DNA from: a virus
Direction: 5' to 3' (one strand)
Virus record (IMG/VR): IMGVR_UViG_3300028920_000083
Span: 1-55,659 of that record
DNA: 55,659 nt
The notes beneath the pieces were generated by a model. The model searched no databases. It saw nothing but the letters and a program-made list of their open reading frames with translations, and was not told the origin of the DNA. The translations under genes and the position numbers were made by a program. Shown here piece after piece: positions 1-55,659 of the stretch. Positions within the stretch are counted from its first letter, which is position 1. Each line of letters starts with the position of its first letter.

Positions 1-1106
1 AAGCTAATCTCAGTCCCTCGCGGGAAAGCCTTAGCTTCAATACACTTTGGAACTTCTTTCTCTGGATTGTCATAAGCCCACTGCCACGCTAGTCTATCAG
101 GGAGACTATCAAGATTGAGTTCCCAATCAGGAAAGTCATGCTGGATTTCGTGAATCTCATCCGGCCACGGACAGTCATCACGCATGGTAAGTTCACGTTC
201 TTTATCTGTGAACCCGGATAGTTCTAGCCGCTTACCATTAGGAAGCTCAAGTATCATAGCTCCCATGAGGCCACGCAGCTTAGAGCCTAAGTCTGTAGCC
301 CTACCAGTTATGTATCCTCTCACGATTCCTTCCATATCATTACGCTGCTTGACCTTAAGCAGATTGTAAGATCGTTCAGGATACCATACGCCAGTTGTAT
401 GCCGCAGTATCAGACCCTCACCACCGGCTCTAACAATTCTATTAAGACGATCCTCCATGACATCAACAGCGTCTTTTGTACCAAAAGGTAGTTGCTCTTG
501 ATGGTGGTCTATAACAATTGATTTTGACATCCCGATGTTATGTTTGGGCAAGATATCTCGCATCAGATATAGAGTTGTCTCGAACCGTCTAAGAGGCTTG
601 GGCCTATGAACAAGTTCGTGATAACCTGTAGTATGTTTTATCCACTGCATTATACCCTTGAAAGTCTTTTTGTAATTTGTGTTATTGATTTTACCATCTG
701 CAAAGACCGTTTCATATGCAGGCATGTCGAACACAAAGTAGTTGACATCTTCCCATCCATCACCCGGAATGGTATCTTTAACAGTGGACATGAGTTTTTG
801 ACGGGCATCTTCAATCCATAGCTCCCCGTCTAGGGGTATACGTGGGAGACTATCAAGCCACCAGTCAGGTGCATGTATAACATTGCCGTAACGTGACCAC
901 AAACCTGTAGCTACAGGTGGCTGAATATATCTCTCGTCCTTATCTGTGTTAGCCCAAGGCACATCTGATTTCAACATCCCCCGACTAACTCCACCATCCC
1001 AATACGCGCGCATACCATCTAATTTCTCACTGAGAAAATAGCCACCTATCCCATGCTTCTTGGGATTATAGGTATGCGCTAACATTAGGAACTCACGCTT
1101 TGCCAT
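1..1106 (-). CDS. ATP-dependent DNA ligase, 3' end cut by window edge
   Basis: Seals nicks through a ligase-adenylate intermediate, presumably during phage replication. About 368 codons are visible from ATG 1104-1106; the C-terminus lies beyond base 1. Nucleotidyltransferase motifs are clear: motif I SEKLDGMRA with the adenylated Lys at residue 28, motif III LDGELW near residue 93, motif IV EGLILR, and motif V with LLKVKQ. The start overlaps the end of the receiver-like gene at 1093. If the window ends are joined as a circle the frame closes after three more codons. A DNA rather than RNA ligase is favoured by overall fit, but I have not proved it. Confidence 0.85.
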   Translation of the reverse strand, partial: MAKREFLMLAHTYNPKKHGIGGYFLSEKLDGMRAYWDGGVSRGMLKSDVPWANTDKDERYIQPPVATGLWSRYGNVIHAPDWWLDSLPRIPLDGELWIEDARQKLMSTVKDTIPGDGWEDVNYFVFDMPAYETVFADGKINNTNYKKTFKGIMQWIKHTTGYHELVHRPKPLRRFETTLYLMRDILPKHNIGMSKSIVIDHHQEQLPFGTKDAVDVMEDRLNRIVRAGGEGLILRHTTGVWYPERSYNLLKVKQRNDMEGIVRGYITGRATDLGSKLRGLMGAMILELPNGKRLELSGFTDKERELTMRDDCPWPDEIHEIQHDFPDWELNLDSLPDRLAWQWAYDNPEKEVPKCIEAKAFPRGTEIS

Positions 1107-1476
1107 CGTATTCCTCCATGTACTCGCGTGTATGCCCGACCATGTAAAGGAAAGGCATTACGTATACCTCGTTAAAAGCTATATCCAACTTCTTTTTCAT
1201 CATAATAGCTGCTGGAGTATTGCAGCTATGTATGTATATCCTAGCTGTAGCTGGATCTCCCATGAACTTAACGCCTTCAACAAGATACTCAGCCACATCC
1301 ATACCACTACCTGCGTTGATTCCGAGATCATGGTCAAGCCATATCTCGTCGAAAGCATGTAGATCCATTTGTAAAGCATCTGCCACAGTCTTAACTATAT
1401 GAAGATCATGCTTCCGCATAATTTCACGGAACCATTCATGCCTGAACTTATCGTCCTCGACTACAAGTATCTTCAT
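1093..1476 (-). CDS. Receiver-like protein, probable cyclic-phosphate-processing cREC family
   Basis: A 127-residue protein beginning MKILVVEDD and carrying WLDHDLG about 50 residues in, a layout seen in receiver-like domains of the cREC/cyclic-phosphate-processing type rather than in ordinary two-component regulators. I chose ATG 1474-1476 because it overlaps the upstream sigma gene's stop as ATGA; a longer reading from 1500 would begin inside that gene. It is followed directly by the ligase gene, so a role in nucleic-acid end repair is a reasonable inference. No output domain is present. Confidence 0.6.
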   Translation of the reverse strand: MKILVVEDDKFRHEWFREIMRKHDLHIVKTVADALQMDLHAFDEIWLDHDLGINAGSGMDVAEYLVEGVKFMGDPATARIYIHSCNTPAAIMMKKKLDIAFNEVYVMPFLYMVGHTREYMEEYDGKA

Positions 1477-2138
1477 ACCTTGGCCCCTATCCTTCTGCAC
1501 TTGGCTTCTATCCTATCTAGGATCTTGACGATCCATACGTGAGATTTCTCAAATCTCCAACCTATCTCACGTACTGTGTAGCCCTCAGCTTTGAGCATTG
1601 CCACTTGCTTTTCAAACTCTGAAAGATCCAAAGCATCAAGAAGTTCTTCAAGAGGCACTTCGTTATCTATATGCTTATCGTGACTGAGGAAAGCATCTTC
1701 AAGATAGTTTTCTTCATCATCAGGATGGCTTACCTGTGACACACTCATAGTTATTGGTAAGAACTCCGGTATCGTCATCTTTTCTATGAACTCTTTGAAG
1801 GCGTGACGTGGTATTGGTATCAGGTGATCGGTTTCTAAGAAGTCTTTAATGAATCTTTTCACAGTAGCCACAATGTAGGGTGTGATTTGCAGATCAACTA
1901 GCCTACCCTGTGATGCCCACACAACCGCTTGCGTAAGCCCGACCATGCCGCTTGATATAATATCCTCGCGCTTGTGCGGATATTTATAAATGTATCGCGC
2001 GCATACGCGATGCACTAACTTTATATGTGCAGTTATGACATGGCCTATAGCCTCTTTATCTCCGGCCTTGACTTTTACTACATATTGCGATAGTTCTGAT
2101 TCTGGTATCTCTACCAGATATTCATAGTCTTTGCTCAT
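1473..2138 (-). CDS. Sigma-70-family RNA polymerase sigma factor
   Basis: A 221-residue protein. Residues about 36-75 match sigma region 2 (HRVCARYIYKYPHKREDIISS) and the C-terminal third resembles region 4, a helix-turn-helix with LSEFEKQVAMLKAEGYTVREI. A charged linker lies between them and there is no anti-sigma or region 1.1. It would direct host core polymerase to phage promoters, most obviously the GTTACC/GTAATA sites at 13.8, 14.0 and 48.3 kb. It overlaps the upstream gene by 4 nt (ATGA). Confidence 0.75.
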   Translation of the reverse strand: MSKDYEYLVEIPESELSQYVVKVKAGDKEAIGHVITAHIKLVHRVCARYIYKYPHKREDIISSGMVGLTQAVVWASQGRLVDLQITPYIVATVKRFIKDFLETDHLIPIPRHAFKEFIEKMTIPEFLPITMSVSQVSHPDDEENYLEDAFLSHDKHIDNEVPLEELLDALDLSEFEKQVAMLKAEGYTVREIGWRFEKSHVWIVKILDRIEAKCRRIGAKV

Positions 2139-2545
2139 GCTTCCTCCTCCAGATTCTCGATACCCTTTGCGAAGTTCGGCAACTGCTTCTTGACCTTCTC
2201 GAAGATACCCCGCACATCCAAGTCATAGGTGCCATAGTCAGCTTTGGAAGCATTCTCCAACTCTTTGTAAGGTATAAGGCCCAACTGTGCAGCCCGCGTA
2301 AGCGCGATAAGATGCGCGAGACTTCTTTTGCAATAGTCGTTGTAGAGTATGTAGATATGAGATTCGTAAATCTCCAACGTGTCCAACATAAGGAGTGCGG
2401 ACACAGGCGCAAGTGCTTTTGCGTCCGGGTCTATCTTGGGGCCTTCGTGCATAAGTTCGACGCATACACTAAGAGCGCCGGGATTACCCCCGCCCATTTT
2501 GATGATGACATCACTGGCAGTATCAGTTAGCTTAATCTTAGCCAC
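2135..2545 (-). CDS. Conserved phage protein of unknown function
   Basis: 136 residues, mostly helical, with a GGGNPGAL turn near residue 20 and a DPDAKALAPVSALLMLDTLEIY stretch. I recognise this pattern from other phage genomes but know no function for it. It overlaps the sigma gene start by 4 nt and the upstream Cys-rich gene end by 8 nt, which places it firmly in the leftward operon. No membrane segment or catalytic motif is visible. Confidence 0.6.
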   Translation of the reverse strand: MAKIKLTDTASDVIIKMGGGNPGALSVCVELMHEGPKIDPDAKALAPVSALLMLDTLEIYESHIYILYNDYCKRSLAHLIALTRAAQLGLIPYKELENASKADYGTYDLDVRGIFEKVKKQLPNFAKGIENLEEEA

Positions 2546-2831
2546 GTTCTGGTTCTCCTATATCAAGAGCCACCTTCAACGTCCCCTTTTTATAACCGGG
2601 ACACATACCCTTCTGCCCCGGACAACCACTCCTGATGTGATAATCACAGTTCTCACAACTCTTGGTGCTGTGAAACCGGATTTTAAGATCATACCACTTT
2701 CTAACTGCCTCTGCAAACGGGCCACTTCCCTTGACAAACTTACGCGCGATCTTATATTTCTCCGCCATACTACCCGCGCGCTTAATAAGGGATTTTATAA
2801 TCCGATCCCGTGTTTGTGATTTGATTTCCAT
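2538..2831 (-). CDS. Small Cys-rich protein, possible metal-binding
   Basis: 97 residues from ATG 2829-2831. The C-terminal half has CENCDYH followed by CPGQKGMCPG, five cysteines and a histidine that could bind zinc or an iron-sulfur cluster. Upstream ATGs at 2882 and 2867 are less likely: the first lies in the -10 box of the promoter at 2873-2901 and the second sits on the predicted transcription start, whereas GGAGG stands 11 nt before ATG 2831. Function unknown. Confidence 0.5.
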   Translation of the reverse strand: MEIKSQTRDRIIKSLIKRAGSMAEKYKIARKFVKGSGPFAEAVRKWYDLKIRFHSTKSCENCDYHIRSGCPGQKGMCPGYKKGTLKVALDIGEPERG

Positions 2832-2872
2832 AACGGGCCAATCCTCCGATATTCCGCCGCTTTCCATACTGT

Positions 2873-2901
2873 AGTATATCATACTATGGTGGCCGAGTCA
2901 A
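2873..2901 (-). promoter_or_regulatory. Sigma-70-type promoter
   Basis: On the minus strand TTGACT (2901-2896) and TATACT (2878-2873) are separated by exactly 17 bp, five of six consensus matches in each box. Predicted transcription starts near 2866. It would drive the Cys-rich gene and the genes down to the ligase with host polymerase, inside the larger leftward unit. Confidence 0.65.
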
Positions 2902-2949
2902 TTACAAAATTAAATAAAATTTATAACCGACATTGGCCCCTTATTAAAA

Positions 2950-3420
2950 TCAAATCAGTTTTACTTTAATCCATGCCTCCTTAATTACGAACTGATCGAT
3001 TTTGTAAATCACTCCCATTGGATCATATATTTTCTCACCATCCCACGCTACAGCATGAGGGACTAGACTACCTTCGCGTTGTCCTGTCACTATACCTTCT
3101 TGACCTTCTATCAGATTTAGAAATCGTGCATCGCATTTATGGGCATCCCATATTATCTTCGGTTGTGCCATACCCACTGGTGGCACGTTGCAAGGATATA
3201 AATGTATAGGCATGAGTCCAAGTCCACGACGTATGAAGCAGTCTATAATCTCCTGAATATTGAAGCTACGTATCTGAAAACTCTTGCTAAGTTCGGGCCA
3301 CCATATCTCTTGCCCATCGTGACCGATCTCACGAATCAATATCTCAGGAGGCTCATCAAGTACCATAGCTGCTGAGTAGAGGAGACAGCTATCATTCGGC
3401 TGTTTTAAGAGCTTCATCAT
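2950..3420 (-). CDS. Papain-like (C39-like) peptidase-fold protein
   Basis: 156 residues. The start KQPNDSCLLYSAAMVL places a Cys at the head of a helix as in C39-like and papain-like folds. Near the C-terminus PHAVAWDG and then IYDPMG supply the expected His and Asp/Asn region. It lacks a signal peptide and a cell-wall-binding domain, so I do not call it an endolysin. It could process a phage or host protein or be an inactive relative. It ends 49 nt before the sigma-70 promoter at 2873-2901. Confidence 0.5.
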   Translation of the reverse strand: MMKLLKQPNDSCLLYSAAMVLDEPPEILIREIGHDGQEIWWPELSKSFQIRSFNIQEIIDCFIRRGLGLMPIHLYPCNVPPVGMAQPKIIWDAHKCDARFLNLIEGQEGIVTGQREGSLVPHAVAWDGEKIYDPMGVIYKIDQFVIKEAWIKVKLI

Positions 3421-3625
3421 TTTCTCCTCTAATTATAAGTTTTGATAAAATTTGCTGTGTAAAAGGTACACCAGCTTCGTCTTTACATTCAACACTCTCT
3501 AAAACTCTCTCCACTGAAAATTCGGGTGCCACGCACTTAGGGTCCGAAGCCGGGAACCCATCATATAATGTAAGATACTCTATACTTTGCGTATCAAACC
3601 GAAACCTCGCCTCTATCACTACCAT
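3392..3625 (-). CDS. Small conserved phage protein, unknown function
   Basis: 77 residues from ATG 3623-3625, beginning MVVIEARFRFDTQSIEYLTL. The ARFRFDTxSIEY beginning looks familiar from small phage proteins of unknown role. It overlaps the NYN gene end by 32 nt and the next gene's start by 29 nt. The longer upstream reading (from 3757) lies in the NYN low-complexity tail and is unlikely. No clear Shine-Dalgarno, so coupling is inferred. Confidence 0.5.
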   Translation of the reverse strand: MVVIEARFRFDTQSIEYLTLYDGFPASDPKCVAPEFSVERVLESVECKDEAGVPFTQQILSKLIIRGENDEALKTAE

Positions 3626-4205
3626 CCCGCTCAGGAGTCTCGCTACTAGTTCCGGGTAGTTCTGTATCGTCTCCATCCGTATGAAGAAGTGGCCTAGGTT
3701 CCTTTGTTCCACTAACGCCATCGTCTGGACCCTCCAGTAAGGATTCAGGAATCTCAATAAATTGTCTAGCTATATTTTTGAGATCCCTAGATATACCGCA
3801 AGCAAAGATTACCACATCTACACCACGCTGCTGCGCCCAATCAACAGCCGGAACCAAGTCACCGTCGGCTGTACCTAAGATTATCATATCGAATCTATCA
3901 ATCATATTTACGATGTCAATAGCAATCCCAACATCCCAATCAGCTTTACGCTTGAAGTTAGGTTGATGGCTATAGCTCTTAGGAGTTTTGTATTTAGTAT
4001 GGAAACCTACTTGCTTAAGACAGTATATAAAGTTAGCTGCCTCATTATTAATCTGAGCCCCATAAGCTATAGCTTGTTGAATGTCACCAAGCTCTTTAAT
4101 AAATGCTATGTATTTGGCATAGTCAAGCTTGCGGTCTTGATACTTCTTTGAAATGCAATAGTAAAGATTTGAGACATCTACAAAAACACCAATGCGCTTT
4201 GCCAT
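3594..4205 (-). CDS. NYN/PIN-like domain nuclease
   Basis: 203 residues. The N-terminus RIGVFVDVSNLYY carries the first Asp and Asn of NYN domains, KADWDVGIAIDIV the middle acidic motif, and ILGTADGDLVPAVDWA the final Asp motif; these acidic residues bind metal in the family. NYN proteins are usually RNases or RNA-associated. After residue about 155 the protein becomes a low-complexity acidic tail. ATG 4203-4205 is used because the upstream gene ends at 4207. Its neighbour is a VRR-NUC nuclease. Confidence 0.75.
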   Translation of the reverse strand: MAKRIGVFVDVSNLYYCISKKYQDRKLDYAKYIAFIKELGDIQQAIAYGAQINNEAANFIYCLKQVGFHTKYKTPKSYSHQPNFKRKADWDVGIAIDIVNMIDRFDMIILGTADGDLVPAVDWAQQRGVDVVIFACGISRDLKNIARQFIEIPESLLEGPDDGVSGTKEPRPLLHTDGDDTELPGTSSETPERDGSDRGEVSV

Positions 4206-4206
4206 C

Positions 4207-4569
4207 TTATAGCCCCCTAGCTTTCCATGTATCAAGGTACTGGTACCAGTTGGGTGCTTCAAATAGCTTGGCATACTCATCATCGGTTGCCGCTATTAAT
4301 ATCCAAACACCCGAACCATTGGCACAAATCTTTGGGAAATGTTCCAATTGCGCTGGAGTAAATTTATAACTCTTAGGATTCTTAACCTCTACCCAACGCT
4401 GGCCGTACCTATAATGACATGCAAATAGATCTGGAAATCCGCTTTGGTACATATTACCATGCGTTTCCATCACATGCCAGCCCAAGTTACGAAGATACAT
4501 TATTATAGCAGCCTGTATCTTCGCCTCAGGCCCGGATTTCCCATATGTTTTTAAGTGTTTACGTTTCAA
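4207..4569 (-). CDS. VRR-NUC domain endonuclease
   Basis: 120 residues matching a stand-alone VRR-NUC: an early E..I..AIIMYLRNLGWHV, then SGFPDLFAC with the catalytic Asp, RWVEVKNP with the ExK pair, and FTPAQLEHF. These phage enzymes belong to the PD-(D/E)XK fold and are thought to cut branched DNA. The annotated start is TTG 4567-4569, which overlaps the upstream stop as TTGA. An alternative start is not obvious. Confidence 0.8.
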   Translation of the reverse strand: MKRKHLKTYGKSGPEAKIQAAIIMYLRNLGWHVMETHGNMYQSGFPDLFACHYRYGQRWVEVKNPKSYKFTPAQLEHFPKICANGSGVWILIAATDDEYAKLFEAPNWYQYLDTWKARGL

Positions 4570-5039
4570 TCATCACCGCCAGTGTCGCTAGACGTATCGC
4601 CTGTATCAGCTTCGCTTGATATGCTTCCTTCCTCCCGTGTATCCTCAGGGCTCTTGCCTCCTCCAGAGCTATCTGAATCGCTCTCTCCAGATAATTCGCG
4701 TCCTCCATCTGAGCTATCACCTTCATTGTTCCCGGTTCCTTCGGGTTGAAGGTCGCTTCCCTCAGGATTTTCCGAATCTTCGTTAGACTTGGCTGCCCGC
4801 AAGGCAGCGTCTTTGGCTCCGATTTCTTCGTCATTGAGTATCCCCTTATCTTTAAGAACCATAATACAAACCGTAAAGTTCCTCATAATTGCGGATAATT
4901 GTCCAAGCTTCTTGGACATTATTTTCAACCGTATATCATGCTCCTCTAATATCCTAATCAGCGGTCCCCACTTCTGCTTTTTTCTTGCTTCCTCCCTTCT
5001 TTGCCTTCGACTTTTTTGATCTTCTCTTGATTTCGGCAT
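4566..5039 (-). CDS. Unknown protein with acidic low-complexity tail
   Basis: 157 residues. Residues 1-25 are very basic (KSRRQRREEARKKQK), residues 26-70 are helical, and from about residue 85 the chain is rich in Ser, Gly, Glu and Asp. The acidic tail is also open in another frame (4559-4726), see findings. It overlaps the next upstream gene by 86 nt. No domain recognised. Confidence 0.5.
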   Translation of the reverse strand: MPKSREDQKSRRQRREEARKKQKWGPLIRILEEHDIRLKIMSKKLGQLSAIMRNFTVCIMVLKDKGILNDEEIGAKDAALRAAKSNEDSENPEGSDLQPEGTGNNEGDSSDGGRELSGESDSDSSGGGKSPEDTREEGSISSEADTGDTSSDTGGDD

Positions 5040-5403
5040 TATACTTACCCTTCTTAAAGAAGTCTGGTCTAGACCTACTAACGATGGCCTTTCTAAATAT
5101 TACCAACCGCTCTTTAAGCATCTTCACTTCACGGTGCTCATCAAAATCTTCACCCCACGCTTTATATCGTGTCCATAGCGTTTCGGGTAGAAGCTTACGA
5201 ACAGCCATAACATCTTTATACTCGGATTCATGAATCCTTTCTAACCACTTATGAGCCTCAATAACCATTTCTGATCTGCAAATCTCAGCATTCTCAGGAA
5301 CCTGTAAATATCCCTCCTTAATATTAGCCTCCTGCAACATCAGCCCCATTTCCACCAACATTATCCTCATCTTCTCTAGTCTCTCTACTTTGCTGTAAGC
5401 CAT
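4954..5403 (-). CDS. Unknown helical protein with basic C-terminus
   Basis: 149 residues, predicted mainly helical, ending in a Lys-rich stretch (KRRSKKSKAKKGGSKKK). It overlaps both neighbours (86 nt downstream, 80 nt upstream), so the four small genes from 4566 to 5921 form a tightly packed, probably translationally coupled block ahead of the DNA polymerase gene. The basic end suggests nucleic-acid contact, which is inference only. Confidence 0.5.
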   Translation of the reverse strand: MAYSKVERLEKMRIMLVEMGLMLQEANIKEGYLQVPENAEICRSEMVIEAHKWLERIHESEYKDVMAVRKLLPETLWTRYKAWGEDFDEHREVKMLKERLVIFRKAIVSRSRPDFFKKGKYNAEIKRRSKKSKAKKGGSKKKAEVGTAD

Positions 5404-5725
5404 ACTGCTTCTCCTTTTCTTGAATGGCCTTAATAAGCTCGGCTTTTGTTATCCGAGAATAATTCTTTACCCCTAATCGACCGCCGATATCTCGTAACTG
5501 TCTTAGAGATTTCTCGCCTAAATCTATCGAAGGATGATTGCGTATCCATGCGTTCAACCTTCCTTTCGACTCGGCTCGTATAATCTCAAACACTTCATCT
5601 TTTTGTCTCTTACTTGAATCCGCCCAAAGCCTTTCAAACTTCGGTTGTAAAATAGTTGTCTCAAGGCTCCGTAATAGAAGAACCTTGTTGTGAACCTCCT
5701 CCCGCAATTTGATCAAACGTTCCAT
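5324..5725 (-). CDS. Protein with Rho-N/SAP-like helical motif
   Basis: 133 residues. Residues about 70-105 (SLRQLRDIGGRLGVKNYSR, then TKAELIKAIQ) resemble the Rho N-terminal/SAP/HeH helix-extended-loop-helix fold that binds nucleic acid. The N-terminal half is a charged helix. Overlaps the next upstream gene by 65 nt. Its place beside the DNA polymerase suggests a replication or transcription accessory, but this is not shown. Confidence 0.5.
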   Translation of the reverse strand: MERLIKLREEVHNKVLLLRSLETTILQPKFERLWADSSKRQKDEVFEIIRAESKGRLNAWIRNHPSIDLGEKSLRQLRDIGGRLGVKNYSRITKAELIKAIQEKEKQYGLQQSRETREDEDNVGGNGADVAGG

Positions 5726-5921
5726 CTTCCATGTCCTTTTCTAGTTGTTTGCGTTGTCGTTCCATTAAAAGAACAGCAACCCGCAAATCCTCAGTAAAAC
5801 AATTTAAGGCTGTCTCTTTGAACAGTGCCTCCTCAGCCGATAGTTTTTTAGATGTTGATTTAACAATCAGGTTGTTAGTCATGGCTCGGTAACTAATCAT
5901 TTTTATCTCATGTTCATTCAT
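5661..5921 (-). CDS. Small helical protein of unknown function
   Basis: 86 residues with a central charged helix (TEDLRVAVLLMERQRKQLEKDME) and a Gly/Ser-rich end. Start ATG 5919-5921 overlaps the polymerase stop codon (TAA 5921-5923) by one base, so translation is probably coupled to the polymerase gene upstream. Confidence 0.5.
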   Translation of the reverse strand: MNEHEIKMISYRAMTNNLIVKSTSKKLSAEEALFKETALNCFTEDLRVAVLLMERQRKQLEKDMEDGTFDQIAGGGSQQGSSITEP

Positions 5922-8227
5922 TATTTATCCGCCCAAGATTTAAGCTTATCACTCCAATCAATAGCGATAAGGGGGACTTTCGCTTTTAATCTTTCTACAA
6001 GTGCATCAACTTTTTCTTTTATCAGTGGCACTACCTCCTTTAATGCTGGACACTCTATTTCATCATGGACATTAAGAGGAATAACTCGCCAACGATTTAT
6101 TCCTTCTGGTTGCAATTCCCAAATATCATTTTGCAGCATCTTTGTTATCTCTGCACCCGATGATTGTATCTCATGATTAGCTGCTGCCCTCATGTTAGCA
6201 GCTTGCATAGCAAAGGCCGCAGCAAATAATGCAGACCTACACGCTCCCGAAGCAGACTGTACTCTATCTCGTCGTACCACATTGATCTTGATTTGCTGCC
6301 AGTGCTTTGGAGGATCTTCTGCAAGTGTAAATAAAGTTTTACAAATTTGATTTTCAAGTGTAAAGTAACGTTTGAATCCAAATATTGATTCAACGTAATC
6401 TGCTGGCTCATGCCATTCTACTTTTGTTCCTATACCACCGGGCTGACGCATTGAGCAAAACTTATCAAACGTTTCTTTACGACGCATACCCCAAACTTTA
6501 TATTTATTAATCCAAGCTTGATAAGCTACATTAGCAGCTTCTTCTGTGATTCCTACTCTAGTCTGTAGGGTATAGGCTTCACCGCCATACAACATGGCGA
6601 ATACACCATTCTTAGATCTAATATATTTGTCAGCTTCATCAGGTAATCCTGATGTAGCAAGTATCTCATCATAAGCCATACCGGGGAATAAGAACATTCC
6701 AAATAGACCATGTATCTTTTTACCACTTAATAGATCGATTCTAAGATCAGGATCACCATATACCGCATCAGCTAAAACAACTTCAAAACCTGCAAAATCG
6801 CCACCACACAAAATATAATCAGGGTCAGCGAGTAGAAAACAAGCCCGGACTTCTTTTGTCCTTTTGATACCTTGTGCATTAAGGTCGTCCCCTCCAGACA
6901 TCCTTGAAGAACGAGTGCCAATAACATTGAAACTAGCATGAAAACGACCTGCCCTAATAAGCTTGTCATAAAGTTCTATTTCTTTCTGCGCGTGTCTTGC
7001 CGCTAAAATATCCTGTGCCCTAAGTGCAGCAGGATGAGGTTCACCTGATTCTAGTAATCCTTCACGACAATTATTACAACCCATACCCTCACACTTAGGG
7101 CAGATATCTTCTTTATTCCATCTGGATACCTCCTCCAATATTGGGGCTTTAGTAGTTATCTTCCCACCCACGCGCATCGTGAGTTTTTCTGTTTCACTCA
7201 TCACTTCTTCAAGATACTTACGACAAACGGCAGGTGAATTAAAATTAAACTCGAATTGATGTAACTTCTCCTCAGACTTAACTCTAAGATTTTTTAATCC
7301 TTCTACATCTATTCTGAAACCATGCCATCTAACTGCACCAACCATACAAGCTAGTATACTATCAATATCATCTGGTTCAGGCTTCTTGAAATATTCATAA
7401 AGCATCCGAGTATACTTCACATCATCACTTGCATACGCTCGCGCCAACGAATTGTATGTCCAATGTGATGCGTGCATATGCACAACGTCTGGCCATGCCC
7501 CGCGCCAATTGCCGGGTTCACCAATAGCTAATGCAAAAGGTGCGTAACCCAATTCAACAGGCATAGCCTTGGGCGGTGGCTCAACATCTGCGAACAATTT
7601 TATAGACTCGGTTTCGATACCAAGTGCATCTTGAGCTAGAGCTTTAAGCGCACTTGATGGCGCAAACTTAAGAACAACATCCTTGAATTCAGGCTCAACA
7701 TCCCCGAAGTCATCATGGCGATCTTGAACCTGCCATCTTACTGACTTATCCTTGCGACGGGCAAAATAGACATCATTAAGAGGGATTCTAGAATCAAGCT
7801 CACGGGCTAGTTCCCAAGCTAAAGCTGTTGGAACCTTTTTAATACGGATGTCGTTACGGTCCATTGTAGACTGGTATGGACCTTTACGAGCATGAAGCAT
7901 TAAGTCAAGTGCATGAGCCGGTTTCAGGCATGGTCCCCATCTAGCTTTATCCTCAGCCAGTGCATATTCTTCAATACAATCTATAGGATGCCTACGTGGG
8001 TCTGGTAGACTAATAAGTGTAGTATAAGTTTGACAAAGATGGAACCAATCAAAAGCTAAATTAAAACCACAAATGCCTTCTTCGACAAATGCCTCAATCA
8101 ACTCAATTGTTTCAGAGATTGGAGAATGCCACACAGAATGCAGAATGATTTCGCCATCATCCTGCGCGTACTGTATTAGTACGGTAGGGCCGTGCAAGCC
8201 ACAAGTTTCTGTGTCTACAAAATACAC
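5921..8227 (-). CDS. Family A DNA polymerase with 3'-5' exonuclease domain
   Basis: Replicative polymerase of about 768 residues. The N-terminus has a DnaQ-type exonuclease start (YFVDTETCGL). Family A polymerase motifs follow: motif A GGDFAGFE near residue 470, motif B KNGVFAMLYGG near 540, and motif C VHDEIECP near 720. A CPKCEGMGCNNC zinc-like motif lies in the middle. I prefer GTG 8225-8227 over TTG 8254: GTG shares a base with the stop of the micro-gene upstream (TAGTG) and has GGAG 9 nt before it. It lies in the leftward replication unit. Confidence 0.9.
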   Translation of the reverse strand: MYFVDTETCGLHGPTVLIQYAQDDGEIILHSVWHSPISETIELIEAFVEEGICGFNLAFDWFHLCQTYTTLISLPDPRRHPIDCIEEYALAEDKARWGPCLKPAHALDLMLHARKGPYQSTMDRNDIRIKKVPTALAWELARELDSRIPLNDVYFARRKDKSVRWQVQDRHDDFGDVEPEFKDVVLKFAPSSALKALAQDALGIETESIKLFADVEPPPKAMPVELGYAPFALAIGEPGNWRGAWPDVVHMHASHWTYNSLARAYASDDVKYTRMLYEYFKKPEPDDIDSILACMVGAVRWHGFRIDVEGLKNLRVKSEEKLHQFEFNFNSPAVCRKYLEEVMSETEKLTMRVGGKITTKAPILEEVSRWNKEDICPKCEGMGCNNCREGLLESGEPHPAALRAQDILAARHAQKEIELYDKLIRAGRFHASFNVIGTRSSRMSGGDDLNAQGIKRTKEVRACFLLADPDYILCGGDFAGFEVVLADAVYGDPDLRIDLLSGKKIHGLFGMFLFPGMAYDEILATSGLPDEADKYIRSKNGVFAMLYGGEAYTLQTRVGITEEAANVAYQAWINKYKVWGMRRKETFDKFCSMRQPGGIGTKVEWHEPADYVESIFGFKRYFTLENQICKTLFTLAEDPPKHWQQIKINVVRRDRVQSASGACRSALFAAAFAMQAANMRAAANHEIQSSGAEITKMLQNDIWELQPEGINRWRVIPLNVHDEIECPALKEVVPLIKEKVDALVERLKAKVPLIAIDWSDKLKSWADK

Positions 8228-8310
8228 TAACTTAAACTCCACAATAAGAGCCAAATTAAAACTATTGACCCAAAAACCGCAAAAAGGATTTTGAGATCAC
8301 TTTTGTCCAT
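8227..8310 (-). CDS. 27-residue single-pass membrane micro-protein
   Basis: Starts at ATG 8308-8310 with AAGGAG 5 nt upstream and ends in TAG 8229-8227, which overlaps the polymerase GTG. After MDKSDLK the chain is almost wholly hydrophobic (ILFAVFGSIVLIWLLLW), one membrane helix. Translational coupling to the polymerase is likely. Whether the peptide itself matters is unknown. Confidence 0.45.
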   Translation of the reverse strand: MDKSDLKILFAVFGSIVLIWLLLWSLS

Positions 8311-8410
8311 CTTTCTCCTTAGCATCACGTCGTTCAAAATACCAAGCATACAAAGCAGCACACCCTAACCATGCTATAGGTATTGCTGCTAATAGTATAA
8401 CCTCAAGCAT
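8297..8410 (-). CDS. 37-residue membrane micro-protein
   Basis: ATG 8408-8410 has GGAG a few bases upstream and follows the stop of the zinc-ribbon gene by two bases. Residues 2-25 form a hydrophobic helix and the end is charged (YFERRDAKEKDGQK). It overlaps the 27-residue micro-gene by 14 nt. Unknown function. Confidence 0.45.
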   Translation of the reverse strand: MLEVILLAAIPIAWLGCAALYAWYFERRDAKEKDGQK

Positions 8411-8412
8411 AA

Positions 8413-8544
8413 TCACTCCGCCATTAATTGTTGTATATCATAAGCAATATCACAAGCACATTCGTAACAAACTTTTTGAGGCCAGTAATTAGTTTCTACT
8501 AACCCACTTACCCACTCTCTACAGTGTGGGCACCTTATCTTCAT
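8413..8544 (-). CDS. 43-residue zinc-ribbon micro-protein
   Basis: Starts MKIRCPHC, with a second pair CYEC about 20 residues on, giving a CxxC...CxxC ribbon, followed by an acidic helix. Start ATG 8542-8544 lies inside the end of the ParB-like gene; an upstream in-frame start at 8634 is possible but would overlap more. No strong Shine-Dalgarno, so coupling is assumed. Confidence 0.45.
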   Translation of the reverse strand: MKIRCPHCREWVSGLVETNYWPQKVCYECACDIAYDIQQLMAE

Positions 8545-9385
8545 CCTTAATAGGATTAGTATAACTAAGCCCATTTTCCGCAGCATATTCTTCAAGCGTC
8601 TGATGAAGTTCCACATTACTAATCTCCCCGGCACACCAAGCTAAACAGCGTGTACCTATATGATTGCCCATTTGAGTTTGAATATAATCCATCATCTCAA
8701 AGATTTCACTGCGCTTTCTGTGGTGCTTAGAGCTAGGCTTAGTAGCATTTGGATTAACTGTCATGGCTTTACGGCCAGAGATTTTAGCATCCTTCAACTT
8801 ACGTGCTGCCTCAAAACAAGACTCTTTACCAGCCGTATTATTGATAGCGAATAGCTCACGGATATTAGCCTGCGTGATAAAACCTGCTGCACACTCGTCC
8901 TGAATCTCTTGAGGCAGAGCCAAAAGCATATACCGAATTTGTACCCAACCTCTTGACATCCCGAGACGTTCGGCTGTAGCCCCCTCAGAGACACCTAAAT
9001 CCTTGAGTCTTTTAATAGCCTTAGCTTCCTGAACAATATTCAAATCCTTACGCTTGATATTTTCAGACAGATTAAAGAATCTGGCTACTGTCTCATCCAT
9101 CATATCAGGACGTATGATCGCTGGAATATGTGTACGCTTAAGCACTTTATGAGACATGAACCTACGATAACCCGCCACCAGTCGATACTTGTAACCAGTT
9201 TCTTTTGCTTGTTCTTCGTCGTAAGGTGCTATTGTTACAGGTTGTATAAGGCCGTTAGCCTCAATATCTTTAGCCAAATCAACAACATCGATTGGTGCAA
9301 TCTTTCCTCGACAATTGAATTCCTCATCCATATGGATGAGTTCAAGTGCCACACTTTGATACTCCCCCATTTCTTGCTTACTCAT
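8519..9385 (-). CDS. ParB/Spo0J-like protein 1
   Basis: 288 residues. Residues 10-100 form a ParB-type N-terminal domain: FNCRGKI, IEANGLIQPVTIAPY, YRLVAGYRRF (the GxRR box that binds CTP in ParB), then NLSENIKRKDLNIVQEAKA. A helix-turn-helix follows (GATAERLGMSRGWVQIRYMLL). Such phage proteins may partition DNA, regulate transcription or act as nucleases. It is one of three paralogues here and starts 2 nt after the helicase gene ends. Confidence 0.8.
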   Translation of the reverse strand: MSKQEMGEYQSVALELIHMDEEFNCRGKIAPIDVVDLAKDIEANGLIQPVTIAPYDEEQAKETGYKYRLVAGYRRFMSHKVLKRTHIPAIIRPDMMDETVARFFNLSENIKRKDLNIVQEAKAIKRLKDLGVSEGATAERLGMSRGWVQIRYMLLALPQEIQDECAAGFITQANIRELFAINNTAGKESCFEAARKLKDAKISGRKAMTVNPNATKPSSKHHRKRSEIFEMMDYIQTQMGNHIGTRCLAWCAGEISNVELHQTLEEYAAENGLSYTNPIKDEDKVPTL

Positions 9386-9386
9386 T

Positions 9387-11348
9387 TTAATATACCCTTT
9401 CTTCTGCGTTATCCATTTGCTCCAAAATATCTCCCAACTCTCCCATACTAATACTTTGTAACTTCTTTTTCTTTTTGAGATTATCCAGCACTAACTTATC
9501 GGTAGCTAGATGTATGATGTCCTTAATCGTCGCTCCGCGATTCTCATCCATACCCATACGGTGGATACGATCCTCAGCCTGCATACGTGCTTCACCATTG
9601 AAACAATTAGAATAAAACAAGGCAGTGGGTGAAGCTGTCAAATTTAAAGCCATACCACCAGCCTGTGGGTGTCCTACGACGCAGAGTTTGGGATACGTCT
9701 CAAGCAACTCGTTATATCTCGGATGGGTTCTATCCATCGCAATAAGGAGTTCTTCGTCACTAATAGACTCTCCTGTTGCAGCTTGTCCAATAAATCCGCG
9801 TCCATCAATACGCAGAGTCGCCCATCCATATTTATGGCAAACGTCAACAAGTCTATCAATTGTTCCTGTGAATCCTCCCCAAACGACGTAACGACCGCAA
9901 TCTTCATGCATGTCAAGTTCGTCGATAAGGACTTGATCTTTAGGAGACTCAACTGCATCAGTTGCACGTCTGTATCGCTTAACTTTGCCAACCCCGCCAC
10001 AGGTATCACAATGTATTTCACGGATTTCGAAATCTTGCTCTCCAACATTTTGAGGAGCCATGATGTCAATATCTCGTGTAGAAACTCGGACTTTCGATTT
10101 TCCGGTTCCATTACACTGCGGGCAGATATCTTCTCCGATAACTTCGTCGGTATATTGAAAACCGTCTGACAACTCTCTAAGCAAAGTGAGAGCTTCAATG
10201 GCTCTCGCGGACTTTTTCTTAATAATTCTAGCTGCACGAAGCATGTCGGGGGTAGGCTTGACTCGGATAAGTTCATATTGCTTATCGGGGAGGTCGAGAC
10301 AATTTTTCTTAAATTTAACCAGTACAAGGCCCTTCATCCTCCTATAAAGACGGGCAACCTCATTCTCAGATTTTTCAAATCTGTGGCCTTCATTCATCAC
10401 CACAGACATTTCTTCATGGTTTAAATGTTCTTTTGGTTGACCACAAATTCTACATTTATTCTCATCATCAAGCCATGTAACAACATGTGGATAGACACCC
10501 CCGGTAATACTTTGACGTTCTTCAATAAGACAGAGACGCGATTTAAACTTGTTAACTTGACCTTCGCGGAGGAACCCCGGACAGGCAACTTCACATTGAT
10601 GCCACCAATCAGTAGGAGCCTTTGGAGCCGGGGTTCCACTCATCTCTAAGATTATACCATCATAACCATATTCCTCACGGAGAGCATCAGCAACATGCAT
10701 AGCTGCTTGTGACCGCTGTGCTGTCGGTGTTTTTATTTTACTTGACTCATCTAATATAATGATTTTAGGAGCAGGATCACCATCGGCCCATGCCTTGACA
10801 CGGGTAACTAGACCCTCATAAGTGAACATCACAGGTCGTACTTTAGAGTTCCATTTATCTAATTCTAGAGACACGGCACGGATACCAGAACGCGGACCAA
10901 CATACCATGCCTCATGATCTTCTAATCCTAAACGCTCCATAGCTTCAATAGCTACAAGCGTCTTACCAGTGCCCATTTCACCTGCTATGATACCGTGTCG
11001 TATAGTCATAATAAACGATAACATCTCTCCTTGATGTATACGTAAAGGACGCTCAAATTGAATATCAGGAATTTCTTGATCGTACCAAGCATAAGGATTA
11101 TTACCTTGGAGATATTCAAGCTGAAAATGATTACGTGAACTGTTTGCTATTGACCATATCTTACGAGGCGGATCATCGAATCCATGCCACTTAGCACCCT
11201 GCATTGACTTGATTTCATCAATCAATGTTTTATTGTATTTGAACTTAACAAAGATTCTGCTACCCTTATAAATAAGGGTAACAGGCTTTAGATACTTACC
11301 TGCGCGTACCTTTATATGCTGTTCACCTTCTTTCACTTTCCACCCCAC
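9387..11348 (-). CDS. SNF2-type SF2 helicase/translocase with zinc insertion
   Basis: 653 residues. A short N-terminal region resembles HARP-type substrate recognition (WHGFDDPPRKIWSI). Walker A GEMGTGKT lies near residue 122, motif II reads ILDESSK, motif III SGTPAP, and C-terminal motif VI QAEDRIHRMGM. Between the motor lobes two DnaJ-like zinc knuckles occur, CPQCNGTGK and CDTCGGVGK. Probable role is remodelling or annealing DNA at replication forks. Overlaps the upstream gene by 16 nt. Confidence 0.85.
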   Translation of the reverse strand: MGWKVKEGEQHIKVRAGKYLKPVTLIYKGSRIFVKFKYNKTLIDEIKSMQGAKWHGFDDPPRKIWSIANSSRNHFQLEYLQGNNPYAWYDQEIPDIQFERPLRIHQGEMLSFIMTIRHGIIAGEMGTGKTLVAIEAMERLGLEDHEAWYVGPRSGIRAVSLELDKWNSKVRPVMFTYEGLVTRVKAWADGDPAPKIIILDESSKIKTPTAQRSQAAMHVADALREEYGYDGIILEMSGTPAPKAPTDWWHQCEVACPGFLREGQVNKFKSRLCLIEERQSITGGVYPHVVTWLDDENKCRICGQPKEHLNHEEMSVVMNEGHRFEKSENEVARLYRRMKGLVLVKFKKNCLDLPDKQYELIRVKPTPDMLRAARIIKKKSARAIEALTLLRELSDGFQYTDEVIGEDICPQCNGTGKSKVRVSTRDIDIMAPQNVGEQDFEIREIHCDTCGGVGKVKRYRRATDAVESPKDQVLIDELDMHEDCGRYVVWGGFTGTIDRLVDVCHKYGWATLRIDGRGFIGQAATGESISDEELLIAMDRTHPRYNELLETYPKLCVVGHPQAGGMALNLTASPTALFYSNCFNGEARMQAEDRIHRMGMDENRGATIKDIIHLATDKLVLDNLKKKKKLQSISMGELGDILEQMDNAEERVY

Positions 11349-11857
11349 AATATGAATGTACCATCTTCTAATTCACGCTCGGAGAATGATGTCCACAATT
11401 CTCGATAGCCTGTTTGTCTAAAAAAGTTATAACACTTATTCATTACTTTACGCGCCGCTTTAGGAGCTACTTCTCTACACCCACGTAAAATAGCTTGATA
11501 CCATTGTGCCATGTTACCAGATACAATTGCAAGACATTCATCATGGTCATAAAAACGATCATAGATTTCTAAATCAAAATTATAGTAAAGAGAGTCAAGA
11601 CCGCGTTTATCTAATACCACAAGAAAGGAGAACGTGACATGCCGGAATGTAAAGTTTCTAGTGAACCCATGCCGAAGATTTAGAAGTGGTTCGTTATCCA
11701 TAGGCAGACACCCAAGGAATGAAGCCGGATCTTTCGGCTGCATACCTTGATTGTCTAATCCGCGAGTAGGACTATATCCAAGATGTTCTTGACATACCTT
11801 GATAAAGGTAGCCCAATCAGGGTGAGTGTATGCAAGTGGTACGATTTTATAATCCAC
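11333..11857 (-). CDS. Unknown protein, possible degenerate ThyX-like fold
   Basis: 174 residues from GTG 11855-11857, which has GGAG 8 nt upstream; GTG 11893 lacks a site. The order of features recalls flavin-dependent thymidylate synthase: an opening strand YKIVPLAYTHPDW, a central FRHVTFSFLVVLDKRGLDSLYY, and a helix with IVSGNMAQWYQAIL. The RHRxxS signature is missing, so if related it is unlikely to bind FAD and dUMP normally. The assignment is tentative. Confidence 0.35.
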   Translation of the reverse strand: MDYKIVPLAYTHPDWATFIKVCQEHLGYSPTRGLDNQGMQPKDPASFLGCLPMDNEPLLNLRHGFTRNFTFRHVTFSFLVVLDKRGLDSLYYNFDLEIYDRFYDHDECLAIVSGNMAQWYQAILRGCREVAPKAARKVMNKCYNFFRQTGYRELWTSFSERELEDGTFILWGGK

Positions 11858-11937
11858 AACTCTATCTCCAAATATAGGGAGAGTGGGAACCACTGTGGCG
11901 AATCAGTGGCCCCACTCCCCCACTTGGCTGCTATACC

Positions 11938-12645
11938 TTACCGCTCGCGCCCGTTGTCAGAGGAATCATCATCCTCAGGAATACGTTCAACTTCGCTCTT
12001 AGGCGGGTTATTGAACTTATCAACCTGAGTCTGAATATCCTCAACAGGAGGAATATCCATCGGTGTCGAACAAGGAACAATCGTAGGCGCATACCATGAA
12101 TACTTCTTCGTCTCGATGAGATGCGATTTCAGTGTAGCAGCCTTACCAACTCGCGCTCTCAGATTCGGAGCTTCCCGTCTGGAAGACTTACTACCCATGA
12201 AGAAGGTAGCGAACTGCTCCTTAGACGGAATATACAGCAAGAACTCTGGCCCAAACATGCAGCCAGAATCCTGTTCGTTAGACTTCTCCTGAATACGCTT
12301 GAACTCCTCGTCCTCAGGATCATAGACTGTGATGATTTCATCATCAATCTCAAGAGCCTTCGGACGCCAAGTAACAACCGCAACATCCAGTGCCTCACCA
12401 AGATCGATAAGATTCTGACCTTGGACTAGGGCATAATGATTAATCGGGAACAATCCCTTTTTGCACTGATCGGAGTTAGCCGTCATAAGCTGGAGCCTCG
12501 GAAGGAAATCTCCAGCCTTTGTGGCAGCAGCAAACGCATCGTCATCAAACTTCTCGATTGTGCCACCAGAAACCTCTGCGGGGATAATATTTGCTTCTGA
12601 CTCATCCCCGTATACAAGCCTGAACTTCATTTGCGTACCGCGCAT
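11938..12645 (-). CDS. Putative DNA-binding protein with acidic tail
   Basis: 235 residues. The body has FLPRLQLMTANS, YALVQGQNLIDLG and a basic FFMGSKSSRREAPNLRAR segment; the last 15 residues are acidic (IPEDDDSSDNGRER). A basic body plus an acidic tail in a replication operon suits a single-strand DNA-binding protein, but I cannot match an OB fold by eye. Start ATG 12643-12645 has AGGAG 7 nt upstream. Its G/C-rich third positions suggest high expression. Confidence 0.5.
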   Translation of the reverse strand: MRGTQMKFRLVYGDESEANIIPAEVSGGTIEKFDDDAFAAATKAGDFLPRLQLMTANSDQCKKGLFPINHYALVQGQNLIDLGEALDVAVVTWRPKALEIDDEIITVYDPEDEEFKRIQEKSNEQDSGCMFGPEFLLYIPSKEQFATFFMGSKSSRREAPNLRARVGKAATLKSHLIETKKYSWYAPTIVPCSTPMDIPPVEDIQTQVDKFNNPPKSEVERIPEDDDSSDNGRER

Positions 12646-12740
12646 GTTAAATCTCCTATGATCTTAGAATCCGAAATTGTGGCACGAACTCCCACCCCGT
12701 TTGTGCCGAACGCGCCATATAACCGCGTCTCCCTAGTCAT
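12627..12740 (-). CDS. Possible 37-residue micro-gene
   Basis: Begins ATG 12738-12740 one base after the ParB 2 stop and ends inside the start of the next gene. No good Shine-Dalgarno and no recognisable motif, so it may be chance. It fills the only gap between two long genes. Confidence 0.25.
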   Translation of the reverse strand: MTRETRLYGAFGTNGVGVRATISDSKIIGDLTCAVRK

Positions 12741-12741
12741 G

Positions 12742-13716
12742 TTAGTTACCAGACAGATCGGCCGCAGCCTTCGCGGCTTCCTCGGCCTCCTTCTTCTTCT
12801 TCTCAGCGATCTTCTGAGCCCTCTCTGCATCACGCTGCTTCTTCTTCTCCTCCTTGAGACGCTTCCGCTCCTCGTCCTTCGCCTTCTGAGCTTCCACGCT
12901 CTTGGGGTCAAGATGAAGCACCCACTTGATTGCAAGATCAAAGCCCTCAGCCGCAGTCTTGACGCCGGTTTCCTTGATCAGCGCCTTAGCAATCTTACCA
13001 GCCTCCATCTCATCCTTGATGTCCTTAAGCTTCTGCATGAAAGCAACAGGCTGGAAAACAGCGGCCTCAGCATCCTTGCCCTTACGCTTGGCGTCCCGAA
13101 TCTCCTTCACGCGCGCGTTCACAGCGGGAACGAACTCGTCAGGAGCCTGAGTCATGGCACGATCTACGAAATCAGCCATCTCCTCCGGCGGGAGCTTCGC
13201 CATAGCATAAGCATTGGCGAGCTTGATCTTACCCTCGTTAACGAGTGCCGCAATGTCGGCGTTTGTGATCTTGGTCAGACCCAAACGCTCCTTGATCCAT
13301 TGCGTAGACTTGCCAAGCTTCGTGGCAAGCTCCGCCTCAGTCATCAGCGGATTACGTGACAGAATACGGAGTAGCTGCTTAGAATACTCCACAGGCTTTG
13401 TCTCAATCTTGTGGATGTTCGCCATGATTTGTGCTTCCATCACAGCGTCGTCGTCAAGCGTGACAACATCCACGTTGATTTGCTCAATCCCTGCGTCCTT
13501 AGCAGCCGAGAATCGGTGAAGTCCATCCACCAGCTCATAGAACTCATCGCCCGTCTCATCGTCCTTCTTGGAACGAACCGTAATAGCTCCAAGGAATCCC
13601 TTGTTGCGAATCGAATCAACAAGACCGAGATATTCCTCGGACTCTCGATTCACGCTGCGAAGCGCAACAGGATTCTCCCTGATTGCAGCAATCGCAATAA
13701 CAGCCAGCTTACCCAT
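12742..13716 (-). CDS. ParB/Spo0J-like protein 2
   Basis: 324 residues. ParB-type domain with YELVDGLHRFSAAKDAG (the GxHR box), then MANIHKIETKPVEYSKQ and a helix-turn-helix (TEAELATKLGKSTQWIKERL). From about residue 270 it becomes a Lys/Glu/Ala-rich coiled coil (EERKRLKEEKKKQRDAERAQ). First main gene after the divergent promoter and rich in G/C at third positions, so probably strongly expressed. Its ATG lies within the end of a 32-residue leader reading frame. Confidence 0.8.
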   Translation of the reverse strand: MGKLAVIAIAAIRENPVALRSVNRESEEYLGLVDSIRNKGFLGAITVRSKKDDETGDEFYELVDGLHRFSAAKDAGIEQINVDVVTLDDDAVMEAQIMANIHKIETKPVEYSKQLLRILSRNPLMTEAELATKLGKSTQWIKERLGLTKITNADIAALVNEGKIKLANAYAMAKLPPEEMADFVDRAMTQAPDEFVPAVNARVKEIRDAKRKGKDAEAAVFQPVAFMQKLKDIKDEMEAGKIAKALIKETGVKTAAEGFDLAIKWVLHLDPKSVEAQKAKDEERKRLKEEKKKQRDAERAQKIAEKKKKEAEEAAKAAADLSGN

Positions 13717-13807
13717 TGTAATGATTCCCCAAAATCAGACCTGAATGATTTCCCAAATCAAATCCCGTTGCATGATTTGATTTCACATGGGGCACCCCCT
13801 TTCGCAT
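13709..13807 (-). CDS. 32-residue leader peptide ahead of ParB 2
   Basis: ATG 13805-13807 has GGAG 8 nt upstream and lies about 30 nt downstream of the predicted transcription start. The stop overlaps the ParB 2 start (ATGGGTAA), typical of translational coupling. The peptide starts MRKGVPHVK and has no clear domain. It spans repeated GATTTGATT sequence, which could instead be the conserved element. Confidence 0.4.
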   Translation of the reverse strand: MRKGVPHVKSNHATGFDLGNHSGLILGNHYNG

Positions 13808-13840
13808 GGTAACGTCTCCACGGCAGGACTATACATTACT

Positions 13841-13869
13841 TATTACGGGATTTTTTCGCTTTTGGTAAC
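13841..13869 (-). promoter_or_regulatory. Phage promoter element, leftward
   Basis: On the minus strand TTAGTTACCA, 14 nt, CCGTAATA. Read as boxes this is GTTACC (13869-13864), 17 bp, GTAATA (13846-13841). The same words and spacing recur at 13977-14005 and 48344-48372, always pointing at a gene block. An A/T run lies upstream. Predicted start near 13834, just before the leader peptide and ParB 2. Confidence 0.7.
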
Positions 13870-13976
13870 TAAAAAGTTTTTATACTACTGACTAATTACT
13901 GACTTACTCTTTTTCAAGAGTATATAAGGAAAGCAATTAACATGCCAATAATTATACAATAAAATAAAAAAAGTTA

Positions 13977-14005
13977 GTTACCAAATTCCAGTAATTGCCG
14001 TAATA
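13977..14005 (+). promoter_or_regulatory. Phage promoter element, rightward
   Basis: GTTACC (13977-13982), 17 bp, GTAATA (14000-14005), inside the longer match TTAGTTACCA-N14-CCGTAATA shared with the other two copies. Faces the primase-helicase gene, leaving an untranslated leader of about 80 nt. Confidence 0.7.
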
Positions 14006-14093
14006 GATAATGGAGTAGTATATAATAACCGCAGTGATTTGATTTCAATATTTCCACCCGGTTTACAGAATCAAATCAGGAAAGTCTGCCATT

Positions 14094-16793
14094 ATGCCCA
14101 CAAGGACAGAAGCAATTGGACGATTTTTAAATCATATAGCTGAACACGACCTTGCAGAACTCTATACTCCAGATATGGAAGTCCAAGTTAATGTAGCACA
14201 AGATGGCGGGGAGCGTATTGACGGGGATTTCAAAGGTAAGAAGTGGCATGGCTGGACAGATGGATTGACAACATGGAAGTCCTTCCGTATACCCCACCAT
14301 GCAAATACAGAGCCAGAGTATACTGATTCTGAAATCAGATTCGACCTTGAGGCTCATGCCGAAGGTATAGGCATGACAGGTTGGGATTGGAAGTCCCGAT
14401 GCAGCAAGTGGGTGGCCTTTGATTTTGATGCCATAATGGGACATTCCGATAAGCATACTCACAAACTTACAAACGAGCAGCTTGAAGAAGTTAAGCAAAC
14501 AGCAATTGCTATTGAGTGGGTAACGATTCGAAAATCTTCTTCTGGCAAGGGTCTACATTTATATGTATTCCTTGATGATGTATCTACCCAAAACCATAAT
14601 GAGCATTCAGCTTTAGCTAGAGCTATTATCGGTAAGATGTCTGCCATCACTGGCTTTGATTTTCAAAGTCATGTAGATATCTGCGGCGGTAATATGTGGG
14701 TTTGGCATCGTAAGACCGCTGGTACAGATGGTTTTAAATTAATTAAAAAAGGTATGATACTTCGTGATATTCCTCTTAACTGGCGTGACCATATTCAAGT
14801 TGTTAGTGGTCGGCGTCGAAAGAATATGCCTCAAGATATTACTGGTGCAGATAATTTAGACCTATTTGAAGAACTTGCAGGTCAAAGGCCAAAGGTTAGT
14901 TTAGAAGAATCTCATAAAAAGCTTATACAATATCTTACAGATATTGATGCTGTTTGGTGGTGGGATCAGGATCATCACATGTTAGTTACTCATACTATTT
15001 ATCTGAAAGAAGCCCACAAAGATTTGCAAATGCGGGGTTTCTTTAATACCGAAGCTGTCGGTACTGAACGTGGTGCTGACCATAATTGCTTCCTCTTTCC
15101 GATGCGGCGTGGTGCTTGGGCTGTTAGACGATTTTCACCGGGTACTCAAGAACATGAATCATGGGATCAAGACGGTGCTGGCTGGACTCGTACTTACTTG
15201 AATCGAGAACCTGATCTTAAAGCAGCTTGTAGAGCTTATGGCGGATTAGAAGATCCGTCTGGTGGATTCGTATTTCGTGAAGCTGAAATGGCTATGAAGG
15301 CAGCAGCACTTCTTGGTGTTACACTTAATATAGGTGCCCCGCTACTGTCGCGGGAGACGAAACTCAAACAACATAAAGACGGGCGGCTTGTTGCAATAGT
15401 CGAACGTAAAGAAGCAGATCGTGCTGACGAGATGGAAGGTTGGCTGCCGAAGAAAGGTGATTGGACAAAGATTCATAATACTCAAGTTACTGCACCGACA
15501 GAACCAGACATGGGTAATTATGACGATATGGTTAGACATCTAGTTACAGAGTCCGGTGAAGATTATGGTTGGATGATTAAGAGTGATGGGTATTGGCGTA
15601 ATGAACCACTTGCCCATGTTAGAATAGCATTAGGTTCACTTGGCCTCAAGTCAGGTGAAGTCTCTACGATTTTGGGATCATCCATTTTTAAATGTTGGAA
15701 AGTTGTTAACAAACCTTTCCAGCCTGAATATCCCGGTGATCGAGAATGGAACCGTAATGCTGCACAGTTCCGATTCTTGCCATCAAAAGATCGTGATCTC
15801 CATGTATATCCTACGTGGTTTAAAATCTTGCAGCATTGTGGCTCGGGTCTTGATGAAACAATCAAGAATAATGGTTGGTGTAAAGCTAATGGTATTTTGA
15901 CGGGTGCTGATTATCTTAAGTGTTGGATAGCTTCACTCTTTAGAGAGCCACTTGAACCCTTACCATATCTCTTTATGTATGGACCACAGAATAGTGGTAA
16001 ATCTATTTTCCATGAAGCACTTAGTCTACTATTAACTAAAGGCTACAAGCGAGCCGATGCGGCTCTTATAAGTCAGGCAGGTTTCAATGCCGAACTTGAG
16101 GGAGCTATAATTTGTGTCGTTGAAGAAACAGATCTTAAAAAGAATCGTACTGCTTACAATAGGATTAAGGATTGGGTAACTTCGCGTGATTTATTAATCC
16201 ATTGTAAAGGTAAAACACCTTATCATATACCAAATGCTACACACTGGATACAGTGCGCTAATGAACATCAAGCTTGTCCTATATTCACAGGTGATACTCG
16301 TATTACCATGTGCTTTGTAGAGCATCTTGATCCTACTATTATGATCCCTAAAAAGAAACTGATACCGATGTTGGAGCGTGAGGCTCCTGATTTCTTGGCA
16401 GAGATTATAGGATTAGAATTACCTCCTTCTTCTGATCGTCTTAATGTCCCGGTTATTGAAACTGAGGATAAAAATATTGCACAAAAACTCAATCAAACTC
16501 AGCTTGAATTATTTGTTGATGAAAAGACTCAACATGCTAACGGTCACATGATTAAATTTAGTGAGTTCTACGATAAGTTTTTAGAGTGGATGGACCCGAA
16601 TGAAGTCCACTTATGGAGTAAAATTAGGGTTGGGCGGGAGTTACCGCCTCAACTGCCTAAGGGTAGACGCCGATATGATGGACAATTTTATATCGGTAAT
16701 ATTTGTTGGGCAGGTATCGAATCTACTGAGGAAACAGAAAGCAAGAAACTTGTTTCCAGAAATGATTATTTAGTTGAAATCGAAAATGATTAA
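14094..16793 (+). CDS. AEP-type primase fused to SF3 helicase
   Basis: 899 residues; makes primers and unwinds DNA for replication. Residues about 107-112 (WVAFDFDAI) give the archaeo-eukaryotic primase DxD motif, KSSSGKGLHLYVF the second motif, and CGGNMWVWHR a third conserved block. The C-terminal half is a superfamily 3 helicase: Walker A GPQNSGKS near residue 630, Walker B ICVVEETD, then WIQCANEHQACP with the sensor Asn. First gene of the rightward unit. It overlaps the next gene by 8 nt. Confidence 0.85.
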   Translation: MPTRTEAIGRFLNHIAEHDLAELYTPDMEVQVNVAQDGGERIDGDFKGKKWHGWTDGLTTWKSFRIPHHANTEPEYTDSEIRFDLEAHAEGIGMTGWDWKSRCSKWVAFDFDAIMGHSDKHTHKLTNEQLEEVKQTAIAIEWVTIRKSSSGKGLHLYVFLDDVSTQNHNEHSALARAIIGKMSAITGFDFQSHVDICGGNMWVWHRKTAGTDGFKLIKKGMILRDIPLNWRDHIQVVSGRRRKNMPQDITGADNLDLFEELAGQRPKVSLEESHKKLIQYLTDIDAVWWWDQDHHMLVTHTIYLKEAHKDLQMRGFFNTEAVGTERGADHNCFLFPMRRGAWAVRRFSPGTQEHESWDQDGAGWTRTYLNREPDLKAACRAYGGLEDPSGGFVFREAEMAMKAAALLGVTLNIGAPLLSRETKLKQHKDGRLVAIVERKEADRADEMEGWLPKKGDWTKIHNTQVTAPTEPDMGNYDDMVRHLVTESGEDYGWMIKSDGYWRNEPLAHVRIALGSLGLKSGEVSTILGSSIFKCWKVVNKPFQPEYPGDREWNRNAAQFRFLPSKDRDLHVYPTWFKILQHCGSGLDETIKNNGWCKANGILTGADYLKCWIASLFREPLEPLPYLFMYGPQNSGKSIFHEALSLLLTKGYKRADAALISQAGFNAELEGAIICVVEETDLKKNRTAYNRIKDWVTSRDLLIHCKGKTPYHIPNATHWIQCANEHQACPIFTGDTRITMCFVEHLDPTIMIPKKKLIPMLEREAPDFLAEIIGLELPPSSDRLNVPVIETEDKNIAQKLNQTQLELFVDEKTQHANGHMIKFSEFYDKFLEWMDPNEVHLWSKIRVGRELPPQLPKGRRRYDGQFYIGNICWAGIESTEETESKKLVSRNDYLVEIEND

Positions 16794-16992
16794 AGACATT
16801 TTGGATAAGCTACCTGAGGAACAGCGTAAGCAACTCATGCACGCTTTTGAGCATGAGTTTGCTCAATACGTTGAATTACCTGATGGTAAATTCATCGGTG
16901 TTAATGTAACACCGGTTAAGCATTTAAAGATTCGAGAATCAGCAGGTAATTGGCATTATGGTGATGTTATGAAAGGTACAAAGGATGAGTGA
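16786..16992 (+). CDS. Small unknown protein
   Basis: 68 residues from ATG 16786-16788, inside the end of the primase gene. Charged helical N-terminus (IKDILDKLPEEQRKQLMHAF) followed by a short beta-like part. No family recognised. It overlaps the next gene by 8 nt, so it is part of a coupled series. Confidence 0.5.
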   Translation: MIKDILDKLPEEQRKQLMHAFEHEFAQYVELPDGKFIGVNVTPVKHLKIRESAGNWHYGDVMKGTKDE

Positions 16993-17167
16993 ACAATTTA
17001 GAGAACATTTATCAGCAGCCATTAACCTAGCGATTGAGCGGACTCTTGCAGAGTATGATGATATAACTTACTCAGAAGTGATAGGTGTTTTAGAGACAAT
17101 CAAGATGGAAACATTCTTTGAGTATTTGGAGGCTAAGAGAGATGGCGAAGAAGAAATCGGAACTTAA
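16985..17167 (+). CDS. Small acidic helical protein
   Basis: 60 residues, rich in Glu and Asp and predicted fully helical (REHLSAAINLAIERTLAEYD). ATG 16985 lies in the end of the previous gene (ATGAGTGA). Overlaps the next gene by 26 nt. Unknown function. Confidence 0.5.
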   Translation: MSEQFREHLSAAINLAIERTLAEYDDITYSEVIGVLETIKMETFFEYLEAKRDGEEEIGT

Positions 17168-17528
17168 GGATTCTGGGAAGCGTCGGAAATTCCAGACAGG
17201 AGCAGTCAGGGATGTGACGACTCTCAAGGGAGCATACCACCTTCTGAGCCCGATAGCGAAACGCCGACTAGCTATACATAGCCAGCGTGGAGCTATAAAA
17301 TATAGCGATCGGAATTGGGAAAAAGGTATTCCTCTTTCTTCGTTCTTTGATTCTGCTTGTCGGCATCTAGATGATTACCTTGAAGGTAAAGATGATGAAG
17401 ATCATCTTGCGGCAGCATTTTGGAATATACAAGGACTCATCCATACTGAGGAGATGATTAAAAGAGGCTTACTGCCAGAGCATCTTAACGATTTACCCGT
17501 CTATATAAAGGGTAAAAAACGTGACTGA
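17142..17528 (+). CDS. DUF5664-like protein (dATP/dGTP diphosphohydrolase N-terminal type)
   Basis: 128 residues from ATG 17142, with GGAGG 7 nt upstream. The core RGAIKYSDRNWEKGIPLSSF, then SACRHLDDYLEGKDDEDHLAAAFWN, matches the all-helical phage family related to MazG nucleotide pyrophosphohydrolases, with the acidic EDHLAAAxWN helix as the metal site. It could adjust nucleotide pools for replication. I see no PurZ-like gene that would indicate a diaminopurine genome. Confidence 0.6.
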   Translation: MAKKKSELKDSGKRRKFQTGAVRDVTTLKGAYHLLSPIAKRRLAIHSQRGAIKYSDRNWEKGIPLSSFFDSACRHLDDYLEGKDDEDHLAAAFWNIQGLIHTEEMIKRGLLPEHLNDLPVYIKGKKRD

Positions 17529-18393
17529 CCTACTAAGTATGTTTGAAGATTTAGATCGTAACGCGGAACAATCTACCCGTGAGACAATCTTAAGAGCACC
17601 ATTCAAATATCCGGGCGGAAAGTCTCGGTCTATAAAATTCATTATACCACGACTGCCTTATCGTGGTATGTATATTGAGCCTTTCGGTGGATCGGCTGCT
17701 GTTTTACTTGCTAGACACCCTAGTAAAATGGAGGTTTTCAATGATAGATATGCTGGTGTCGTTGCCTTTTATCGTTGCCTACGTGATCCGAAACGTATGG
17801 CAAGACTATGTGAAGCTATCGAACTATCTGTCCATAGTCGAGAAGATTTTATAATCAATCGGGATTGGCAAAATCCGGATGATGATATCGAGCGAGCCTT
17901 TAGATGGTATTATATGACTGAGTATTCTTTTGCAGGTCTTGGCCGAAACTTCGGACGCTCAACATCTGCAAAAGCGTCGTTAGCTAGTATAAGAGATAAG
18001 CTTCCATTATTCCCATTAATACATGACCGGTTCAAAAAGGTACAGGTCGAGAATCAAGATTGGTATGACTGCATACAAGATTATGATAATCCTGATGCTG
18101 TATTCTATATTGATCCTCCATATATTGATGCTGACACAGGTATCTATAAAAGTAAAATGACGCATGATGATCATCGACGGCTTCTCGATGTTATCATGCA
18201 TCTACAAGGTTTTGCAGCAGTATCCGGTTATTCCAATCCTTTGTACGAGAATCAAGAGTGGGATGCCCGCTACGAGTGGGAATCTTTTGTGTCAATACAG
18301 TCTCAAGCCTATACTGAGACAAATCGTAAGGCTCATTTAAAAGGTGTGGATAAAAGATCCACAGCTAAGGAGGTACTGTGGGTGAAAGAATAA
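17521..18393 (+). CDS. D12-class N6-adenine DNA methyltransferase (Dam-like)
   Basis: 290 residues. APFKYPGGKSR near residue 26 binds the cofactor, FGGSAAVLL follows, and DPPY near residue 198 is the catalytic motif of N6-adenine methylases. The layout suits Dam-type enzymes, whose usual target is GATC, but the target cannot be read from sequence alone. No cognate nuclease lies beside it, so it probably protects phage DNA or marks it. GTG start 17521 overlaps the previous gene by 8 nt. Confidence 0.85.
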   Translation: MTDLLSMFEDLDRNAEQSTRETILRAPFKYPGGKSRSIKFIIPRLPYRGMYIEPFGGSAAVLLARHPSKMEVFNDRYAGVVAFYRCLRDPKRMARLCEAIELSVHSREDFIINRDWQNPDDDIERAFRWYYMTEYSFAGLGRNFGRSTSAKASLASIRDKLPLFPLIHDRFKKVQVENQDWYDCIQDYDNPDAVFYIDPPYIDADTGIYKSKMTHDDHRRLLDVIMHLQGFAAVSGYSNPLYENQEWDARYEWESFVSIQSQAYTETNRKAHLKGVDKRSTAKEVLWVKE

Positions 18394-18965
18394 AGCAGCA
18401 TTGGTGGGATGAAGAAGATAATATTTATTCGTGGCTTTACGGTGAGAAAGGATATGGTAGTGGCCCTATTGATGAGTTACTCAAACATACATATAACCGC
18501 ATGGTAACTTGTCAAAAGATTCTAGATGCAGGTTGCGGTAAATGTGATTTCACTCGTAAGATGCGGAGTCGTGGTTACACTAATATGACTTATGGTGTTG
18601 ATGTTAGTAAGCATGTTATTGACCATGCTCCAACTAGTTGCTGTGCTATACATCGTTCACTAGACGATATGCCATTTGATACAGACTTCTTCGACGGTAT
18701 ATGGTGCTGTGATGTTATGGAACATATACCACCGGAAAAAGTGGACAAGGTTCTCGCTGAACTGCGACGAGTCCTGCAACCTGATGGTAAAATCGCCTTC
18801 TCAATTAGCGGACTGCCTGCAAGGTGGAAAGGCCCGAAAGGTCAGGAACTACATTTGACAATCCGAGATCTTGATTGGTGGGTATCGGTGCTTGCAAGTC
18901 ATGGATTACCGATAGGTTTCCAGTATATCATTCCGAGGCGTCAAGCTTATATTATTTGGGGTTAG
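18378..18965 (+). CDS. Class I SAM-dependent methyltransferase
   Basis: 195 residues with motif I ILDAGCGKCDF, an acidic post-I residue in YGVDVSKHVI, and WCCDVMEHIPPEKVDKVLAELRRVL as motifs IV-V of small-molecule methyltransferases. Substrate unknown; it is not a DNA methylase by motif. GTG 18378 is preceded by a near-perfect AAGGAGGT. Next to a DNA methylase and upstream of sugar-transfer genes, it could act on a modified sugar or base. Confidence 0.75.
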   Translation: MGERIKQHWWDEEDNIYSWLYGEKGYGSGPIDELLKHTYNRMVTCQKILDAGCGKCDFTRKMRSRGYTNMTYGVDVSKHVIDHAPTSCCAIHRSLDDMPFDTDFFDGIWCCDVMEHIPPEKVDKVLAELRRVLQPDGKIAFSISGLPARWKGPKGQELHLTIRDLDWWVSVLASHGLPIGFQYIIPRRQAYIIWG

Positions 18966-18966
18966 C

Positions 18967-19428
18967 ATGTCTGAGGATAGATGCGTCCGTTGCGGAGTAA
19001 CTGCCAATGTGGTCCCGCATCTTGAACGTAGACGCGATGGATTAATTTGTAAATCTTGTGCTAATAATGAGATGATATATATTGCTACCCCGTATTCGCA
19101 TAAGAATCCTGAGATTCGGGAAATCCGTTTCAAACAGGCTTGCATAATAGCCGGGACACTTATACAAGAAAGCCATAGAGTTTTCTCTCCAATCATTGCT
19201 TGTCACCCAATTGCGCGATATTTTAATTTACCTTATGATCATGTCTGGTGGCAACGTGTTGATGAAATTTTTATGAGTATGTGTACTATTATATACGTAA
19301 TCAAGTATAGTGGATGGGAGGATAGTGATGGTATAGCTTTTGAAATATACCTTGCTAACCAGCTTAACCTGCCCGTCTTTTACGTAGAGATTCCCAATGC
19401 CTTAATCGAGGAGACTACCAATGGCTAA
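18967..19428 (+). CDS. Zinc-ribbon fused to DUF1937/deoxyribosyltransferase-like domain
   Basis: 153 residues. An N-terminal CVRCG...CKSC ribbon (residues 6-36) precedes YIATPYSHKNPEIREIRF, HRVFSPIIACHPIA and a late SDGIAFEIYLA, a pattern of DUF1937 and nucleoside 2-deoxyribosyltransferase-like folds. If active it would handle a nucleoside or nucleotide. The ribbon is an unusual addition. It starts 1 nt after the methyltransferase ends and overlaps the exonuclease gene by 8 nt. Confidence 0.6.
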   Translation: MSEDRCVRCGVTANVVPHLERRRDGLICKSCANNEMIYIATPYSHKNPEIREIRFKQACIIAGTLIQESHRVFSPIIACHPIARYFNLPYDHVWWQRVDEIFMSMCTIIYVIKYSGWEDSDGIAFEIYLANQLNLPVFYVEIPNALIEETTNG

Positions 19429-20050
19429 TTCGATGCAGCACTGGAATGGCAACCAGTTATGTGTTATAGATACCGAGACAACGGGTCTTGATGCATACTG
19501 GCATGAGATGATTCAGATTGCTATTGTAGCTTTGGATTCTGACATCAAACCACGCCAAGATGTTCTGCCATTTTATATTGAAATTATTCCTGAGCATCCA
19601 GAACGTGCAGATAAGAAAGCTATGGAAGTTAATCGTAAAACTTTCACCGAGATAGCACAACGCGGGCATGATCGTGAGAAAGCTAAGGATCTCCTTGAGG
19701 AATGGATTAAAACCTTGGGGCTCCCTACAACGAAGTATGGGAACCCCAAGAAGATTATCCCATTAGGCCAGAATTACGCCTTCGACATGGGATTCATTAA
19801 ACAGTGGTTAGGTGTCGATCTATATAATGACCTCTTTGATTACCATTATGTCGATACAATGATTACTGCTCACTTTCTGAATGATCGGGCTGCTGCTCAT
19901 GCTGAGAAGGTTCCGTTTTCAAAGACGAATCTCCAGTGGCTGGCTCGGACTCTTGGGGTTCAACGGGATCGGGCTCACGATGCTCTACAGGACTGTCTAT
20001 CAACGGCTGATGTGTATCGGTTGATGCTTTTACAGGGGCTTTTACTTTGA
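19421..20050 (+). CDS. DnaQ-like 3'-5' exonuclease (RNase T/DEDDh type)
   Basis: 209 residues. Exo I DTETTG at residues 17-22, exo II GQNYAFDMGFI near residue 115, exo III RAHDALQDCLSTADVY near residue 190, so all DEDDh acidic residues and the His are present. Proofreading or end-trimming nuclease. The polymerase already has its own exonuclease domain, so this one probably has another task. Its last 188 nt are antisense to a late gene. Confidence 0.85.
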   Translation: MANSMQHWNGNQLCVIDTETTGLDAYWHEMIQIAIVALDSDIKPRQDVLPFYIEIIPEHPERADKKAMEVNRKTFTEIAQRGHDREKAKDLLEEWIKTLGLPTTKYGNPKKIIPLGQNYAFDMGFIKQWLGVDLYNDLFDYHYVDTMITAHFLNDRAAAHAEKVPFSKTNLQWLARTLGVQRDRAHDALQDCLSTADVYRLMLLQGLLL

Positions 20051-20762
20051 CAAATTCGTGAGGATGTCCATCAAGAGCAAGCTTAATACGCTGACAGTGC
20101 TCTAAGAATCGCCGAGGATCGCCGCCTCGGGCGGGAGTATGGCCTATGCAATCCGCATAGTCTAAGCTGCCATCAATACAGGCATCAAAACACAGGAAAG
20201 TGATTTTAAGACATCCAAACTTTTTAGCAAGTTTTAATCCTAAAATCGAAGTAAGACATGCCCGAGGTTCACCAACGAAAGGCGGGGCTAATACATACTT
20301 ATTCTTTATATCGTGATACCAATGAATTAATCCCGGATTAATAATTATTGCAGCACGCTTTGGGAGACATTCACGCTGTAGTCTAACATCGTGCTGCATT
20401 GCTAATGTTACATGCGGCAAATTTAAAGTTTCAATCTTATGGATAGATTCATTAACACACATGATAACAGCGTCTTGATTCGGGAAATCCACCGCAGAAA
20501 TACGATCAAGACTTGAACCCTTACCAACCATATAAATCTGCTTACCCTTTAAGATTGGTCTAAGCTTATTAATATCGTGACCGGCTTCACCCTTAGCATA
20601 CCACTTAAGTTCACCCGGTACACGTACAAAATTAGCATCAAGCTCGGCCATAGCTTGTCGATGCTTACGTGGAATACCGAATGTTCCATCTCCAAATCGG
20701 CGAACACGCTGTTTACAAACTTCCGAAGGTACTCCGACAAAAGCTTCATCACTAAGATCCAT
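19863..20762 (-). CDS. DUF115/MptE-like Rossmann-fold protein
   Basis: 299 residues. YMVGKGSSLDRI followed by VIMCVNESIHKI is the pattern of DUF115/MAF-type proteins, which are glycosyltransferase-like or nucleotide-binding and linked to surface glycan assembly. The end (ARGGDPRRFLEHCQRIKLAL) still looks folded, but the last 60 or so residues are Pro/Glu/Ser-rich. That tail is encoded antisense to the exonuclease gene. Last gene of the late operon. Confidence 0.6.
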   Translation of the reverse strand: MDLSDEAFVGVPSEVCKQRVRRFGDGTFGIPRKHRQAMAELDANFVRVPGELKWYAKGEAGHDINKLRPILKGKQIYMVGKGSSLDRISAVDFPNQDAVIMCVNESIHKIETLNLPHVTLAMQHDVRLQRECLPKRAAIIINPGLIHWYHDIKNKYVLAPPFVGEPRACLTSILGLKLAKKFGCLKITFLCFDACIDGSLDYADCIGHTPARGGDPRRFLEHCQRIKLALDGHPHEFVKVKAPVKASTDTHQPLIDSPVEHREPDPVEPQESEPATGDSSLKTEPSQHEQQPDHSESEQ

Positions 20763-20764
20763 CT

Positions 20765-21472
20765 TTAGTCTCCTAAGTCAATAGCCCAAGCGTCTGTTTT
20801 AACATAATTGCCCTTAGCACTACTTCTGTGTTTAGCAGACAATAATGTATAATCCGTCTCAGGACACTGCTTCCAAACTTCTAGATTATCAAAGTCACCA
20901 GTTTCAAGACATTTCAGGTACTGACCATTTTTGTCTATGTGAATTTGACTAAAACAATTAACAGTAACATCCTCTAGTATGGGAGCTACTAGAGTTTCAA
21001 TGCAATCAACAAGTTGATATATTCTGGAATAAGTTGTTACCCAAATTTGACCAGTCGGTTCACCATTATACCGAGCTTCATATTTCTCACATAGATTTTG
21101 AACATCCCCACCATGAATGATAATTTCCATATTATCAAGTTGCTGCCTATATAAAGATTGTAGAAGTTTTTCAAGATGCCTCGATGGAGGATCATTTTGT
21201 ATAATAATACTTATCTTTACAGCCTTATCTTCACAGGCTAGGCAGTCGGATTTTAAAATCACTTTATTATTTTTAGCAGCACATTTCATAATTCTAATTT
21301 TCCCGCAACATCCTGATTGCTCACTTATGATAGTACGATGTTCGCAATCATCTAATATCGGTACAAACCGATATGGGTCCATTGGATCTTGTTCGTACCC
21401 ATCGGGGCAAGCAGGTGGCTTACCCCGATGGGGAGCGAACAAACTACCGTCCGTTGATCTTCTTAATCGCAT
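20765..21472 (-). CDS. Glycosyltransferase-like protein with Cys-rich N-terminus
   Basis: 235 residues. Residues 40-80 carry CCGKIRIMKC...CLAC, a possible zinc module; then VKISIIIQNDPPSRHLEKLL and LDNMEIIIHGGD look like the start of a GT-A fold. The DxD motif is not evident, so activity is uncertain. It lies 2 nt upstream of the DUF115-like gene and belongs with it and the enzyme at 22437. Confidence 0.5.
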   Translation of the reverse strand: MRLRRSTDGSLFAPHRGKPPACPDGYEQDPMDPYRFVPILDDCEHRTIISEQSGCCGKIRIMKCAAKNNKVILKSDCLACEDKAVKISIIIQNDPPSRHLEKLLQSLYRQQLDNMEIIIHGGDVQNLCEKYEARYNGEPTGQIWVTTYSRIYQLVDCIETLVAPILEDVTVNCFSQIHIDKNGQYLKCLETGDFDNLEVWKQCPETDYTLLSAKHRSSAKGNYVKTDAWAIDLGD

Positions 21473-21776
21473 TTATGAACGCCTTTAAATCCCTAGCACT
21501 AACCGCGTAGTATCCACCTAAATCCATCTTTGTTACTATATCCTTTTCACCTTCAACTGTGACCAGAATCGGTTTATTCGTCGCAATCTTAATCGCGCCT
21601 TTTGCCTCTTCCGGTGCTGCTGCAAAGGATGCATATACAAGAGTCTGTTTCTCCTTAACCCCTATTGAGCATCCTGTCATAACGATTAACAAGATCATCA
21701 GCAGGAGTAGAGACAGTATCAAGCGATCCCTCCACATTGGAGACATCAGTTTCAACTGCTGGTGTTGACAAAACAT
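21444..21776 (-). CDS. Lipoprotein, possible outer-membrane spanin
   Basis: 110 residues. After a short charged lead, a hydrophobic stretch (LILSLLLLMILLIVMTGC) ends in a lipobox, so the mature protein would be a lipid-anchored, periplasm-facing chain of about 75 residues. Start ATG 21776 has GGAGG 9 nt upstream. A holin-like gene lies nearby and a second frame overlaps its 5' half, as in Rz/Rz1 pairs. A lipoprotein of another role is possible. Confidence 0.5.
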   Translation of the reverse strand: MFCQHQQLKLMSPMWRDRLILSLLLLMILLIVMTGCSIGVKEKQTLVYASFAAAPEEAKGAIKIATNKPILVTVEGEKDIVTKMDLGGYYAVSARDLKAFINAIKKINGR

Positions 21777-21831
21777 TTGTAAAAACCTCCGCTATGATCT
21801 TGCTTAAAAATCCTAGCAAGATTTCTATCAT
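21652..21831 (-). CDS. 59-residue reading frame overlapping the lipoprotein
   Basis: ATG 21829-21831 shares bases with the stop of the previous gene (TGATG) and has GAGG 8 nt upstream. It begins MIEILLGFLSKIIAEVF, an amphipathic or weakly membrane-active helix, then an acidic stretch. Most of it lies in a different frame within the lipoprotein gene. Candidate inner partner of that lipoprotein, though short for a spanin. Confidence 0.4.
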
Positions 21832-22013
21832 CACAGTTTCCTCAACGTCTTGGCCAAAGCTATTTGACGCTTGGTTGTAGGATCATCACCAGCCTTCTTA
21901 GACATACATGCTAAATCAATTGTTCCATCTTTATTCATACAGCCTAATTTTTTAGCCTTTTTCCCTAATGCTCCGGGTCTTTTAATCGCACCCTGTATCC
22001 ATTTCTTAGCCAT
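21831..22013 (-). CDS. Small basic phage protein (KWIQxAIKxPGAL family)
   Basis: 60 residues starting MAKKWIQGAIKRPGAL and ending TTKRQIALAKTLRKL. I recognise this beginning and end from many phages, where no role is known. ATG 22011-22013 lies just inside the end of the holin-like gene. Confidence 0.55.
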   Translation of the reverse strand: MAKKWIQGAIKRPGALGKKAKKLGCMNKDGTIDLACMSKKAGDDPTTKRQIALAKTLRKL

Positions 22014-22428
22014 TACCACTTGCTCCTGATACATCCTCAACCTTAGGCTTCTTGAACTTGGCGAGAAGTTGCTTGATTAAGGAATCAAGTCGGTCCTCAC
22101 CCCAAGATAACAGAAGCTCCTTAGCTGGCCCCGTAGCAACTTCTCTAGCATGGCTGATAGCGGTAAGTCGAGCCGTCTTAATTTCCTCCTTCGTAAGCTT
22201 ACCATCGGCAGCAGCCTTCTTAGCTTCACGCACAACCTCATCTTGTGCCTTAGCCATACCAGCAAGAAGCGCCTGCACTGCTTCACGCTCCGCATCATCC
22301 ATGTCCATTTTCTTAACAATACGATTAATGAGTTTCCTAATAAAATATCCTATCAGCCCCACAACGGCTGTTGCCACGGTGCCAATCAGCGGTACCCACC
22401 AAGCCTCGGCAACAATTTCCTCACCCAT
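22006..22428 (-). CDS. Holin-like membrane protein
   Basis: 140 residues. One strong N-terminal membrane segment (WWVPLIGTVATAVVGLIGYF) is followed by a basic turn and long charged helices, the build of class III or LL-H-like phage holins. Start ATG 22426-22428 has a GGAG site upstream. With the lipoprotein at 21444 it suggests a lysis set, but no endolysin is recognisable nearby. Confidence 0.5.
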   Translation of the reverse strand: MGEEIVAEAWWVPLIGTVATAVVGLIGYFIRKLINRIVKKMDMDDAEREAVQALLAGMAKAQDEVVREAKKAAADGKLTKEEIKTARLTAISHAREVATGPAKELLLSWGEDRLDSLIKQLLAKFKKPKVEDVSGASGNG

Positions 22429-22436
22429 AACTCCTC

Positions 22437-23237
22437 CTAAACTAGCCCTAGTTTTCTAAGACTTTGAACATGTCGAAGGCCATTCTTACGAATAACCTCC
22501 TCATAACATTCACGAAGATTCCCACTTAACGCCATCTTATTATCATCATCAGGATCAGCTTTAATATATTTAAGCCCTTTAAAATAATCATCATCCTCAG
22601 GAGCTTTACCATATTTATACTCTATTAATAATCTCATTATTCTAACTGTCTTATGTCTATCTGATTGAGCAAATCTTCTTAAAGATGTCCTCCCTCCTGT
22701 ATGATGGAAAACTGCACCAAAACACTGATACAATTTTAATCCTGCTCGTACCAATTGTTTTTGATATTCAACTTCTTCAAAATCACCCCCTAACCAACCA
22801 TTCCGTAATCCTATATATTGATCCCATTTTACGGATTCTGGAATCCGATCTAAATCTAACATCATACAAGCAGCCGGCCCCTTGGGTGTTTCAAATTCTT
22901 GATACTCAGATGTATCAATAATAACTTCTGGTTCAGTACCCCACCACTCACCAGCAAAAACTGCTCCTGCATCTTGTTGCCTCTGTAGTGTCTCATACAT
23001 AGCATCAAGCCACTCAGGATGTACCATCTCTGAATCATAGTCAAGAAAACAGATAACCCGATTTTTAGCCATTTCATCCATAGCTTTTTGTCGAGCTTCT
23101 GATACATTTAAATCGGGCTCATTGACAAGTATCAAATTAAAGTTTTTTGTATACTGTTCAATTAACCCGAGGGTCTTATCTAGCTGTGCGCTAGTCTTTT
23201 CTACAGGGATTATTAAATCTATTTCTGGCCTACTCAT
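22437..23237 (-). CDS. Family 2 glycosyltransferase
   Basis: 266 residues. Opening EIDLIIPVEKTSAQLDKTL and an early ARQKAMDEMAKNRVICFLDYDSEM, with the DYD acting as the DxD metal motif; then WLGGDFEEVEYQKQLVRAG as the ED catalytic-base region. It transfers sugar from a nucleotide sugar to an unknown acceptor. ATG 23235-23237 overlaps the tail-tip stop (ATGA) and has GGAG 8 nt upstream, so the longer reading from 23279 is rejected. Confidence 0.75.
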   Translation of the reverse strand: MSRPEIDLIIPVEKTSAQLDKTLGLIEQYTKNFNLILVNEPDLNVSEARQKAMDEMAKNRVICFLDYDSEMVHPEWLDAMYETLQRQQDAGAVFAGEWWGTEPEVIIDTSEYQEFETPKGPAACMMLDLDRIPESVKWDQYIGLRNGWLGGDFEEVEYQKQLVRAGLKLYQCFGAVFHHTGGRTSLRRFAQSDRHKTVRIMRLLIEYKYGKAPEDDDYFKGLKYIKADPDDDNKMALSGNLRECYEEVIRKNGLRHVQSLRKLGLV

Positions 23238-26200
23238 TTGTATATCTCCAAATTTTGAACAATAAAGTTTGCTTCCCACTGCCTATGACTGATACCTGAT
23301 CCACCACTCCACAGGAAGGTATCATAATTTAAAATAGGACATAAGATATGCGCCCATAGATATAGGTAATTTGTTGATGGACTAATATAATTAAGGAGGC
23401 TCAAAGGTACTTGAATCTTAAAAGTACCCGGTACCGTTGGTGTACCACCCACCTCAGCACTTTTTTGATTAGCCCATGTCATAACGTATTGTGAGAAAGC
23501 TGTAGCATAGGCAAGGCTATAACCACTAGCAATATCTAATGCAGACCTAGCAATAATACGACCAAAAACAGCCCCGGCTTTTGACGACCATGCCCAATTC
23601 GGCCAAGATAAATTACCTTTATCCCGACAATTCATAGCTACATTTAGAAGTAATGCAACTGCTCCAGATTTTTGTGCTGGAGTTATTGTATAGCGTTTAT
23701 AACCACCTGCCTCATTACAAAGCATATCAGCATATGGATGGATATCCCATTTAGATATTTTTGCTTCACCATTACCACTCAAAGCTGTATCATTAAAGAA
23801 ATTTACTCTTGCGTCATTTTGAGTATCCCACCACGCATCCTCACCTTCAACTGTACCATCGACAGCATCTTCGTCATAAGTAGTATCAAGACCAAAATAA
23901 TCACCACCATTTACAGGTGTAATAATCGTAGGAGCAGGAACAGTTGTATAAACTGTAAGATCAGTTTCACCATTATGAGCAGTATCAGCATCAACACATT
24001 CAATAATAGCCGGATCACTACCTGATCCACCTGTTATTGAACAAGATACAACTTTTGCACCATTACTCCATCCAGTATTATCTGTGTATAAGGGAGCAAT
24101 AGCATCACTAGGATCACCACTTGTCAAATTAATATCAACTTGTGTAGGTGGTACATAAGTAGTTAAAAGATTACCTTCGGCATCCTTGGCCTGAATTGTT
24201 AGATTAAAACTCACACCGCGTGTAACAGGATTTGTATCTACACTAACATCGAATTCAAGTGTACCAATTTGAGAAACAGCATTTCCAATAAGGTCACTAT
24301 CTAAATCTTCTCCGACAAATGTAATTGGATTAACGGCTGATTCAGGAATCAATAGTCTGCAATCATCTGATTCCCACTGCCCACTTACAACATCAACAAC
24401 TATAAATGAGCCATAATTCTGTGCATCCGGTCCTGCACCAAGCCATGTTAATTTATTACCGACATCATCATAGGCTGTAATCATTACATTACCTACCCAT
24501 GATGTATCTATTTCTCCAGTAGATTTTCGAATCGCTATGCCATTATGAAATAACACAGAACTTGTAACAATACCATCAGGATCAACCTGTAATTGTAAAC
24601 CATTTGCTTCCATTATTTGAGTAAAACTTAATGACTGTGTTAGTTGTTGTGGTGATAATTCAGCGATACTAAATTGTGGACAAGCTTCATCTTCATATTC
24701 TCTAGCTGGATCATGAAGATTAAGATGTCCGTTATCATCACCATTACCACCAAGTATATACCAATCACTTGCTGAGTAATTACCTGAGCCATCTAATGTA
24801 ATTTGCGTTAAGAGGCCAGAGCCATTATACAAACGATCAAGACCGTCAGTAGAATTAAGCTGAACGTCAAGTGTACCTCCATTCTTACCTCCACTTATCT
24901 GAACACTAAAAGTAACATTACGATTAACAGAACTTGGTGATACATCCCAAGATAGTGTTGTTGCCATTGCATCTATAATATCAAAAGACTCAGTTGAAGC
25001 TGTTTCAAAACGAGTTGTCAATCCACCTTCTATAATATTTGGGGCACTAACTTGTATGATGCCAGAATCATCGCCAGAACCACCAGTAATTTGAACACTA
25101 TTCGACGACCAAATTCCATTTACAAAATTAATATTACTAACATTAAGAACATCACTACCATCAGAACTACCAAGTACAAGTGTACCTGAAACATTTTTAC
25201 TAGCAAGATTACCAAAAGAATCTCGTATACTCACCTGTATACTAAAGTTTGTGCCACGTTCAACTTCAACAGGGGCTACATCAAAACTTAAATAAAGAGT
25301 AGGATTTTCTCCTTCTTCCTCTTCATCCTCATCAGGACCGGGATCATCCGGATTTGTTTGATTATCTCCCGGAATATCATAATCTACTTCTTCTCGACCT
25401 GCCCCCGGATCTTCGGGATCAGTTGGATTATTTATTGGATCAATAGGATTAGTAGGATCACCAAGATAATACCCTTCATCCTCAACTGGCTCATCAAAAG
25501 CATCAACATCACCAGCTTTTGACCATAACTCCGCTTCAATAGTTACAGCCGATTCTTCACTATCATAAGATATATGTTCCACAAGTGCCCTAATATTATT
25601 AGCACTAAATTTAGCTACAGCTATTTCCAGAATATCATATGTATCTAAGACGACCCCTTCAAGGAAAGTATTAAAAGCACATCGCCGCCAGATATTAGAC
25701 TTTTTATAACCCCAATAATCAACAAATAGTTGTAAAATAGATGATGTATTATAGATGAAGAAATCTATTTCTTTCTCTTTAAGACCATAGATATCTTCAT
25801 TATTACGATAGATATATTCTTTTTCTGAATCTTCATCACCAGAATAATCAGTTTTCCATGTAGCAATTAGCTTTGTCCAAATTTCCTCAGTTTCAGTGAA
25901 ACCTAATTGTAGTGTTTTGAGTTCAACATGAGTCTCAGTGATTCCAAAATCTGCGTCATGCTGAACAGCAAGAAAACGTATAAACGCTTGGTTATCACGT
26001 ATAACTAAAGATAGGGCAGCTTGCCACGCAATTTTATCCACCAGACTGAGCACATTAGGTCTATCAAAGACAGCAAAACTAGACAGATAAGGTGCCACAT
26101 CTGTAATTGCTTGATTAAAAGTAGTAGCGTCAGGAATAATATTTGAATAATTCTCAAGTAAGTAACGAACCGTCGAAGCCGAGTTAGAGCCTTGACTCGA

Positions 26201-27574
26201 CCGTAAAGAGACATAGACATCACCATTCCATCCTTCGTCTAAATAATCTTCTAAAGCAATCTCAAATTCAAAAGTAGTGGGTGATTGCCCATCAAGACTA
26301 TCGCTAAGATTTACAGTATAGTAGCTACTTGGTATCGGTTCAAAACGTCTATCACCTTGAACATTACGATATCCGAATACATCTAAAATCTCAACACTTG
26401 GAATCAAATTTGCAACATATAAATCATTATAGTCTTTACGGAGACGAACTTTAGCACCACTTGGAAGTCTCCAAACACCAGCAAGAACTATAAGTTGATA
26501 TCCAGCTAAGTAACCTTCCTGTGTTTCAGCACCAAAAATTCCTCTGTAAATAACTTCAACAACAAAATTAGCACCCCATGATGCCCGAGGTACTGATGAA
26601 GTTTCATTAATTGTACTGTAGTGATCAAGTATTAAATCTTGGAATGGGTTTGTTACTGACCTAAACGGCTTACGGAAGAAACACTTTTTGCCAACTTGAG
26701 ATACACAATAATTAATACATGTACCATAAGTAGGATGTGTAACCTTAACATATAATCCTGCTATATGATCATCAGAATCAATCCAAATTACACTAGAATC
26801 TTGAACATGAGTATCACTAAGCTTACGATCTTGTAAAGCTATACTAGTATGCCATGCATCATTACGTGTAGTAGCTGTAAACACATTGCCATCAAAACTA
26901 CCAGTATAAAGTACACCACCAACATTAATTTGTATAGATGTATCCTGTGGAAAATCTTCGCCACCTTCAACTACAAAACTACCAAAATTCTGATTAATAC
27001 CATATCGTAATCTTCCACTAGGAGCATGACGAATACGTACACACGGTACATGGATTACTGTACCAAAACATAGAGGCCAAGGAACATCTATTGCATCAGG
27101 ATGAAGATTAGCTATATCACCTTCTTCTGGCGCATAACCAACTTCATTATCTTCCACGTAGGTTTCAACATCAAAGCTAAGTTCTCGATCACCCTCATGC
27201 CAGTTAATTGGACTTATGATTCGACCAACAAGTAATGGAGCTAAATCAGTTTGAGCATTACCATCAAAATGTTGGTAGATTATACAATCAAGACCCTCAA
27301 TAATTTCAGTATTAAGTCTAGCTTTTAATGAACCATCATTATCAAATAAAGTCACCCCGACACTTGAAACTTCACTAAGACTATCAAGCTTTTCTTGAGC
27401 ATTAACAGGCTCACACTCAGTTAATTTACCTTGAATAGTTATAGCATCAAGTGGAAAAGACTTATCTCCATAGTATTCTGTACCAGCATTCCAGTCAACA
27501 CGGACAATTATAATTGGCTCAGTACCAAGATTCTGGTCTACTTTAGCCTGAGCATGAGCCGATAATACTCTCAT
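23234..27574 (-). CDS. Large tail-tip/baseplate protein with Ig-like repeats
   Basis: 1446 residues. Residues 1 to about 680 resemble tail hub proteins, opening with IIIVRVDWNAGTEYYGDK and continuing through segments that could build the baseplate core. A Pro/Asp/Glu-rich linker (DPTNPIDPINNPTDPEDPG) follows. Three or so related modules of about 100 residues come next, with SFDVAPVEVERGTNFSIQVS, LSWDVSPSSVNRNVTFSVQI and EFDVSVDTNPVTRGVSFNLT, that look like bacterial Ig folds. The last 200 residues probably bind the receptor. It ends the morphogenesis block. Confidence 0.65.
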   Translation of the reverse strand: MRVLSAHAQAKVDQNLGTEPIIIVRVDWNAGTEYYGDKSFPLDAITIQGKLTECEPVNAQEKLDSLSEVSSVGVTLFDNDGSLKARLNTEIIEGLDCIIYQHFDGNAQTDLAPLLVGRIISPINWHEGDRELSFDVETYVEDNEVGYAPEEGDIANLHPDAIDVPWPLCFGTVIHVPCVRIRHAPSGRLRYGINQNFGSFVVEGGEDFPQDTSIQINVGGVLYTGSFDGNVFTATTRNDAWHTSIALQDRKLSDTHVQDSSVIWIDSDDHIAGLYVKVTHPTYGTCINYCVSQVGKKCFFRKPFRSVTNPFQDLILDHYSTINETSSVPRASWGANFVVEVIYRGIFGAETQEGYLAGYQLIVLAGVWRLPSGAKVRLRKDYNDLYVANLIPSVEILDVFGYRNVQGDRRFEPIPSSYYTVNLSDSLDGQSPTTFEFEIALEDYLDEGWNGDVYVSLRSSQGSNSASTVRYLLENYSNIIPDATTFNQAITDVAPYLSSFAVFDRPNVLSLVDKIAWQAALSLVIRDNQAFIRFLAVQHDADFGITETHVELKTLQLGFTETEEIWTKLIATWKTDYSGDEDSEKEYIYRNNEDIYGLKEKEIDFFIYNTSSILQLFVDYWGYKKSNIWRRCAFNTFLEGVVLDTYDILEIAVAKFSANNIRALVEHISYDSEESAVTIEAELWSKAGDVDAFDEPVEDEGYYLGDPTNPIDPINNPTDPEDPGAGREEVDYDIPGDNQTNPDDPGPDEDEEEEGENPTLYLSFDVAPVEVERGTNFSIQVSIRDSFGNLASKNVSGTLVLGSSDGSDVLNVSNINFVNGIWSSNSVQITGGSGDDSGIIQVSAPNIIEGGLTTRFETASTESFDIIDAMATTLSWDVSPSSVNRNVTFSVQISGGKNGGTLDVQLNSTDGLDRLYNGSGLLTQITLDGSGNYSASDWYILGGNGDDNGHLNLHDPAREYEDEACPQFSIAELSPQQLTQSLSFTQIMEANGLQLQVDPDGIVTSSVLFHNGIAIRKSTGEIDTSWVGNVMITAYDDVGNKLTWLGAGPDAQNYGSFIVVDVVSGQWESDDCRLLIPESAVNPITFVGEDLDSDLIGNAVSQIGTLEFDVSVDTNPVTRGVSFNLTIQAKDAEGNLLTTYVPPTQVDINLTSGDPSDAIAPLYTDNTGWSNGAKVVSCSITGGSGSDPAIIECVDADTAHNGETDLTVYTTVPAPTIITPVNGGDYFGLDTTYDEDAVDGTVEGEDAWWDTQNDARVNFFNDTALSGNGEAKISKWDIHPYADMLCNEAGGYKRYTITPAQKSGAVALLLNVAMNCRDKGNLSWPNWAWSSKAGAVFGRIIARSALDIASGYSLAYATAFSQYVMTWANQKSAEVGGTPTVPGTFKIQVPLSLLNYISPSTNYLYLWAHILCPILNYDTFLWSGGSGISHRQWEANFIVQNLEIYK

Positions 27575-28032
27575 TATACTTTGTCTCCTACCATAGTCTC
27601 GGAGAATATAATAGACTGTTGCATACGCTCAACTGCTGGTCTACATCTAAATTCTATAGTTACTGTACTAACTTCCATACGATTTAAAGATCCGGCACTA
27701 GGTTCATCAGCAGGACCAACTGATATAGCTTCAAAAGGTTGATTTATTATAAAACCTCTCCATGTAATTCCACGGTGGTCAACTAATTTTATCTCATTAC
27801 CACCAGAATTACTAAAGAAAGTAAGAAGCTCATCAATCTTAGCTTTATCTAAGTCTACAAACGTCATTAATAACGTATGTAATTCTGGTGTAGACTTATA
27901 ACTTCGTAATGTATCATCCATCGATTTACGAAATCTTGTTTTAATATCAAACTGATCGGAATTCCCCAATACAGGATTCCTTAACGTGATGCTATCAACA
28001 GGATTCCGTGCTGGATATGACATAGTTATCAT
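27574..28032 (-). CDS. Minor tail protein A, paralogue of the next upstream gene
   Basis: 152 residues; central EIKLVDHRGITWRGFI followed by TVTIEFRCRP. The same plan (EINLIDHFDQLWTGVI ... YDVSFEF) occurs in the adjacent gene. Such proteins join tape measure and tail tip. ATG 28032 overlaps the previous stop (ATGA). Confidence 0.55.
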   Translation of the reverse strand: MITMSYPARNPVDSITLRNPVLGNSDQFDIKTRFRKSMDDTLRSYKSTPELHTLLMTFVDLDKAKIDELLTFFSNSGGNEIKLVDHRGITWRGFIINQPFEAISVGPADEPSAGSLNRMEVSTVTIEFRCRPAVERMQQSIIFSETMVGDKV

Positions 28033-28415
28033 GTTAAGATGTCTCCCATAAATTCAAAACTTACATCATAACTACACGTTTCACGTACTTCTATAATTTC
28101 ATTAACAGGAGTAACTATAACTCCAGTCCAGAGTTGATCGAAATGATCTATAAGATTAATCTCAAGACCAGCAGTCTTTATAAGAAAAGCTTTAAGCTCC
28201 TCAATAACGGATTCTTGAATCCGTTCAAACTGGTATACATTAGTTTTACTAATAGGCCAATTAGCGTCCTTAACTGACATCAAGTCGCCACCACGCGACT
28301 CCACAACAAGAGCTTCATTATTAACACGTTGGATATCACCAATACGTGGCCCACGTAAGGTCACAAGATCAGTAGCACCAGAAAGTGTTCCAACTGGATA
28401 ATATAGTCTCAACAT
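28029..28415 (-). CDS. Minor tail protein B
   Basis: 128 residues related to the gene at 27574 by its central INLIDHFDQLWTG motif and C-terminal beta strand, so a tandem duplication is likely. It sits between the 164-residue virion protein and protein A, the usual place of distal tail proteins. Confidence 0.5.
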   Translation of the reverse strand: MLRLYYPVGTLSGATDLVTLRGPRIGDIQRVNNEALVVESRGGDLMSVKDANWPISKTNVYQFERIQESVIEELKAFLIKTAGLEINLIDHFDQLWTGVIVTPVNEIIEVRETCSYDVSFEFMGDILT

Positions 28416-28417
28416 AT

Positions 28418-28912
28418 TTAGCCACTCGCATTTAATGTATACTTAAGTCTCACGGTATCACCATTAGTGACCGCTAAGTCACCACCGGAGAATAAAGCTG
28501 TTGACCATAAGGTTCCAGAAGAACCACCCTTCGTATTGTCACTAGCCAAGAAGGCACCCTTAAGTGTTCCCGCACCAGTAATACTAAAATTAGCTAAGGT
28601 TGTATTTGTTATAGACTGTCCACTCGCGGCATCCTCAGGCCATGCTTGCCGATTAGCTTCCGAATAAGTTGTAAATTCAGTCCAACCTGCATGACTACCC
28701 ATCGTATCACTAGGGCTTAAACCTGTGTATCCTGAGGCATTAATAAGACCAAAATACCATGCTGTTATCTGTGAAGATCCATGAAACATTATATCTAAAA
28801 GTGCATCAAGACCACCATTAGTAATTCCGTTAAGAAATTCCCTAACTTCAATCACTTTACCATCACGTACAAGCTCAAGATAATATTTACCTTTTAACTT
28901 TAACTTATTCAT
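28418..28912 (-). CDS. Conserved virion protein of unknown role
   Basis: 164 residues with ITAWYFGLINASGYTGL, SDTMGSHAGWTEFTTYSEAN and a final GDTVRLKYTLNASG. This GLI...DTM.SHAGWTE pattern is common in phage structural regions, but its part in the virion is not known to me. Overlaps the tape-measure start by 4 nt. Confidence 0.55.
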   Translation of the reverse strand: MNKLKLKGKYYLELVRDGKVIEVREFLNGITNGGLDALLDIMFHGSSQITAWYFGLINASGYTGLSPSDTMGSHAGWTEFTTYSEANRQAWPEDAASGQSITNTTLANFSITGAGTLKGAFLASDNTKGGSSGTLWSTALFSGGDLAVTNGDTVRLKYTLNASG

Positions 28913-31900
28913 AATGCAATCGTTCCTCTCCTGATACCACGCCTCAGAATCTTACCAAGCCTGACGGCATCATAATCAGGCGATGTTGTACTTGGAAGAT
29001 TAACATTTACATCTCCCACATTTACATTAGTCACTTGACCACCACGGTCAAATGTTTGTACACCAGAGTTCATACGTACAAGTTGACTATAGAATCTTCG
29101 CGTAGCCGCTGCATTAACAACAAATTCACCCGGACTCAAAAGAGCCGGAACAGTGTCTCGACCATGTAATGATCCACCCTTTGCAAATCCAACCTCCTCG
29201 GCTACTGCTGGAACCTGAATATTTTGGAACATCATAGCTTCACGAACCTTATCAAGTTGTATTTCTAAATTACGTAGTGATTGTGTTAAATCTTTAACCT
29301 TTGTATCATAACTTTCTATTGTACCAGCAGCAGTTTCCTCAACCTCGGCACCTTCTTTAAGTGACTCATTAGCAGCTATTCTACTTTTGAGCAACTCAAT
29401 AGTAAGATTCCTAAGTTGTTGTTCTTGATCAGCAAGCCGTTCAGATTTTTGAATCAAGTCCTCTTGAGCATCCTTTTGGTCTAATAATTCAATAACAACG
29501 GCTGTAATATTTTCTCTTAATTTCTCAGTTTGAATATTGAGTTCCTGAGACAGTCGTGAATAATTTCCAATAGGGACTACTCGAATTGAGCTTCGTAATT
29601 TACTTAATGCTGACACAACTTCGTCTATATTTTCAACAGCCGGCACTTCTGCAAATTCTGCTAATACTTGTTCAATAGGTAATAAAGTTTGCCTTAACTT
29701 CTCGATTTGAGCGGCTTCAAATGTACCGGCTGATCCAAGAGAGGGAGCAGTACCTTTGAATAATTCACGCTCACCAGCAAGACCCTTCTGGATCGCACGA
29801 CGTATAGCTTCAAATCGATTATCTAGTTGTACTAATTCGACTTGTTCTGCTTCAATACCCTGTCGAATAGCTTCAAACCGAGTTTTAATAACCTCACTTT
29901 CAGCTTTCAGATTCTCAAGAGCAGCACGCTTTTCTAACTCAAAAATACGTTCACGTAATACTCGCTCCTCATTAATATTACGTATACGTAATCTAGCTTG
30001 AGCTTCCTCAGAAACACCAATTTCTTGTAGAGCATTAAACAATTCTCGCGTAGTTTGACGCCTTGCCTCAAGAGCTTCCTTTGCAGCAGCCGCATCAGTA
30101 AGTTTAAGAACTTCCTTAAGATTAAAGTCTTGAAATTTTCTATAGGCTTCTTCAAGTTGAATCTTTTGTAAAACAAGATCAATCTCTCGTTGATGTGCTT
30201 CTGCTGCTAATTTCTCAGCAGATTCCGCCCAAGCTGTGCGCTGTTGCGCTTCCTCTGCTATAAGTTCTAAATATCGTTCTTGGAAATTAATTTGAGTAAC
30301 ACTGTTATCAACTAACTTTTTCTCTGCTTCTTGTATACGCTTTATCTTAGCTTCATGGTCCTCAACAAGACGATTCATCTGGAGGCGGATTTTATGAATC
30401 GCGTCTTGATTCTTACGTTCATTATTAAGCTGATCTATTAACTTTAAATGTAAATCTAGCCTACGCCTTGCATACTGCTGATTCTCTTTTGCAACCTGTT
30501 CTTCGAGTTTAATTCGTTCAGCTGCATTATCACGATTTTCATCTTGCGCTTCACGACGGATTTCACGATCCTGTTTTGCAAGATCAAGAATCTCTTGACG
30601 CAATTCATCAAAAGCTTCTTTATCTTCAAGAGCCAGAGCAAAGACACTTGCTTCTCTAAGCTGTTCAATACGATTTTGGATTTCTCGAATCTTACCTTCG
30701 AAACCCTGATCCTCAATTTGCACTTCAAAGAGGAAACGACCAGCCTCACGAAACACATCAGTAGTTTCTTCTCGTAATTGTTCAGCTAACCTACTAAATT
30801 CTTTGAATTCTTTACGAGCTTGTCGAATACCCTCTGTTAAAGTTTTAGTTACATCTTTATTTATATTTGTTAAATCTCTACCAAAATCTTTTGTATCCTT
30901 AACTGTATCACGCCGTAGCCTTGCAAACTCACCAAATACGGTAGCAGCAAACCGCTCAACTCTTAATATTCTAGCTGTAAGTTCCTCTTCAAAGTCTGTT
31001 GTAATTTGTTGTGAAGCACGCTTTTCATCTTCTACACGCTGTTTAGCTGCATTCTCAAATGCTTTACGCTCTGCTTCCGCAGCTTCCTCTGCACTAATTT
31101 GGATTGTTCGAATCAATCCAATAAGTGCAGTCGCACCTACAATTGCAGCACTAAATGGATTAGTCACTGCTAAAACAGCTAATTTAACTGTTAAAGCAGT
31201 TAATGCCGGAATCAACACTAAGAGTATAGCTTGCGTAAATCCCTTTACAACATCGGTTAATCCTTCAAAACCATTAGTTGATTCTGCAATAAATTGCAGT
31301 ATTGTATCACCAAGTTCAACTAAGAAGAAATTTTTAATTTTTGTTAATTCAATTTCGAGCTTTTTGCCCGAAGCTTCAAGAACAAGAGCTTGAGCTTGAA
31401 CATACGATGCTGTGGAATTTTTAATTTGTTCTTGATTTCGAACAAAGAGTTCTGCATCTTTATTGACAATAGCAAGAATACCAGATAGTCCTCTAATTCG
31501 ACTAATATATTTAGCAATCTTTGTTGAACTACCTTCTGTAACCTCATTAAGCTTCCGTAAAAATCCTAAAAGACCATAAATACGGATTGCATCTTCACCA
31601 GAGGCAACGCCTAATTCCTCAAAGAGTTCCTTCATATCTTGAGTAGGCTTCAAGAGCTTAACAAAAATACCACGTAGCTGTGTATTAGATTTATTGTATG
31701 CAATACCCTGAATAGTTAGAGTATCAATAAGTGCTTGCAGATCTGTAAGTGGTATATTAAGTTGTCTTGCTAAAACTGCCACATCACCAAAAGATGTAGC
31801 CATATCTGCAATACGTACACGACCTAATTCAACTGTTTTAAAGAAACTTGCTGCAACTCTTTCAGCATCAGATACATCAAGTTGATATGCATTAATAGCT

Positions 31901-32871
31901 GCTGTTAAAAGATTAACAGCCTCAGATGTCGAAGAAACAGATGCAAGTGCAAGCTTATTTGCTTCCTCTAAGAAAGCAAATGTTTCTGCACCCTCAGCAA
32001 CCTGATTTGATAAAGTCTGATAAGTAGCTTCAACTTGATCTAAAACAGGAATACCAAAAGCATTGGAAAGAGCAACTAGCTCATCTCGCCATCTTTGGAA
32101 CGGTAATTGAGATTCTTGTGATATTGTTCTAACTTCTGCAATACGTTTCTCAAGCTCAATAGCCTGTCTAACCCCATCGGCTATGGCTCTGGTCAAAGCA
32201 CTTACGGCTTGACGAGCAAGCTGTAATCCCACAAGTCGGATCATACTCTGCCATGAAATATTCATGGTCCGTATTTGCTTATTAGCATCCTGTAATGGCG
32301 CTTTTAATTGTTCCTCAGCACGCCTAACTGCAGCCACTTGATTACGTATACGACGCATATTACCTGAATATGCATCGGTAACACCATTTAATCCTGTCCA
32401 TGCAGTTTTTACATTCTTAAGACTACCAACCTGTTGTTGAATAAGTTCCTTAAGCTTACCAACTTCATTTTTATAACGAAGAATAGCAGCAGGATCAGCA
32501 CCAATAAACGATACTCCACGCTGAACATATTTACCAACAGCTTGAGCTTGTCTATTAAAATCAGCTTGAACAGCAGCTAGTTGCCGTAAAGACTGTTGAT
32601 ATGCTACTGACTTAACTGTAGCCTCTGTTAAACTAGCTGAAACTGTTTTATAATCTGTGCCAGCTTGCTGCATAACAATATTAAGCTTACGTTGTTCATC
32701 AGCCTGTTTCGCTGTAACACGAATCTGTTGCTCACCAGCTTTATTAAATGTAAGAGTAGCAGTAACAGCAGCATCTTCAAGCCGTATGTAATCTTTCCAC
32801 GCTTGAATAGCTTTATTAACTGCTGCTACTAGCGTATCTGAATTAGCATTGATTCTAATATCATCACCCAT
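28909..32871 (-). CDS. Tape measure protein
   Basis: 1320 residues. Residues about 220-480 match the TP901-type tape-measure core (SQLPFQRWRDELVALSNAFG, then EAVNLLTAAINAYQLDVSDA). A hydrophobic stretch near residue 560 (LLVLIPALTALTVKLAVLAV) may help DNA or channel insertion. Most of the rest is coiled coil with repeated Glu/Arg/Leu heptads. At about 1.5 angstrom per residue the tail would be near 200 nm. Lies downstream of the tail chaperone genes as usual. Confidence 0.9.
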   Translation of the reverse strand: MGDDIRINANSDTLVAAVNKAIQAWKDYIRLEDAAVTATLTFNKAGEQQIRVTAKQADEQRKLNIVMQQAGTDYKTVSASLTEATVKSVAYQQSLRQLAAVQADFNRQAQAVGKYVQRGVSFIGADPAAILRYKNEVGKLKELIQQQVGSLKNVKTAWTGLNGVTDAYSGNMRRIRNQVAAVRRAEEQLKAPLQDANKQIRTMNISWQSMIRLVGLQLARQAVSALTRAIADGVRQAIELEKRIAEVRTISQESQLPFQRWRDELVALSNAFGIPVLDQVEATYQTLSNQVAEGAETFAFLEEANKLALASVSSTSEAVNLLTAAINAYQLDVSDAERVAASFFKTVELGRVRIADMATSFGDVAVLARQLNIPLTDLQALIDTLTIQGIAYNKSNTQLRGIFVKLLKPTQDMKELFEELGVASGEDAIRIYGLLGFLRKLNEVTEGSSTKIAKYISRIRGLSGILAIVNKDAELFVRNQEQIKNSTASYVQAQALVLEASGKKLEIELTKIKNFFLVELGDTILQFIAESTNGFEGLTDVVKGFTQAILLVLIPALTALTVKLAVLAVTNPFSAAIVGATALIGLIRTIQISAEEAAEAERKAFENAAKQRVEDEKRASQQITTDFEEELTARILRVERFAATVFGEFARLRRDTVKDTKDFGRDLTNINKDVTKTLTEGIRQARKEFKEFSRLAEQLREETTDVFREAGRFLFEVQIEDQGFEGKIREIQNRIEQLREASVFALALEDKEAFDELRQEILDLAKQDREIRREAQDENRDNAAERIKLEEQVAKENQQYARRRLDLHLKLIDQLNNERKNQDAIHKIRLQMNRLVEDHEAKIKRIQEAEKKLVDNSVTQINFQERYLELIAEEAQQRTAWAESAEKLAAEAHQREIDLVLQKIQLEEAYRKFQDFNLKEVLKLTDAAAAKEALEARRQTTRELFNALQEIGVSEEAQARLRIRNINEERVLRERIFELEKRAALENLKAESEVIKTRFEAIRQGIEAEQVELVQLDNRFEAIRRAIQKGLAGERELFKGTAPSLGSAGTFEAAQIEKLRQTLLPIEQVLAEFAEVPAVENIDEVVSALSKLRSSIRVVPIGNYSRLSQELNIQTEKLRENITAVVIELLDQKDAQEDLIQKSERLADQEQQLRNLTIELLKSRIAANESLKEGAEVEETAAGTIESYDTKVKDLTQSLRNLEIQLDKVREAMMFQNIQVPAVAEEVGFAKGGSLHGRDTVPALLSPGEFVVNAAATRRFYSQLVRMNSGVQTFDRGGQVTNVNVGDVNVNLPSTTSPDYDAVRLGKILRRGIRRGTIAL

Positions 32872-32872
32872 C

Positions 32873-33469
32873 TTATACCCTCTCAGTTACGAATACAGAT
32901 GCCGGAACAACAAACCCTCGTAACTCCATCAACAGCGCAACAATATAGTCACCACGTAAGTATTCATTATTTTGTATGCCAGTATTAAAAGTTTCTAAAA
33001 ACGCTGTACGTGCTTGTGACATACTCTGCCAATTTCCACTATACTGATATCTAGGCTCATCATGTAAGAAATGTTGAAACACTACAATATGAAATTGAAA
33101 ACTTAAATTTGGAGACTTATCAGTACCAAACTTAATATCAAAAGCTTCACGACCAAGTTGTTCACCAAAAGTCTTAGACTTGAACCTAGCATTATTGGAA
33201 GCAAATTGGCCCGTAAGATTTTTAAATCCAGCTTTAGCCGGGTTTGTAAGTGCTAATGCACTTCCCACTTCCTCCCGCAGTCTAACTTGTGCAGCTAGTG
33301 GCATCAAAGAAGCATATGACATTCCTGTATCAATATGTATATGCTTAACTGCTTCACGAACAAAAGCACGTATGCTTTCTTTCCATAATTTTATAAGAGC
33401 ATTATGAACATAGCGAAATACCGCTTGCTCATTCACTCTACGAACTGGTCTATCAAATTTTACTTCCAT
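32873..33469 (-). CDS. Unknown protein in tail assembly region
   Basis: 198 residues with an N-terminal FDRPVRRVNEQAVFRYV and a helical KLWKESIRAFVREAVKHI segment. It stands directly before the tape measure and after the tail chaperone, a place often taken by a minor tail or assembly protein. It has no clear Shine-Dalgarno, and an 11-bp hairpin precedes it, so its level may be tuned. Confidence 0.4.
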   Translation of the reverse strand: MEVKFDRPVRRVNEQAVFRYVHNALIKLWKESIRAFVREAVKHIHIDTGMSYASLMPLAAQVRLREEVGSALALTNPAKAGFKNLTGQFASNNARFKSKTFGEQLGREAFDIKFGTDKSPNLSFQFHIVVFQHFLHDEPRYQYSGNWQSMSQARTAFLETFNTGIQNNEYLRGDYIVALLMELRGFVVPASVFVTERV

Positions 33470-33476
33470 TTTATAT

Positions 33477-33507
33477 CTTGGGTGGCCCCACTAGGAGGCC
33501 ACCCAAG
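33477..33507 (-). terminator. Intra-operon hairpin, attenuator or processing site
   Basis: CTTGGGTGGCC (33477-33487) pairs perfectly with GGCCACCCAAG (33497-33507) around a 9-nt loop. No U-run follows on either side, so it is not a standard intrinsic terminator. It separates chaperone genes, needed in quantity, from downstream tail genes. Confidence 0.5.
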
Positions 33508-33511
33508 CCTC

Positions 33512-33652
33512 CTATAGTTTAACACCTAATGCTTTGTACATATTTATCTTATCTTCTTCTTCCTCGTAACCTCTTATTTGGTCGTAAGCTATCAATTGTG
33601 CTTGTCTCCACACGTCATTATCATCCCACGTACCCTGTACTCCCGGCGGCAT
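33512..33652 (-). CDS. Second tail assembly chaperone reading frame (gpT-like position)
   Basis: 46 residues, from ATG 33650-33652 overlapping the stop of the upstream chaperone as TAATG. It begins MPPGVQGTWDDNDVWRQ and has an EEEED patch. In many phages this small frame is expressed as a -1 frameshift extension of the chaperone. Here the frame is -1 relative to it, but I see no clear slippery heptamer, so reinitiation looks more likely. Confidence 0.45.
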   Translation of the reverse strand: MPPGVQGTWDDNDVWRQAQLIAYDQIRGYEEEEDKINMYKALGVKL

Positions 33653-34188
33653 TATTCCGAACCGTTCGCAGCTTCGCCAGATGGCGTACTGCTCAGTTCT
33701 GAACCGAGGGAGACTACGCTGCCTTGCTCCTCGGCCAGACCAGCTAAAAAAGCTGCTGTAGCCTCATCAATCTTCTTTTGATCAAGCCCGCAAGCTATCG
33801 TAACTGCATTAACGATTCGCGCAATCTCCGGTGGAGATAACGATGCCGCCCTCAACTCCTCCTGATAGTTGGCCCAAGTATCAGAATCATCCATATTGAC
33901 TGTTTCCCATTCCAGACCTTCTGTGGCCTGTAGGGACTTAAGAACCATCCAGTCAGTTTTACTAGATGCCCACTTCTGCAAGGCATCCTGATACGATTTC
34001 TCGTTAACAGCTAAGGTCCGCTCACCACCGGCCTTAATAATTTCCCGTGGTAGCGGTGCCGGATAAATTGACTCAAACTCCTCATAATCCAACACCGCCT
34101 GAGCCTTAAACACAAGGTTTCCTGTAGATCGCGGAATCACCACGATCTCAGTATTCGGACCTTCGATTTTCTTACCGTGCATCTTCAT
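33652..34188 (-). CDS. Tail assembly chaperone (gpG-like)
   Basis: 178 residues. Placed between tail tube and tape measure with a short overlapping second frame, the signature of gpG/gpGT pairs. It has helical chaperone-like features: YEEFESIYPAPLPREI, then a C-terminal PPEIARIVNAVTIACGLDQKK. Start ATG has an AAGGAG site about 6 nt upstream. No catalytic motif expected. Confidence 0.6.
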   Translation of the reverse strand: MKMHGKKIEGPNTEIVVIPRSTGNLVFKAQAVLDYEEFESIYPAPLPREIIKAGGERTLAVNEKSYQDALQKWASSKTDWMVLKSLQATEGLEWETVNMDDSDTWANYQEELRAASLSPPEIARIVNAVTIACGLDQKKIDEATAAFLAGLAEEQGSVVSLGSELSSTPSGEAANGSE

Positions 34189-34218
34189 TTTAATATCTCC
34201 TTACTTTAGCCCCGTAAG

Positions 34219-34758
34219 TTAGGGTGTCGTGGGATACCTAACGCTACTGGCTTCCTTCACATTGCACCTACCGGAACAAGCAACCGTGCCCGCACGGGCA
34301 TCATGGTCAAGCTGCTCCCACCGGAAATCTGCCAAGGTGATTACCTCCGTATCACCGGGCTGGCAGTCAGGCACGTAGGTAATGATGATGTCAACTGCAT
34401 ACGGACGACATATATCAGAGTCCGTTGACACCCACGCTGACGCATTACCCCGCTTCTTGAGTGCATCCTCAATAGTCGGAGCAGCACCAGTCGCAGAGGA
34501 GCCAAGCAGATACTCCCATACGAAGTCCATACGGACATCCATCGGAACTTCATCACCCTCGCGAACCTCATCGAGTACGCCTCGGTCTAAGGTGTACTCC
34601 ATGTTACGACGTTCCGAGAAGGTAAGATTACCCTCTCCAATCTTGACCTCGATACTGTTGGGACTAGTAGACCCATCCTGTATCGTGATCGTAGCGTTCT
34701 TGAGATCAATCTGAGCACAGACCGTTGCCCAAACTGATACAAGACCCTTCAATCGCAT
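34219..34758 (-). CDS. Major tail tube protein
   Basis: 179 residues, mostly beta. Motifs include ATITIQDGSTSP, KIGEGNLTFSERR, DRGVLDEVREGDEVPMDVRM, DFVWEYLL and FRWEQLDHDARAG, which fit a siphovirus tail tube. The C/G-rich codons and SD site (AGGAG) suit a high-copy protein. Position between tail terminator-like and chaperone genes supports this. The link is by context and fold pattern, not direct homology. Confidence 0.6.
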   Translation of the reverse strand: MRLKGLVSVWATVCAQIDLKNATITIQDGSTSPNSIEVKIGEGNLTFSERRNMEYTLDRGVLDEVREGDEVPMDVRMDFVWEYLLGSSATGAAPTIEDALKKRGNASAWVSTDSDICRPYAVDIIITYVPDCQPGDTEVITLADFRWEQLDHDARAGTVACSGRCNVKEASSVRYPTTP

Positions 34759-34773
34759 TCCTTAACTCCTAAC

Positions 34774-35250
34774 TTAAGGTTGCAAAAACATCTCGTAATG
34801 AGCTTCCACAGTTGCCTGCATAACCCTAGTTTTGGGCTCAATTTGGCCGAAGTGAGAAATCTGAATCCTCTCTTTACCCCGAGCATCTGTCACCAATTGG
34901 AGACAGCCAAGATAGGAATCATCATCATCAACTCCGTTACCGTACTTGAACACCTTTATACCATTCCAAAATGCTGCTGCTGCAATACCCACGTTCGCGT
35001 GTATTCTGTGATAACTACTTTGATCCTTTGTAGACTGTACCAATACATTAACTTCTATGTAAAGACGGAAGTAATTATGACTAACCTCCGTAATATATGG
35101 TCCATCCATGCGAAGTTCAAGAAAATCTTTCAAGTCCCGTGTAGCACGGTGTTGGCCTTCAATATACATATCAAGACCTTGCCGCTGGTCCATGAAATGC
35201 TGTGAGATGGATGCAAAAATCCATCTAGGCCAGTTTTTATTAACAGCCAT
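34774..35250 (-). CDS. Tail terminator-like protein
   Basis: 158 residues with WPRWIFASISQHF, FLELRMDGPYITEVSHNYFRLYIEVNVL and a C-terminal AHYEMFLQP. It is small, mixed alpha/beta, and lies between head closure and tail tube genes as a tail terminator should. Its stop TAA is 15 nt before the next gene. Function assigned by synteny only. Confidence 0.45.
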   Translation of the reverse strand: MAVNKNWPRWIFASISQHFMDQRQGLDMYIEGQHRATRDLKDFLELRMDGPYITEVSHNYFRLYIEVNVLVQSTKDQSSYHRIHANVGIAAAAFWNGIKVFKYGNGVDDDDSYLGCLQLVTDARGKERIQISHFGQIEPKTRVMQATVEAHYEMFLQP

Positions 35251-35675
35251 TATACAGTCTCCGTACTAGCAACATGCTTACAAATCAGAATATAACCACG
35301 ATCCATCTCAAACCTGTGTACTTCTAGTATATCATATTGTTCGGTATCAAATATAATAATCATATCTTGTGTAGGACGGACACCTACTGGTAAATCTTTG
35401 GTATCAATAATTATCGCGCGCTTATCAGCATCAAAAAGTCCACCATAGGTGAAGTTTTTATTAGCTGCAATGAATGAAAGATCGTAGACGAAATCTCTCA
35501 AACTACGACGCGGCAATAATATAACTCTCCTTATCGCATAGTCAGTGTTAGATGGTGTAACAACACCAGTCTGCACATTGTAAGCATCACTTACAACACG
35601 CAATCTAGCAGGAAGCCCAAAATTCCGCTTCATGCGATAGAGTATAGTGCTAATTTGTCTTAATACATTAGCCAT
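35250..35675 (-). CDS. Head closure/head-tail joining protein
   Basis: 141 residues from ATG 35673-35675, chosen because AGAGG lies 9 nt upstream; ATG 35681 would sit too close. Beta-rich C-terminal half (MIIIFDTEQYDILEVHRFEM). Small joining proteins take this place between capsid and tail genes. Not identified by a specific motif. Confidence 0.4.
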   Translation of the reverse strand: MANVLRQISTILYRMKRNFGLPARLRVVSDAYNVQTGVVTPSNTDYAIRRVILLPRRSLRDFVYDLSFIAANKNFTYGGLFDADKRAIIIDTKDLPVGVRPTQDMIIIFDTEQYDILEVHRFEMDRGYILICKHVASTETV

Positions 35676-35967
35676 TATCATTTTCCTCTGCCATACACGG
35701 ACGCTTTAATAAGGCTTTAGAAAAACCTTTCATCGTTTCCGTTTGCTGCTCAATTGCCATAGTATTCTTAACTACAACTTCCTTATTCTCAACAGCTAAT
35801 GCTGTTAATTGATTCTTTTGAAAATCTTCTGTAGCCTGTAATTTACTAGCTAAGTCAATACGGATCTTTTCATCACTTTTAGAACGCATATAATCACGCC
35901 ATATAAAGAATACTAATAAAGCTACAGGTAGCCCAAATACTTTTGCTATCTCTATGAACTGTTGCAT
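35668..35967 (-). CDS. Membrane-anchored coiled-coil protein
   Basis: 99 residues. One N-terminal membrane helix (VFGLPVALLVFFIWRDYM) and then a coiled coil. This build is shared by small holin-like or i-spanin-like phage proteins. It sits among head-tail genes rather than with the lysis set, so its role is unclear. Confidence 0.5.
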   Translation of the reverse strand: MQQFIEIAKVFGLPVALLVFFIWRDYMRSKSDEKIRIDLASKLQATEDFQKNQLTALAVENKEVVVKNTMAIEQQTETMKGFSKALLKRPCMAEENDNG

Positions 35968-35982
35968 ATTTGGCTCCTGTTA

Positions 35983-36016
35983 GGTGGGGAGCAGATTTTG
36001 AAATCTACTCCCCACC
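35983..36016 (-). terminator. Hairpin after the major capsid gene
   Basis: GGTGGGGAG (35983-35991) pairs with CTCCCCACC (36008-36016); inside, AGATTT pairs with AAATCT. It is a long stem 11 nt past the capsid stop codon with no U-run, so it is more likely an mRNA-stabilising or partial terminator. Its apex is one of the GATT-N4-AATC dyads. Confidence 0.6.
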
Positions 36017-36027
36017 CACCCATACTC

Positions 36028-37413
36028 CTAACCGAACATCACAGCGCCAAGATCCGTATTCAGAACCTTGACACCGCACAGAATATCGACAGTCACCAGA
36101 TGGCCCTGCTTCGTGCCATCATAAGTGATCGTCACGCGCAGCGACAGGCCGTTGTAATTGGCCGTGTACGACAGCGCGCCAGTACCCGCAGCAGGAGCCG
36201 CCAGCGGACGCATAACCAGCGCAAGCGCATTGCGATGGAAAGCGAAGCCATAAGCACCTGCCGGCCCAATACCAACCACATCATTATCTGCAATCGCAGC
36301 CACAAGCGGCCGATCAAGCAGAAGTCCAGTGGTAGTCGGAGCCGTGAGAGCACCGTACCTGTTAGCACCAGCAGCCTTGAACGTAACAAGCTGACCTGTG
36401 CGCGGGGCGACCGTGAAGCCGTCCACAACTATCGACTTGGCGTAACCAGCCGCATAGCCTGCAAGCAGATCAACAGCACCCGGCTCGTACACAGTGACAA
36501 CAGCGTTATCAGCAACCGCATAACGAAGGCCCGGCGACTCAAGCGTAATCTGAGTCGCAGGATCAGCGTCACGGGCAACAATCAGATGAGGCGTATCATC
36601 ACCCGCAATCGTACACCACGAACCGGCTATGATAGTAGTACCACCATCAACCGTCAGAACAGTGTCACCGGCTGCATAGCCAGCAAGATTGTTAATCAGT
36701 GTCGTAATAGTAATCGTGTTACCCACAGCGATATCAGGCGCATTCTGACACATGAAGGTATTCAGACCAAACTTCCGGCCAAGAGAACCCTCACGTAACG
36801 CCGTACCATCATCGCCCACCTTCTCAGCGTTCACGAAATCTGCAACGTTAAGAAGGGCACCCTCCATCGACGGAGGAATAATGAGGTTGCGGCCCATCGA
36901 CGGAACCTTATTGGCATTCATAACCTCACGAATACCAATAACGGTCCCCTTCGTCGGGTCCGTGCCGAGCTTACCAGCCGTATTAGCCATGAACTGATAA
37001 AGCTGCGCCAGCACGATCTCATCAACACCCTGAGCCAGCGACAGAAGTGCAGGCTCAAGATACTCATCACGAAGCTGCTTGAAACTCTTAGACTCCTCCC
37101 CATCCCTAATCATGAAGGAGGTATGAGGATGCTGATCGAGCGGCACAGGCACATTCACCGCCGTCGCATCTTGGATTGTGACATCATCAGTATCAACCTT
37201 CCGCTGCATCACGAACTCAGCAGGCTGGCGGGTATTGACAATATCACCGAAGTTGGCAATCTCATTCTCGAAATCTCGATGAACAAGATTTGCCGCCACC
37301 ATATTAGCCTCAAGAATCATCAGTGACTCTTGAGCCCACAACTCAGGAATAAAAGCGTCAAGGTCATTCGCACCATGCGAAACCCAAACGCTAAGTAACC
37401 TTCTCGGGTGCAT
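36028..37413 (-). CDS. Major capsid protein, P22 coat-like
   Basis: 461 residues. N-terminal ELWAQESLMILEANMVAANL and the closing GHLVTVDILCGVKVLNTDLG match the P22 coat family of HK97-fold capsid proteins; the central Gly/Ala-rich part (LAGYAAGDTVLTVDGG) is likely an inserted domain. Start has AGGAG 7 nt upstream. Codons are visibly G/C-rich at third positions, as expected for the most abundant protein. A hairpin follows. Confidence 0.85.
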   Translation of the reverse strand: MHPRRLLSVWVSHGANDLDAFIPELWAQESLMILEANMVAANLVHRDFENEIANFGDIVNTRQPAEFVMQRKVDTDDVTIQDATAVNVPVPLDQHPHTSFMIRDGEESKSFKQLRDEYLEPALLSLAQGVDEIVLAQLYQFMANTAGKLGTDPTKGTVIGIREVMNANKVPSMGRNLIIPPSMEGALLNVADFVNAEKVGDDGTALREGSLGRKFGLNTFMCQNAPDIAVGNTITITTLINNLAGYAAGDTVLTVDGGTTIIAGSWCTIAGDDTPHLIVARDADPATQITLESPGLRYAVADNAVVTVYEPGAVDLLAGYAAGYAKSIVVDGFTVAPRTGQLVTFKAAGANRYGALTAPTTTGLLLDRPLVAAIADNDVVGIGPAGAYGFAFHRNALALVMRPLAAPAAGTGALSYTANYNGLSLRVTITYDGTKQGHLVTVDILCGVKVLNTDLGAVMFG

Positions 37414-37423
37414 TACTTCTCTC

Positions 37424-38260
37424 CTAACTTAATCCGGGTACTTGACCCTTCTTACGAGCCTCACGATACTTAGCTGGATCTTTTGCAAGCTCAGATACAT
37501 CCGGTGCTTTACCACCGGGGCGGGTAGATGAACCGATACCACCAGTACCATCACCCTTGAAAAGATTCAGATATTGATCCATTTCAGACATCCTCTTGAC
37601 CGCATCCTGCGGAGACAACTCAAGAGTAACTGGCTTACCATCCTTATCCTTGTCCATAAAGCTAACCTTTGGGACAAGATTTCCGGTTGGCTTACCTTCG
37701 GCATCAAGCTCCTCAGCAAGCTGAGTGTTTGACCGTAAAATAGCAACGACCTGCTCAGGGTTGAAGGCGTTGTTGATTACGGCTGCATCAGTTATTGATC
37801 TCATAATAGTTGCATCAGTGTAACGACCCTTCCACTGATCTCTTTCACCCGTCAGACCTTCAATTTGATTTTGAAAATCCTTCTGTAACTTTGTCTTTTC
37901 TTGAGCAGCAAGTTCCTCCTTTGTTAAAAGTTGCTTGTTTAACTCTGTTATCCTACCCTCTAATTCCTCACGTTCCTTAGCTGTTAAATTTGCTCTTGAC
38001 TTTATAGCCTCAAGTTCATCTATTGCTTTTTGTGTTTGTTGCTTATGCTTTCGGCGGTCCTCAGCAAGCAATTTATTCACCTGCTCCTGAGTAAACGTTC
38101 TTTCTCCGCCACCAGTGCCACCACCGTCTCCGCCACCGGTGCCTCCACCATCTCCAGCACCGCCGCCATCTCCGGCACCATCACCAGCACCAGCGCCGTC
38201 GCCACCGCCTTCACCTTCATACAGCACTGACCAGATTGTATAAAGCTTTTGAGAAATCAT
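37424..38260 (-). CDS. Scaffolding protein
   Basis: 278 residues from ATG 38258-38260 with AGGAG 7 nt upstream. Residues 19-50 are Gly/Asp-rich repeats; a long charged coiled coil follows (ELEGRITELNKQLLTKEELA), then a KDKDGKPVTLELSP segment. Immediately upstream of the capsid gene, as scaffolds are. Its N-terminus (LYTIWSVLYEGE) resembles the portal N-terminus. Confidence 0.75.
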   Translation of the reverse strand: MISQKLYTIWSVLYEGEGGGDGAGAGDGAGDGGGAGDGGGTGGGDGGGTGGGERTFTQEQVNKLLAEDRRKHKQQTQKAIDELEAIKSRANLTAKEREELEGRITELNKQLLTKEELAAQEKTKLQKDFQNQIEGLTGERDQWKGRYTDATIMRSITDAAVINNAFNPEQVVAILRSNTQLAEELDAEGKPTGNLVPKVSFMDKDKDGKPVTLELSPQDAVKRMSEMDQYLNLFKGDGTGGIGSSTRPGGKAPDVSELAKDPAKYREARKKGQVPGLS

Positions 38261-38270
38261 TTTGTCTCTC

Positions 38271-38717
38271 CTAAGACGCCCTCTCAAGATCCACCGTATG
38301 CACATCCCGAATATACGGTTTCAGATATCTCCAAGCTGTTACACTTGGAATACCTGCAAGGATATGCTCTGCCGGTCGTGATCTATCGTAGGTAGACCTG
38401 ACATTAGAATAACCCTGAGCTACCATGCTCAGGTTCTCAAACTCCATTTCCGGGTCTACGCCATCAAGAAGTGCGCTTGCACATTCAATACAAGCATTCT
38501 TGATGTCGTCAGGGACATCCGTATCAGCGTCCCTTGGGAACTGCAATTCTTGATCTTCGTCAGTTTTTTCTCCTAAAAAGTTAAGACGATCAATTAACTT
38601 GGTTGCCCATTGCAACCCCTTATTCTTGTCAGCATCAGCGGCAGCATCCCATGCGGCGGTATTTAGCCGTTCACCCATATAGGTGTTGCCTTCGGCTAGA
38701 GTTGCATATTGCGCCAT
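38271..38717 (-). CDS. Head-tail adaptor, DnaT-like family
   Basis: 148 residues: ATLAEGNTYMGERLNTAAW, then KGLQWATKLIDRLNFLGEKT, LQFPRDADTDVPDDIKNAC and VRSTYDRSRPAEHILAGIPS. The pattern is the widespread phage protein labelled DnaT-like ssDNA-binding by databases, but by position and helical fold it is more likely a connector ring. Lies between the beta-helix protein and scaffold. Confidence 0.65.
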   Translation of the reverse strand: MAQYATLAEGNTYMGERLNTAAWDAAADADKNKGLQWATKLIDRLNFLGEKTDEDQELQFPRDADTDVPDDIKNACIECASALLDGVDPEMEFENLSMVAQGYSNVRSTYDRSRPAEHILAGIPSVTAWRYLKPYIRDVHTVDLERAS

Positions 38718-38728
38718 TTCAGATTCTC

Positions 38729-41700
38729 CTAATCATCTGCATACATTAACCGTCGCCGGGCATTTCTTCTCATCACACTACTGACAAGAGCCACACTTGC
38801 ATCGTCACCTTCACCACCATTTTCGGAATACTCAAGAGCACCTATATCCCACGGAACAACACGGGTACGCCCTGACAAATCAGTATTAAATGCTAAATCA
38901 GCATCAGCACTTAAGTCTGCACCCTTATCTCTTGCCGGATCTGTAGTAATAAGATTATAATTATCAGCAGCCTTATTCTTAAAGGTAAGCGTTTTGTTAA
39001 TCTCAGGATTACTCCCCGGAGCCGTTGCGTCACCAGAGAGATTATCTGTCGATGCAACATTAAAGCTATTAACATAATCAATCGGCGTTGTACCAGCAGC
39101 TTGACTAATATTATTCTTAGCAATTATGTCAGAACCATTACCATCATCATAAATACCATAGCGTGATTTGGCTAATGTATTATTGTAGAGGAAGGCTATA
39201 GCCTTACGGATTTTAATAGCACATTCCTTATAACCAGTAGCACCAAAGTCATATATAACATTGTTCCAAGCTTTGACAATTTGATTATACCCATAATTCC
39301 ATGATACGTCAATACCAGCATGATTACCAGCCGCCCCAACACCACCACCCTTAATTATACAACCCTCAACTTGACAAATCGAAGGTGAAGGTGTCCCGCT
39401 TACATTTACATTAAACTGTACAGCCGAATTAGCAGCAGTATTATTCTTATGAATTTGTAGATGTTTTAACCAAATATGCTTGAGTGGTCCATCTGTAAGA
39501 TTAACACAGACACCATTAACAACTAGTCTATATGCAGTAGAGGTCCAGATACCTCCAGAATGCTTACCTGCTCCTGTAGCTTCAACCTTAATATAATTAG
39601 CAGAAGTAGTTACCCATCCTGTACCAGTACAATCAGCTTGAGTAGTATCATCAGCAGACCATGCTCCACTGATTGTGGCAACAAGATAGACTGCATCATG
39701 GACAAGATCAGCTTCCTCACCAACAAGGAAAGCATTAAAGCTAGAGTAATCTCCACCTGATTCTCTAATCGTCTTAGAACGCATAGCAGGAGTAACAACT
39801 TCACTTGCACCTATATCCCACGTTGCGCCTCGCGTATGCCCATCAATATCAGTGTTAAACGCGATTGCTGAATCAGCACTAAGGTCTACACCATTATCAA
39901 TTGCGTCTGTATCTTGAGGTATGATTCGATAATCATCAAACTCGAAGCCCACGAATTGTAGGGACTTATTATTCTGAGGATTACTACCGGGTGCTGTAGC
40001 ATCACTCGCAAGGTTACTATCAGAAGCTGCATCAAATGTGCCACTATAATCTGTACCAGCACCTTGAACAATATTATTCTTAAGGACTGCCTCTGCTAAA
40101 GCAGCACCAGATAATATACCTGTAATACCTCCGTAACAAGTATTATTATAGACCCACATATAATGAAGATTATTTGTGCCACCAATCTGCATAGGTCCAC
40201 CTGATCCAGCACCAGTGAACCCATAAATAATATTATTCCAAAGTCTATATTCAGCCCCTGCACGGGCGGAAGCAAGATAATAACCGTACTGACCACCACC
40301 TGCGGTATCATTACCCTTAATAATACAATTTGAAATTTTAATATTATGCCTTAAAGAATTAGTTATCCAGATACCATTATCACCAGAATTACTACCATCT
40401 AAATGAATTTGTAAACCATCAAGCCAGAACTCTTTGACCATTGAAGTAACAACACCATTAGAAGCACCTACTACACGATAAGCAGAAGTTGTCCACTTAC
40501 CATGATGACGCGCACCATCGTCAAGAGTAGTAATCTTGATGCCATTACCTTTACCTGTATACCAACCATCAGCCTGTCTGAACCAATACTGATTCTCAGA
40601 AACACCAGTACCACTTATCTCTGCTACAACCTGCGTACCAGCATACACAAGATCATCAGCTTCACCAGCTTCAAAAGCATCGACATCACTGTAATCACCA
40701 CCAGATGTTGCTATTGTCCTAGTAATCACTGAACCAATATATTCACGGGCTCCAGCATCCCAAGTACCACTACGTGTATTACCAAGGATATCAGTATTGA
40801 ATGCATACTTAGCATCAGCACTCAAATCAGTACCCTGATCTATTGAAGAAGTATCTTCACCATTGATTCTATAATCATAACCCGTTGTATATTCGCCGGG
40901 GTCAATATAATCAGGTGTCTGATTCTTACGTTCAGGTGACGAGCCATCACCACTTACATTTGTTGCACTTGCTGTATAAGCCATTAAGTAATCAGCAGTA
41001 ACATTCTGATCACAAAGATTATTCTTAACATATAGAGGCATCGAGGTAGCAATAGCTCTATGAATACCATACCTACCATTCTTGTAGCAAGTATTATTGT
41101 AAGCAATTACTTCCATATTTGCTTGCCACTGGCAGGCATGTATACCATCGTGTTCATTACCATAAATGATGTTATTAACAAGTACATATTGACCAACTGC
41201 ACCACTTATGCCACTAACTGCACAAGCTATACCATGTGAGCCTGTATTACCTGCACCACCAAGAGCATTGTGGATTAAGCATTCCGTAGCTCTAAGATCT
41301 ATGAATTTACCATTAGCTAATCCACTTGTGCCAAGTGATATACAGGAACCAATTTGAGCGGCAGTTGTAGTTGTATTCTGAACTTCAAGACCCTCAAAAC
41401 GTATACAATGTGTCCAAGCTCGGATAGCATCATAATACGTGCCAACAGTAATAAGACGATAATGCTGGAGGTAACTGATTGATGGTCTACCTCGGTGACG
41501 GGCTGTAGGAGTAGTGTATACACGTATGTAATTACCCTTAGCCGTACACCAACCATCAGAATCTTGGAAAAGTACCTTAGTTGTATCATTAACCGTCCAT
41601 GCACCATCTATCTTACCTTCTAATATTATACCAGTATGCACAAGATCTTGACGTTCACCAGCTTCAAAAGCTGCTAGGCTGGTGTAGTCTCCACCTGATT

Positions 41701-43660
41701 GCATAATCGTTTTTTCAACAACAGTTTGTTCAAATTGATCAGCACCAATATCCCAAGCCATTGAATCATCACGAACCTTACCATTTATATCTTCTTGCCA
41801 AGGTAGTTGTAAGTCCCAACTAAGCCACGCACCTGCACCCTTAGCATCAGTATCATCAACACTGATTCGATAATCATCATTAGCTTCATCAATAAAGTCT
41901 ACAGCTTTACTGCGGTATGCTGAATCAGGGCTTGAAGTATCTTCACTAAGATTATTACTATGCACATAAGTAGTGAAAGATGTTATTGCATAATCAGTAG
42001 GATTACCATTACAAATATTATTCTTAAGGTATAATGCAACATCACCCGCACTATCTTCAATCTGAATACCTCTATTAACATTATCTACAAGCGTATTATT
42101 ATAGATAACAAATGTATTACCTGTTCCACCATAATCATAATATATGCCTACATACCAGTCATAAATTATATTATTCCACATACGATGGACACCATCAGCG
42201 CAACCATCTTGCTGGATACCTGCATCACTAACACTGTCAGGAGTACCACCACCTGTCCAACGTATAATATTATTAAAAATCTCATCGCCCATAGCATTAT
42301 TACGGATGCCCATAACATTGCCAGTTGTCGCATCAGTCCAGTCATTAGCAATTTGTAGACCTTCAACAGTTACATAATCAGTATCAATAAAGAGGGCACC
42401 ATTCCACTGACTAGCTACCTCAAGAATATATTTATCAGTATTCCATTTACCAGTATGTGCAGCCGTCGCCTCATTACAACATATCCAAATTCTACGCTGT
42501 GCATCTGTTACCCAAGCTGCATCATCAATAGCACAATAAGTAGTATCAGGGCCACCACTCCAATCACCTTCAATACTTGCCATAGCAAGATGATCAGCCG
42601 TCACAAGATCAGCAGCTTCACCAGCTTCCCATGCACTAAGACTTGTATAATCACCACCCGAGGGCTTAACAGTTCTTTTAGACCTTGCAGGTGCTTCACT
42701 AGCACCTATATCCCAAGTACCAGCAACTGGTCGTGTTCTGCCAGATATGTCTGTATTAAATGCAAGATAAGGATCAGCACTAAGGTCTGCACCATGATTA
42801 CGTGCATGTGTAGTTTTATCAATACGTGATAAGCGGAAGTCCTTTGTCTGATACTGTGCAAACATCGGCACCTTCTGCCTATAGTCCTGACCATCCGGTG
42901 AAGTCTGATCCATAGAAATATTAGCAACAGTTTGTAATGTACTCACACCACTAAGACTGTAATTAGCTTGGCTACCATTGCCAATAATATTATTCTTAAG
43001 GCGGACAGTAGAAACTGTTGCAGAATCATTGAAAAGTATGCCGTAATTGACAAGATCATAAAGTGTATTGTTATAGGCTATAAGCGTTATATTGCCACCA
43101 GCACTAAAGCGTATGCCATGATAGAAGTTATGTGCTATACAATTCCACATCTTAATTGTAGTATTATCACCCACAGTACCAAGATCAAGGAAACAATCAA
43201 GGTTACTAGAAGGATTTGCACCAGTACCCTTAGCAAGTATTGCTTCAAACTCATATTCAGGATTAAGCACTGGATTACCATCGGGGCGGAAACACTTTGT
43301 TGCAACAGTAGTACGGTTACATTCTATCTGGATATAACGAATCTTAACATGGCTGGCCTGTAACCGTATTACTCCATGAACACTTTCACCCTTTAAAATA
43401 TACTTATTAGAATCCCAAACACCAGAAGTATGATTTGCTGAATCTGCTTTAATCTCGATATATCGAGTAGAATCAGTAGTCCAATCAGTGCCAAGTTCAA
43501 CAGCAGCAGTATCAGGACCACCGCTCCAGTCACCTTCAATAGAAGCGATCGCTATCTCATCAGCCGTAACAAGATTACGTGCCTCACCTGCATCAAAAGC
43601 AGCAAGTGAAGAATAATCGCCGCCTGACGGCTTTACTGTTTTGGTTACTGGAGTTGCCAT
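38729..43660 (-). CDS. Giant tandem beta-helix virion protein (five modules)
   Basis: 1643 residues. Five modules of about 320-330 residues begin with variants of T(V/I)xxSGGDYxS (KTVKPSGGDYSSL, then at about residues 330, 655, 985 and 1300). Each has an AFEAGExxDLV box, a parallel beta-helix core with repeated YNNTLY or WNNIIYD turns, and an end like FNTDIxGRTRxxTWDIGA. Beta-helices commonly bind or cut sugars. It is encoded among head genes, so it may be a head fibre or decoration rather than a tail spike. No catalytic residues assigned. Confidence 0.7.
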   Translation of the reverse strand: MATPVTKTVKPSGGDYSSLAAFDAGEARNLVTADEIAIASIEGDWSGGPDTAAVELGTDWTTDSTRYIEIKADSANHTSGVWDSNKYILKGESVHGVIRLQASHVKIRYIQIECNRTTVATKCFRPDGNPVLNPEYEFEAILAKGTGANPSSNLDCFLDLGTVGDNTTIKMWNCIAHNFYHGIRFSAGGNITLIAYNNTLYDLVNYGILFNDSATVSTVRLKNNIIGNGSQANYSLSGVSTLQTVANISMDQTSPDGQDYRQKVPMFAQYQTKDFRLSRIDKTTHARNHGADLSADPYLAFNTDISGRTRPVAGTWDIGASEAPARSKRTVKPSGGDYTSLSAWEAGEAADLVTADHLAMASIEGDWSGGPDTTYCAIDDAAWVTDAQRRIWICCNEATAAHTGKWNTDKYILEVASQWNGALFIDTDYVTVEGLQIANDWTDATTGNVMGIRNNAMGDEIFNNIIRWTGGGTPDSVSDAGIQQDGCADGVHRMWNNIIYDWYVGIYYDYGGTGNTFVIYNNTLVDNVNRGIQIEDSAGDVALYLKNNICNGNPTDYAITSFTTYVHSNNLSEDTSSPDSAYRSKAVDFIDEANDDYRISVDDTDAKGAGAWLSWDLQLPWQEDINGKVRDDSMAWDIGADQFEQTVVEKTIMQSGGDYTSLAAFEAGERQDLVHTGIILEGKIDGAWTVNDTTKVLFQDSDGWCTAKGNYIRVYTTPTARHRGRPSISYLQHYRLITVGTYYDAIRAWTHCIRFEGLEVQNTTTTAAQIGSCISLGTSGLANGKFIDLRATECLIHNALGGAGNTGSHGIACAVSGISGAVGQYVLVNNIIYGNEHDGIHACQWQANMEVIAYNNTCYKNGRYGIHRAIATSMPLYVKNNLCDQNVTADYLMAYTASATNVSGDGSSPERKNQTPDYIDPGEYTTGYDYRINGEDTSSIDQGTDLSADAKYAFNTDILGNTRSGTWDAGAREYIGSVITRTIATSGGDYSDVDAFEAGEADDLVYAGTQVVAEISGTGVSENQYWFRQADGWYTGKGNGIKITTLDDGARHHGKWTTSAYRVVGASNGVVTSMVKEFWLDGLQIHLDGSNSGDNGIWITNSLRHNIKISNCIIKGNDTAGGGQYGYYLASARAGAEYRLWNNIIYGFTGAGSGGPMQIGGTNNLHYMWVYNNTCYGGITGILSGAALAEAVLKNNIVQGAGTDYSGTFDAASDSNLASDATAPGSNPQNNKSLQFVGFEFDDYRIIPQDTDAIDNGVDLSADSAIAFNTDIDGHTRGATWDIGASEVVTPAMRSKTIRESGGDYSSFNAFLVGEEADLVHDAVYLVATISGAWSADDTTQADCTGTGWVTTSANYIKVEATGAGKHSGGIWTSTAYRLVVNGVCVNLTDGPLKHIWLKHLQIHKNNTAANSAVQFNVNVSGTPSPSICQVEGCIIKGGGVGAAGNHAGIDVSWNYGYNQIVKAWNNVIYDFGATGYKECAIKIRKAIAFLYNNTLAKSRYGIYDDGNGSDIIAKNNISQAAGTTPIDYVNSFNVASTDNLSGDATAPGSNPEINKTLTFKNKAADNYNLITTDPARDKGADLSADADLAFNTDLSGRTRVVPWDIGALEYSENGGEGDDASVALVSSVMRRNARRRLMYADD

Positions 43661-43665
43661 ATTAC

Positions 43666-43998
43666 TTAGCCCTCGTTATCAGTAATATCTTTAACCGCAA
43701 TAGCCTTCTTGCCACCAGCAGCAAGAATGTCATCAACCTGTGCATTTGTAAAACTATACTTCTTTGCAGTTTCCTTCATCACAGTTGGCACACCAGTCGC
43801 AGGATCAGGTTCGCCAAGAGACTGCTCACCTGTCTCATATCGAGCAAGGAAATCAGTTTTATCATCATCAACTTCAATAATCACAAACTTCTCAGTATTA
43901 AGTTCCTCAGTACCCCACTGCTTGCCGGAAGGTCCAACAGAGATAATCTCTCCACGCCTATTACCTTCTCTTGCAAGTACCAATAACTCCCTAGCCAT
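43666..43998 (-). CDS. Unknown head-region protein
   Basis: 110 residues. N-terminal EGNRRGEIISVGPSGKQWG followed by NTEKFVIIEVDDDKTDFL and a C-terminal TNAQVDDILAAGGKKA. Looks like a small beta protein such as a decoration or joining factor, placed 5 nt before the giant beta-helix gene. Overlaps the Gly/Arg-rich micro-gene by one base. Confidence 0.45.
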   Translation of the reverse strand: MARELLVLAREGNRRGEIISVGPSGKQWGTEELNTEKFVIIEVDDDKTDFLARYETGEQSLGEPDPATGVPTVMKETAKKYSFTNAQVDDILAAGGKKAIAVKDITDNEG

Positions 43999-44132
43999 TA
44001 TCCCTTCCTCCCACGGCCTTTACCCCGGCCACCGCCTTTACCATAGCCGGGGCCTCCACGGCTACAGCCACCTTTATTTCGATTAGCTCCGACACCCTTG
44101 CCAGAACCATTACGCCTCGGTCTGCCTGCCAT
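43998..44132 (-). CDS. 44-residue Gly/Arg/Lys-rich basic protein
   Basis: Starts MAGRPRRNGSGKGVGANR and ends RGKGRGRKG; over a third is Arg or Lys and most of the rest is Gly. Start ATG 44130-44132 lies inside the portal gene's end, after AAAAGGAAA. RGG-like chains bind nucleic acid. It could accompany DNA packaging or neutralise charge in the head. Confidence 0.5.
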   Translation of the reverse strand: MAGRPRRNGSGKGVGANRNKGGCSRGGPGYGKGGGRGKGRGRKG

Positions 44133-45837
44133 TTTCCTTTTCCTTTTCTCCTGCCTTATCATCGGCAGATAAATCACTAACGCCCCTTGCGCCAGCTTCA
44201 CTCTGAGCGAGCGCAATACGCGCCGCCCGTTCAGCATGATCCTTCTTAGCTTGTTCAACTTGTCCAGCAGGATAACCACGGATTTTAGAAGCAAGCTCTG
44301 TAGAAACAAAGCCTGCTTCATGGTCCGTATTAATTGTCTCAGCATCACTAACTATAACTTCTGCTTGCTCAATTTCTCCATAAATAAGTTCAAGAGTATC
44401 ATTAGATATTTTATGACCAACAATCACATTTGCAATGTTCTTAGCAAGTTCTTTCTGATAAGTTTTCGATGGGATAGATTCCATTAATTCTTTGAGTTCA
44501 TCAGCTTCCTTACGGCGTTCAGCGTCACTACGTAGATTATAACGAGTCGGATACTTGACAGTAGGAACATCACTACCGCCTTCATATGCTGTCCATATAA
44601 TACCAACTTCACGCTCGCCGTGTTCAAGCTCAAGACCAATACAAGATAAGCCAGCCTCAAGACCATGCTCGTCAATACTCTTACTCTCGGCACTTGCCCT
44701 CTGTGGAGCAATATTAGTTATAGCAAGATTAACAAGCTGACGTATCTCTTGTTTAATCTTCTCTTGCTTCTCCATACTAGCGATAAGCGGTTCTGCGGAC
44801 GGATGTATAAATCCGGGCCTCTCAACATCCTTCGGATATCTACGACCTTGTGTAGCTCCAACCTTAATAGACTTACCAGAAGCTTTCTGAGTAGGAGCAG
44901 ATTCGCCCGCCTTCTCATCACTAGTCTTAGGTACTGCTGTTCTAGTGAACACCATCTCTGAGTTAGGATTATATTGCTCAGTATAGAATGGGAAGTTAGC
45001 TTTGAGAGCATAGTTAATATCTGAGGAAGCCAAATTAAGTAAAGCGATTTGATAATCAGCCACATCAGTAAGTAGAGACTGGCCGATATCAAAGACCACA
45101 AACGGTATTACTGGAATCTCTATAGTAGTAGCTTTGTCATTAAGTTCATTACCAACATCATCATAGAATTTGACTTCAACTTTACCCTCAATAAGTCTTA
45201 GTAACCTGTACTCCTCAACTTGATCACATACTAATCCATAATCATCACAAGTAACATCCTTATGGTCACGTAATAAGACAGATGTGAAATTACCAGCCTT
45301 ATCAGTAGCCCAAGACCGGATATCTTCGACCTGATACATATATAGATACGGGTGTATCGTGCGCGTGTCCGCGCGTGAGGCACCTTCCTTCACTTCTGGC
45401 TTATCTATAAAGACGCCTACCTTACCCATCGCAAGAAGCTCAGGTAAGATACCTGTACCTACAAAACTAGTCATAGTATTGGCTTGAAGATCAACACCAC
45501 CAAGCTCACCTACTACTGCTTTGCGATAAGAGTCAGGACCACTAGTCCTTGTAATATCTACCATACGCTGATAGATAGCATTCTTGATATCAATTATTGC
45601 AGCCTTAGCATGACTAGGTGAATAAGAAATCTTCTTTCTAGATGTAAAATCTCCACTATCTTCACGCGCGCTGAACCGCTCAAGGTATTCATCTACGAAA
45701 TCATGCCCACCCTCATAGGTGTATCTATACTTCTCCCAATCCGATACCATAGCATCGTAATCAGGATGCGTAATCGAATTTGGCTTAGAAACGGCCTCAC
45801 CCTGATAGCAGAGTTGCCATATCTTATACAACACCAC
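44110..45837 (-). CDS. Portal protein
   Basis: 575 residues from GTG 45835-45837 with GGAGG 6 nt upstream. Follows terminase and precedes head genes. FDIGQSLLTDVADYQIALLNLASSDIN is the portal family's core and a charged tail (GEKEKENGRQTEA) ends the protein. Resembles the DUF4055/P22-type portal. GTG gives an N-terminus LYKIWQLCYQGEA. It overlaps the terminase end by 14 nt. Confidence 0.75.
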   Translation of the reverse strand: MVLYKIWQLCYQGEAVSKPNSITHPDYDAMVSDWEKYRYTYEGGHDFVDEYLERFSAREDSGDFTSRKKISYSPSHAKAAIIDIKNAIYQRMVDITRTSGPDSYRKAVVGELGGVDLQANTMTSFVGTGILPELLAMGKVGVFIDKPEVKEGASRADTRTIHPYLYMYQVEDIRSWATDKAGNFTSVLLRDHKDVTCDDYGLVCDQVEEYRLLRLIEGKVEVKFYDDVGNELNDKATTIEIPVIPFVVFDIGQSLLTDVADYQIALLNLASSDINYALKANFPFYTEQYNPNSEMVFTRTAVPKTSDEKAGESAPTQKASGKSIKVGATQGRRYPKDVERPGFIHPSAEPLIASMEKQEKIKQEIRQLVNLAITNIAPQRASAESKSIDEHGLEAGLSCIGLELEHGEREVGIIWTAYEGGSDVPTVKYPTRYNLRSDAERRKEADELKELMESIPSKTYQKELAKNIANVIVGHKISNDTLELIYGEIEQAEVIVSDAETINTDHEAGFVSTELASKIRGYPAGQVEQAKKDHAERAARIALAQSEAGARGVSDLSADDKAGEKEKENGRQTEA

Positions 45838-47470
45838 GGATATCCTCCGATCTTGCAAGACCAACAGCTAATTGTATGGCTAACTCCGCGTATGTTCGGG
45901 CATGAGCGAAGTGATCCTCCTCATTCCCTGTTACATACTTACCCACCGGATTGCCCAATATATCCTTAGAGTAGATACGAACAAGAGCCTTAAGATGTTC
46001 TTTGTACTCATGGGATAAGTCTTTTGGAAGGATCATCTTCTCACGTCTAAATCTACTTAAGGCTAGGTCAATCCAAGATGTTCGATCCACAGACATCGTA
46101 TGCTCTTCTTCGGCATGTATATGTATAGCCTTACTATTAATCCCGGTGCCATAGAAACAAAGCTTAACATGGCCCCAAAAGCGTTGTGCAAATTCCAGAG
46201 CTTTACGCCGCTCCGGGTTAGCGTCGATAACCGCGAAGGCTACACCGTATTGCTGGATCAGATAATCAAGTTCCTCGAAGTGTTGTACTTTACCCTCAGT
46301 CAACAACCGAGTAGTTGTTGCTAAATTAATATCGTTAGTCGAAGTTTCACGGTCAATAAAGACCTGATCAATCTCATAATGCAGCCATTTGCCAACGTCA
46401 ATACCCATAACAACCATACCTTGGCCTGTACTAGTCTTAACATGAGTACCAGTACATTTCTCAATATCTGCATCTGTAATACGTGCGCCTTCTACTATAT
46501 GTGTTAAGCCAAGCTTAGAGTTATAAAACTCTTGCTCATCAGTAGGGTTACTCTGAGCCTTCAAATAGAGTGTTGCAATTTCATAAGGCTTCACGGTCAT
46601 GGAGTAAAGTTGATTAATATGATAACCTTCTATTAGTCTGTCAGTATGACCACGTACCCATCGTGCATTACGGAGCCAATCGATTTTAGAATCATGCTCC
46701 AACTTATGGTCACATTCTTTACACTTAAGATGAGTATCAAGAATAGCGATATCATCAGGATCATCACCGATTATGACAAGACACTCAGGGAATACTAGCT
46801 CAGTCAGCCTGTTACAGTGTGGACACCGGAAGAAGAAATGACTTTGAGAGGATTTCTTGAAATACTGATTGATGCCAAAATTATCAATAGTAGGTGTTGA
46901 CAACGCAAGAGCTTGCTTCTCAAGCTGACCACTAGTTCTCTCAAGAGCCAAGCTTATATTGTCCTGCATCATCTCGTCAAGCTCATCAAAAACTATGAGC
47001 CCGACTGGTACAGACTTAAGCTGACTCCGTGACCTACTCCCGCGTATATATAGATTCGCGTGACCCGCGCGCTTATGGTGAATATTCTTGACATCCGTGA
47101 ACAGTGTTTCTAGATGTGGAGAACCTTCAAGAGCAGGATCGAAACGTGCTGTAGAGAAGTCTGTAGCGTCAGGATTATTAGCTGGTAGCACATAGAGGAC
47201 GCTGATACCATCTATGTCGATAGCCTTAAACGTCTTATTAAGTGCCCACTCAGTGAAGCCCATCTGAGCAGCCTTTTGACCGACCACCATTTCAGCATCT
47301 GCATCATGCATCTCGCGCGTCCACGGGTGATGATCAAAAGTCCATGGACCGGGGAACGGCGCACCCATGACACGATACATCTCTGCCCATCGTGAGCAGG
47401 ATGTCGCAGTCTTACGGCGTAAGCCGTCAGAGACTCGTTGGGTGAGCATCTCTATCAAACCCGTTCCCAT
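45824..47470 (-). CDS. Large terminase subunit, GpA-like
   Basis: 548 residues. ATPase part: VVGQKAAQMGFTEWALN at the P-loop position (the usual Lys before the Thr is replaced by Phe, an upstream Lys may serve), VFDELDEM as Walker B, then a STPT coupling motif. A zinc insert CPHC...CKEC follows. The nuclease has GIDVGKW, VIDANPERRKALEFA and EDHFAHARTYAELA. It packages DNA into heads. The gene overlaps the portal start. Confidence 0.85.
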   Translation of the reverse strand: MGTGLIEMLTQRVSDGLRRKTATSCSRWAEMYRVMGAPFPGPWTFDHHPWTREMHDADAEMVVGQKAAQMGFTEWALNKTFKAIDIDGISVLYVLPANNPDATDFSTARFDPALEGSPHLETLFTDVKNIHHKRAGHANLYIRGSRSRSQLKSVPVGLIVFDELDEMMQDNISLALERTSGQLEKQALALSTPTIDNFGINQYFKKSSQSHFFFRCPHCNRLTELVFPECLVIIGDDPDDIAILDTHLKCKECDHKLEHDSKIDWLRNARWVRGHTDRLIEGYHINQLYSMTVKPYEIATLYLKAQSNPTDEQEFYNSKLGLTHIVEGARITDADIEKCTGTHVKTSTGQGMVVMGIDVGKWLHYEIDQVFIDRETSTNDINLATTTRLLTEGKVQHFEELDYLIQQYGVAFAVIDANPERRKALEFAQRFWGHVKLCFYGTGINSKAIHIHAEEEHTMSVDRTSWIDLALSRFRREKMILPKDLSHEYKEHLKALVRIYSKDILGNPVGKYVTGNEEDHFAHARTYAELAIQLAVGLARSEDIRGVV

Positions 47471-47488
47471 AACTACTATCCTTTGGAC

Positions 47489-47749
47489 CTAGACCACTGT
47501 AACTACAATCACGTCTGACCCGTCGCCCTTGAGCCAAAGATTCTTGGTACTAAACGCAGGCAGGGCAACATTCTTACCCGGAGACACGTAACCGCCCATA
47601 TCACTATTACCGCCGTGCTCAAAATTAATGTCATTAGTATTGGTTTCTGGACCTTGTAATAGGATTCCAGAATCCACATGTCTTTTCTGACTACCTAACA
47701 ACTCATAAAGAGTTGTAGGCGTCGTTGTTGGTGTAATCGTTCTAGTCAT
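47489..47749 (-). CDS. Unknown small protein between terminase genes
   Basis: 86 residues, Thr-rich start (MTRTITPTTTPTTLYELL), then HVDSGILLQGPETNTNDI and a Gly-rich VSPGKNVALPAFS. It overlaps the small terminase gene by 8 nt. No identified domain; perhaps a small structural protein. Confidence 0.45.
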   Translation of the reverse strand: MTRTITPTTTPTTLYELLGSQKRHVDSGILLQGPETNTNDINFEHGGNSDMGGYVSPGKNVALPAFSTKNLWLKGDGSDVIVVTVV

Positions 47750-48296
47750 CTTTACCTATCCTCCCTACAATCTCCAGTATCCCTGTACTGATTTGGTCAA
47801 TCTTCTCTGGCTCATCCAGATGCTCGGTTATCACAGTGATAACCTCATTAGCAAACTGGAGTATTGCTTGCTTATCAAGAAGCTGACCAAGAGAACCCTC
47901 AAGCTTGTGACAAGAATTAACAACCTTATCAATCTTCATCACAAGGTCAGAGATAGGACCGGATTGTAAAATCAGGTCAAGCTCTGTGGAGCAATGCTCA
48001 AGACGCTCCTGCATCAGCATTCTTAAAATCGCTATCTCATCCCGGAGGCTTTTCACGTCCGGGGCATCTCTATGCTGGTCAAGTTTTGCTTGCCACTTTG
48101 TCAACACATAGTTTCTCATGGCTTCTCGATTCCGCCTTTTTATGGCGTGCGCGCCGCCGTGGCAAATACAATAATCCGAGCCATCGACAGCTTTATTCAT
48201 ACACTGCCCATATTGCGTGTTGGTAGCCTGACACCTTCTAGGGTCATCCTCAGCTACCTTAATGATTTTGCGATCCTCTTCACCCACTGTGTTCAC
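47742..48296 (-). CDS. Probable small terminase subunit with Cys-His motif
   Basis: 184 residues. N-terminal RCQATNTQYGQCMNKAVDG followed by YCICHGG gives four Cys and a His that could bind zinc, a start found in phage proteins next to large terminases. A long coiled-coil helix follows. Assigned by position as the DNA-recognition subunit and first gene of the late operon. Its promoter lies 48 nt upstream. Confidence 0.55.
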   Translation of the reverse strand: MNTVGEEDRKIIKVAEDDPRRCQATNTQYGQCMNKAVDGSDYCICHGGAHAIKRRNREAMRNYVLTKWQAKLDQHRDAPDVKSLRDEIAILRMLMQERLEHCSTELDLILQSGPISDLVMKIDKVVNSCHKLEGSLGQLLDKQAILQFANEVITVITEHLDEPEKIDQISTGILEIVGRIGKDD

Positions 48297-48343
48297 GTTT
48301 CCTTGTCAAAATCATTCCCAATACAGCCACAGTATCCACTAGG

Positions 48344-48372
48344 TATTACGGCAAATTCTGCAATATGGTAAC
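48344..48372 (-). promoter_or_regulatory. Phage promoter element, late operon
   Basis: Minus strand GTTACC (48372-48367), 17 bp, GTAATA (48349-48344), within the same TTAGTTACCA-N14-CCGTAATA match as the two copies at 13.8-14.0 kb. It leads into the small terminase gene and thus the whole late operon. Confidence 0.7.
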
Positions 48373-48649
48373 TAAAAATTTTAGAAATTTTTTGACGCCC
48401 TACCGTGTACAGTGCCATGATTTTACAATCATGAGTTGTGATTTTACCCACCCTGTAGGGTGTATAGCATATAGCGTCTTGTGTCAAGCGTCGGGATTCT
48501 GTGATTTTGCAGATCTGATACAATGGGGAGGGGGTAGCAAATTTTATGCCATATACCATCTTATTATAGATTTTAAACCCACCCGGTATTTTTATACTCC
48601 TTTATACTATTCTCATAGATTTATTGACATTATTAACAGTTTGGCATAG

Positions 48650-48682
48650 GTCATTATGACACGGTTGTTTTGTCATTCTGAC
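48650..48682. promoter_or_regulatory. Pair of 11-bp palindromic operators
   Basis: GTCATTATGAC (48650-48660) and GTCATTCTGAC (48672-48682), both GTCAT-N-(A/C)TGAC, start 22 bp apart, two turns of DNA. The first overlaps the -10 position of a possible TTGACA promoter (48624-48629, then TAGGTC at 48647-48652). Typical geometry for a repressor dimer pair. Confidence 0.5.
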
Positions 48683-48822
48683 ACGTAGGATTACACCACG
48701 TCTAGATTGGTAGTATTTGGCTTATACTATCATTTTAGAGTCGTTGTGGGGTATTCCGCCACAATCGATGTAGGAATTCAAGACTCTCGGCGCTACCATA
48801 TAGGTAACTATCACAGATTGGC

Positions 48823-48851
48823 TTGAAAAGGCCATTTCAAAGCATTATAAT
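48823..48851 (+). promoter_or_regulatory. Sigma-70-type promoter, rightward
   Basis: TTGAAA (48823-48828), 17 bp, TATAAT (48846-48851): five and six of six consensus bases. The -10 box lies in the perfect palindrome AGCATTATAATGCT (48841-48854). Predicted transcription starts near 48858, ahead of the gene at 48917. Confidence 0.7.
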
Positions 48852-48916
48852 GCTACCGATTTTTGTATCGTTTGGCATGGCCTTTGCTCTATATACAATC
48901 GATTGGAGTCAAGAGG

Positions 48917-49318
48917 ATGCCAAACGGGCCGAAAACCTCGAAGATACGCCGAAAGTATGATATACTTCAGGATAATTGGGAGTCTATTCTAGATCAGGAT
49001 ATCCCAAGTAAGCCTATTAAACCTAACAAGCATATCCCTCTAGAGTCTCAACCGCATATACATAGACGGGATATACGTGACTGGCAAGACGGTGGTAGTA
49101 TATGCGAGGATACTAAACAGGAAAACGAGTCACGTTCAAAACTACATCAGCATAACTACGGAAGTATAAAAGTACGTCTACAGTATCATCCCAAACAGGG
49201 ACGGGATGGCGCGAATTTCCACAGAAGTATACAGCTTATGTCAAACAGGGATAGACGCCGGATGACGGCGTATAATGCCAAAAAGGCAAGGGAGGTGCAA
49301 GGGACTAGCTTAGTATAA
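48917..49318 (+). CDS. Unknown basic protein
   Basis: 133 residues from ATG 48917 with GGAG 8 nt upstream and a strong promoter before it. Rich in Arg, Lys, His and Asp (KTSKIRRKYDILQDNWES); no recognised domain. Probably an early protein, being the first gene after a host-type promoter. An upstream in-frame start at 48863 lies at the transcription start and is unlikely. Confidence 0.5.
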   Translation: MPNGPKTSKIRRKYDILQDNWESILDQDIPSKPIKPNKHIPLESQPHIHRRDIRDWQDGGSICEDTKQENESRSKLHQHNYGSIKVRLQYHPKQGRDGANFHRSIQLMSNRDRRRMTAYNAKKAREVQGTSLV

Positions 49319-49403
49319 TACCGCGAGCGTATAGTGCCGAGAAATCGAGAAACATCTGGAATTCCAGACGAGTATCGAGAGCGGACGGCATACCAAATAG
49401 GAA

Positions 49404-49434
49404 AATCACGGCCTAGCATTTGGCCCCCGGTAGG
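49404..49434 (+). repeat. Left 31-bp inverted repeat of a GC-rich segment
   Basis: Core ATTTGGCCCCCGG at 49418-49430. Over 31 bp it matches the reverse complement of 50876-50906 at 27 positions, and all four differences are transitions. The two copies bound a G+C-rich segment of about 1.4 kb. I see no target duplication or transposase. Confidence 0.6.
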
Positions 49435-49475
49435 TTAAACGCGGGGCCAGCTACGGGCGGCGGCGGGAGGATTCT

Positions 49476-49721
49476 ATGCTCTTGACCGTCGATCCATCGG
49501 CTGATTTGCTAGTCGAGTCCGAACGGATAGTCAACTACTACTATCAAGTAGAGTCGGACATCAAGAGACTGTGCGATCCGTACTTTCGTGAGGTCACGCA
49601 CGATGACATCACGATGGCACAGCAAAGAGCGGCACTTGCCGTCGAGCAGTTTTTGCCAGTATGCAGCCTAACGGCGCATCTGCTGGCAAACATGTATTTC
49701 GAGAATACCTACACAGGATGA
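49476..49721 (+). CDS. Small unknown protein in the repeat-bounded segment
   Basis: 81 residues, beginning MLLTVDPSADLLVES and predicted largely helical. ATG 49476 has GGAGG 5 nt upstream, one of the best ribosome sites in the window. It lies 56 nt before the third ParB-like gene in the same direction and shares its G/C-rich codons. No family recognised. Confidence 0.5.
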   Translation: MLLTVDPSADLLVESERIVNYYYQVESDIKRLCDPYFREVTHDDITMAQQRAALAVEQFLPVCSLTAHLLANMYFENTYTG

Positions 49722-49777
49722 TGTACAGAATCAGCCGCCGTCTGTAACTGGCCCCGCAAACCGAAAGGGGTCCATGC

Positions 49778-50848
49778 ATGGACGCAGTGATCAGTCTCAT
49801 CGCCATGGTGGCGATCAAGATGGCTCAGAACGTCAGGCTTGAGAGTCGATACAACGTCCCGCCGCTGATGGAGGATATCAGGGTCAACGGACTCAAGACG
49901 CCGATATCCGTCTGGAAGGACGGGGATGCGTATTCGATCCTTCAGGGCCATCGGCGTTTCCGGGCCATCACACTGCTGAAAGAGACAGATCCTAAGCGAT
50001 TCGAGGAACTCTTCGGGCAGGGAATACCCTGTATCGTAAGGGAAATCTCGGACCCAAGGGACATTGCTCGGTTCAAGGTTGACCACGGCAATGAGCTGTC
50101 TCTGACAGATCCGTTCGAGTTGCAGCTTTGCGCCTCAATGCTTTTCAATGCCGGCTTCTCGGAGAAGGAAGTTGTCGTGGAGCTGGCGGGGCTGATGGAC
50201 AGAATCAGCCCGATGAAGGCTGAAAGGCGCAAAGAGATCGACGCGCTCAAGACTGCATCTGAGCGCGATCAGAAGGTCTTCGAGTACAGAAGGGGCCTTG
50301 TCCAGAATCTTCACAATGCCCACAGATGTCCGGGCATCGTGATGGCTGCTCTGGAGCGTAAGGCCACGGGCCTGCCCATCGAAGGCTTCGAGAAGGAGTA
50401 TCTTCCGAAGCTGACCACGGCTCAGGTAACTGAGCTGTGGAAGGCCCACTCGAAGGATCTCGAAATCACCGACGACAAAGGTCGTCAGGTGTTCAGCCAG
50501 CGAAAGACCGGCCCGAAGTTCAGGGAGAAGTGGTCGAAGCTGTGCGAGTCGGCGCAGAAGGCCGAGCAGGACAAGGCCGAAGGCGTCGTGAGAGAGAAGG
50601 CGATGTCCGGCAAGGAGATGAAGGCCGAGGTCAAGGATGGCAAGTGGCTGTCCAGCTTCGGCCAGCTCATCACAAAGCACCATGCCGGGGACAAGTCAAT
50701 CGGCGACTTGTCCGAATACGATCTCACCTGCTACTTCGCCGAGTTGGTGAAGGAAGCCGATCCGAAGCTGTGGAAGCAGGTCGAGAAGGCTGCAAAGGCT
50801 GTCGAAGCCAAGCTCCAAGCCGAGGTCGAAGCCGCGGTCGGAGCATAG
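49778..50848 (+). CDS. ParB/Spo0J-like protein 3
   Basis: 356 residues. NVPPLMEDIRVNGLKTPISV then YSILQGHRRFRAITLL give the ParB-type domain with its GxRR box, and FKVDHGNELSLTDPFE the next conserved stretch. A long helical C-terminus is rich in Lys, Glu and Ala. ATG 49778 has AAGGGG 7 nt upstream. High G+C and the flanking inverted repeats set it apart from surrounding DNA, though ParB 2 and the capsid gene are also G/C-rich. Confidence 0.75.
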   Translation: MDAVISLIAMVAIKMAQNVRLESRYNVPPLMEDIRVNGLKTPISVWKDGDAYSILQGHRRFRAITLLKETDPKRFEELFGQGIPCIVREISDPRDIARFKVDHGNELSLTDPFELQLCASMLFNAGFSEKEVVVELAGLMDRISPMKAERRKEIDALKTASERDQKVFEYRRGLVQNLHNAHRCPGIVMAALERKATGLPIEGFEKEYLPKLTTAQVTELWKAHSKDLEITDDKGRQVFSQRKTGPKFREKWSKLCESAQKAEQDKAEGVVREKAMSGKEMKAEVKDGKWLSSFGQLITKHHAGDKSIGDLSEYDLTCYFAELVKEADPKLWKQVEKAAKAVEAKLQAEVEAAVGA

Positions 50849-50868
50849 CTTGATCTTGTGATCAAGCT
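50847..50868 (+). terminator. Hairpin after ParB 3
   Basis: AGCTTGATC-TTGT-GATCAAGCT, a perfect 9-bp stem with a tetraloop that begins on the stop codon. It is followed by TATCCC rather than a U-run, so it may be a weak terminator for the rightward unit or a stabilising end. Confidence 0.5.
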
Positions 50869-50875
50869 TATCCCG

Positions 50876-50906
50876 CTTGCCGGGGGCCAAATACTGGGCC
50901 GTGATT
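50876..50906 (-). repeat. Right 31-bp inverted repeat of the GC-rich segment
   Basis: Reverse complement of 49404-49434 with four transition differences. It lies just past the ParB 3 hairpin and before the hairpin array at 50914-51092. Confidence 0.6.
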
Positions 50907-50913
50907 GCTGCAA

Positions 50914-51092
50914 GCCTTAGACACTAAAATGCCGAGACGGGCGTTAATGTCCAATTTGGCGAGTCTAAGGCCCCGGGCGGTTGACACCATAAGAACCAGC
51001 CGCCCATGATTCGGGAATCCTGCAGCCTCAGAGTAGGTGGTGGTTGCCGGAATGCCGGCCATGAATGGATCACCAGCAGGATTCCCGAATCA
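50914..51092. ncRNA. Array of hairpins, candidate ncRNA or replication structure
   Basis: Three consecutive foldbacks: GCCTTAGAC (50914-50922) with GTCTAAGGC (50963-50971); GGGCGG (50975-50980) with CCGCCC (51000-51005), extended by GGTT/AACC; and a perfect 17-bp arm pair 51007-51023 with 51076-51092, holding an inner GCCGG-AATG-CCGGC (51046-51059). No convincing coding frame. Could be a stable RNA, a processed 3' end, or a single-strand origin. Confidence 0.4.
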
Positions 51093-51606
51093 ATGCTAGG
51101 CCAAAGGGAGATCCCTATATTATATTATATCTAGTTACTTGTATGATATTAAAACCCAATGGGACACAGCACCGGTCTGCCTGCACACAATGCAGGATTT
51201 TAGAATCCGCTGCCAGAGTCTTGCTGCCTGCTGCTTGACAAATGCCGCTAGATGCTTGCAGTTTTTGCATGAAAATCTAGGCATGATAAACGATTTTGAG
51301 TGATTTTAACATCAAATCTCTCAGTGTCTGCAGCCCGCTTGAAAATGCCTTTTGTTACTTGATTCTAAAATCCGTTGCAGGCTGCAACATGCTTTACACC
51401 CAATGCTTGATCACGTTTAGGCGTCAACTTTATTCCCAATGCCAATGCCGAATATTATACCTTTAACTGCTTACTAACTTACTATTTATATATTCTATAA
51501 TCTAAATAAAATATAGAGTATATAAATATATATAATGAATATTTTTCCTGCATTTCAGTAAGCTGCAAGGCTCCCAACTACAACTAAATCCGCCCAAATA
51601 CCGCGA
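51093..51606. other. Convergent intergenic region with AT-rich tract
   Basis: About 510 bp with no supported gene, between converging units. It has four of the GATT dyads nearby (51080, 51196, 51361, 51653), repeated CTGC/GCAG words near 51185-51260 and 51370-51385, a foldback with CTAGAT and ATCTAG arms near 51250-51283, and an almost pure A/T stretch at about 51476-51545. An origin or multiple terminators are possible. Confidence 0.4.
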
Positions 51607-51969
51607 TCATTCCCCTCTAGTATCAATGCCCTTCTTCTGCCAAGCTCCCTCGGATTTCAGAATCTCCTCAACATGCTTCAATGCCTCCCACCACTTGCCA
51701 AAATAATGCCCGCGGGCCATCATATAACTGATTCTCAACATCCGAGTCTTGTTCACGGGGTGTATATACCCCGGTAATTCCTCATACGTCACAATCAATG
51801 TATATTCTACTAGATGCGGTTTAACCTGAAAGGCATGTTGCTCCGTACTACCATTGAAGAATGGTATTATCAATGCTTGTTTCCCGATTCTGTATCTTAT
51901 GTTCTTACTACTAAGCTCTGCTGCAAATGACTTAAGCTCTCTGTGCAAGCTCTTCAATGATTTAGACAT
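51607..51969 (-). CDS. Unknown protein, related to next upstream gene
   Basis: 120 residues, beginning MSKSLKSLHRELKSFAAEL, with WWEALKHVEEILKSEGAW near the end. The next gene shows the same plan (MSKLKLLKTMLK ... WWDQATNALIAIVLILKKQNAW), so the two are probable tandem duplicates. Function unknown. Last gene of its unit; overlaps its neighbour by 8 nt. Confidence 0.5.
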   Translation of the reverse strand: MSKSLKSLHRELKSFAAELSSKNIRYRIGKQALIIPFFNGSTEQHAFQVKPHLVEYTLIVTYEELPGYIHPVNKTRMLRISYMMARGHYFGKWWEALKHVEEILKSEGAWQKKGIDTRGE

Positions 51970-52231
51970 CTCTAAAAAGCCTCCCGTCCACCCAAGCGTT
52001 CTGCTTCTTCAAGATCAACACAATAGCTATCAGTGCATTGGTAGCTTGATCCCACCATTCTGCATCTGCAATCCTGATACCGCCATCCTCCACATAAGCT
52101 ACAATCAATCCCGGTATATCTAACCCCTTCACTTGATGTATATAATCAACCCTAATACCATAATCACAAAGCTCCGTATACTTGATATCTTGATCCTTAA
52201 GCATAGTCTTGAGTAGCTTAAGCTTACTCAT
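51962..52231 (-). CDS. Unknown protein, paralogue of 51607-51969
   Basis: 89 residues from ATG 52229-52231, inside the end of the membrane-protein gene. Shares an N-terminal Leu/Lys helix and the C-terminal WW(D/E)-x-A ... ILK ... AW pattern with the following gene. The longer frame from 52276 overlaps the upstream gene and is less likely. Confidence 0.5.
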   Translation of the reverse strand: MSKLKLLKTMLKDQDIKYTELCDYGIRVDYIHQVKGLDIPGLIVAYVEDGGIRIADAEWWDQATNALIAIVLILKKQNAWVDGRLFRDV

Positions 52232-52439
52232 GGTCTTTTTCATCCTTAATAGCATACCACCACGCATAACTAGCAAATCCCGCCACTAGCCACATGGATA
52301 TATAGATAGACCACATGCCTACCCTATCCCCGGTATCCCAATTGGTATCAGTATAAATCTCCATAGCTATAATGCCTTGCGTCAATACCACAAGACTCCA
52401 GAAGATAGCTGCCAGATTCTTGAATCCCTTTTTATTCAT
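52224..52439 (-). CDS. Two-pass small membrane protein
   Basis: 71 residues with two hydrophobic segments (AAIFWSLVVLTQGIIAM and WSIYISMWLVAGFASYAWWY) joined by a polar loop. A charged tail (KDEKDHE) ends it. No family recognised. Could act on the host membrane, for example in superinfection control. Confidence 0.5.
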   Translation of the reverse strand: MNKKGFKNLAAIFWSLVVLTQGIIAMEIYTDTNWDTGDRVGMWSIYISMWLVAGFASYAWWYAIKDEKDHE

Positions 52440-52707
52440 TATAGCTCTCCCAAATCGAACGCTTCATGACCACCACAGTCCCGACGATACGCTGCCCGGC
52501 TATCTTACTAGCTACCTCATTATGCATAAGATTCTTAATTAGTCCCTCCTCATTCACAATCAGGATATGACTGCCACAAGACACCACTTCGATATACCCG
52601 CCAACCGCTTCTTGTAGCACTTGCAATAGCTCCGCACTCGACCATCCTTCCGCTAAATGCAGAGAACACTTGGAACCATCCGGCGCAACAATCGTGGCCT
52701 CAAACAT
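52432..52707 (-). CDS. DUF3846-like protein
   Basis: 91 residues: early LQEAVGGYIEVVSCGSHI, then LIVNEEGLIKNLMHNEVASK and IVGTVVVM match the DUF3846 layout (value-specific NEEGL followed by IxGTxVV). It is common on phages and plasmids, with unknown function. Overlaps the sigma-like gene by 8 nt. Confidence 0.65.
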   Translation of the reverse strand: MFEATIVAPDGSKCSLHLAEGWSSAELLQVLQEAVGGYIEVVSCGSHILIVNEEGLIKNLMHNEVASKIAGQRIVGTVVVMKRSIWESYNE

Positions 52708-53215
52708 TTTTTAGCTCCAATATTTGATTCCAGATTTGACTTGCTCTGGATTCTGAGAATCCCATTACAATACCTACTTCTCTAAGTGTATATCCTTCAT
52801 ATATATAAAGCTCCACTATACGACGTTCTTGCCTAGTGAGCCCTCTTAAGACTTTTTCCACTTGTTCTGCATCTTCAATCTGCTGGAACCTTGAGTCAAT
52901 AAAACTAAGCTGCTGATATATATCTATACCCTCCTCTGGTTTCAAGTGTACTTGCTCATGGATTTCAAAATCCGGGTTATCTCTATGCTTCTTTCTATCA
53001 ATACGGGCAACCCAATCCTCATGTCTCATATAATCACGCATACATCCATCAATACGTATTGACGCATACTTCCAGAAGCCTTGATACAGTGGTACATAAT
53101 GCTTGGCTGCATCTATCAAGCCCATGATACATATACTCTCAGCATCATCACCAAGTAAAGGCATCTTTTGTACCCATCTTCTACCCTTAGCCTTAGCCCT
53201 CTCCAAAAACTCCAT
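52700..53215 (-). CDS. Second sigma-70-like factor (regions 2-3 and 4)
   Basis: 171 residues from ATG 53213-53215. DDAESICIMGLIDAAKHY and FWKYASIRIDGCMRDYMRHE follow the region 2-3 pattern of FliA/SigF-like factors (GLIDA ... Y-x-IR-GxMxDxxR), and TRQERRIVELYIYEGYTLRE then FSESRASQIW form the region 4 helix-turn-helix. A longer frame to 53545 overlaps the zinc-ribbon gene and is probably not translated. It may give phage-specific promoter choice. Confidence 0.65.
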   Translation of the reverse strand: MEFLERAKAKGRRWVQKMPLLGDDAESICIMGLIDAAKHYVPLYQGFWKYASIRIDGCMRDYMRHEDWVARIDRKKHRDNPDFEIHEQVHLKPEEGIDIYQQLSFIDSRFQQIEDAEQVEKVLRGLTRQERRIVELYIYEGYTLREVGIVMGFSESRASQIWNQILELKNV

Positions 53216-53217
53216 TA

Positions 53218-53571
53218 CTAACTCGTTGCGCCATGCCGTGAGCTTTGTTTGTCCTCTCCATCCTCTTCTGTCCATTCCCTCAGTGGGCCTTTGCACTCTG
53301 TCTGCCGACACTTGTATTGATGTTCTCCTGCCGGCTGATTTAAGCCGCATTTTTCGCAGGTTTTCCAAACGCGACCGGGTGCCAGCATAGAGCCGGGCAT
53401 CTTCCTGCGACCAGATGGCTTGGCGCGTGACTTTGGATGGCCGTCTGCAAGGGCCAGCATACTTGCGTAAAGCCTCCTCTCGCGTTGGCATTCCTGAATA
53501 TGCTTGTCGAGCAATTCTATCTCTTCCGTTAATGCCACATGCCATAGCTCAACCCTGTCCTTCGCCATCAC
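53218..53571 (-). CDS. Zinc-ribbon protein with coiled-coil N-terminus
   Basis: 117 residues: N-terminal helix (EEIELLDKHIQECQRERRLY), a basic stretch, then CEKCGLNQPAGEHQYKC with a following TEC, a likely zinc ribbon. It ends just before the sigma-like gene (TAGTAATG). The ribbon and basic part suggest DNA or RNA binding. Confidence 0.5.
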   Translation of the reverse strand: MMAKDRVELWHVALTEEIELLDKHIQECQRERRLYASMLALADGHPKSRAKPSGRRKMPGSMLAPGRVWKTCEKCGLNQPAGEHQYKCRQTECKGPLREWTEEDGEDKQSSRHGATS

Positions 53572-53980
53572 AAGCCTCGCCTTCCGGTCGGACTATCTCA
53601 ATCGGTATAGCCTTATCCCAATCATAGAACTTACCAGATCCATCATAGATATCATGCAGGAGTTGACAGATAACCCCAAGCGTGTAAGGATTAAGCTTCA
53701 TATTAAGCTTATCCTCAATATAACCCGGAGTCACGGTTATCGGCTCACAGTCTACAATCAGTGACCATCCAACTTGTGGCATAGCAATTGCTAAACTGCC
53801 ACCACATTGTATCAGCAAGAACTCGTAATGCGTAGCGTCACCCGGCTCTAACACCACTAACACATTACCCTCGGATTCCATAATCCGCTTGAGACATTCC
53901 ACAAAATTACTGATACTCTCATAGAAAACATCAAGACAGAATCGTGGTCTACGCCGGTAGTATGAGATCGTCCTAATCAT
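53549..53980 (-). CDS. Unknown protein
   Basis: 143 residues from ATG 53978-53980, overlapping the previous stop (ATGATTAG). Opens MIRTISYYRRRPRFCLDVF and continues FVECLKRIMESEGNVLVVLE, an alpha/beta start. Ends in an acidic GEACDGEGQG. No family recognised. Confidence 0.45.
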   Translation of the reverse strand: MIRTISYYRRRPRFCLDVFYESISNFVECLKRIMESEGNVLVVLEPGDATHYEFLLIQCGGSLAIAMPQVGWSLIVDCEPITVTPGYIEDKLNMKLNPYTLGVICQLLHDIYDGSGKFYDWDKAIPIEIVRPEGEACDGEGQG

Positions 53981-54341
53981 AATACACACACTCCTTATCT
54001 GGCCTCTCGTCAAAGACGCCCTTGTGATCCATCACCAATTCAGCCGGTGGTACACGCAGCTTTACCCATACGTTATAGGAGTCCTTGAACTTTTTCCCGA
54101 AGATCCTACCTCCGCATGGCCTCAGGTTGCCCGCCGGCTCTATCGGGCATCCCCGTTTCCTGAAATGTGATTCAACAATCCTGTATTTTACCCTTGCTGA
54201 TCCGATGCTTTTAGCTGCTATCACAAGCTCTATAGGATCATCATCGTCATAGCATATGAACCATGTCATGTCCATGCCTAAAGTTGGATGGCTATACCAT
54301 TTGCCATCACTACACTTGACGTAGACTCCTACTTTAGACAT
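53973..54341 (-). CDS. Unknown protein, basic
   Basis: 122 residues from ATG 54339-54341, 4 nt after GGGAGG; the GTG codon just before it is too close to the site. KVGVYVKCSDGKWYSHPTL and FRKRGCPIEPAGNLRPCGGR are the visible features, with a beta-rich feel and paired cysteines. No function assigned. Confidence 0.45.
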   Translation of the reverse strand: MSKVGVYVKCSDGKWYSHPTLGMDMTWFICYDDDDPIELVIAAKSIGSARVKYRIVESHFRKRGCPIEPAGNLRPCGGRIFGKKFKDSYNVWVKLRVPPAELVMDHKGVFDERPDKECVYYD

Positions 54342-54456
54342 CACTCCTCCCTACCATAAGGCGTCTCCATCGTAGCCAGCCTCATACAAATCCCCGTATA
54401 TATCGTCATACTCCCCTTCGTAATCCTCCTCATTCAACCAATCGAACCACTCGATG

Positions 54457-54544
54457 TGGTGCCGGGGATGGGAGTCGAACCCACATAGCCTCTTGAGGCC
54501 ACCGGATTTTAAGTCCGGTGCGTATGCCTTTCCGCCACCCCGGC
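54457..54544 (-). tRNA. tRNA-Leu (UAA anticodon) with encoded CCA
   Basis: Acceptor arms GCCGGGG (54544-54538) and CCCCGGC (54467-54461), then A and CCA (54457-54459). Anticodon stem CCGGA/TCCGG with loop CTTAAAA, anticodon TAA. A long variable arm with GCCTC/AGGC marks a class II (Leu) tRNA, and the T loop reads TTCGACT. It could aid translation of UUA codons. Confidence 0.95.
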
Positions 54545-54550
54545 CCTGTG

Positions 54551-54754
54551 TCATTCCTCAACCTCCGGCTCAGGATTCACACCTTCCGGTGTCACCTTAA
54601 ATAGCTTATAGCCATCAGATGTGAAATACTGGAACCTCTCCTTAACCTTCTCCTGTACACGTGCCCTGAATACTGCGTCATTACTCTTGCAAGCATCATC
54701 AAGAGTATCAATATCATCAATAATCTGCCATAGCCTATGTTCAGTTTTAGTCAT
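54551..54754 (-). CDS. Small helical phage protein
   Basis: 67 residues: HRLWQIIDDIDTLDDACKSN at the start and FQYFTSDGYKLFKV at the end, with an acidic tail. I recognise this kind of small protein from other phages without a known role. Start overlaps the PGDYG gene stop by 4 nt and it lies directly upstream of the tRNA. Confidence 0.55.
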   Translation of the reverse strand: MTKTEHRLWQIIDDIDTLDDACKSNDAVFRARVQEKVKERFQYFTSDGYKLFKVTPEGVNPEPEVEE

Positions 54755-55515
54755 CCTACCTCCCCGAACTCTATAGCCTTAACAATACTATGCATGTTGA
54801 GTCTAAAGTCCTTATCAGATTCCTCTTTATCTTCGGAGTGCTTCTTCATATCAGACACAAGATTCTGGTAATCATGTGCCTGTCTCTCGATTATCCGAAT
54901 CGCTGCATCACAAGCATGTTCACCCTTTTCTACAGAGGCACAAGATGTAAGAAAGTTAACTAGCCTTTCAACTTTGCGTCCATCATTTAGTAAATCACAA
55001 AGTCTTTGTGCATCCTTTTCAGTGCGACATTTAGCAACATCACTAAGACCTTGGCCAGCGCCATAGCTTTTGACGTAAGACTCAGGAAAATCATATCTTT
55101 CAACTATCTTGTTACCTACAACCTCAAAGCCTACCTCACCTTGTGGCTTCTCCAGTAGCCTCTGAGTAGTAGGCATGGAGTCAGGCACCGGCTCGCCTTC
55201 CTCGGGCAACCCTAGTTCAGCATATGTAGCATCAGCAATTTCACCTGTCTTATACTCAGGTTCATAAGTCTCAGCAAAGATGTCAGGCTTACAAGAATAC
55301 AACTCACCTTTGACGCCACGGATTACGTAATCACCCGGCATAACCTCCATCACACCTTCAAGAGTCTCTATACACCAAGCCCATTTCTTTAAGTTCCCTG
55401 CACCTGTTGGTATTTCCTTAAAAATTATACCTTCAGGTGGCTGCCAGTCACCATCCTCAGGTGGATTAAACTGCACAGCCTCAATCACAACAGGTTTCTT
55501 CCTGTATTTAGGCAT
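54751..55515 (-). CDS. PGDYG-domain phage protein
   Basis: 254 residues. The N-terminal 90 residues (KYRKKPVVIEAVQFNPPEDG, then WCIETLEGVMEVMPGDYVIR and LYSCKPDIFAETYEP) are the classic PGDYG layout, frequent in phages and of unknown function. The rest is unique and helical; the C-terminal 80 residues contain RLCDLLNDGRKVERLVNFL. ATG 55513-55515 overlaps the previous gene's end. Confidence 0.7.
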   Translation of the reverse strand: MPKYRKKPVVIEAVQFNPPEDGDWQPPEGIIFKEIPTGAGNLKKWAWCIETLEGVMEVMPGDYVIRGVKGELYSCKPDIFAETYEPEYKTGEIADATYAELGLPEEGEPVPDSMPTTQRLLEKPQGEVGFEVVGNKIVERYDFPESYVKSYGAGQGLSDVAKCRTEKDAQRLCDLLNDGRKVERLVNFLTSCASVEKGEHACDAAIRIIERQAHDYQNLVSDMKKHSEDKEESDKDFRLNMHSIVKAIEFGEVG

Positions 55516-55659
55516 TATCTATCTCCTCCTGTGGCCACTCGAAACAGCGTACTCCGTCTATCTTAAGACAGATGAAGAAGCATGGGCCACTCGACCACGG
55601 GACATCTTGCACAACTTCCTTAGCCACGCGCCCATCCTTGAGATTATACTCAAGCAGTG
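55508..55659 (-). CDS. Unknown gene, 5' end cut by window edge
   Basis: The C-terminal 50 or so codons of a minus-strand gene, with KEVVQDVPWSSGPCFFICLK and ending EWPQEEIDNA. Stop TAA 55510-55508 overlaps the PGDYG start. If the window is circular the frame continues through base 1 to an ATG at 71-73 inside the ligase gene, giving a protein of about 74 residues. Confidence 0.5.
   Translation of the reverse strand, partial: LLEYNLKDGRVAKEVVQDVPWSSGPCFFICLKIDGVRCFEWPQEEIDNA

Follow-up and report, generated by a model that had tools for sequence, protein, structure and literature searches.

The bacterial virus genome analysed here (IMG/VR record IMGVR_UViG_3300028920_000083, positions 1 to 55,659, the whole of which we refer to as the window) carries about 80 copies of a dyad in which GATT and AATC are separated by four (N4, n = 52) or five (N5, n = 28) nucleotides. 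The dyads are spread across the whole window at more than one site per kb, or about one every 0.7 kb, and their spacing is more even than random. With a probability of about 0.58, we take them to be dispersed nucleation sites, equivalent to parS or NBS, for the phage's own ParB-family protein, ParB1. A sequence-only reading of this DNA had suggested, among other things, that the dyad is a dimer site of flexible geometry with a ParB-like protein as its reader, and this is the best supported of its proposals, the binding itself being predicted from sequence.

Results

The dyad excess is real and stronger than the sequence-only reading had stated. Exact counts of GATT-Nk-AATC in the window for k = 0–12 are 2, 0, 0, 1, 52, 28, 3, 0, 6, 5, 3, 1 and 2. 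Synonymous-codon shuffles (300 runs) gave a mean of 6.9 for N4 (maximum 14) and 7.0 for N5 (maximum 13), and dinucleotide shuffles (200 runs) a mean of 1.6 with maxima of 6 (N4) and 7 (N5), all far below the observed numbers; codon effects, which yield only about seven of each, can be set aside as the cause. When all 4-mer pairs at gaps of 0–30 were considered, GATT-N4-AATC was the most enriched in the window (52 versus 2.5 expected). Selection on the dyads is strong enough to shape codon choice genome-wide.

The positions listed earlier were nearly right. Of the 49 N4 starts two needed correction (5858 to 5857 and 23218 to 23208), and sites at 2361, 52415 and 54169 had been missed; the list of 22 N5 sites lacked those at 7047, 9290, 11211, 22663, 43432 and 47790. 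An accompanying suggestion that some dyads are module copies survives for a few sites between 38729 and 43660 with similar flanks (39759/41697 and 39923/41864), where one copy may have given rise to the other. Even so, 49 N4 and 26 N5 sites remain when only those more than 100 bp apart are counted.

The flank preference originally written as GATTY-NN-RAATC is borne out (C 39%, T 35%, symmetrised), and C is depleted at the base before GATT. The fourth base of the half-site tolerates C and, less so, G (at N4, GATC 20 versus 2.9 and CATC 19 versus 4.5), and none of the other single half-site changes tested at N4 is enriched, so that the true core is GAT-N6/7-ATC. This strict identity of the GAT bases bears on the proposal that the dyad is a short hairpin, selected for its fold in ssDNA or RNA. 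An inverted repeat with a loop of 4–5 nt has the form of one, but only GATT stems are enriched, the other 4-bp stems with a loop of four showing no comparable excess (277 observed versus about 236 expected), and among the versions found in relatives (see below) CTCTA-N-TAGAG has a 1-bp centre and cannot fold with the conserved centre paired. These results contradict the hairpin, which we find scarcely credible.

As had been noted, the dyads lie in both coding and non-coding DNA (Table 1); most are intragenic, and the 4 of 80 that are intergenic represent the chance level. They are symmetric, are not oriented with respect to transcription and are not near starts, all of which argues against a stoperator-like arrangement of the mycobacteriophage L5 or KorB type, in which a repressor bound at many dispersed sites would silence transcription. 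Such repression would suit the dozens of dispersed sites per genome and their lineage-specific specificity, reminiscent of immunity groups, and KorB, a clamp of the ParB family, doubles as a repressor (PMC11790492). Yet no cI-like repressor was found among the scanned window proteins, and the intragenic placement is breached only in part by one related phage, G016, in which 18 of 64 dyads are intergenic versus 3.9; we regard repression as quite improbable.

Table 1. Dyads, cassette genes and the methylase gene in the window (strand "." for the symmetric dyads).
Feature	Position	Strand	Remarks
N4 dyad	2361..2372	.	GATTCGTAAATC
N4 dyad	5225..5236	.	GATTCATGAATC, perfect palindrome
N4 dyad	9070..9081	.	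inside ParB1 gene
N4 dyads	2791..2802, 3114..3125, 3742..3753, 5857..5868, 7288..7299, 7784..7795	.	
N4 dyads	10023..10034, 11564..11575, 11749..11760, 11843..11854, 14122..14133, 14325..14336, 14525..14536	.	
N4 dyads	16188..16199, 16929..16940, 17845..17856, 21249..21260, 22075..22086, 22834..22845, 23208..23219	.	
N4 dyads	24339..24350, 24522..24533, 25940..25951, 27278..27289, 28210..28221, 29444..29455, 33217..33228	.	
N4 dyads	35994..36005, 39759..39770, 39863..39874, 39923..39934, 40865..40876, 41697..41708, 41864..41875	.	
N4 dyads	45046..45057, 46682..46693, 47663..47674, 47962..47973, 48419..48430, 51008..51019, 51080..51091	.	
N4 dyads	51196..51207, 51361..51372, 51653..51664, 52415..52426, 52961..52972, 53874..53885, 54169..54180, 55321..55332	.	
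N5 dyad	9290..9302	.	inside ParB1 gene
N5 dyads	13477..13489, 13681..13693	.	inside ParB2 gene
N5 dyads	144..156, 1543..1555, 2998..3010, 4766..4778, 7047..7059, 10369..10381, 11211..11223	.	
N5 dyads	13747..13759, 17863..17875, 18079..18091, 19113..19125, 20477..20489, 22663..22675, 27923..27935	.	
N5 dyads	30388..30400, 30679..30691, 31102..31114, 33814..33826, 37867..37879, 38722..38734, 43432..43444	.	
N5 dyads	47790..47802, 52749..52761, 54861..54873, 54889..54901	.	
ParB1	8519..9385	-	ParB_N and HTH_ParB; CTP motifs GYRR and NLSENIKRKDLN; candidate dyad reader
DNA helicase	9387..11348	-	cassette member
ThyX-fold protein	11333..11893	-	cassette member; fold not DNA-binding
Possible OB-fold/SSB-like protein	11938..12645	-	cassette member; weak fold matches only
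ParB2	12742..13716	-	another ParB-like protein, with HTH_ParB and a DGLHR box; might read the dyads in place of ParB1 or be its partner
Primase	14094..16793	+	cassette member
Dam-family D12 adenine methylase	17521..18393	+	rejected as dyad reader

Dispersed dyads also occur in related IMG/VR contigs, about 40 in all, and the version differs from one to the next, so that the excess is shared by related phages while its sequence and spacing shift: GATT occurs with N3, N4 or N5, alongside GATG-N4, GATA-N5 and TGAT-N6, and further versions are TGATTTA-N-TAAATCA, GAGTTA-N-TAACTC and CTCTA-N-TAGAG. Even spacing recurs, 25 of 31 contigs being more even than random (combined z -6.1). Half-sites are kept between relatives: in DNA with flanks 74% identical, 64% were intact in dyads, versus 37% of the same 4-mers outside dyads. 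Some phages with a ParB1 bearing the same helix (G003, L141, L087 and L102) show no dyad, which counts against ParB1 as the reader. Our literature search found no published equivalent of this dispersed-dyad system.

ParB1, the helicase, ParB2 and the primase are encoded by all 28 dyad phages that hold the region, and they belong to a universal cassette, ParB1-helicase-ThyX-like-OB-ParB2-primase. ParB1 is canonical for the ParB/Noc type and has its CTP motifs intact. It matches PF02195 and PF17762 above cutoff and TIGR00180 with a score of 75.9 (cutoff 58.45); the G, R and R of its GxRR motif and the E, N and R of ENxxR are invariant in 61 of 61 homologues, and the solved structures most similar to it are those of Noc, Spo0J and ParB, with Noc closest. 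A first per-column scan for the reader favoured no protein. Taken by region, the ParB1 recognition helix, GMSRGWVQIR, correlates best with dyad similarity (rho 0.43), with a partial correlation of 0.29 after helicase, primase and the protein encoded at 11938 are accounted for (permutation P 0.002).

Because ParB1 and ParB2 always co-occur, presence cannot separate them as reader, and ParB2, found in 28 of 28 dyad phages tested, might read the dyads, either by itself or by lending ParB1 its site specificity as a partner. It has an HTH_ParB domain, and a correlation with dyad sequence is seen for the HTH region as a whole (partial 0.23, P 0.04), but the correlation of the recognition helix proper is weak (0.10, P 0.18), DGLHR stands in the nucleotide box where ParB1 has GxRR, and base 1 does not vary in step with the ParB2 counterpart of ParB R173; we think it rather unlikely that ParB2 fills either role. 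The adenine methylase had also been named as a candidate reader; the dyads would then be the sites that it modifies or a signal to it. Dam-family enzymes typically read GATC, which the GAT core would fit, and the gene is present in all six of the most complete GAT-dyad genomes. However, a search of 28 dyad phages found no homologue in 7, among them L006, L146 and L167 of the GAT type and G016 and L145 of non-GAT type, whereas 6 of 14 dyad-less phages have one; to our knowledge, moreover, methylases do not normally enrich their own sites 20-fold in dyad geometry, and a methylase reader seems to us highly improbable.

In favour of ParB1 as the candidate reader, (T)GATTY resembles the parS half-site TGTTTCAC. 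Against it, GAT is about 1 bp nearer the centre of the dyad than GTTTC is to that of parS. In ParB, R173 contacts G1 of parS (PMC7383237). The equivalent residue in ParB1 is R145, and in G016, where alone among the dyad phages this residue is Q, base 1 is mostly A or T, not G. The switch from ParB to Noc runs from R to Q and from G1 to A1, and the combination in G016 parallels it. R145 and G1 are associated (24:1 versus 7:5, P 0.009), an association not strengthened by new contigs once an artefact was excluded (R 4:1, other 3:0), and the link between ParB1 and dyad base 1 is suggestive only. A further point against ParB1 is that it has I or V at the position of the conserved DNA-contacting N178.

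Discussion

From these comparisons we infer a mechanism in which a ParB1 dimer would read two GAT(T/C) half-sites via its helix-turn-helix domains, a centre of either 4 or 5 bp being accepted, we propose, because the DNA-binding domains are flexibly linked. On binding CTP, ParB1 would then close as a clamp and slide away from the site along the DNA on either side, and loading sites placed evenly at intervals of ~0.7 kb would allow the clamp to coat the whole phage genome, whichever part replicates. The coat might compact or organise the genome, or might mark the DNA as self.

The system suggests that a ParB/Noc clamp, in place of a single centromere, can organise a phage genome. It is tempting to go further, in a speculation that we consider possible although doubtful, and to imagine a form of phage chromatin: in a large phage clade, a ParB-type sliding clamp loaded with CTP would cover the whole genome, starting from sites kept at even intervals in coding sequence, and site and reader would change specificity together, leaving each phage to coat no DNA but its own. 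If true, this could provide self-recognition, protection or segregation during co-infection. Phage ParB proteins are, as far as we know, common, but few have an assigned function, and what CTP switches do beyond chromosome segregation is a question of current interest. With tens of sites in each of about 40 contigs, and a half-site and spacing particular to each, both the sequence specificity of ParB and its evolution become testable in simple binding assays, for ParB1 with a GATTCNNGAATC duplex.

ParABS systems, with parS TGTTTCACGTGAAACA, share with the window CTP motifs, an HTH and a similar half-site, TG-TT-C. parS is a palindrome of ~16 bp with a TGTTTCAC-type half-site; the dyads are palindromic and their half-site (T)GATTY is similar, but they have an unspecified centre and a spacing of 4 or 5. 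Whereas ParABS sites form one cluster near the origin or parAB, the dyads are genome-wide, relaxed in their centre and variable in spacing, and no ParA was recognised in the set of window proteins compared with PHROGs and Pfam, which took in part of the small ORFs.

Phage-plasmid N15 has dispersed centromeres with a ParB-family protein. Its sites number about 4 and those of KorB about 12, and in both cases they lie at promoters or replication functions; they are far fewer than the window dyads, which fall inside nearly every gene. Like ParB1, KorB of RK2 is a ParB-family protein, and it acts at a number of operators dispersed over a mobile replicon (PMC11790492). The stoperators of cluster A mycobacteriophages are also numerous dispersed sites for a phage protein of evolving specificity, but they are 13-mers without symmetry that a monomer binds, and they sit between genes in the direction of transcription (PMC9283540), unlike the dyads, which are symmetric, intragenic and about 80 per genome, with an unrelated candidate reader.

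Noc and its NBS sites in Bacillus (PMC8429893, PMC7383237) resemble the system proposed for the window in pairing a CTP-clamp ParB-family reader that has an HTH with palindromic sites scattered over the genome and not gathered at one locus. However, the sites on the bacterial chromosome are far sparser than those of the phage-encoded system, the Noc half-site is ATTTCCC in place of GATTY, and, unlike NBS, the dyad sequence differs between related phages. Position 7 of the ParB1 profile aligns at Noc residue 27, and ParB1, which begins with the core domain, is thus without the N-terminal membrane-targeting amphipathic helix. At the R173 position Noc has Q, and at 179 and 201 it has K/R, where ParB1 has R, R and A.

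The dyad in the window

GATT-Nk-AATC occurs 52 times in the window at N4 and 28 times at N5, with 0–6 occurrences at each of the remaining spacings from k=0 to 12. The excess at these two spacings, which had been claimed from a sequence-only reading, goes well beyond what composition and coding produce: synonymous-codon shuffles (n=300) gave means of 6.9 for N4 and 7.0 for N5 (maxima 14 and 13), and dinucleotide shuffles (n=200) a mean of 1.6. In an unbiased scan over all 4-mer pairs, GATT-N4-AATC was the top pair. The half-site is sharp, as among all single changes only those of AATC to GATC or CATC are enriched, which makes the core GAT-N6/7-ATC. The fourth half-site base follows T>C>G and is never A, C is disfavoured directly outside the half-sites, and the inner bases are preferentially Y..R, in agreement with the consensus GATTY-NN-RAATC proposed from that first reading. 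Also as described there, the dyads lie in both coding and non-coding DNA; 4 of the 80 are intergenic, the number expected by chance, and there is no clear preference for gene starts or stops.

Several explanations for such a pattern can be set aside. The short hairpin suggested earlier does not survive, as stems of sequence other than GATT are not enriched. A codon or amino-acid effect would leave most sites unexplained, since synonymous shuffles account for at most 14 of 52. Promoter or terminator elements would be expected close to gene starts or between genes, where the dyads are not concentrated, and the sites of a ParABS centromere would be clustered, which these are not. Stoperators, being asymmetric and intergenic (PMC9283540), are also unlike the window dyads.

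Dispersed dyads in related phages

A terminase search in IMG/VR yielded 22 related contigs (44–63% identity), whose complete records contain many GATT dyads in some cases and none in others. When the search was made independent of GATT, many contigs without the GATT dyad were found to carry a different dispersed dyad, so that a genome-wide lack in relatives, which would have counted against the original observation, was not borne out. Methylase and ParB1 searches enlarged the set to 110 contig groups, about 40 of which have a dyad at Poisson p <1e-8. The classes comprise GATT with N3, N4 or N5, GATG-N4, GATA-N5, TGAT-N6/GATC-N4, TGATTTA-N-TAAATCA, GAGTTA-N-TAACTC, TGAGTT-N2 and CTCTA-N-TAGAG, the last of these with 64 sites in 50 kb of G016 (L047–L049). 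Aligned on their centres, most are variants of a single half-site, (T)GATTTA or (T)GAGTTA, whose G stands 5.5, 6 or 6.5 bp from the dyad centre. The CTCTANTAGAG dyads of G016 are over-represented in intergenic DNA (18 of 64 versus 3.9 expected), unlike all others tested. Milano, Schnabeltier and Kiko, isolated phages that have other ParB proteins, lack such dyads, and no dyad at 1e-8 was seen in 15 unrelated phage contigs found via distant methylases.

Some of the dyads first picked up in relatives proved to be local tandem repeats. In L007, L016 and L026, the strong periodic GTAC, GGCC and CTTAA repeats, which recur at a fixed distance, are local tandem arrays, since the signal vanishes once nearby copies are counted once. 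L388, an unrelated phage that has a canonical ParB, was likewise rejected as a dyad contig: its signal is local and promoter-like, and at 16400–17620 eight near-identical 38-bp units with TGATTNNNNAATCA form a compact array, likely of promoter or regulatory repeats.

In 25 of 31 contigs the dyads are spaced more regularly than at random (combined z -6.1). Where aligned relatives share the same dyad, its eight specified bases are 85.5% identical, versus 74.7% in the spacer and 73.7% in flanking DNA. The half-sites of dyads are fully intact in 64% of cases, versus 36.5% for the same 4-mers outside them (Fisher 1e-89, a value not to be taken literally as it counts related pairs as independent). 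A GC-rich mixed group whose motif is doubtful contributes about 195 of the 701 site pairs; once these are removed, the share of full dyads that are intact is about 54%. Because they are evenly spaced and conserved between aligned relatives, the dyads look functional and maintained, mostly within coding sequence.

Candidate readers

Features of the window discussed here
Feature	Coordinates	Strand	Remark
cREC receiver domain protein	1093-1500	-	small early-region protein
NYN nuclease domain protein	3594-4283	-	small early-region protein
Rho_N domain protein	5324-5725	-	small early-region protein
ParB1	8519-9385	-	ParB_N + HTH_ParB
11333 protein	11333-11893	-	ThyX fold
11938 protein	11938-12645	-	weak OB-fold matches
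ParB2	12742-13716	-	DGLHR box, N..K..ET
Dam-type adenine methylase	17521-18393	+	
Third protein with a ParB_N match	49778-50848	+	weak ParB_N profile match (E 1.5e-4), no ParB HTH match

The adenine methylase, once named as a candidate reader, has no detected homologue in 7 of 28 dyad phages and was dropped. Of the cassette genes, those for ParB1, the helicase, ParB2 and the 11333 and 11938 proteins are present in 28/28 dyad phages holding the region and in 14/14 dyad-less phages, and the primase in 28/28 and 12/14. The 11333 protein is universal in the phage clade, and its confident AlphaFold model has flavin-dependent thymidylate synthase ThyX as closest fold (~12% identity); on this predicted structure it is a very divergent ThyX adjoining the helicase. 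With the 11938 protein giving weak OB-fold matches and nothing else, the two ParB-like proteins of the cassette remain as candidate readers. ParB1 has standard domains and invariant CTP motifs, and its nearest solved relatives are Noc, Spo0J and ParB. ParB2, universal in the clade alongside a canonical ParB, may bind a different nucleotide, since its conserved motifs replace GxRR/ENxxR.

When protein identity by region was set against dyad similarity in 351 pairs, the recognition helix of ParB1 gave the highest correlation (0.43) and, after helicase, primase and the 11938 protein were accounted for, the highest partial correlation (0.29, permutation P 0.002); the corresponding values for ParB2 were 0.10 (P 0.18) for the helix and 0.23 (P 0.04) for the whole HTH region. 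An earlier scan for per-column covariation in ParB1, ParB2 and the helicase gave no useful signal. R173 of Caulobacter ParB contacts parS guanine 1, and in Noc a Q contacts adenine 1 (PMC7383237). The window ParB1 has R145 at the R173 position and its half-site starts with G; G016 is the one dyad phage with Q there, and its base 1 is A in 50% and T in 36%. Across phages, G1 occurs with R 24:1 and with non-R 7:5 (P 0.009). New contigs (R 4:1, non-R 3:0, the L388 artefact left out) did not strengthen the pattern, so that the R145–G1 association is a lead rather than proof.

ParB1 is proposed to load at the dyads and, with CTP, to spread as a clamp, such that about 80 evenly spaced sites would allow it to cover the phage genome from end to end. 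Such a coat may serve compaction, segregation, protection, packaging or self-recognition. The centre is relaxed and a change of 1 bp is tolerated, which fits two HTH domains joined by a flexible link. Noc has an N-terminal membrane helix that ParB1 lacks, the alignment of ParB1 beginning at Noc residue 27, which argues against membrane attachment of the Noc type through such a helix. Among open-licence papers, no equivalent was found of a phage ParB whose sites are dispersed or genome-wide; a 2025 survey of the ParB fold covers phage proteins, and the passages of it drawn on here do not describe such sites (PMC12704722).

The phage and its host

The window, a virus record of 55,659 bases, encodes a siphovirus-type tape measure protein, portal, terminase, major head protein, DNA polymerase, helicase, primase, two sigma factors, the Dam-type methylase and two proteins that are clearly ParB-like. 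It has no close relative among INPHARED isolated phages, terminase matches all being below 60% identity. A distant cousin, collinear with the window, is a prophage at 208–254 kb of the 290-kb Planctomycetota contig CAUJHS010000076.1 (L213, L293–L299), with genes for ligase, polymerase, ParB1, helicase, ParB2, primase, tail, capsid, portal and terminase, and with no detectable dyads. As this prophage sits in a Planctomycetota genome contig, Planctomycetota is a host phylum of the wider clade. L210 (CAKLQH020000011.1), labelled Acinetobacter phage MD-2021a, appears to be mislabelled, since the 50 kb read holds ordinary bacterial chromosome genes (rpsA, glcB, parAB, surA).
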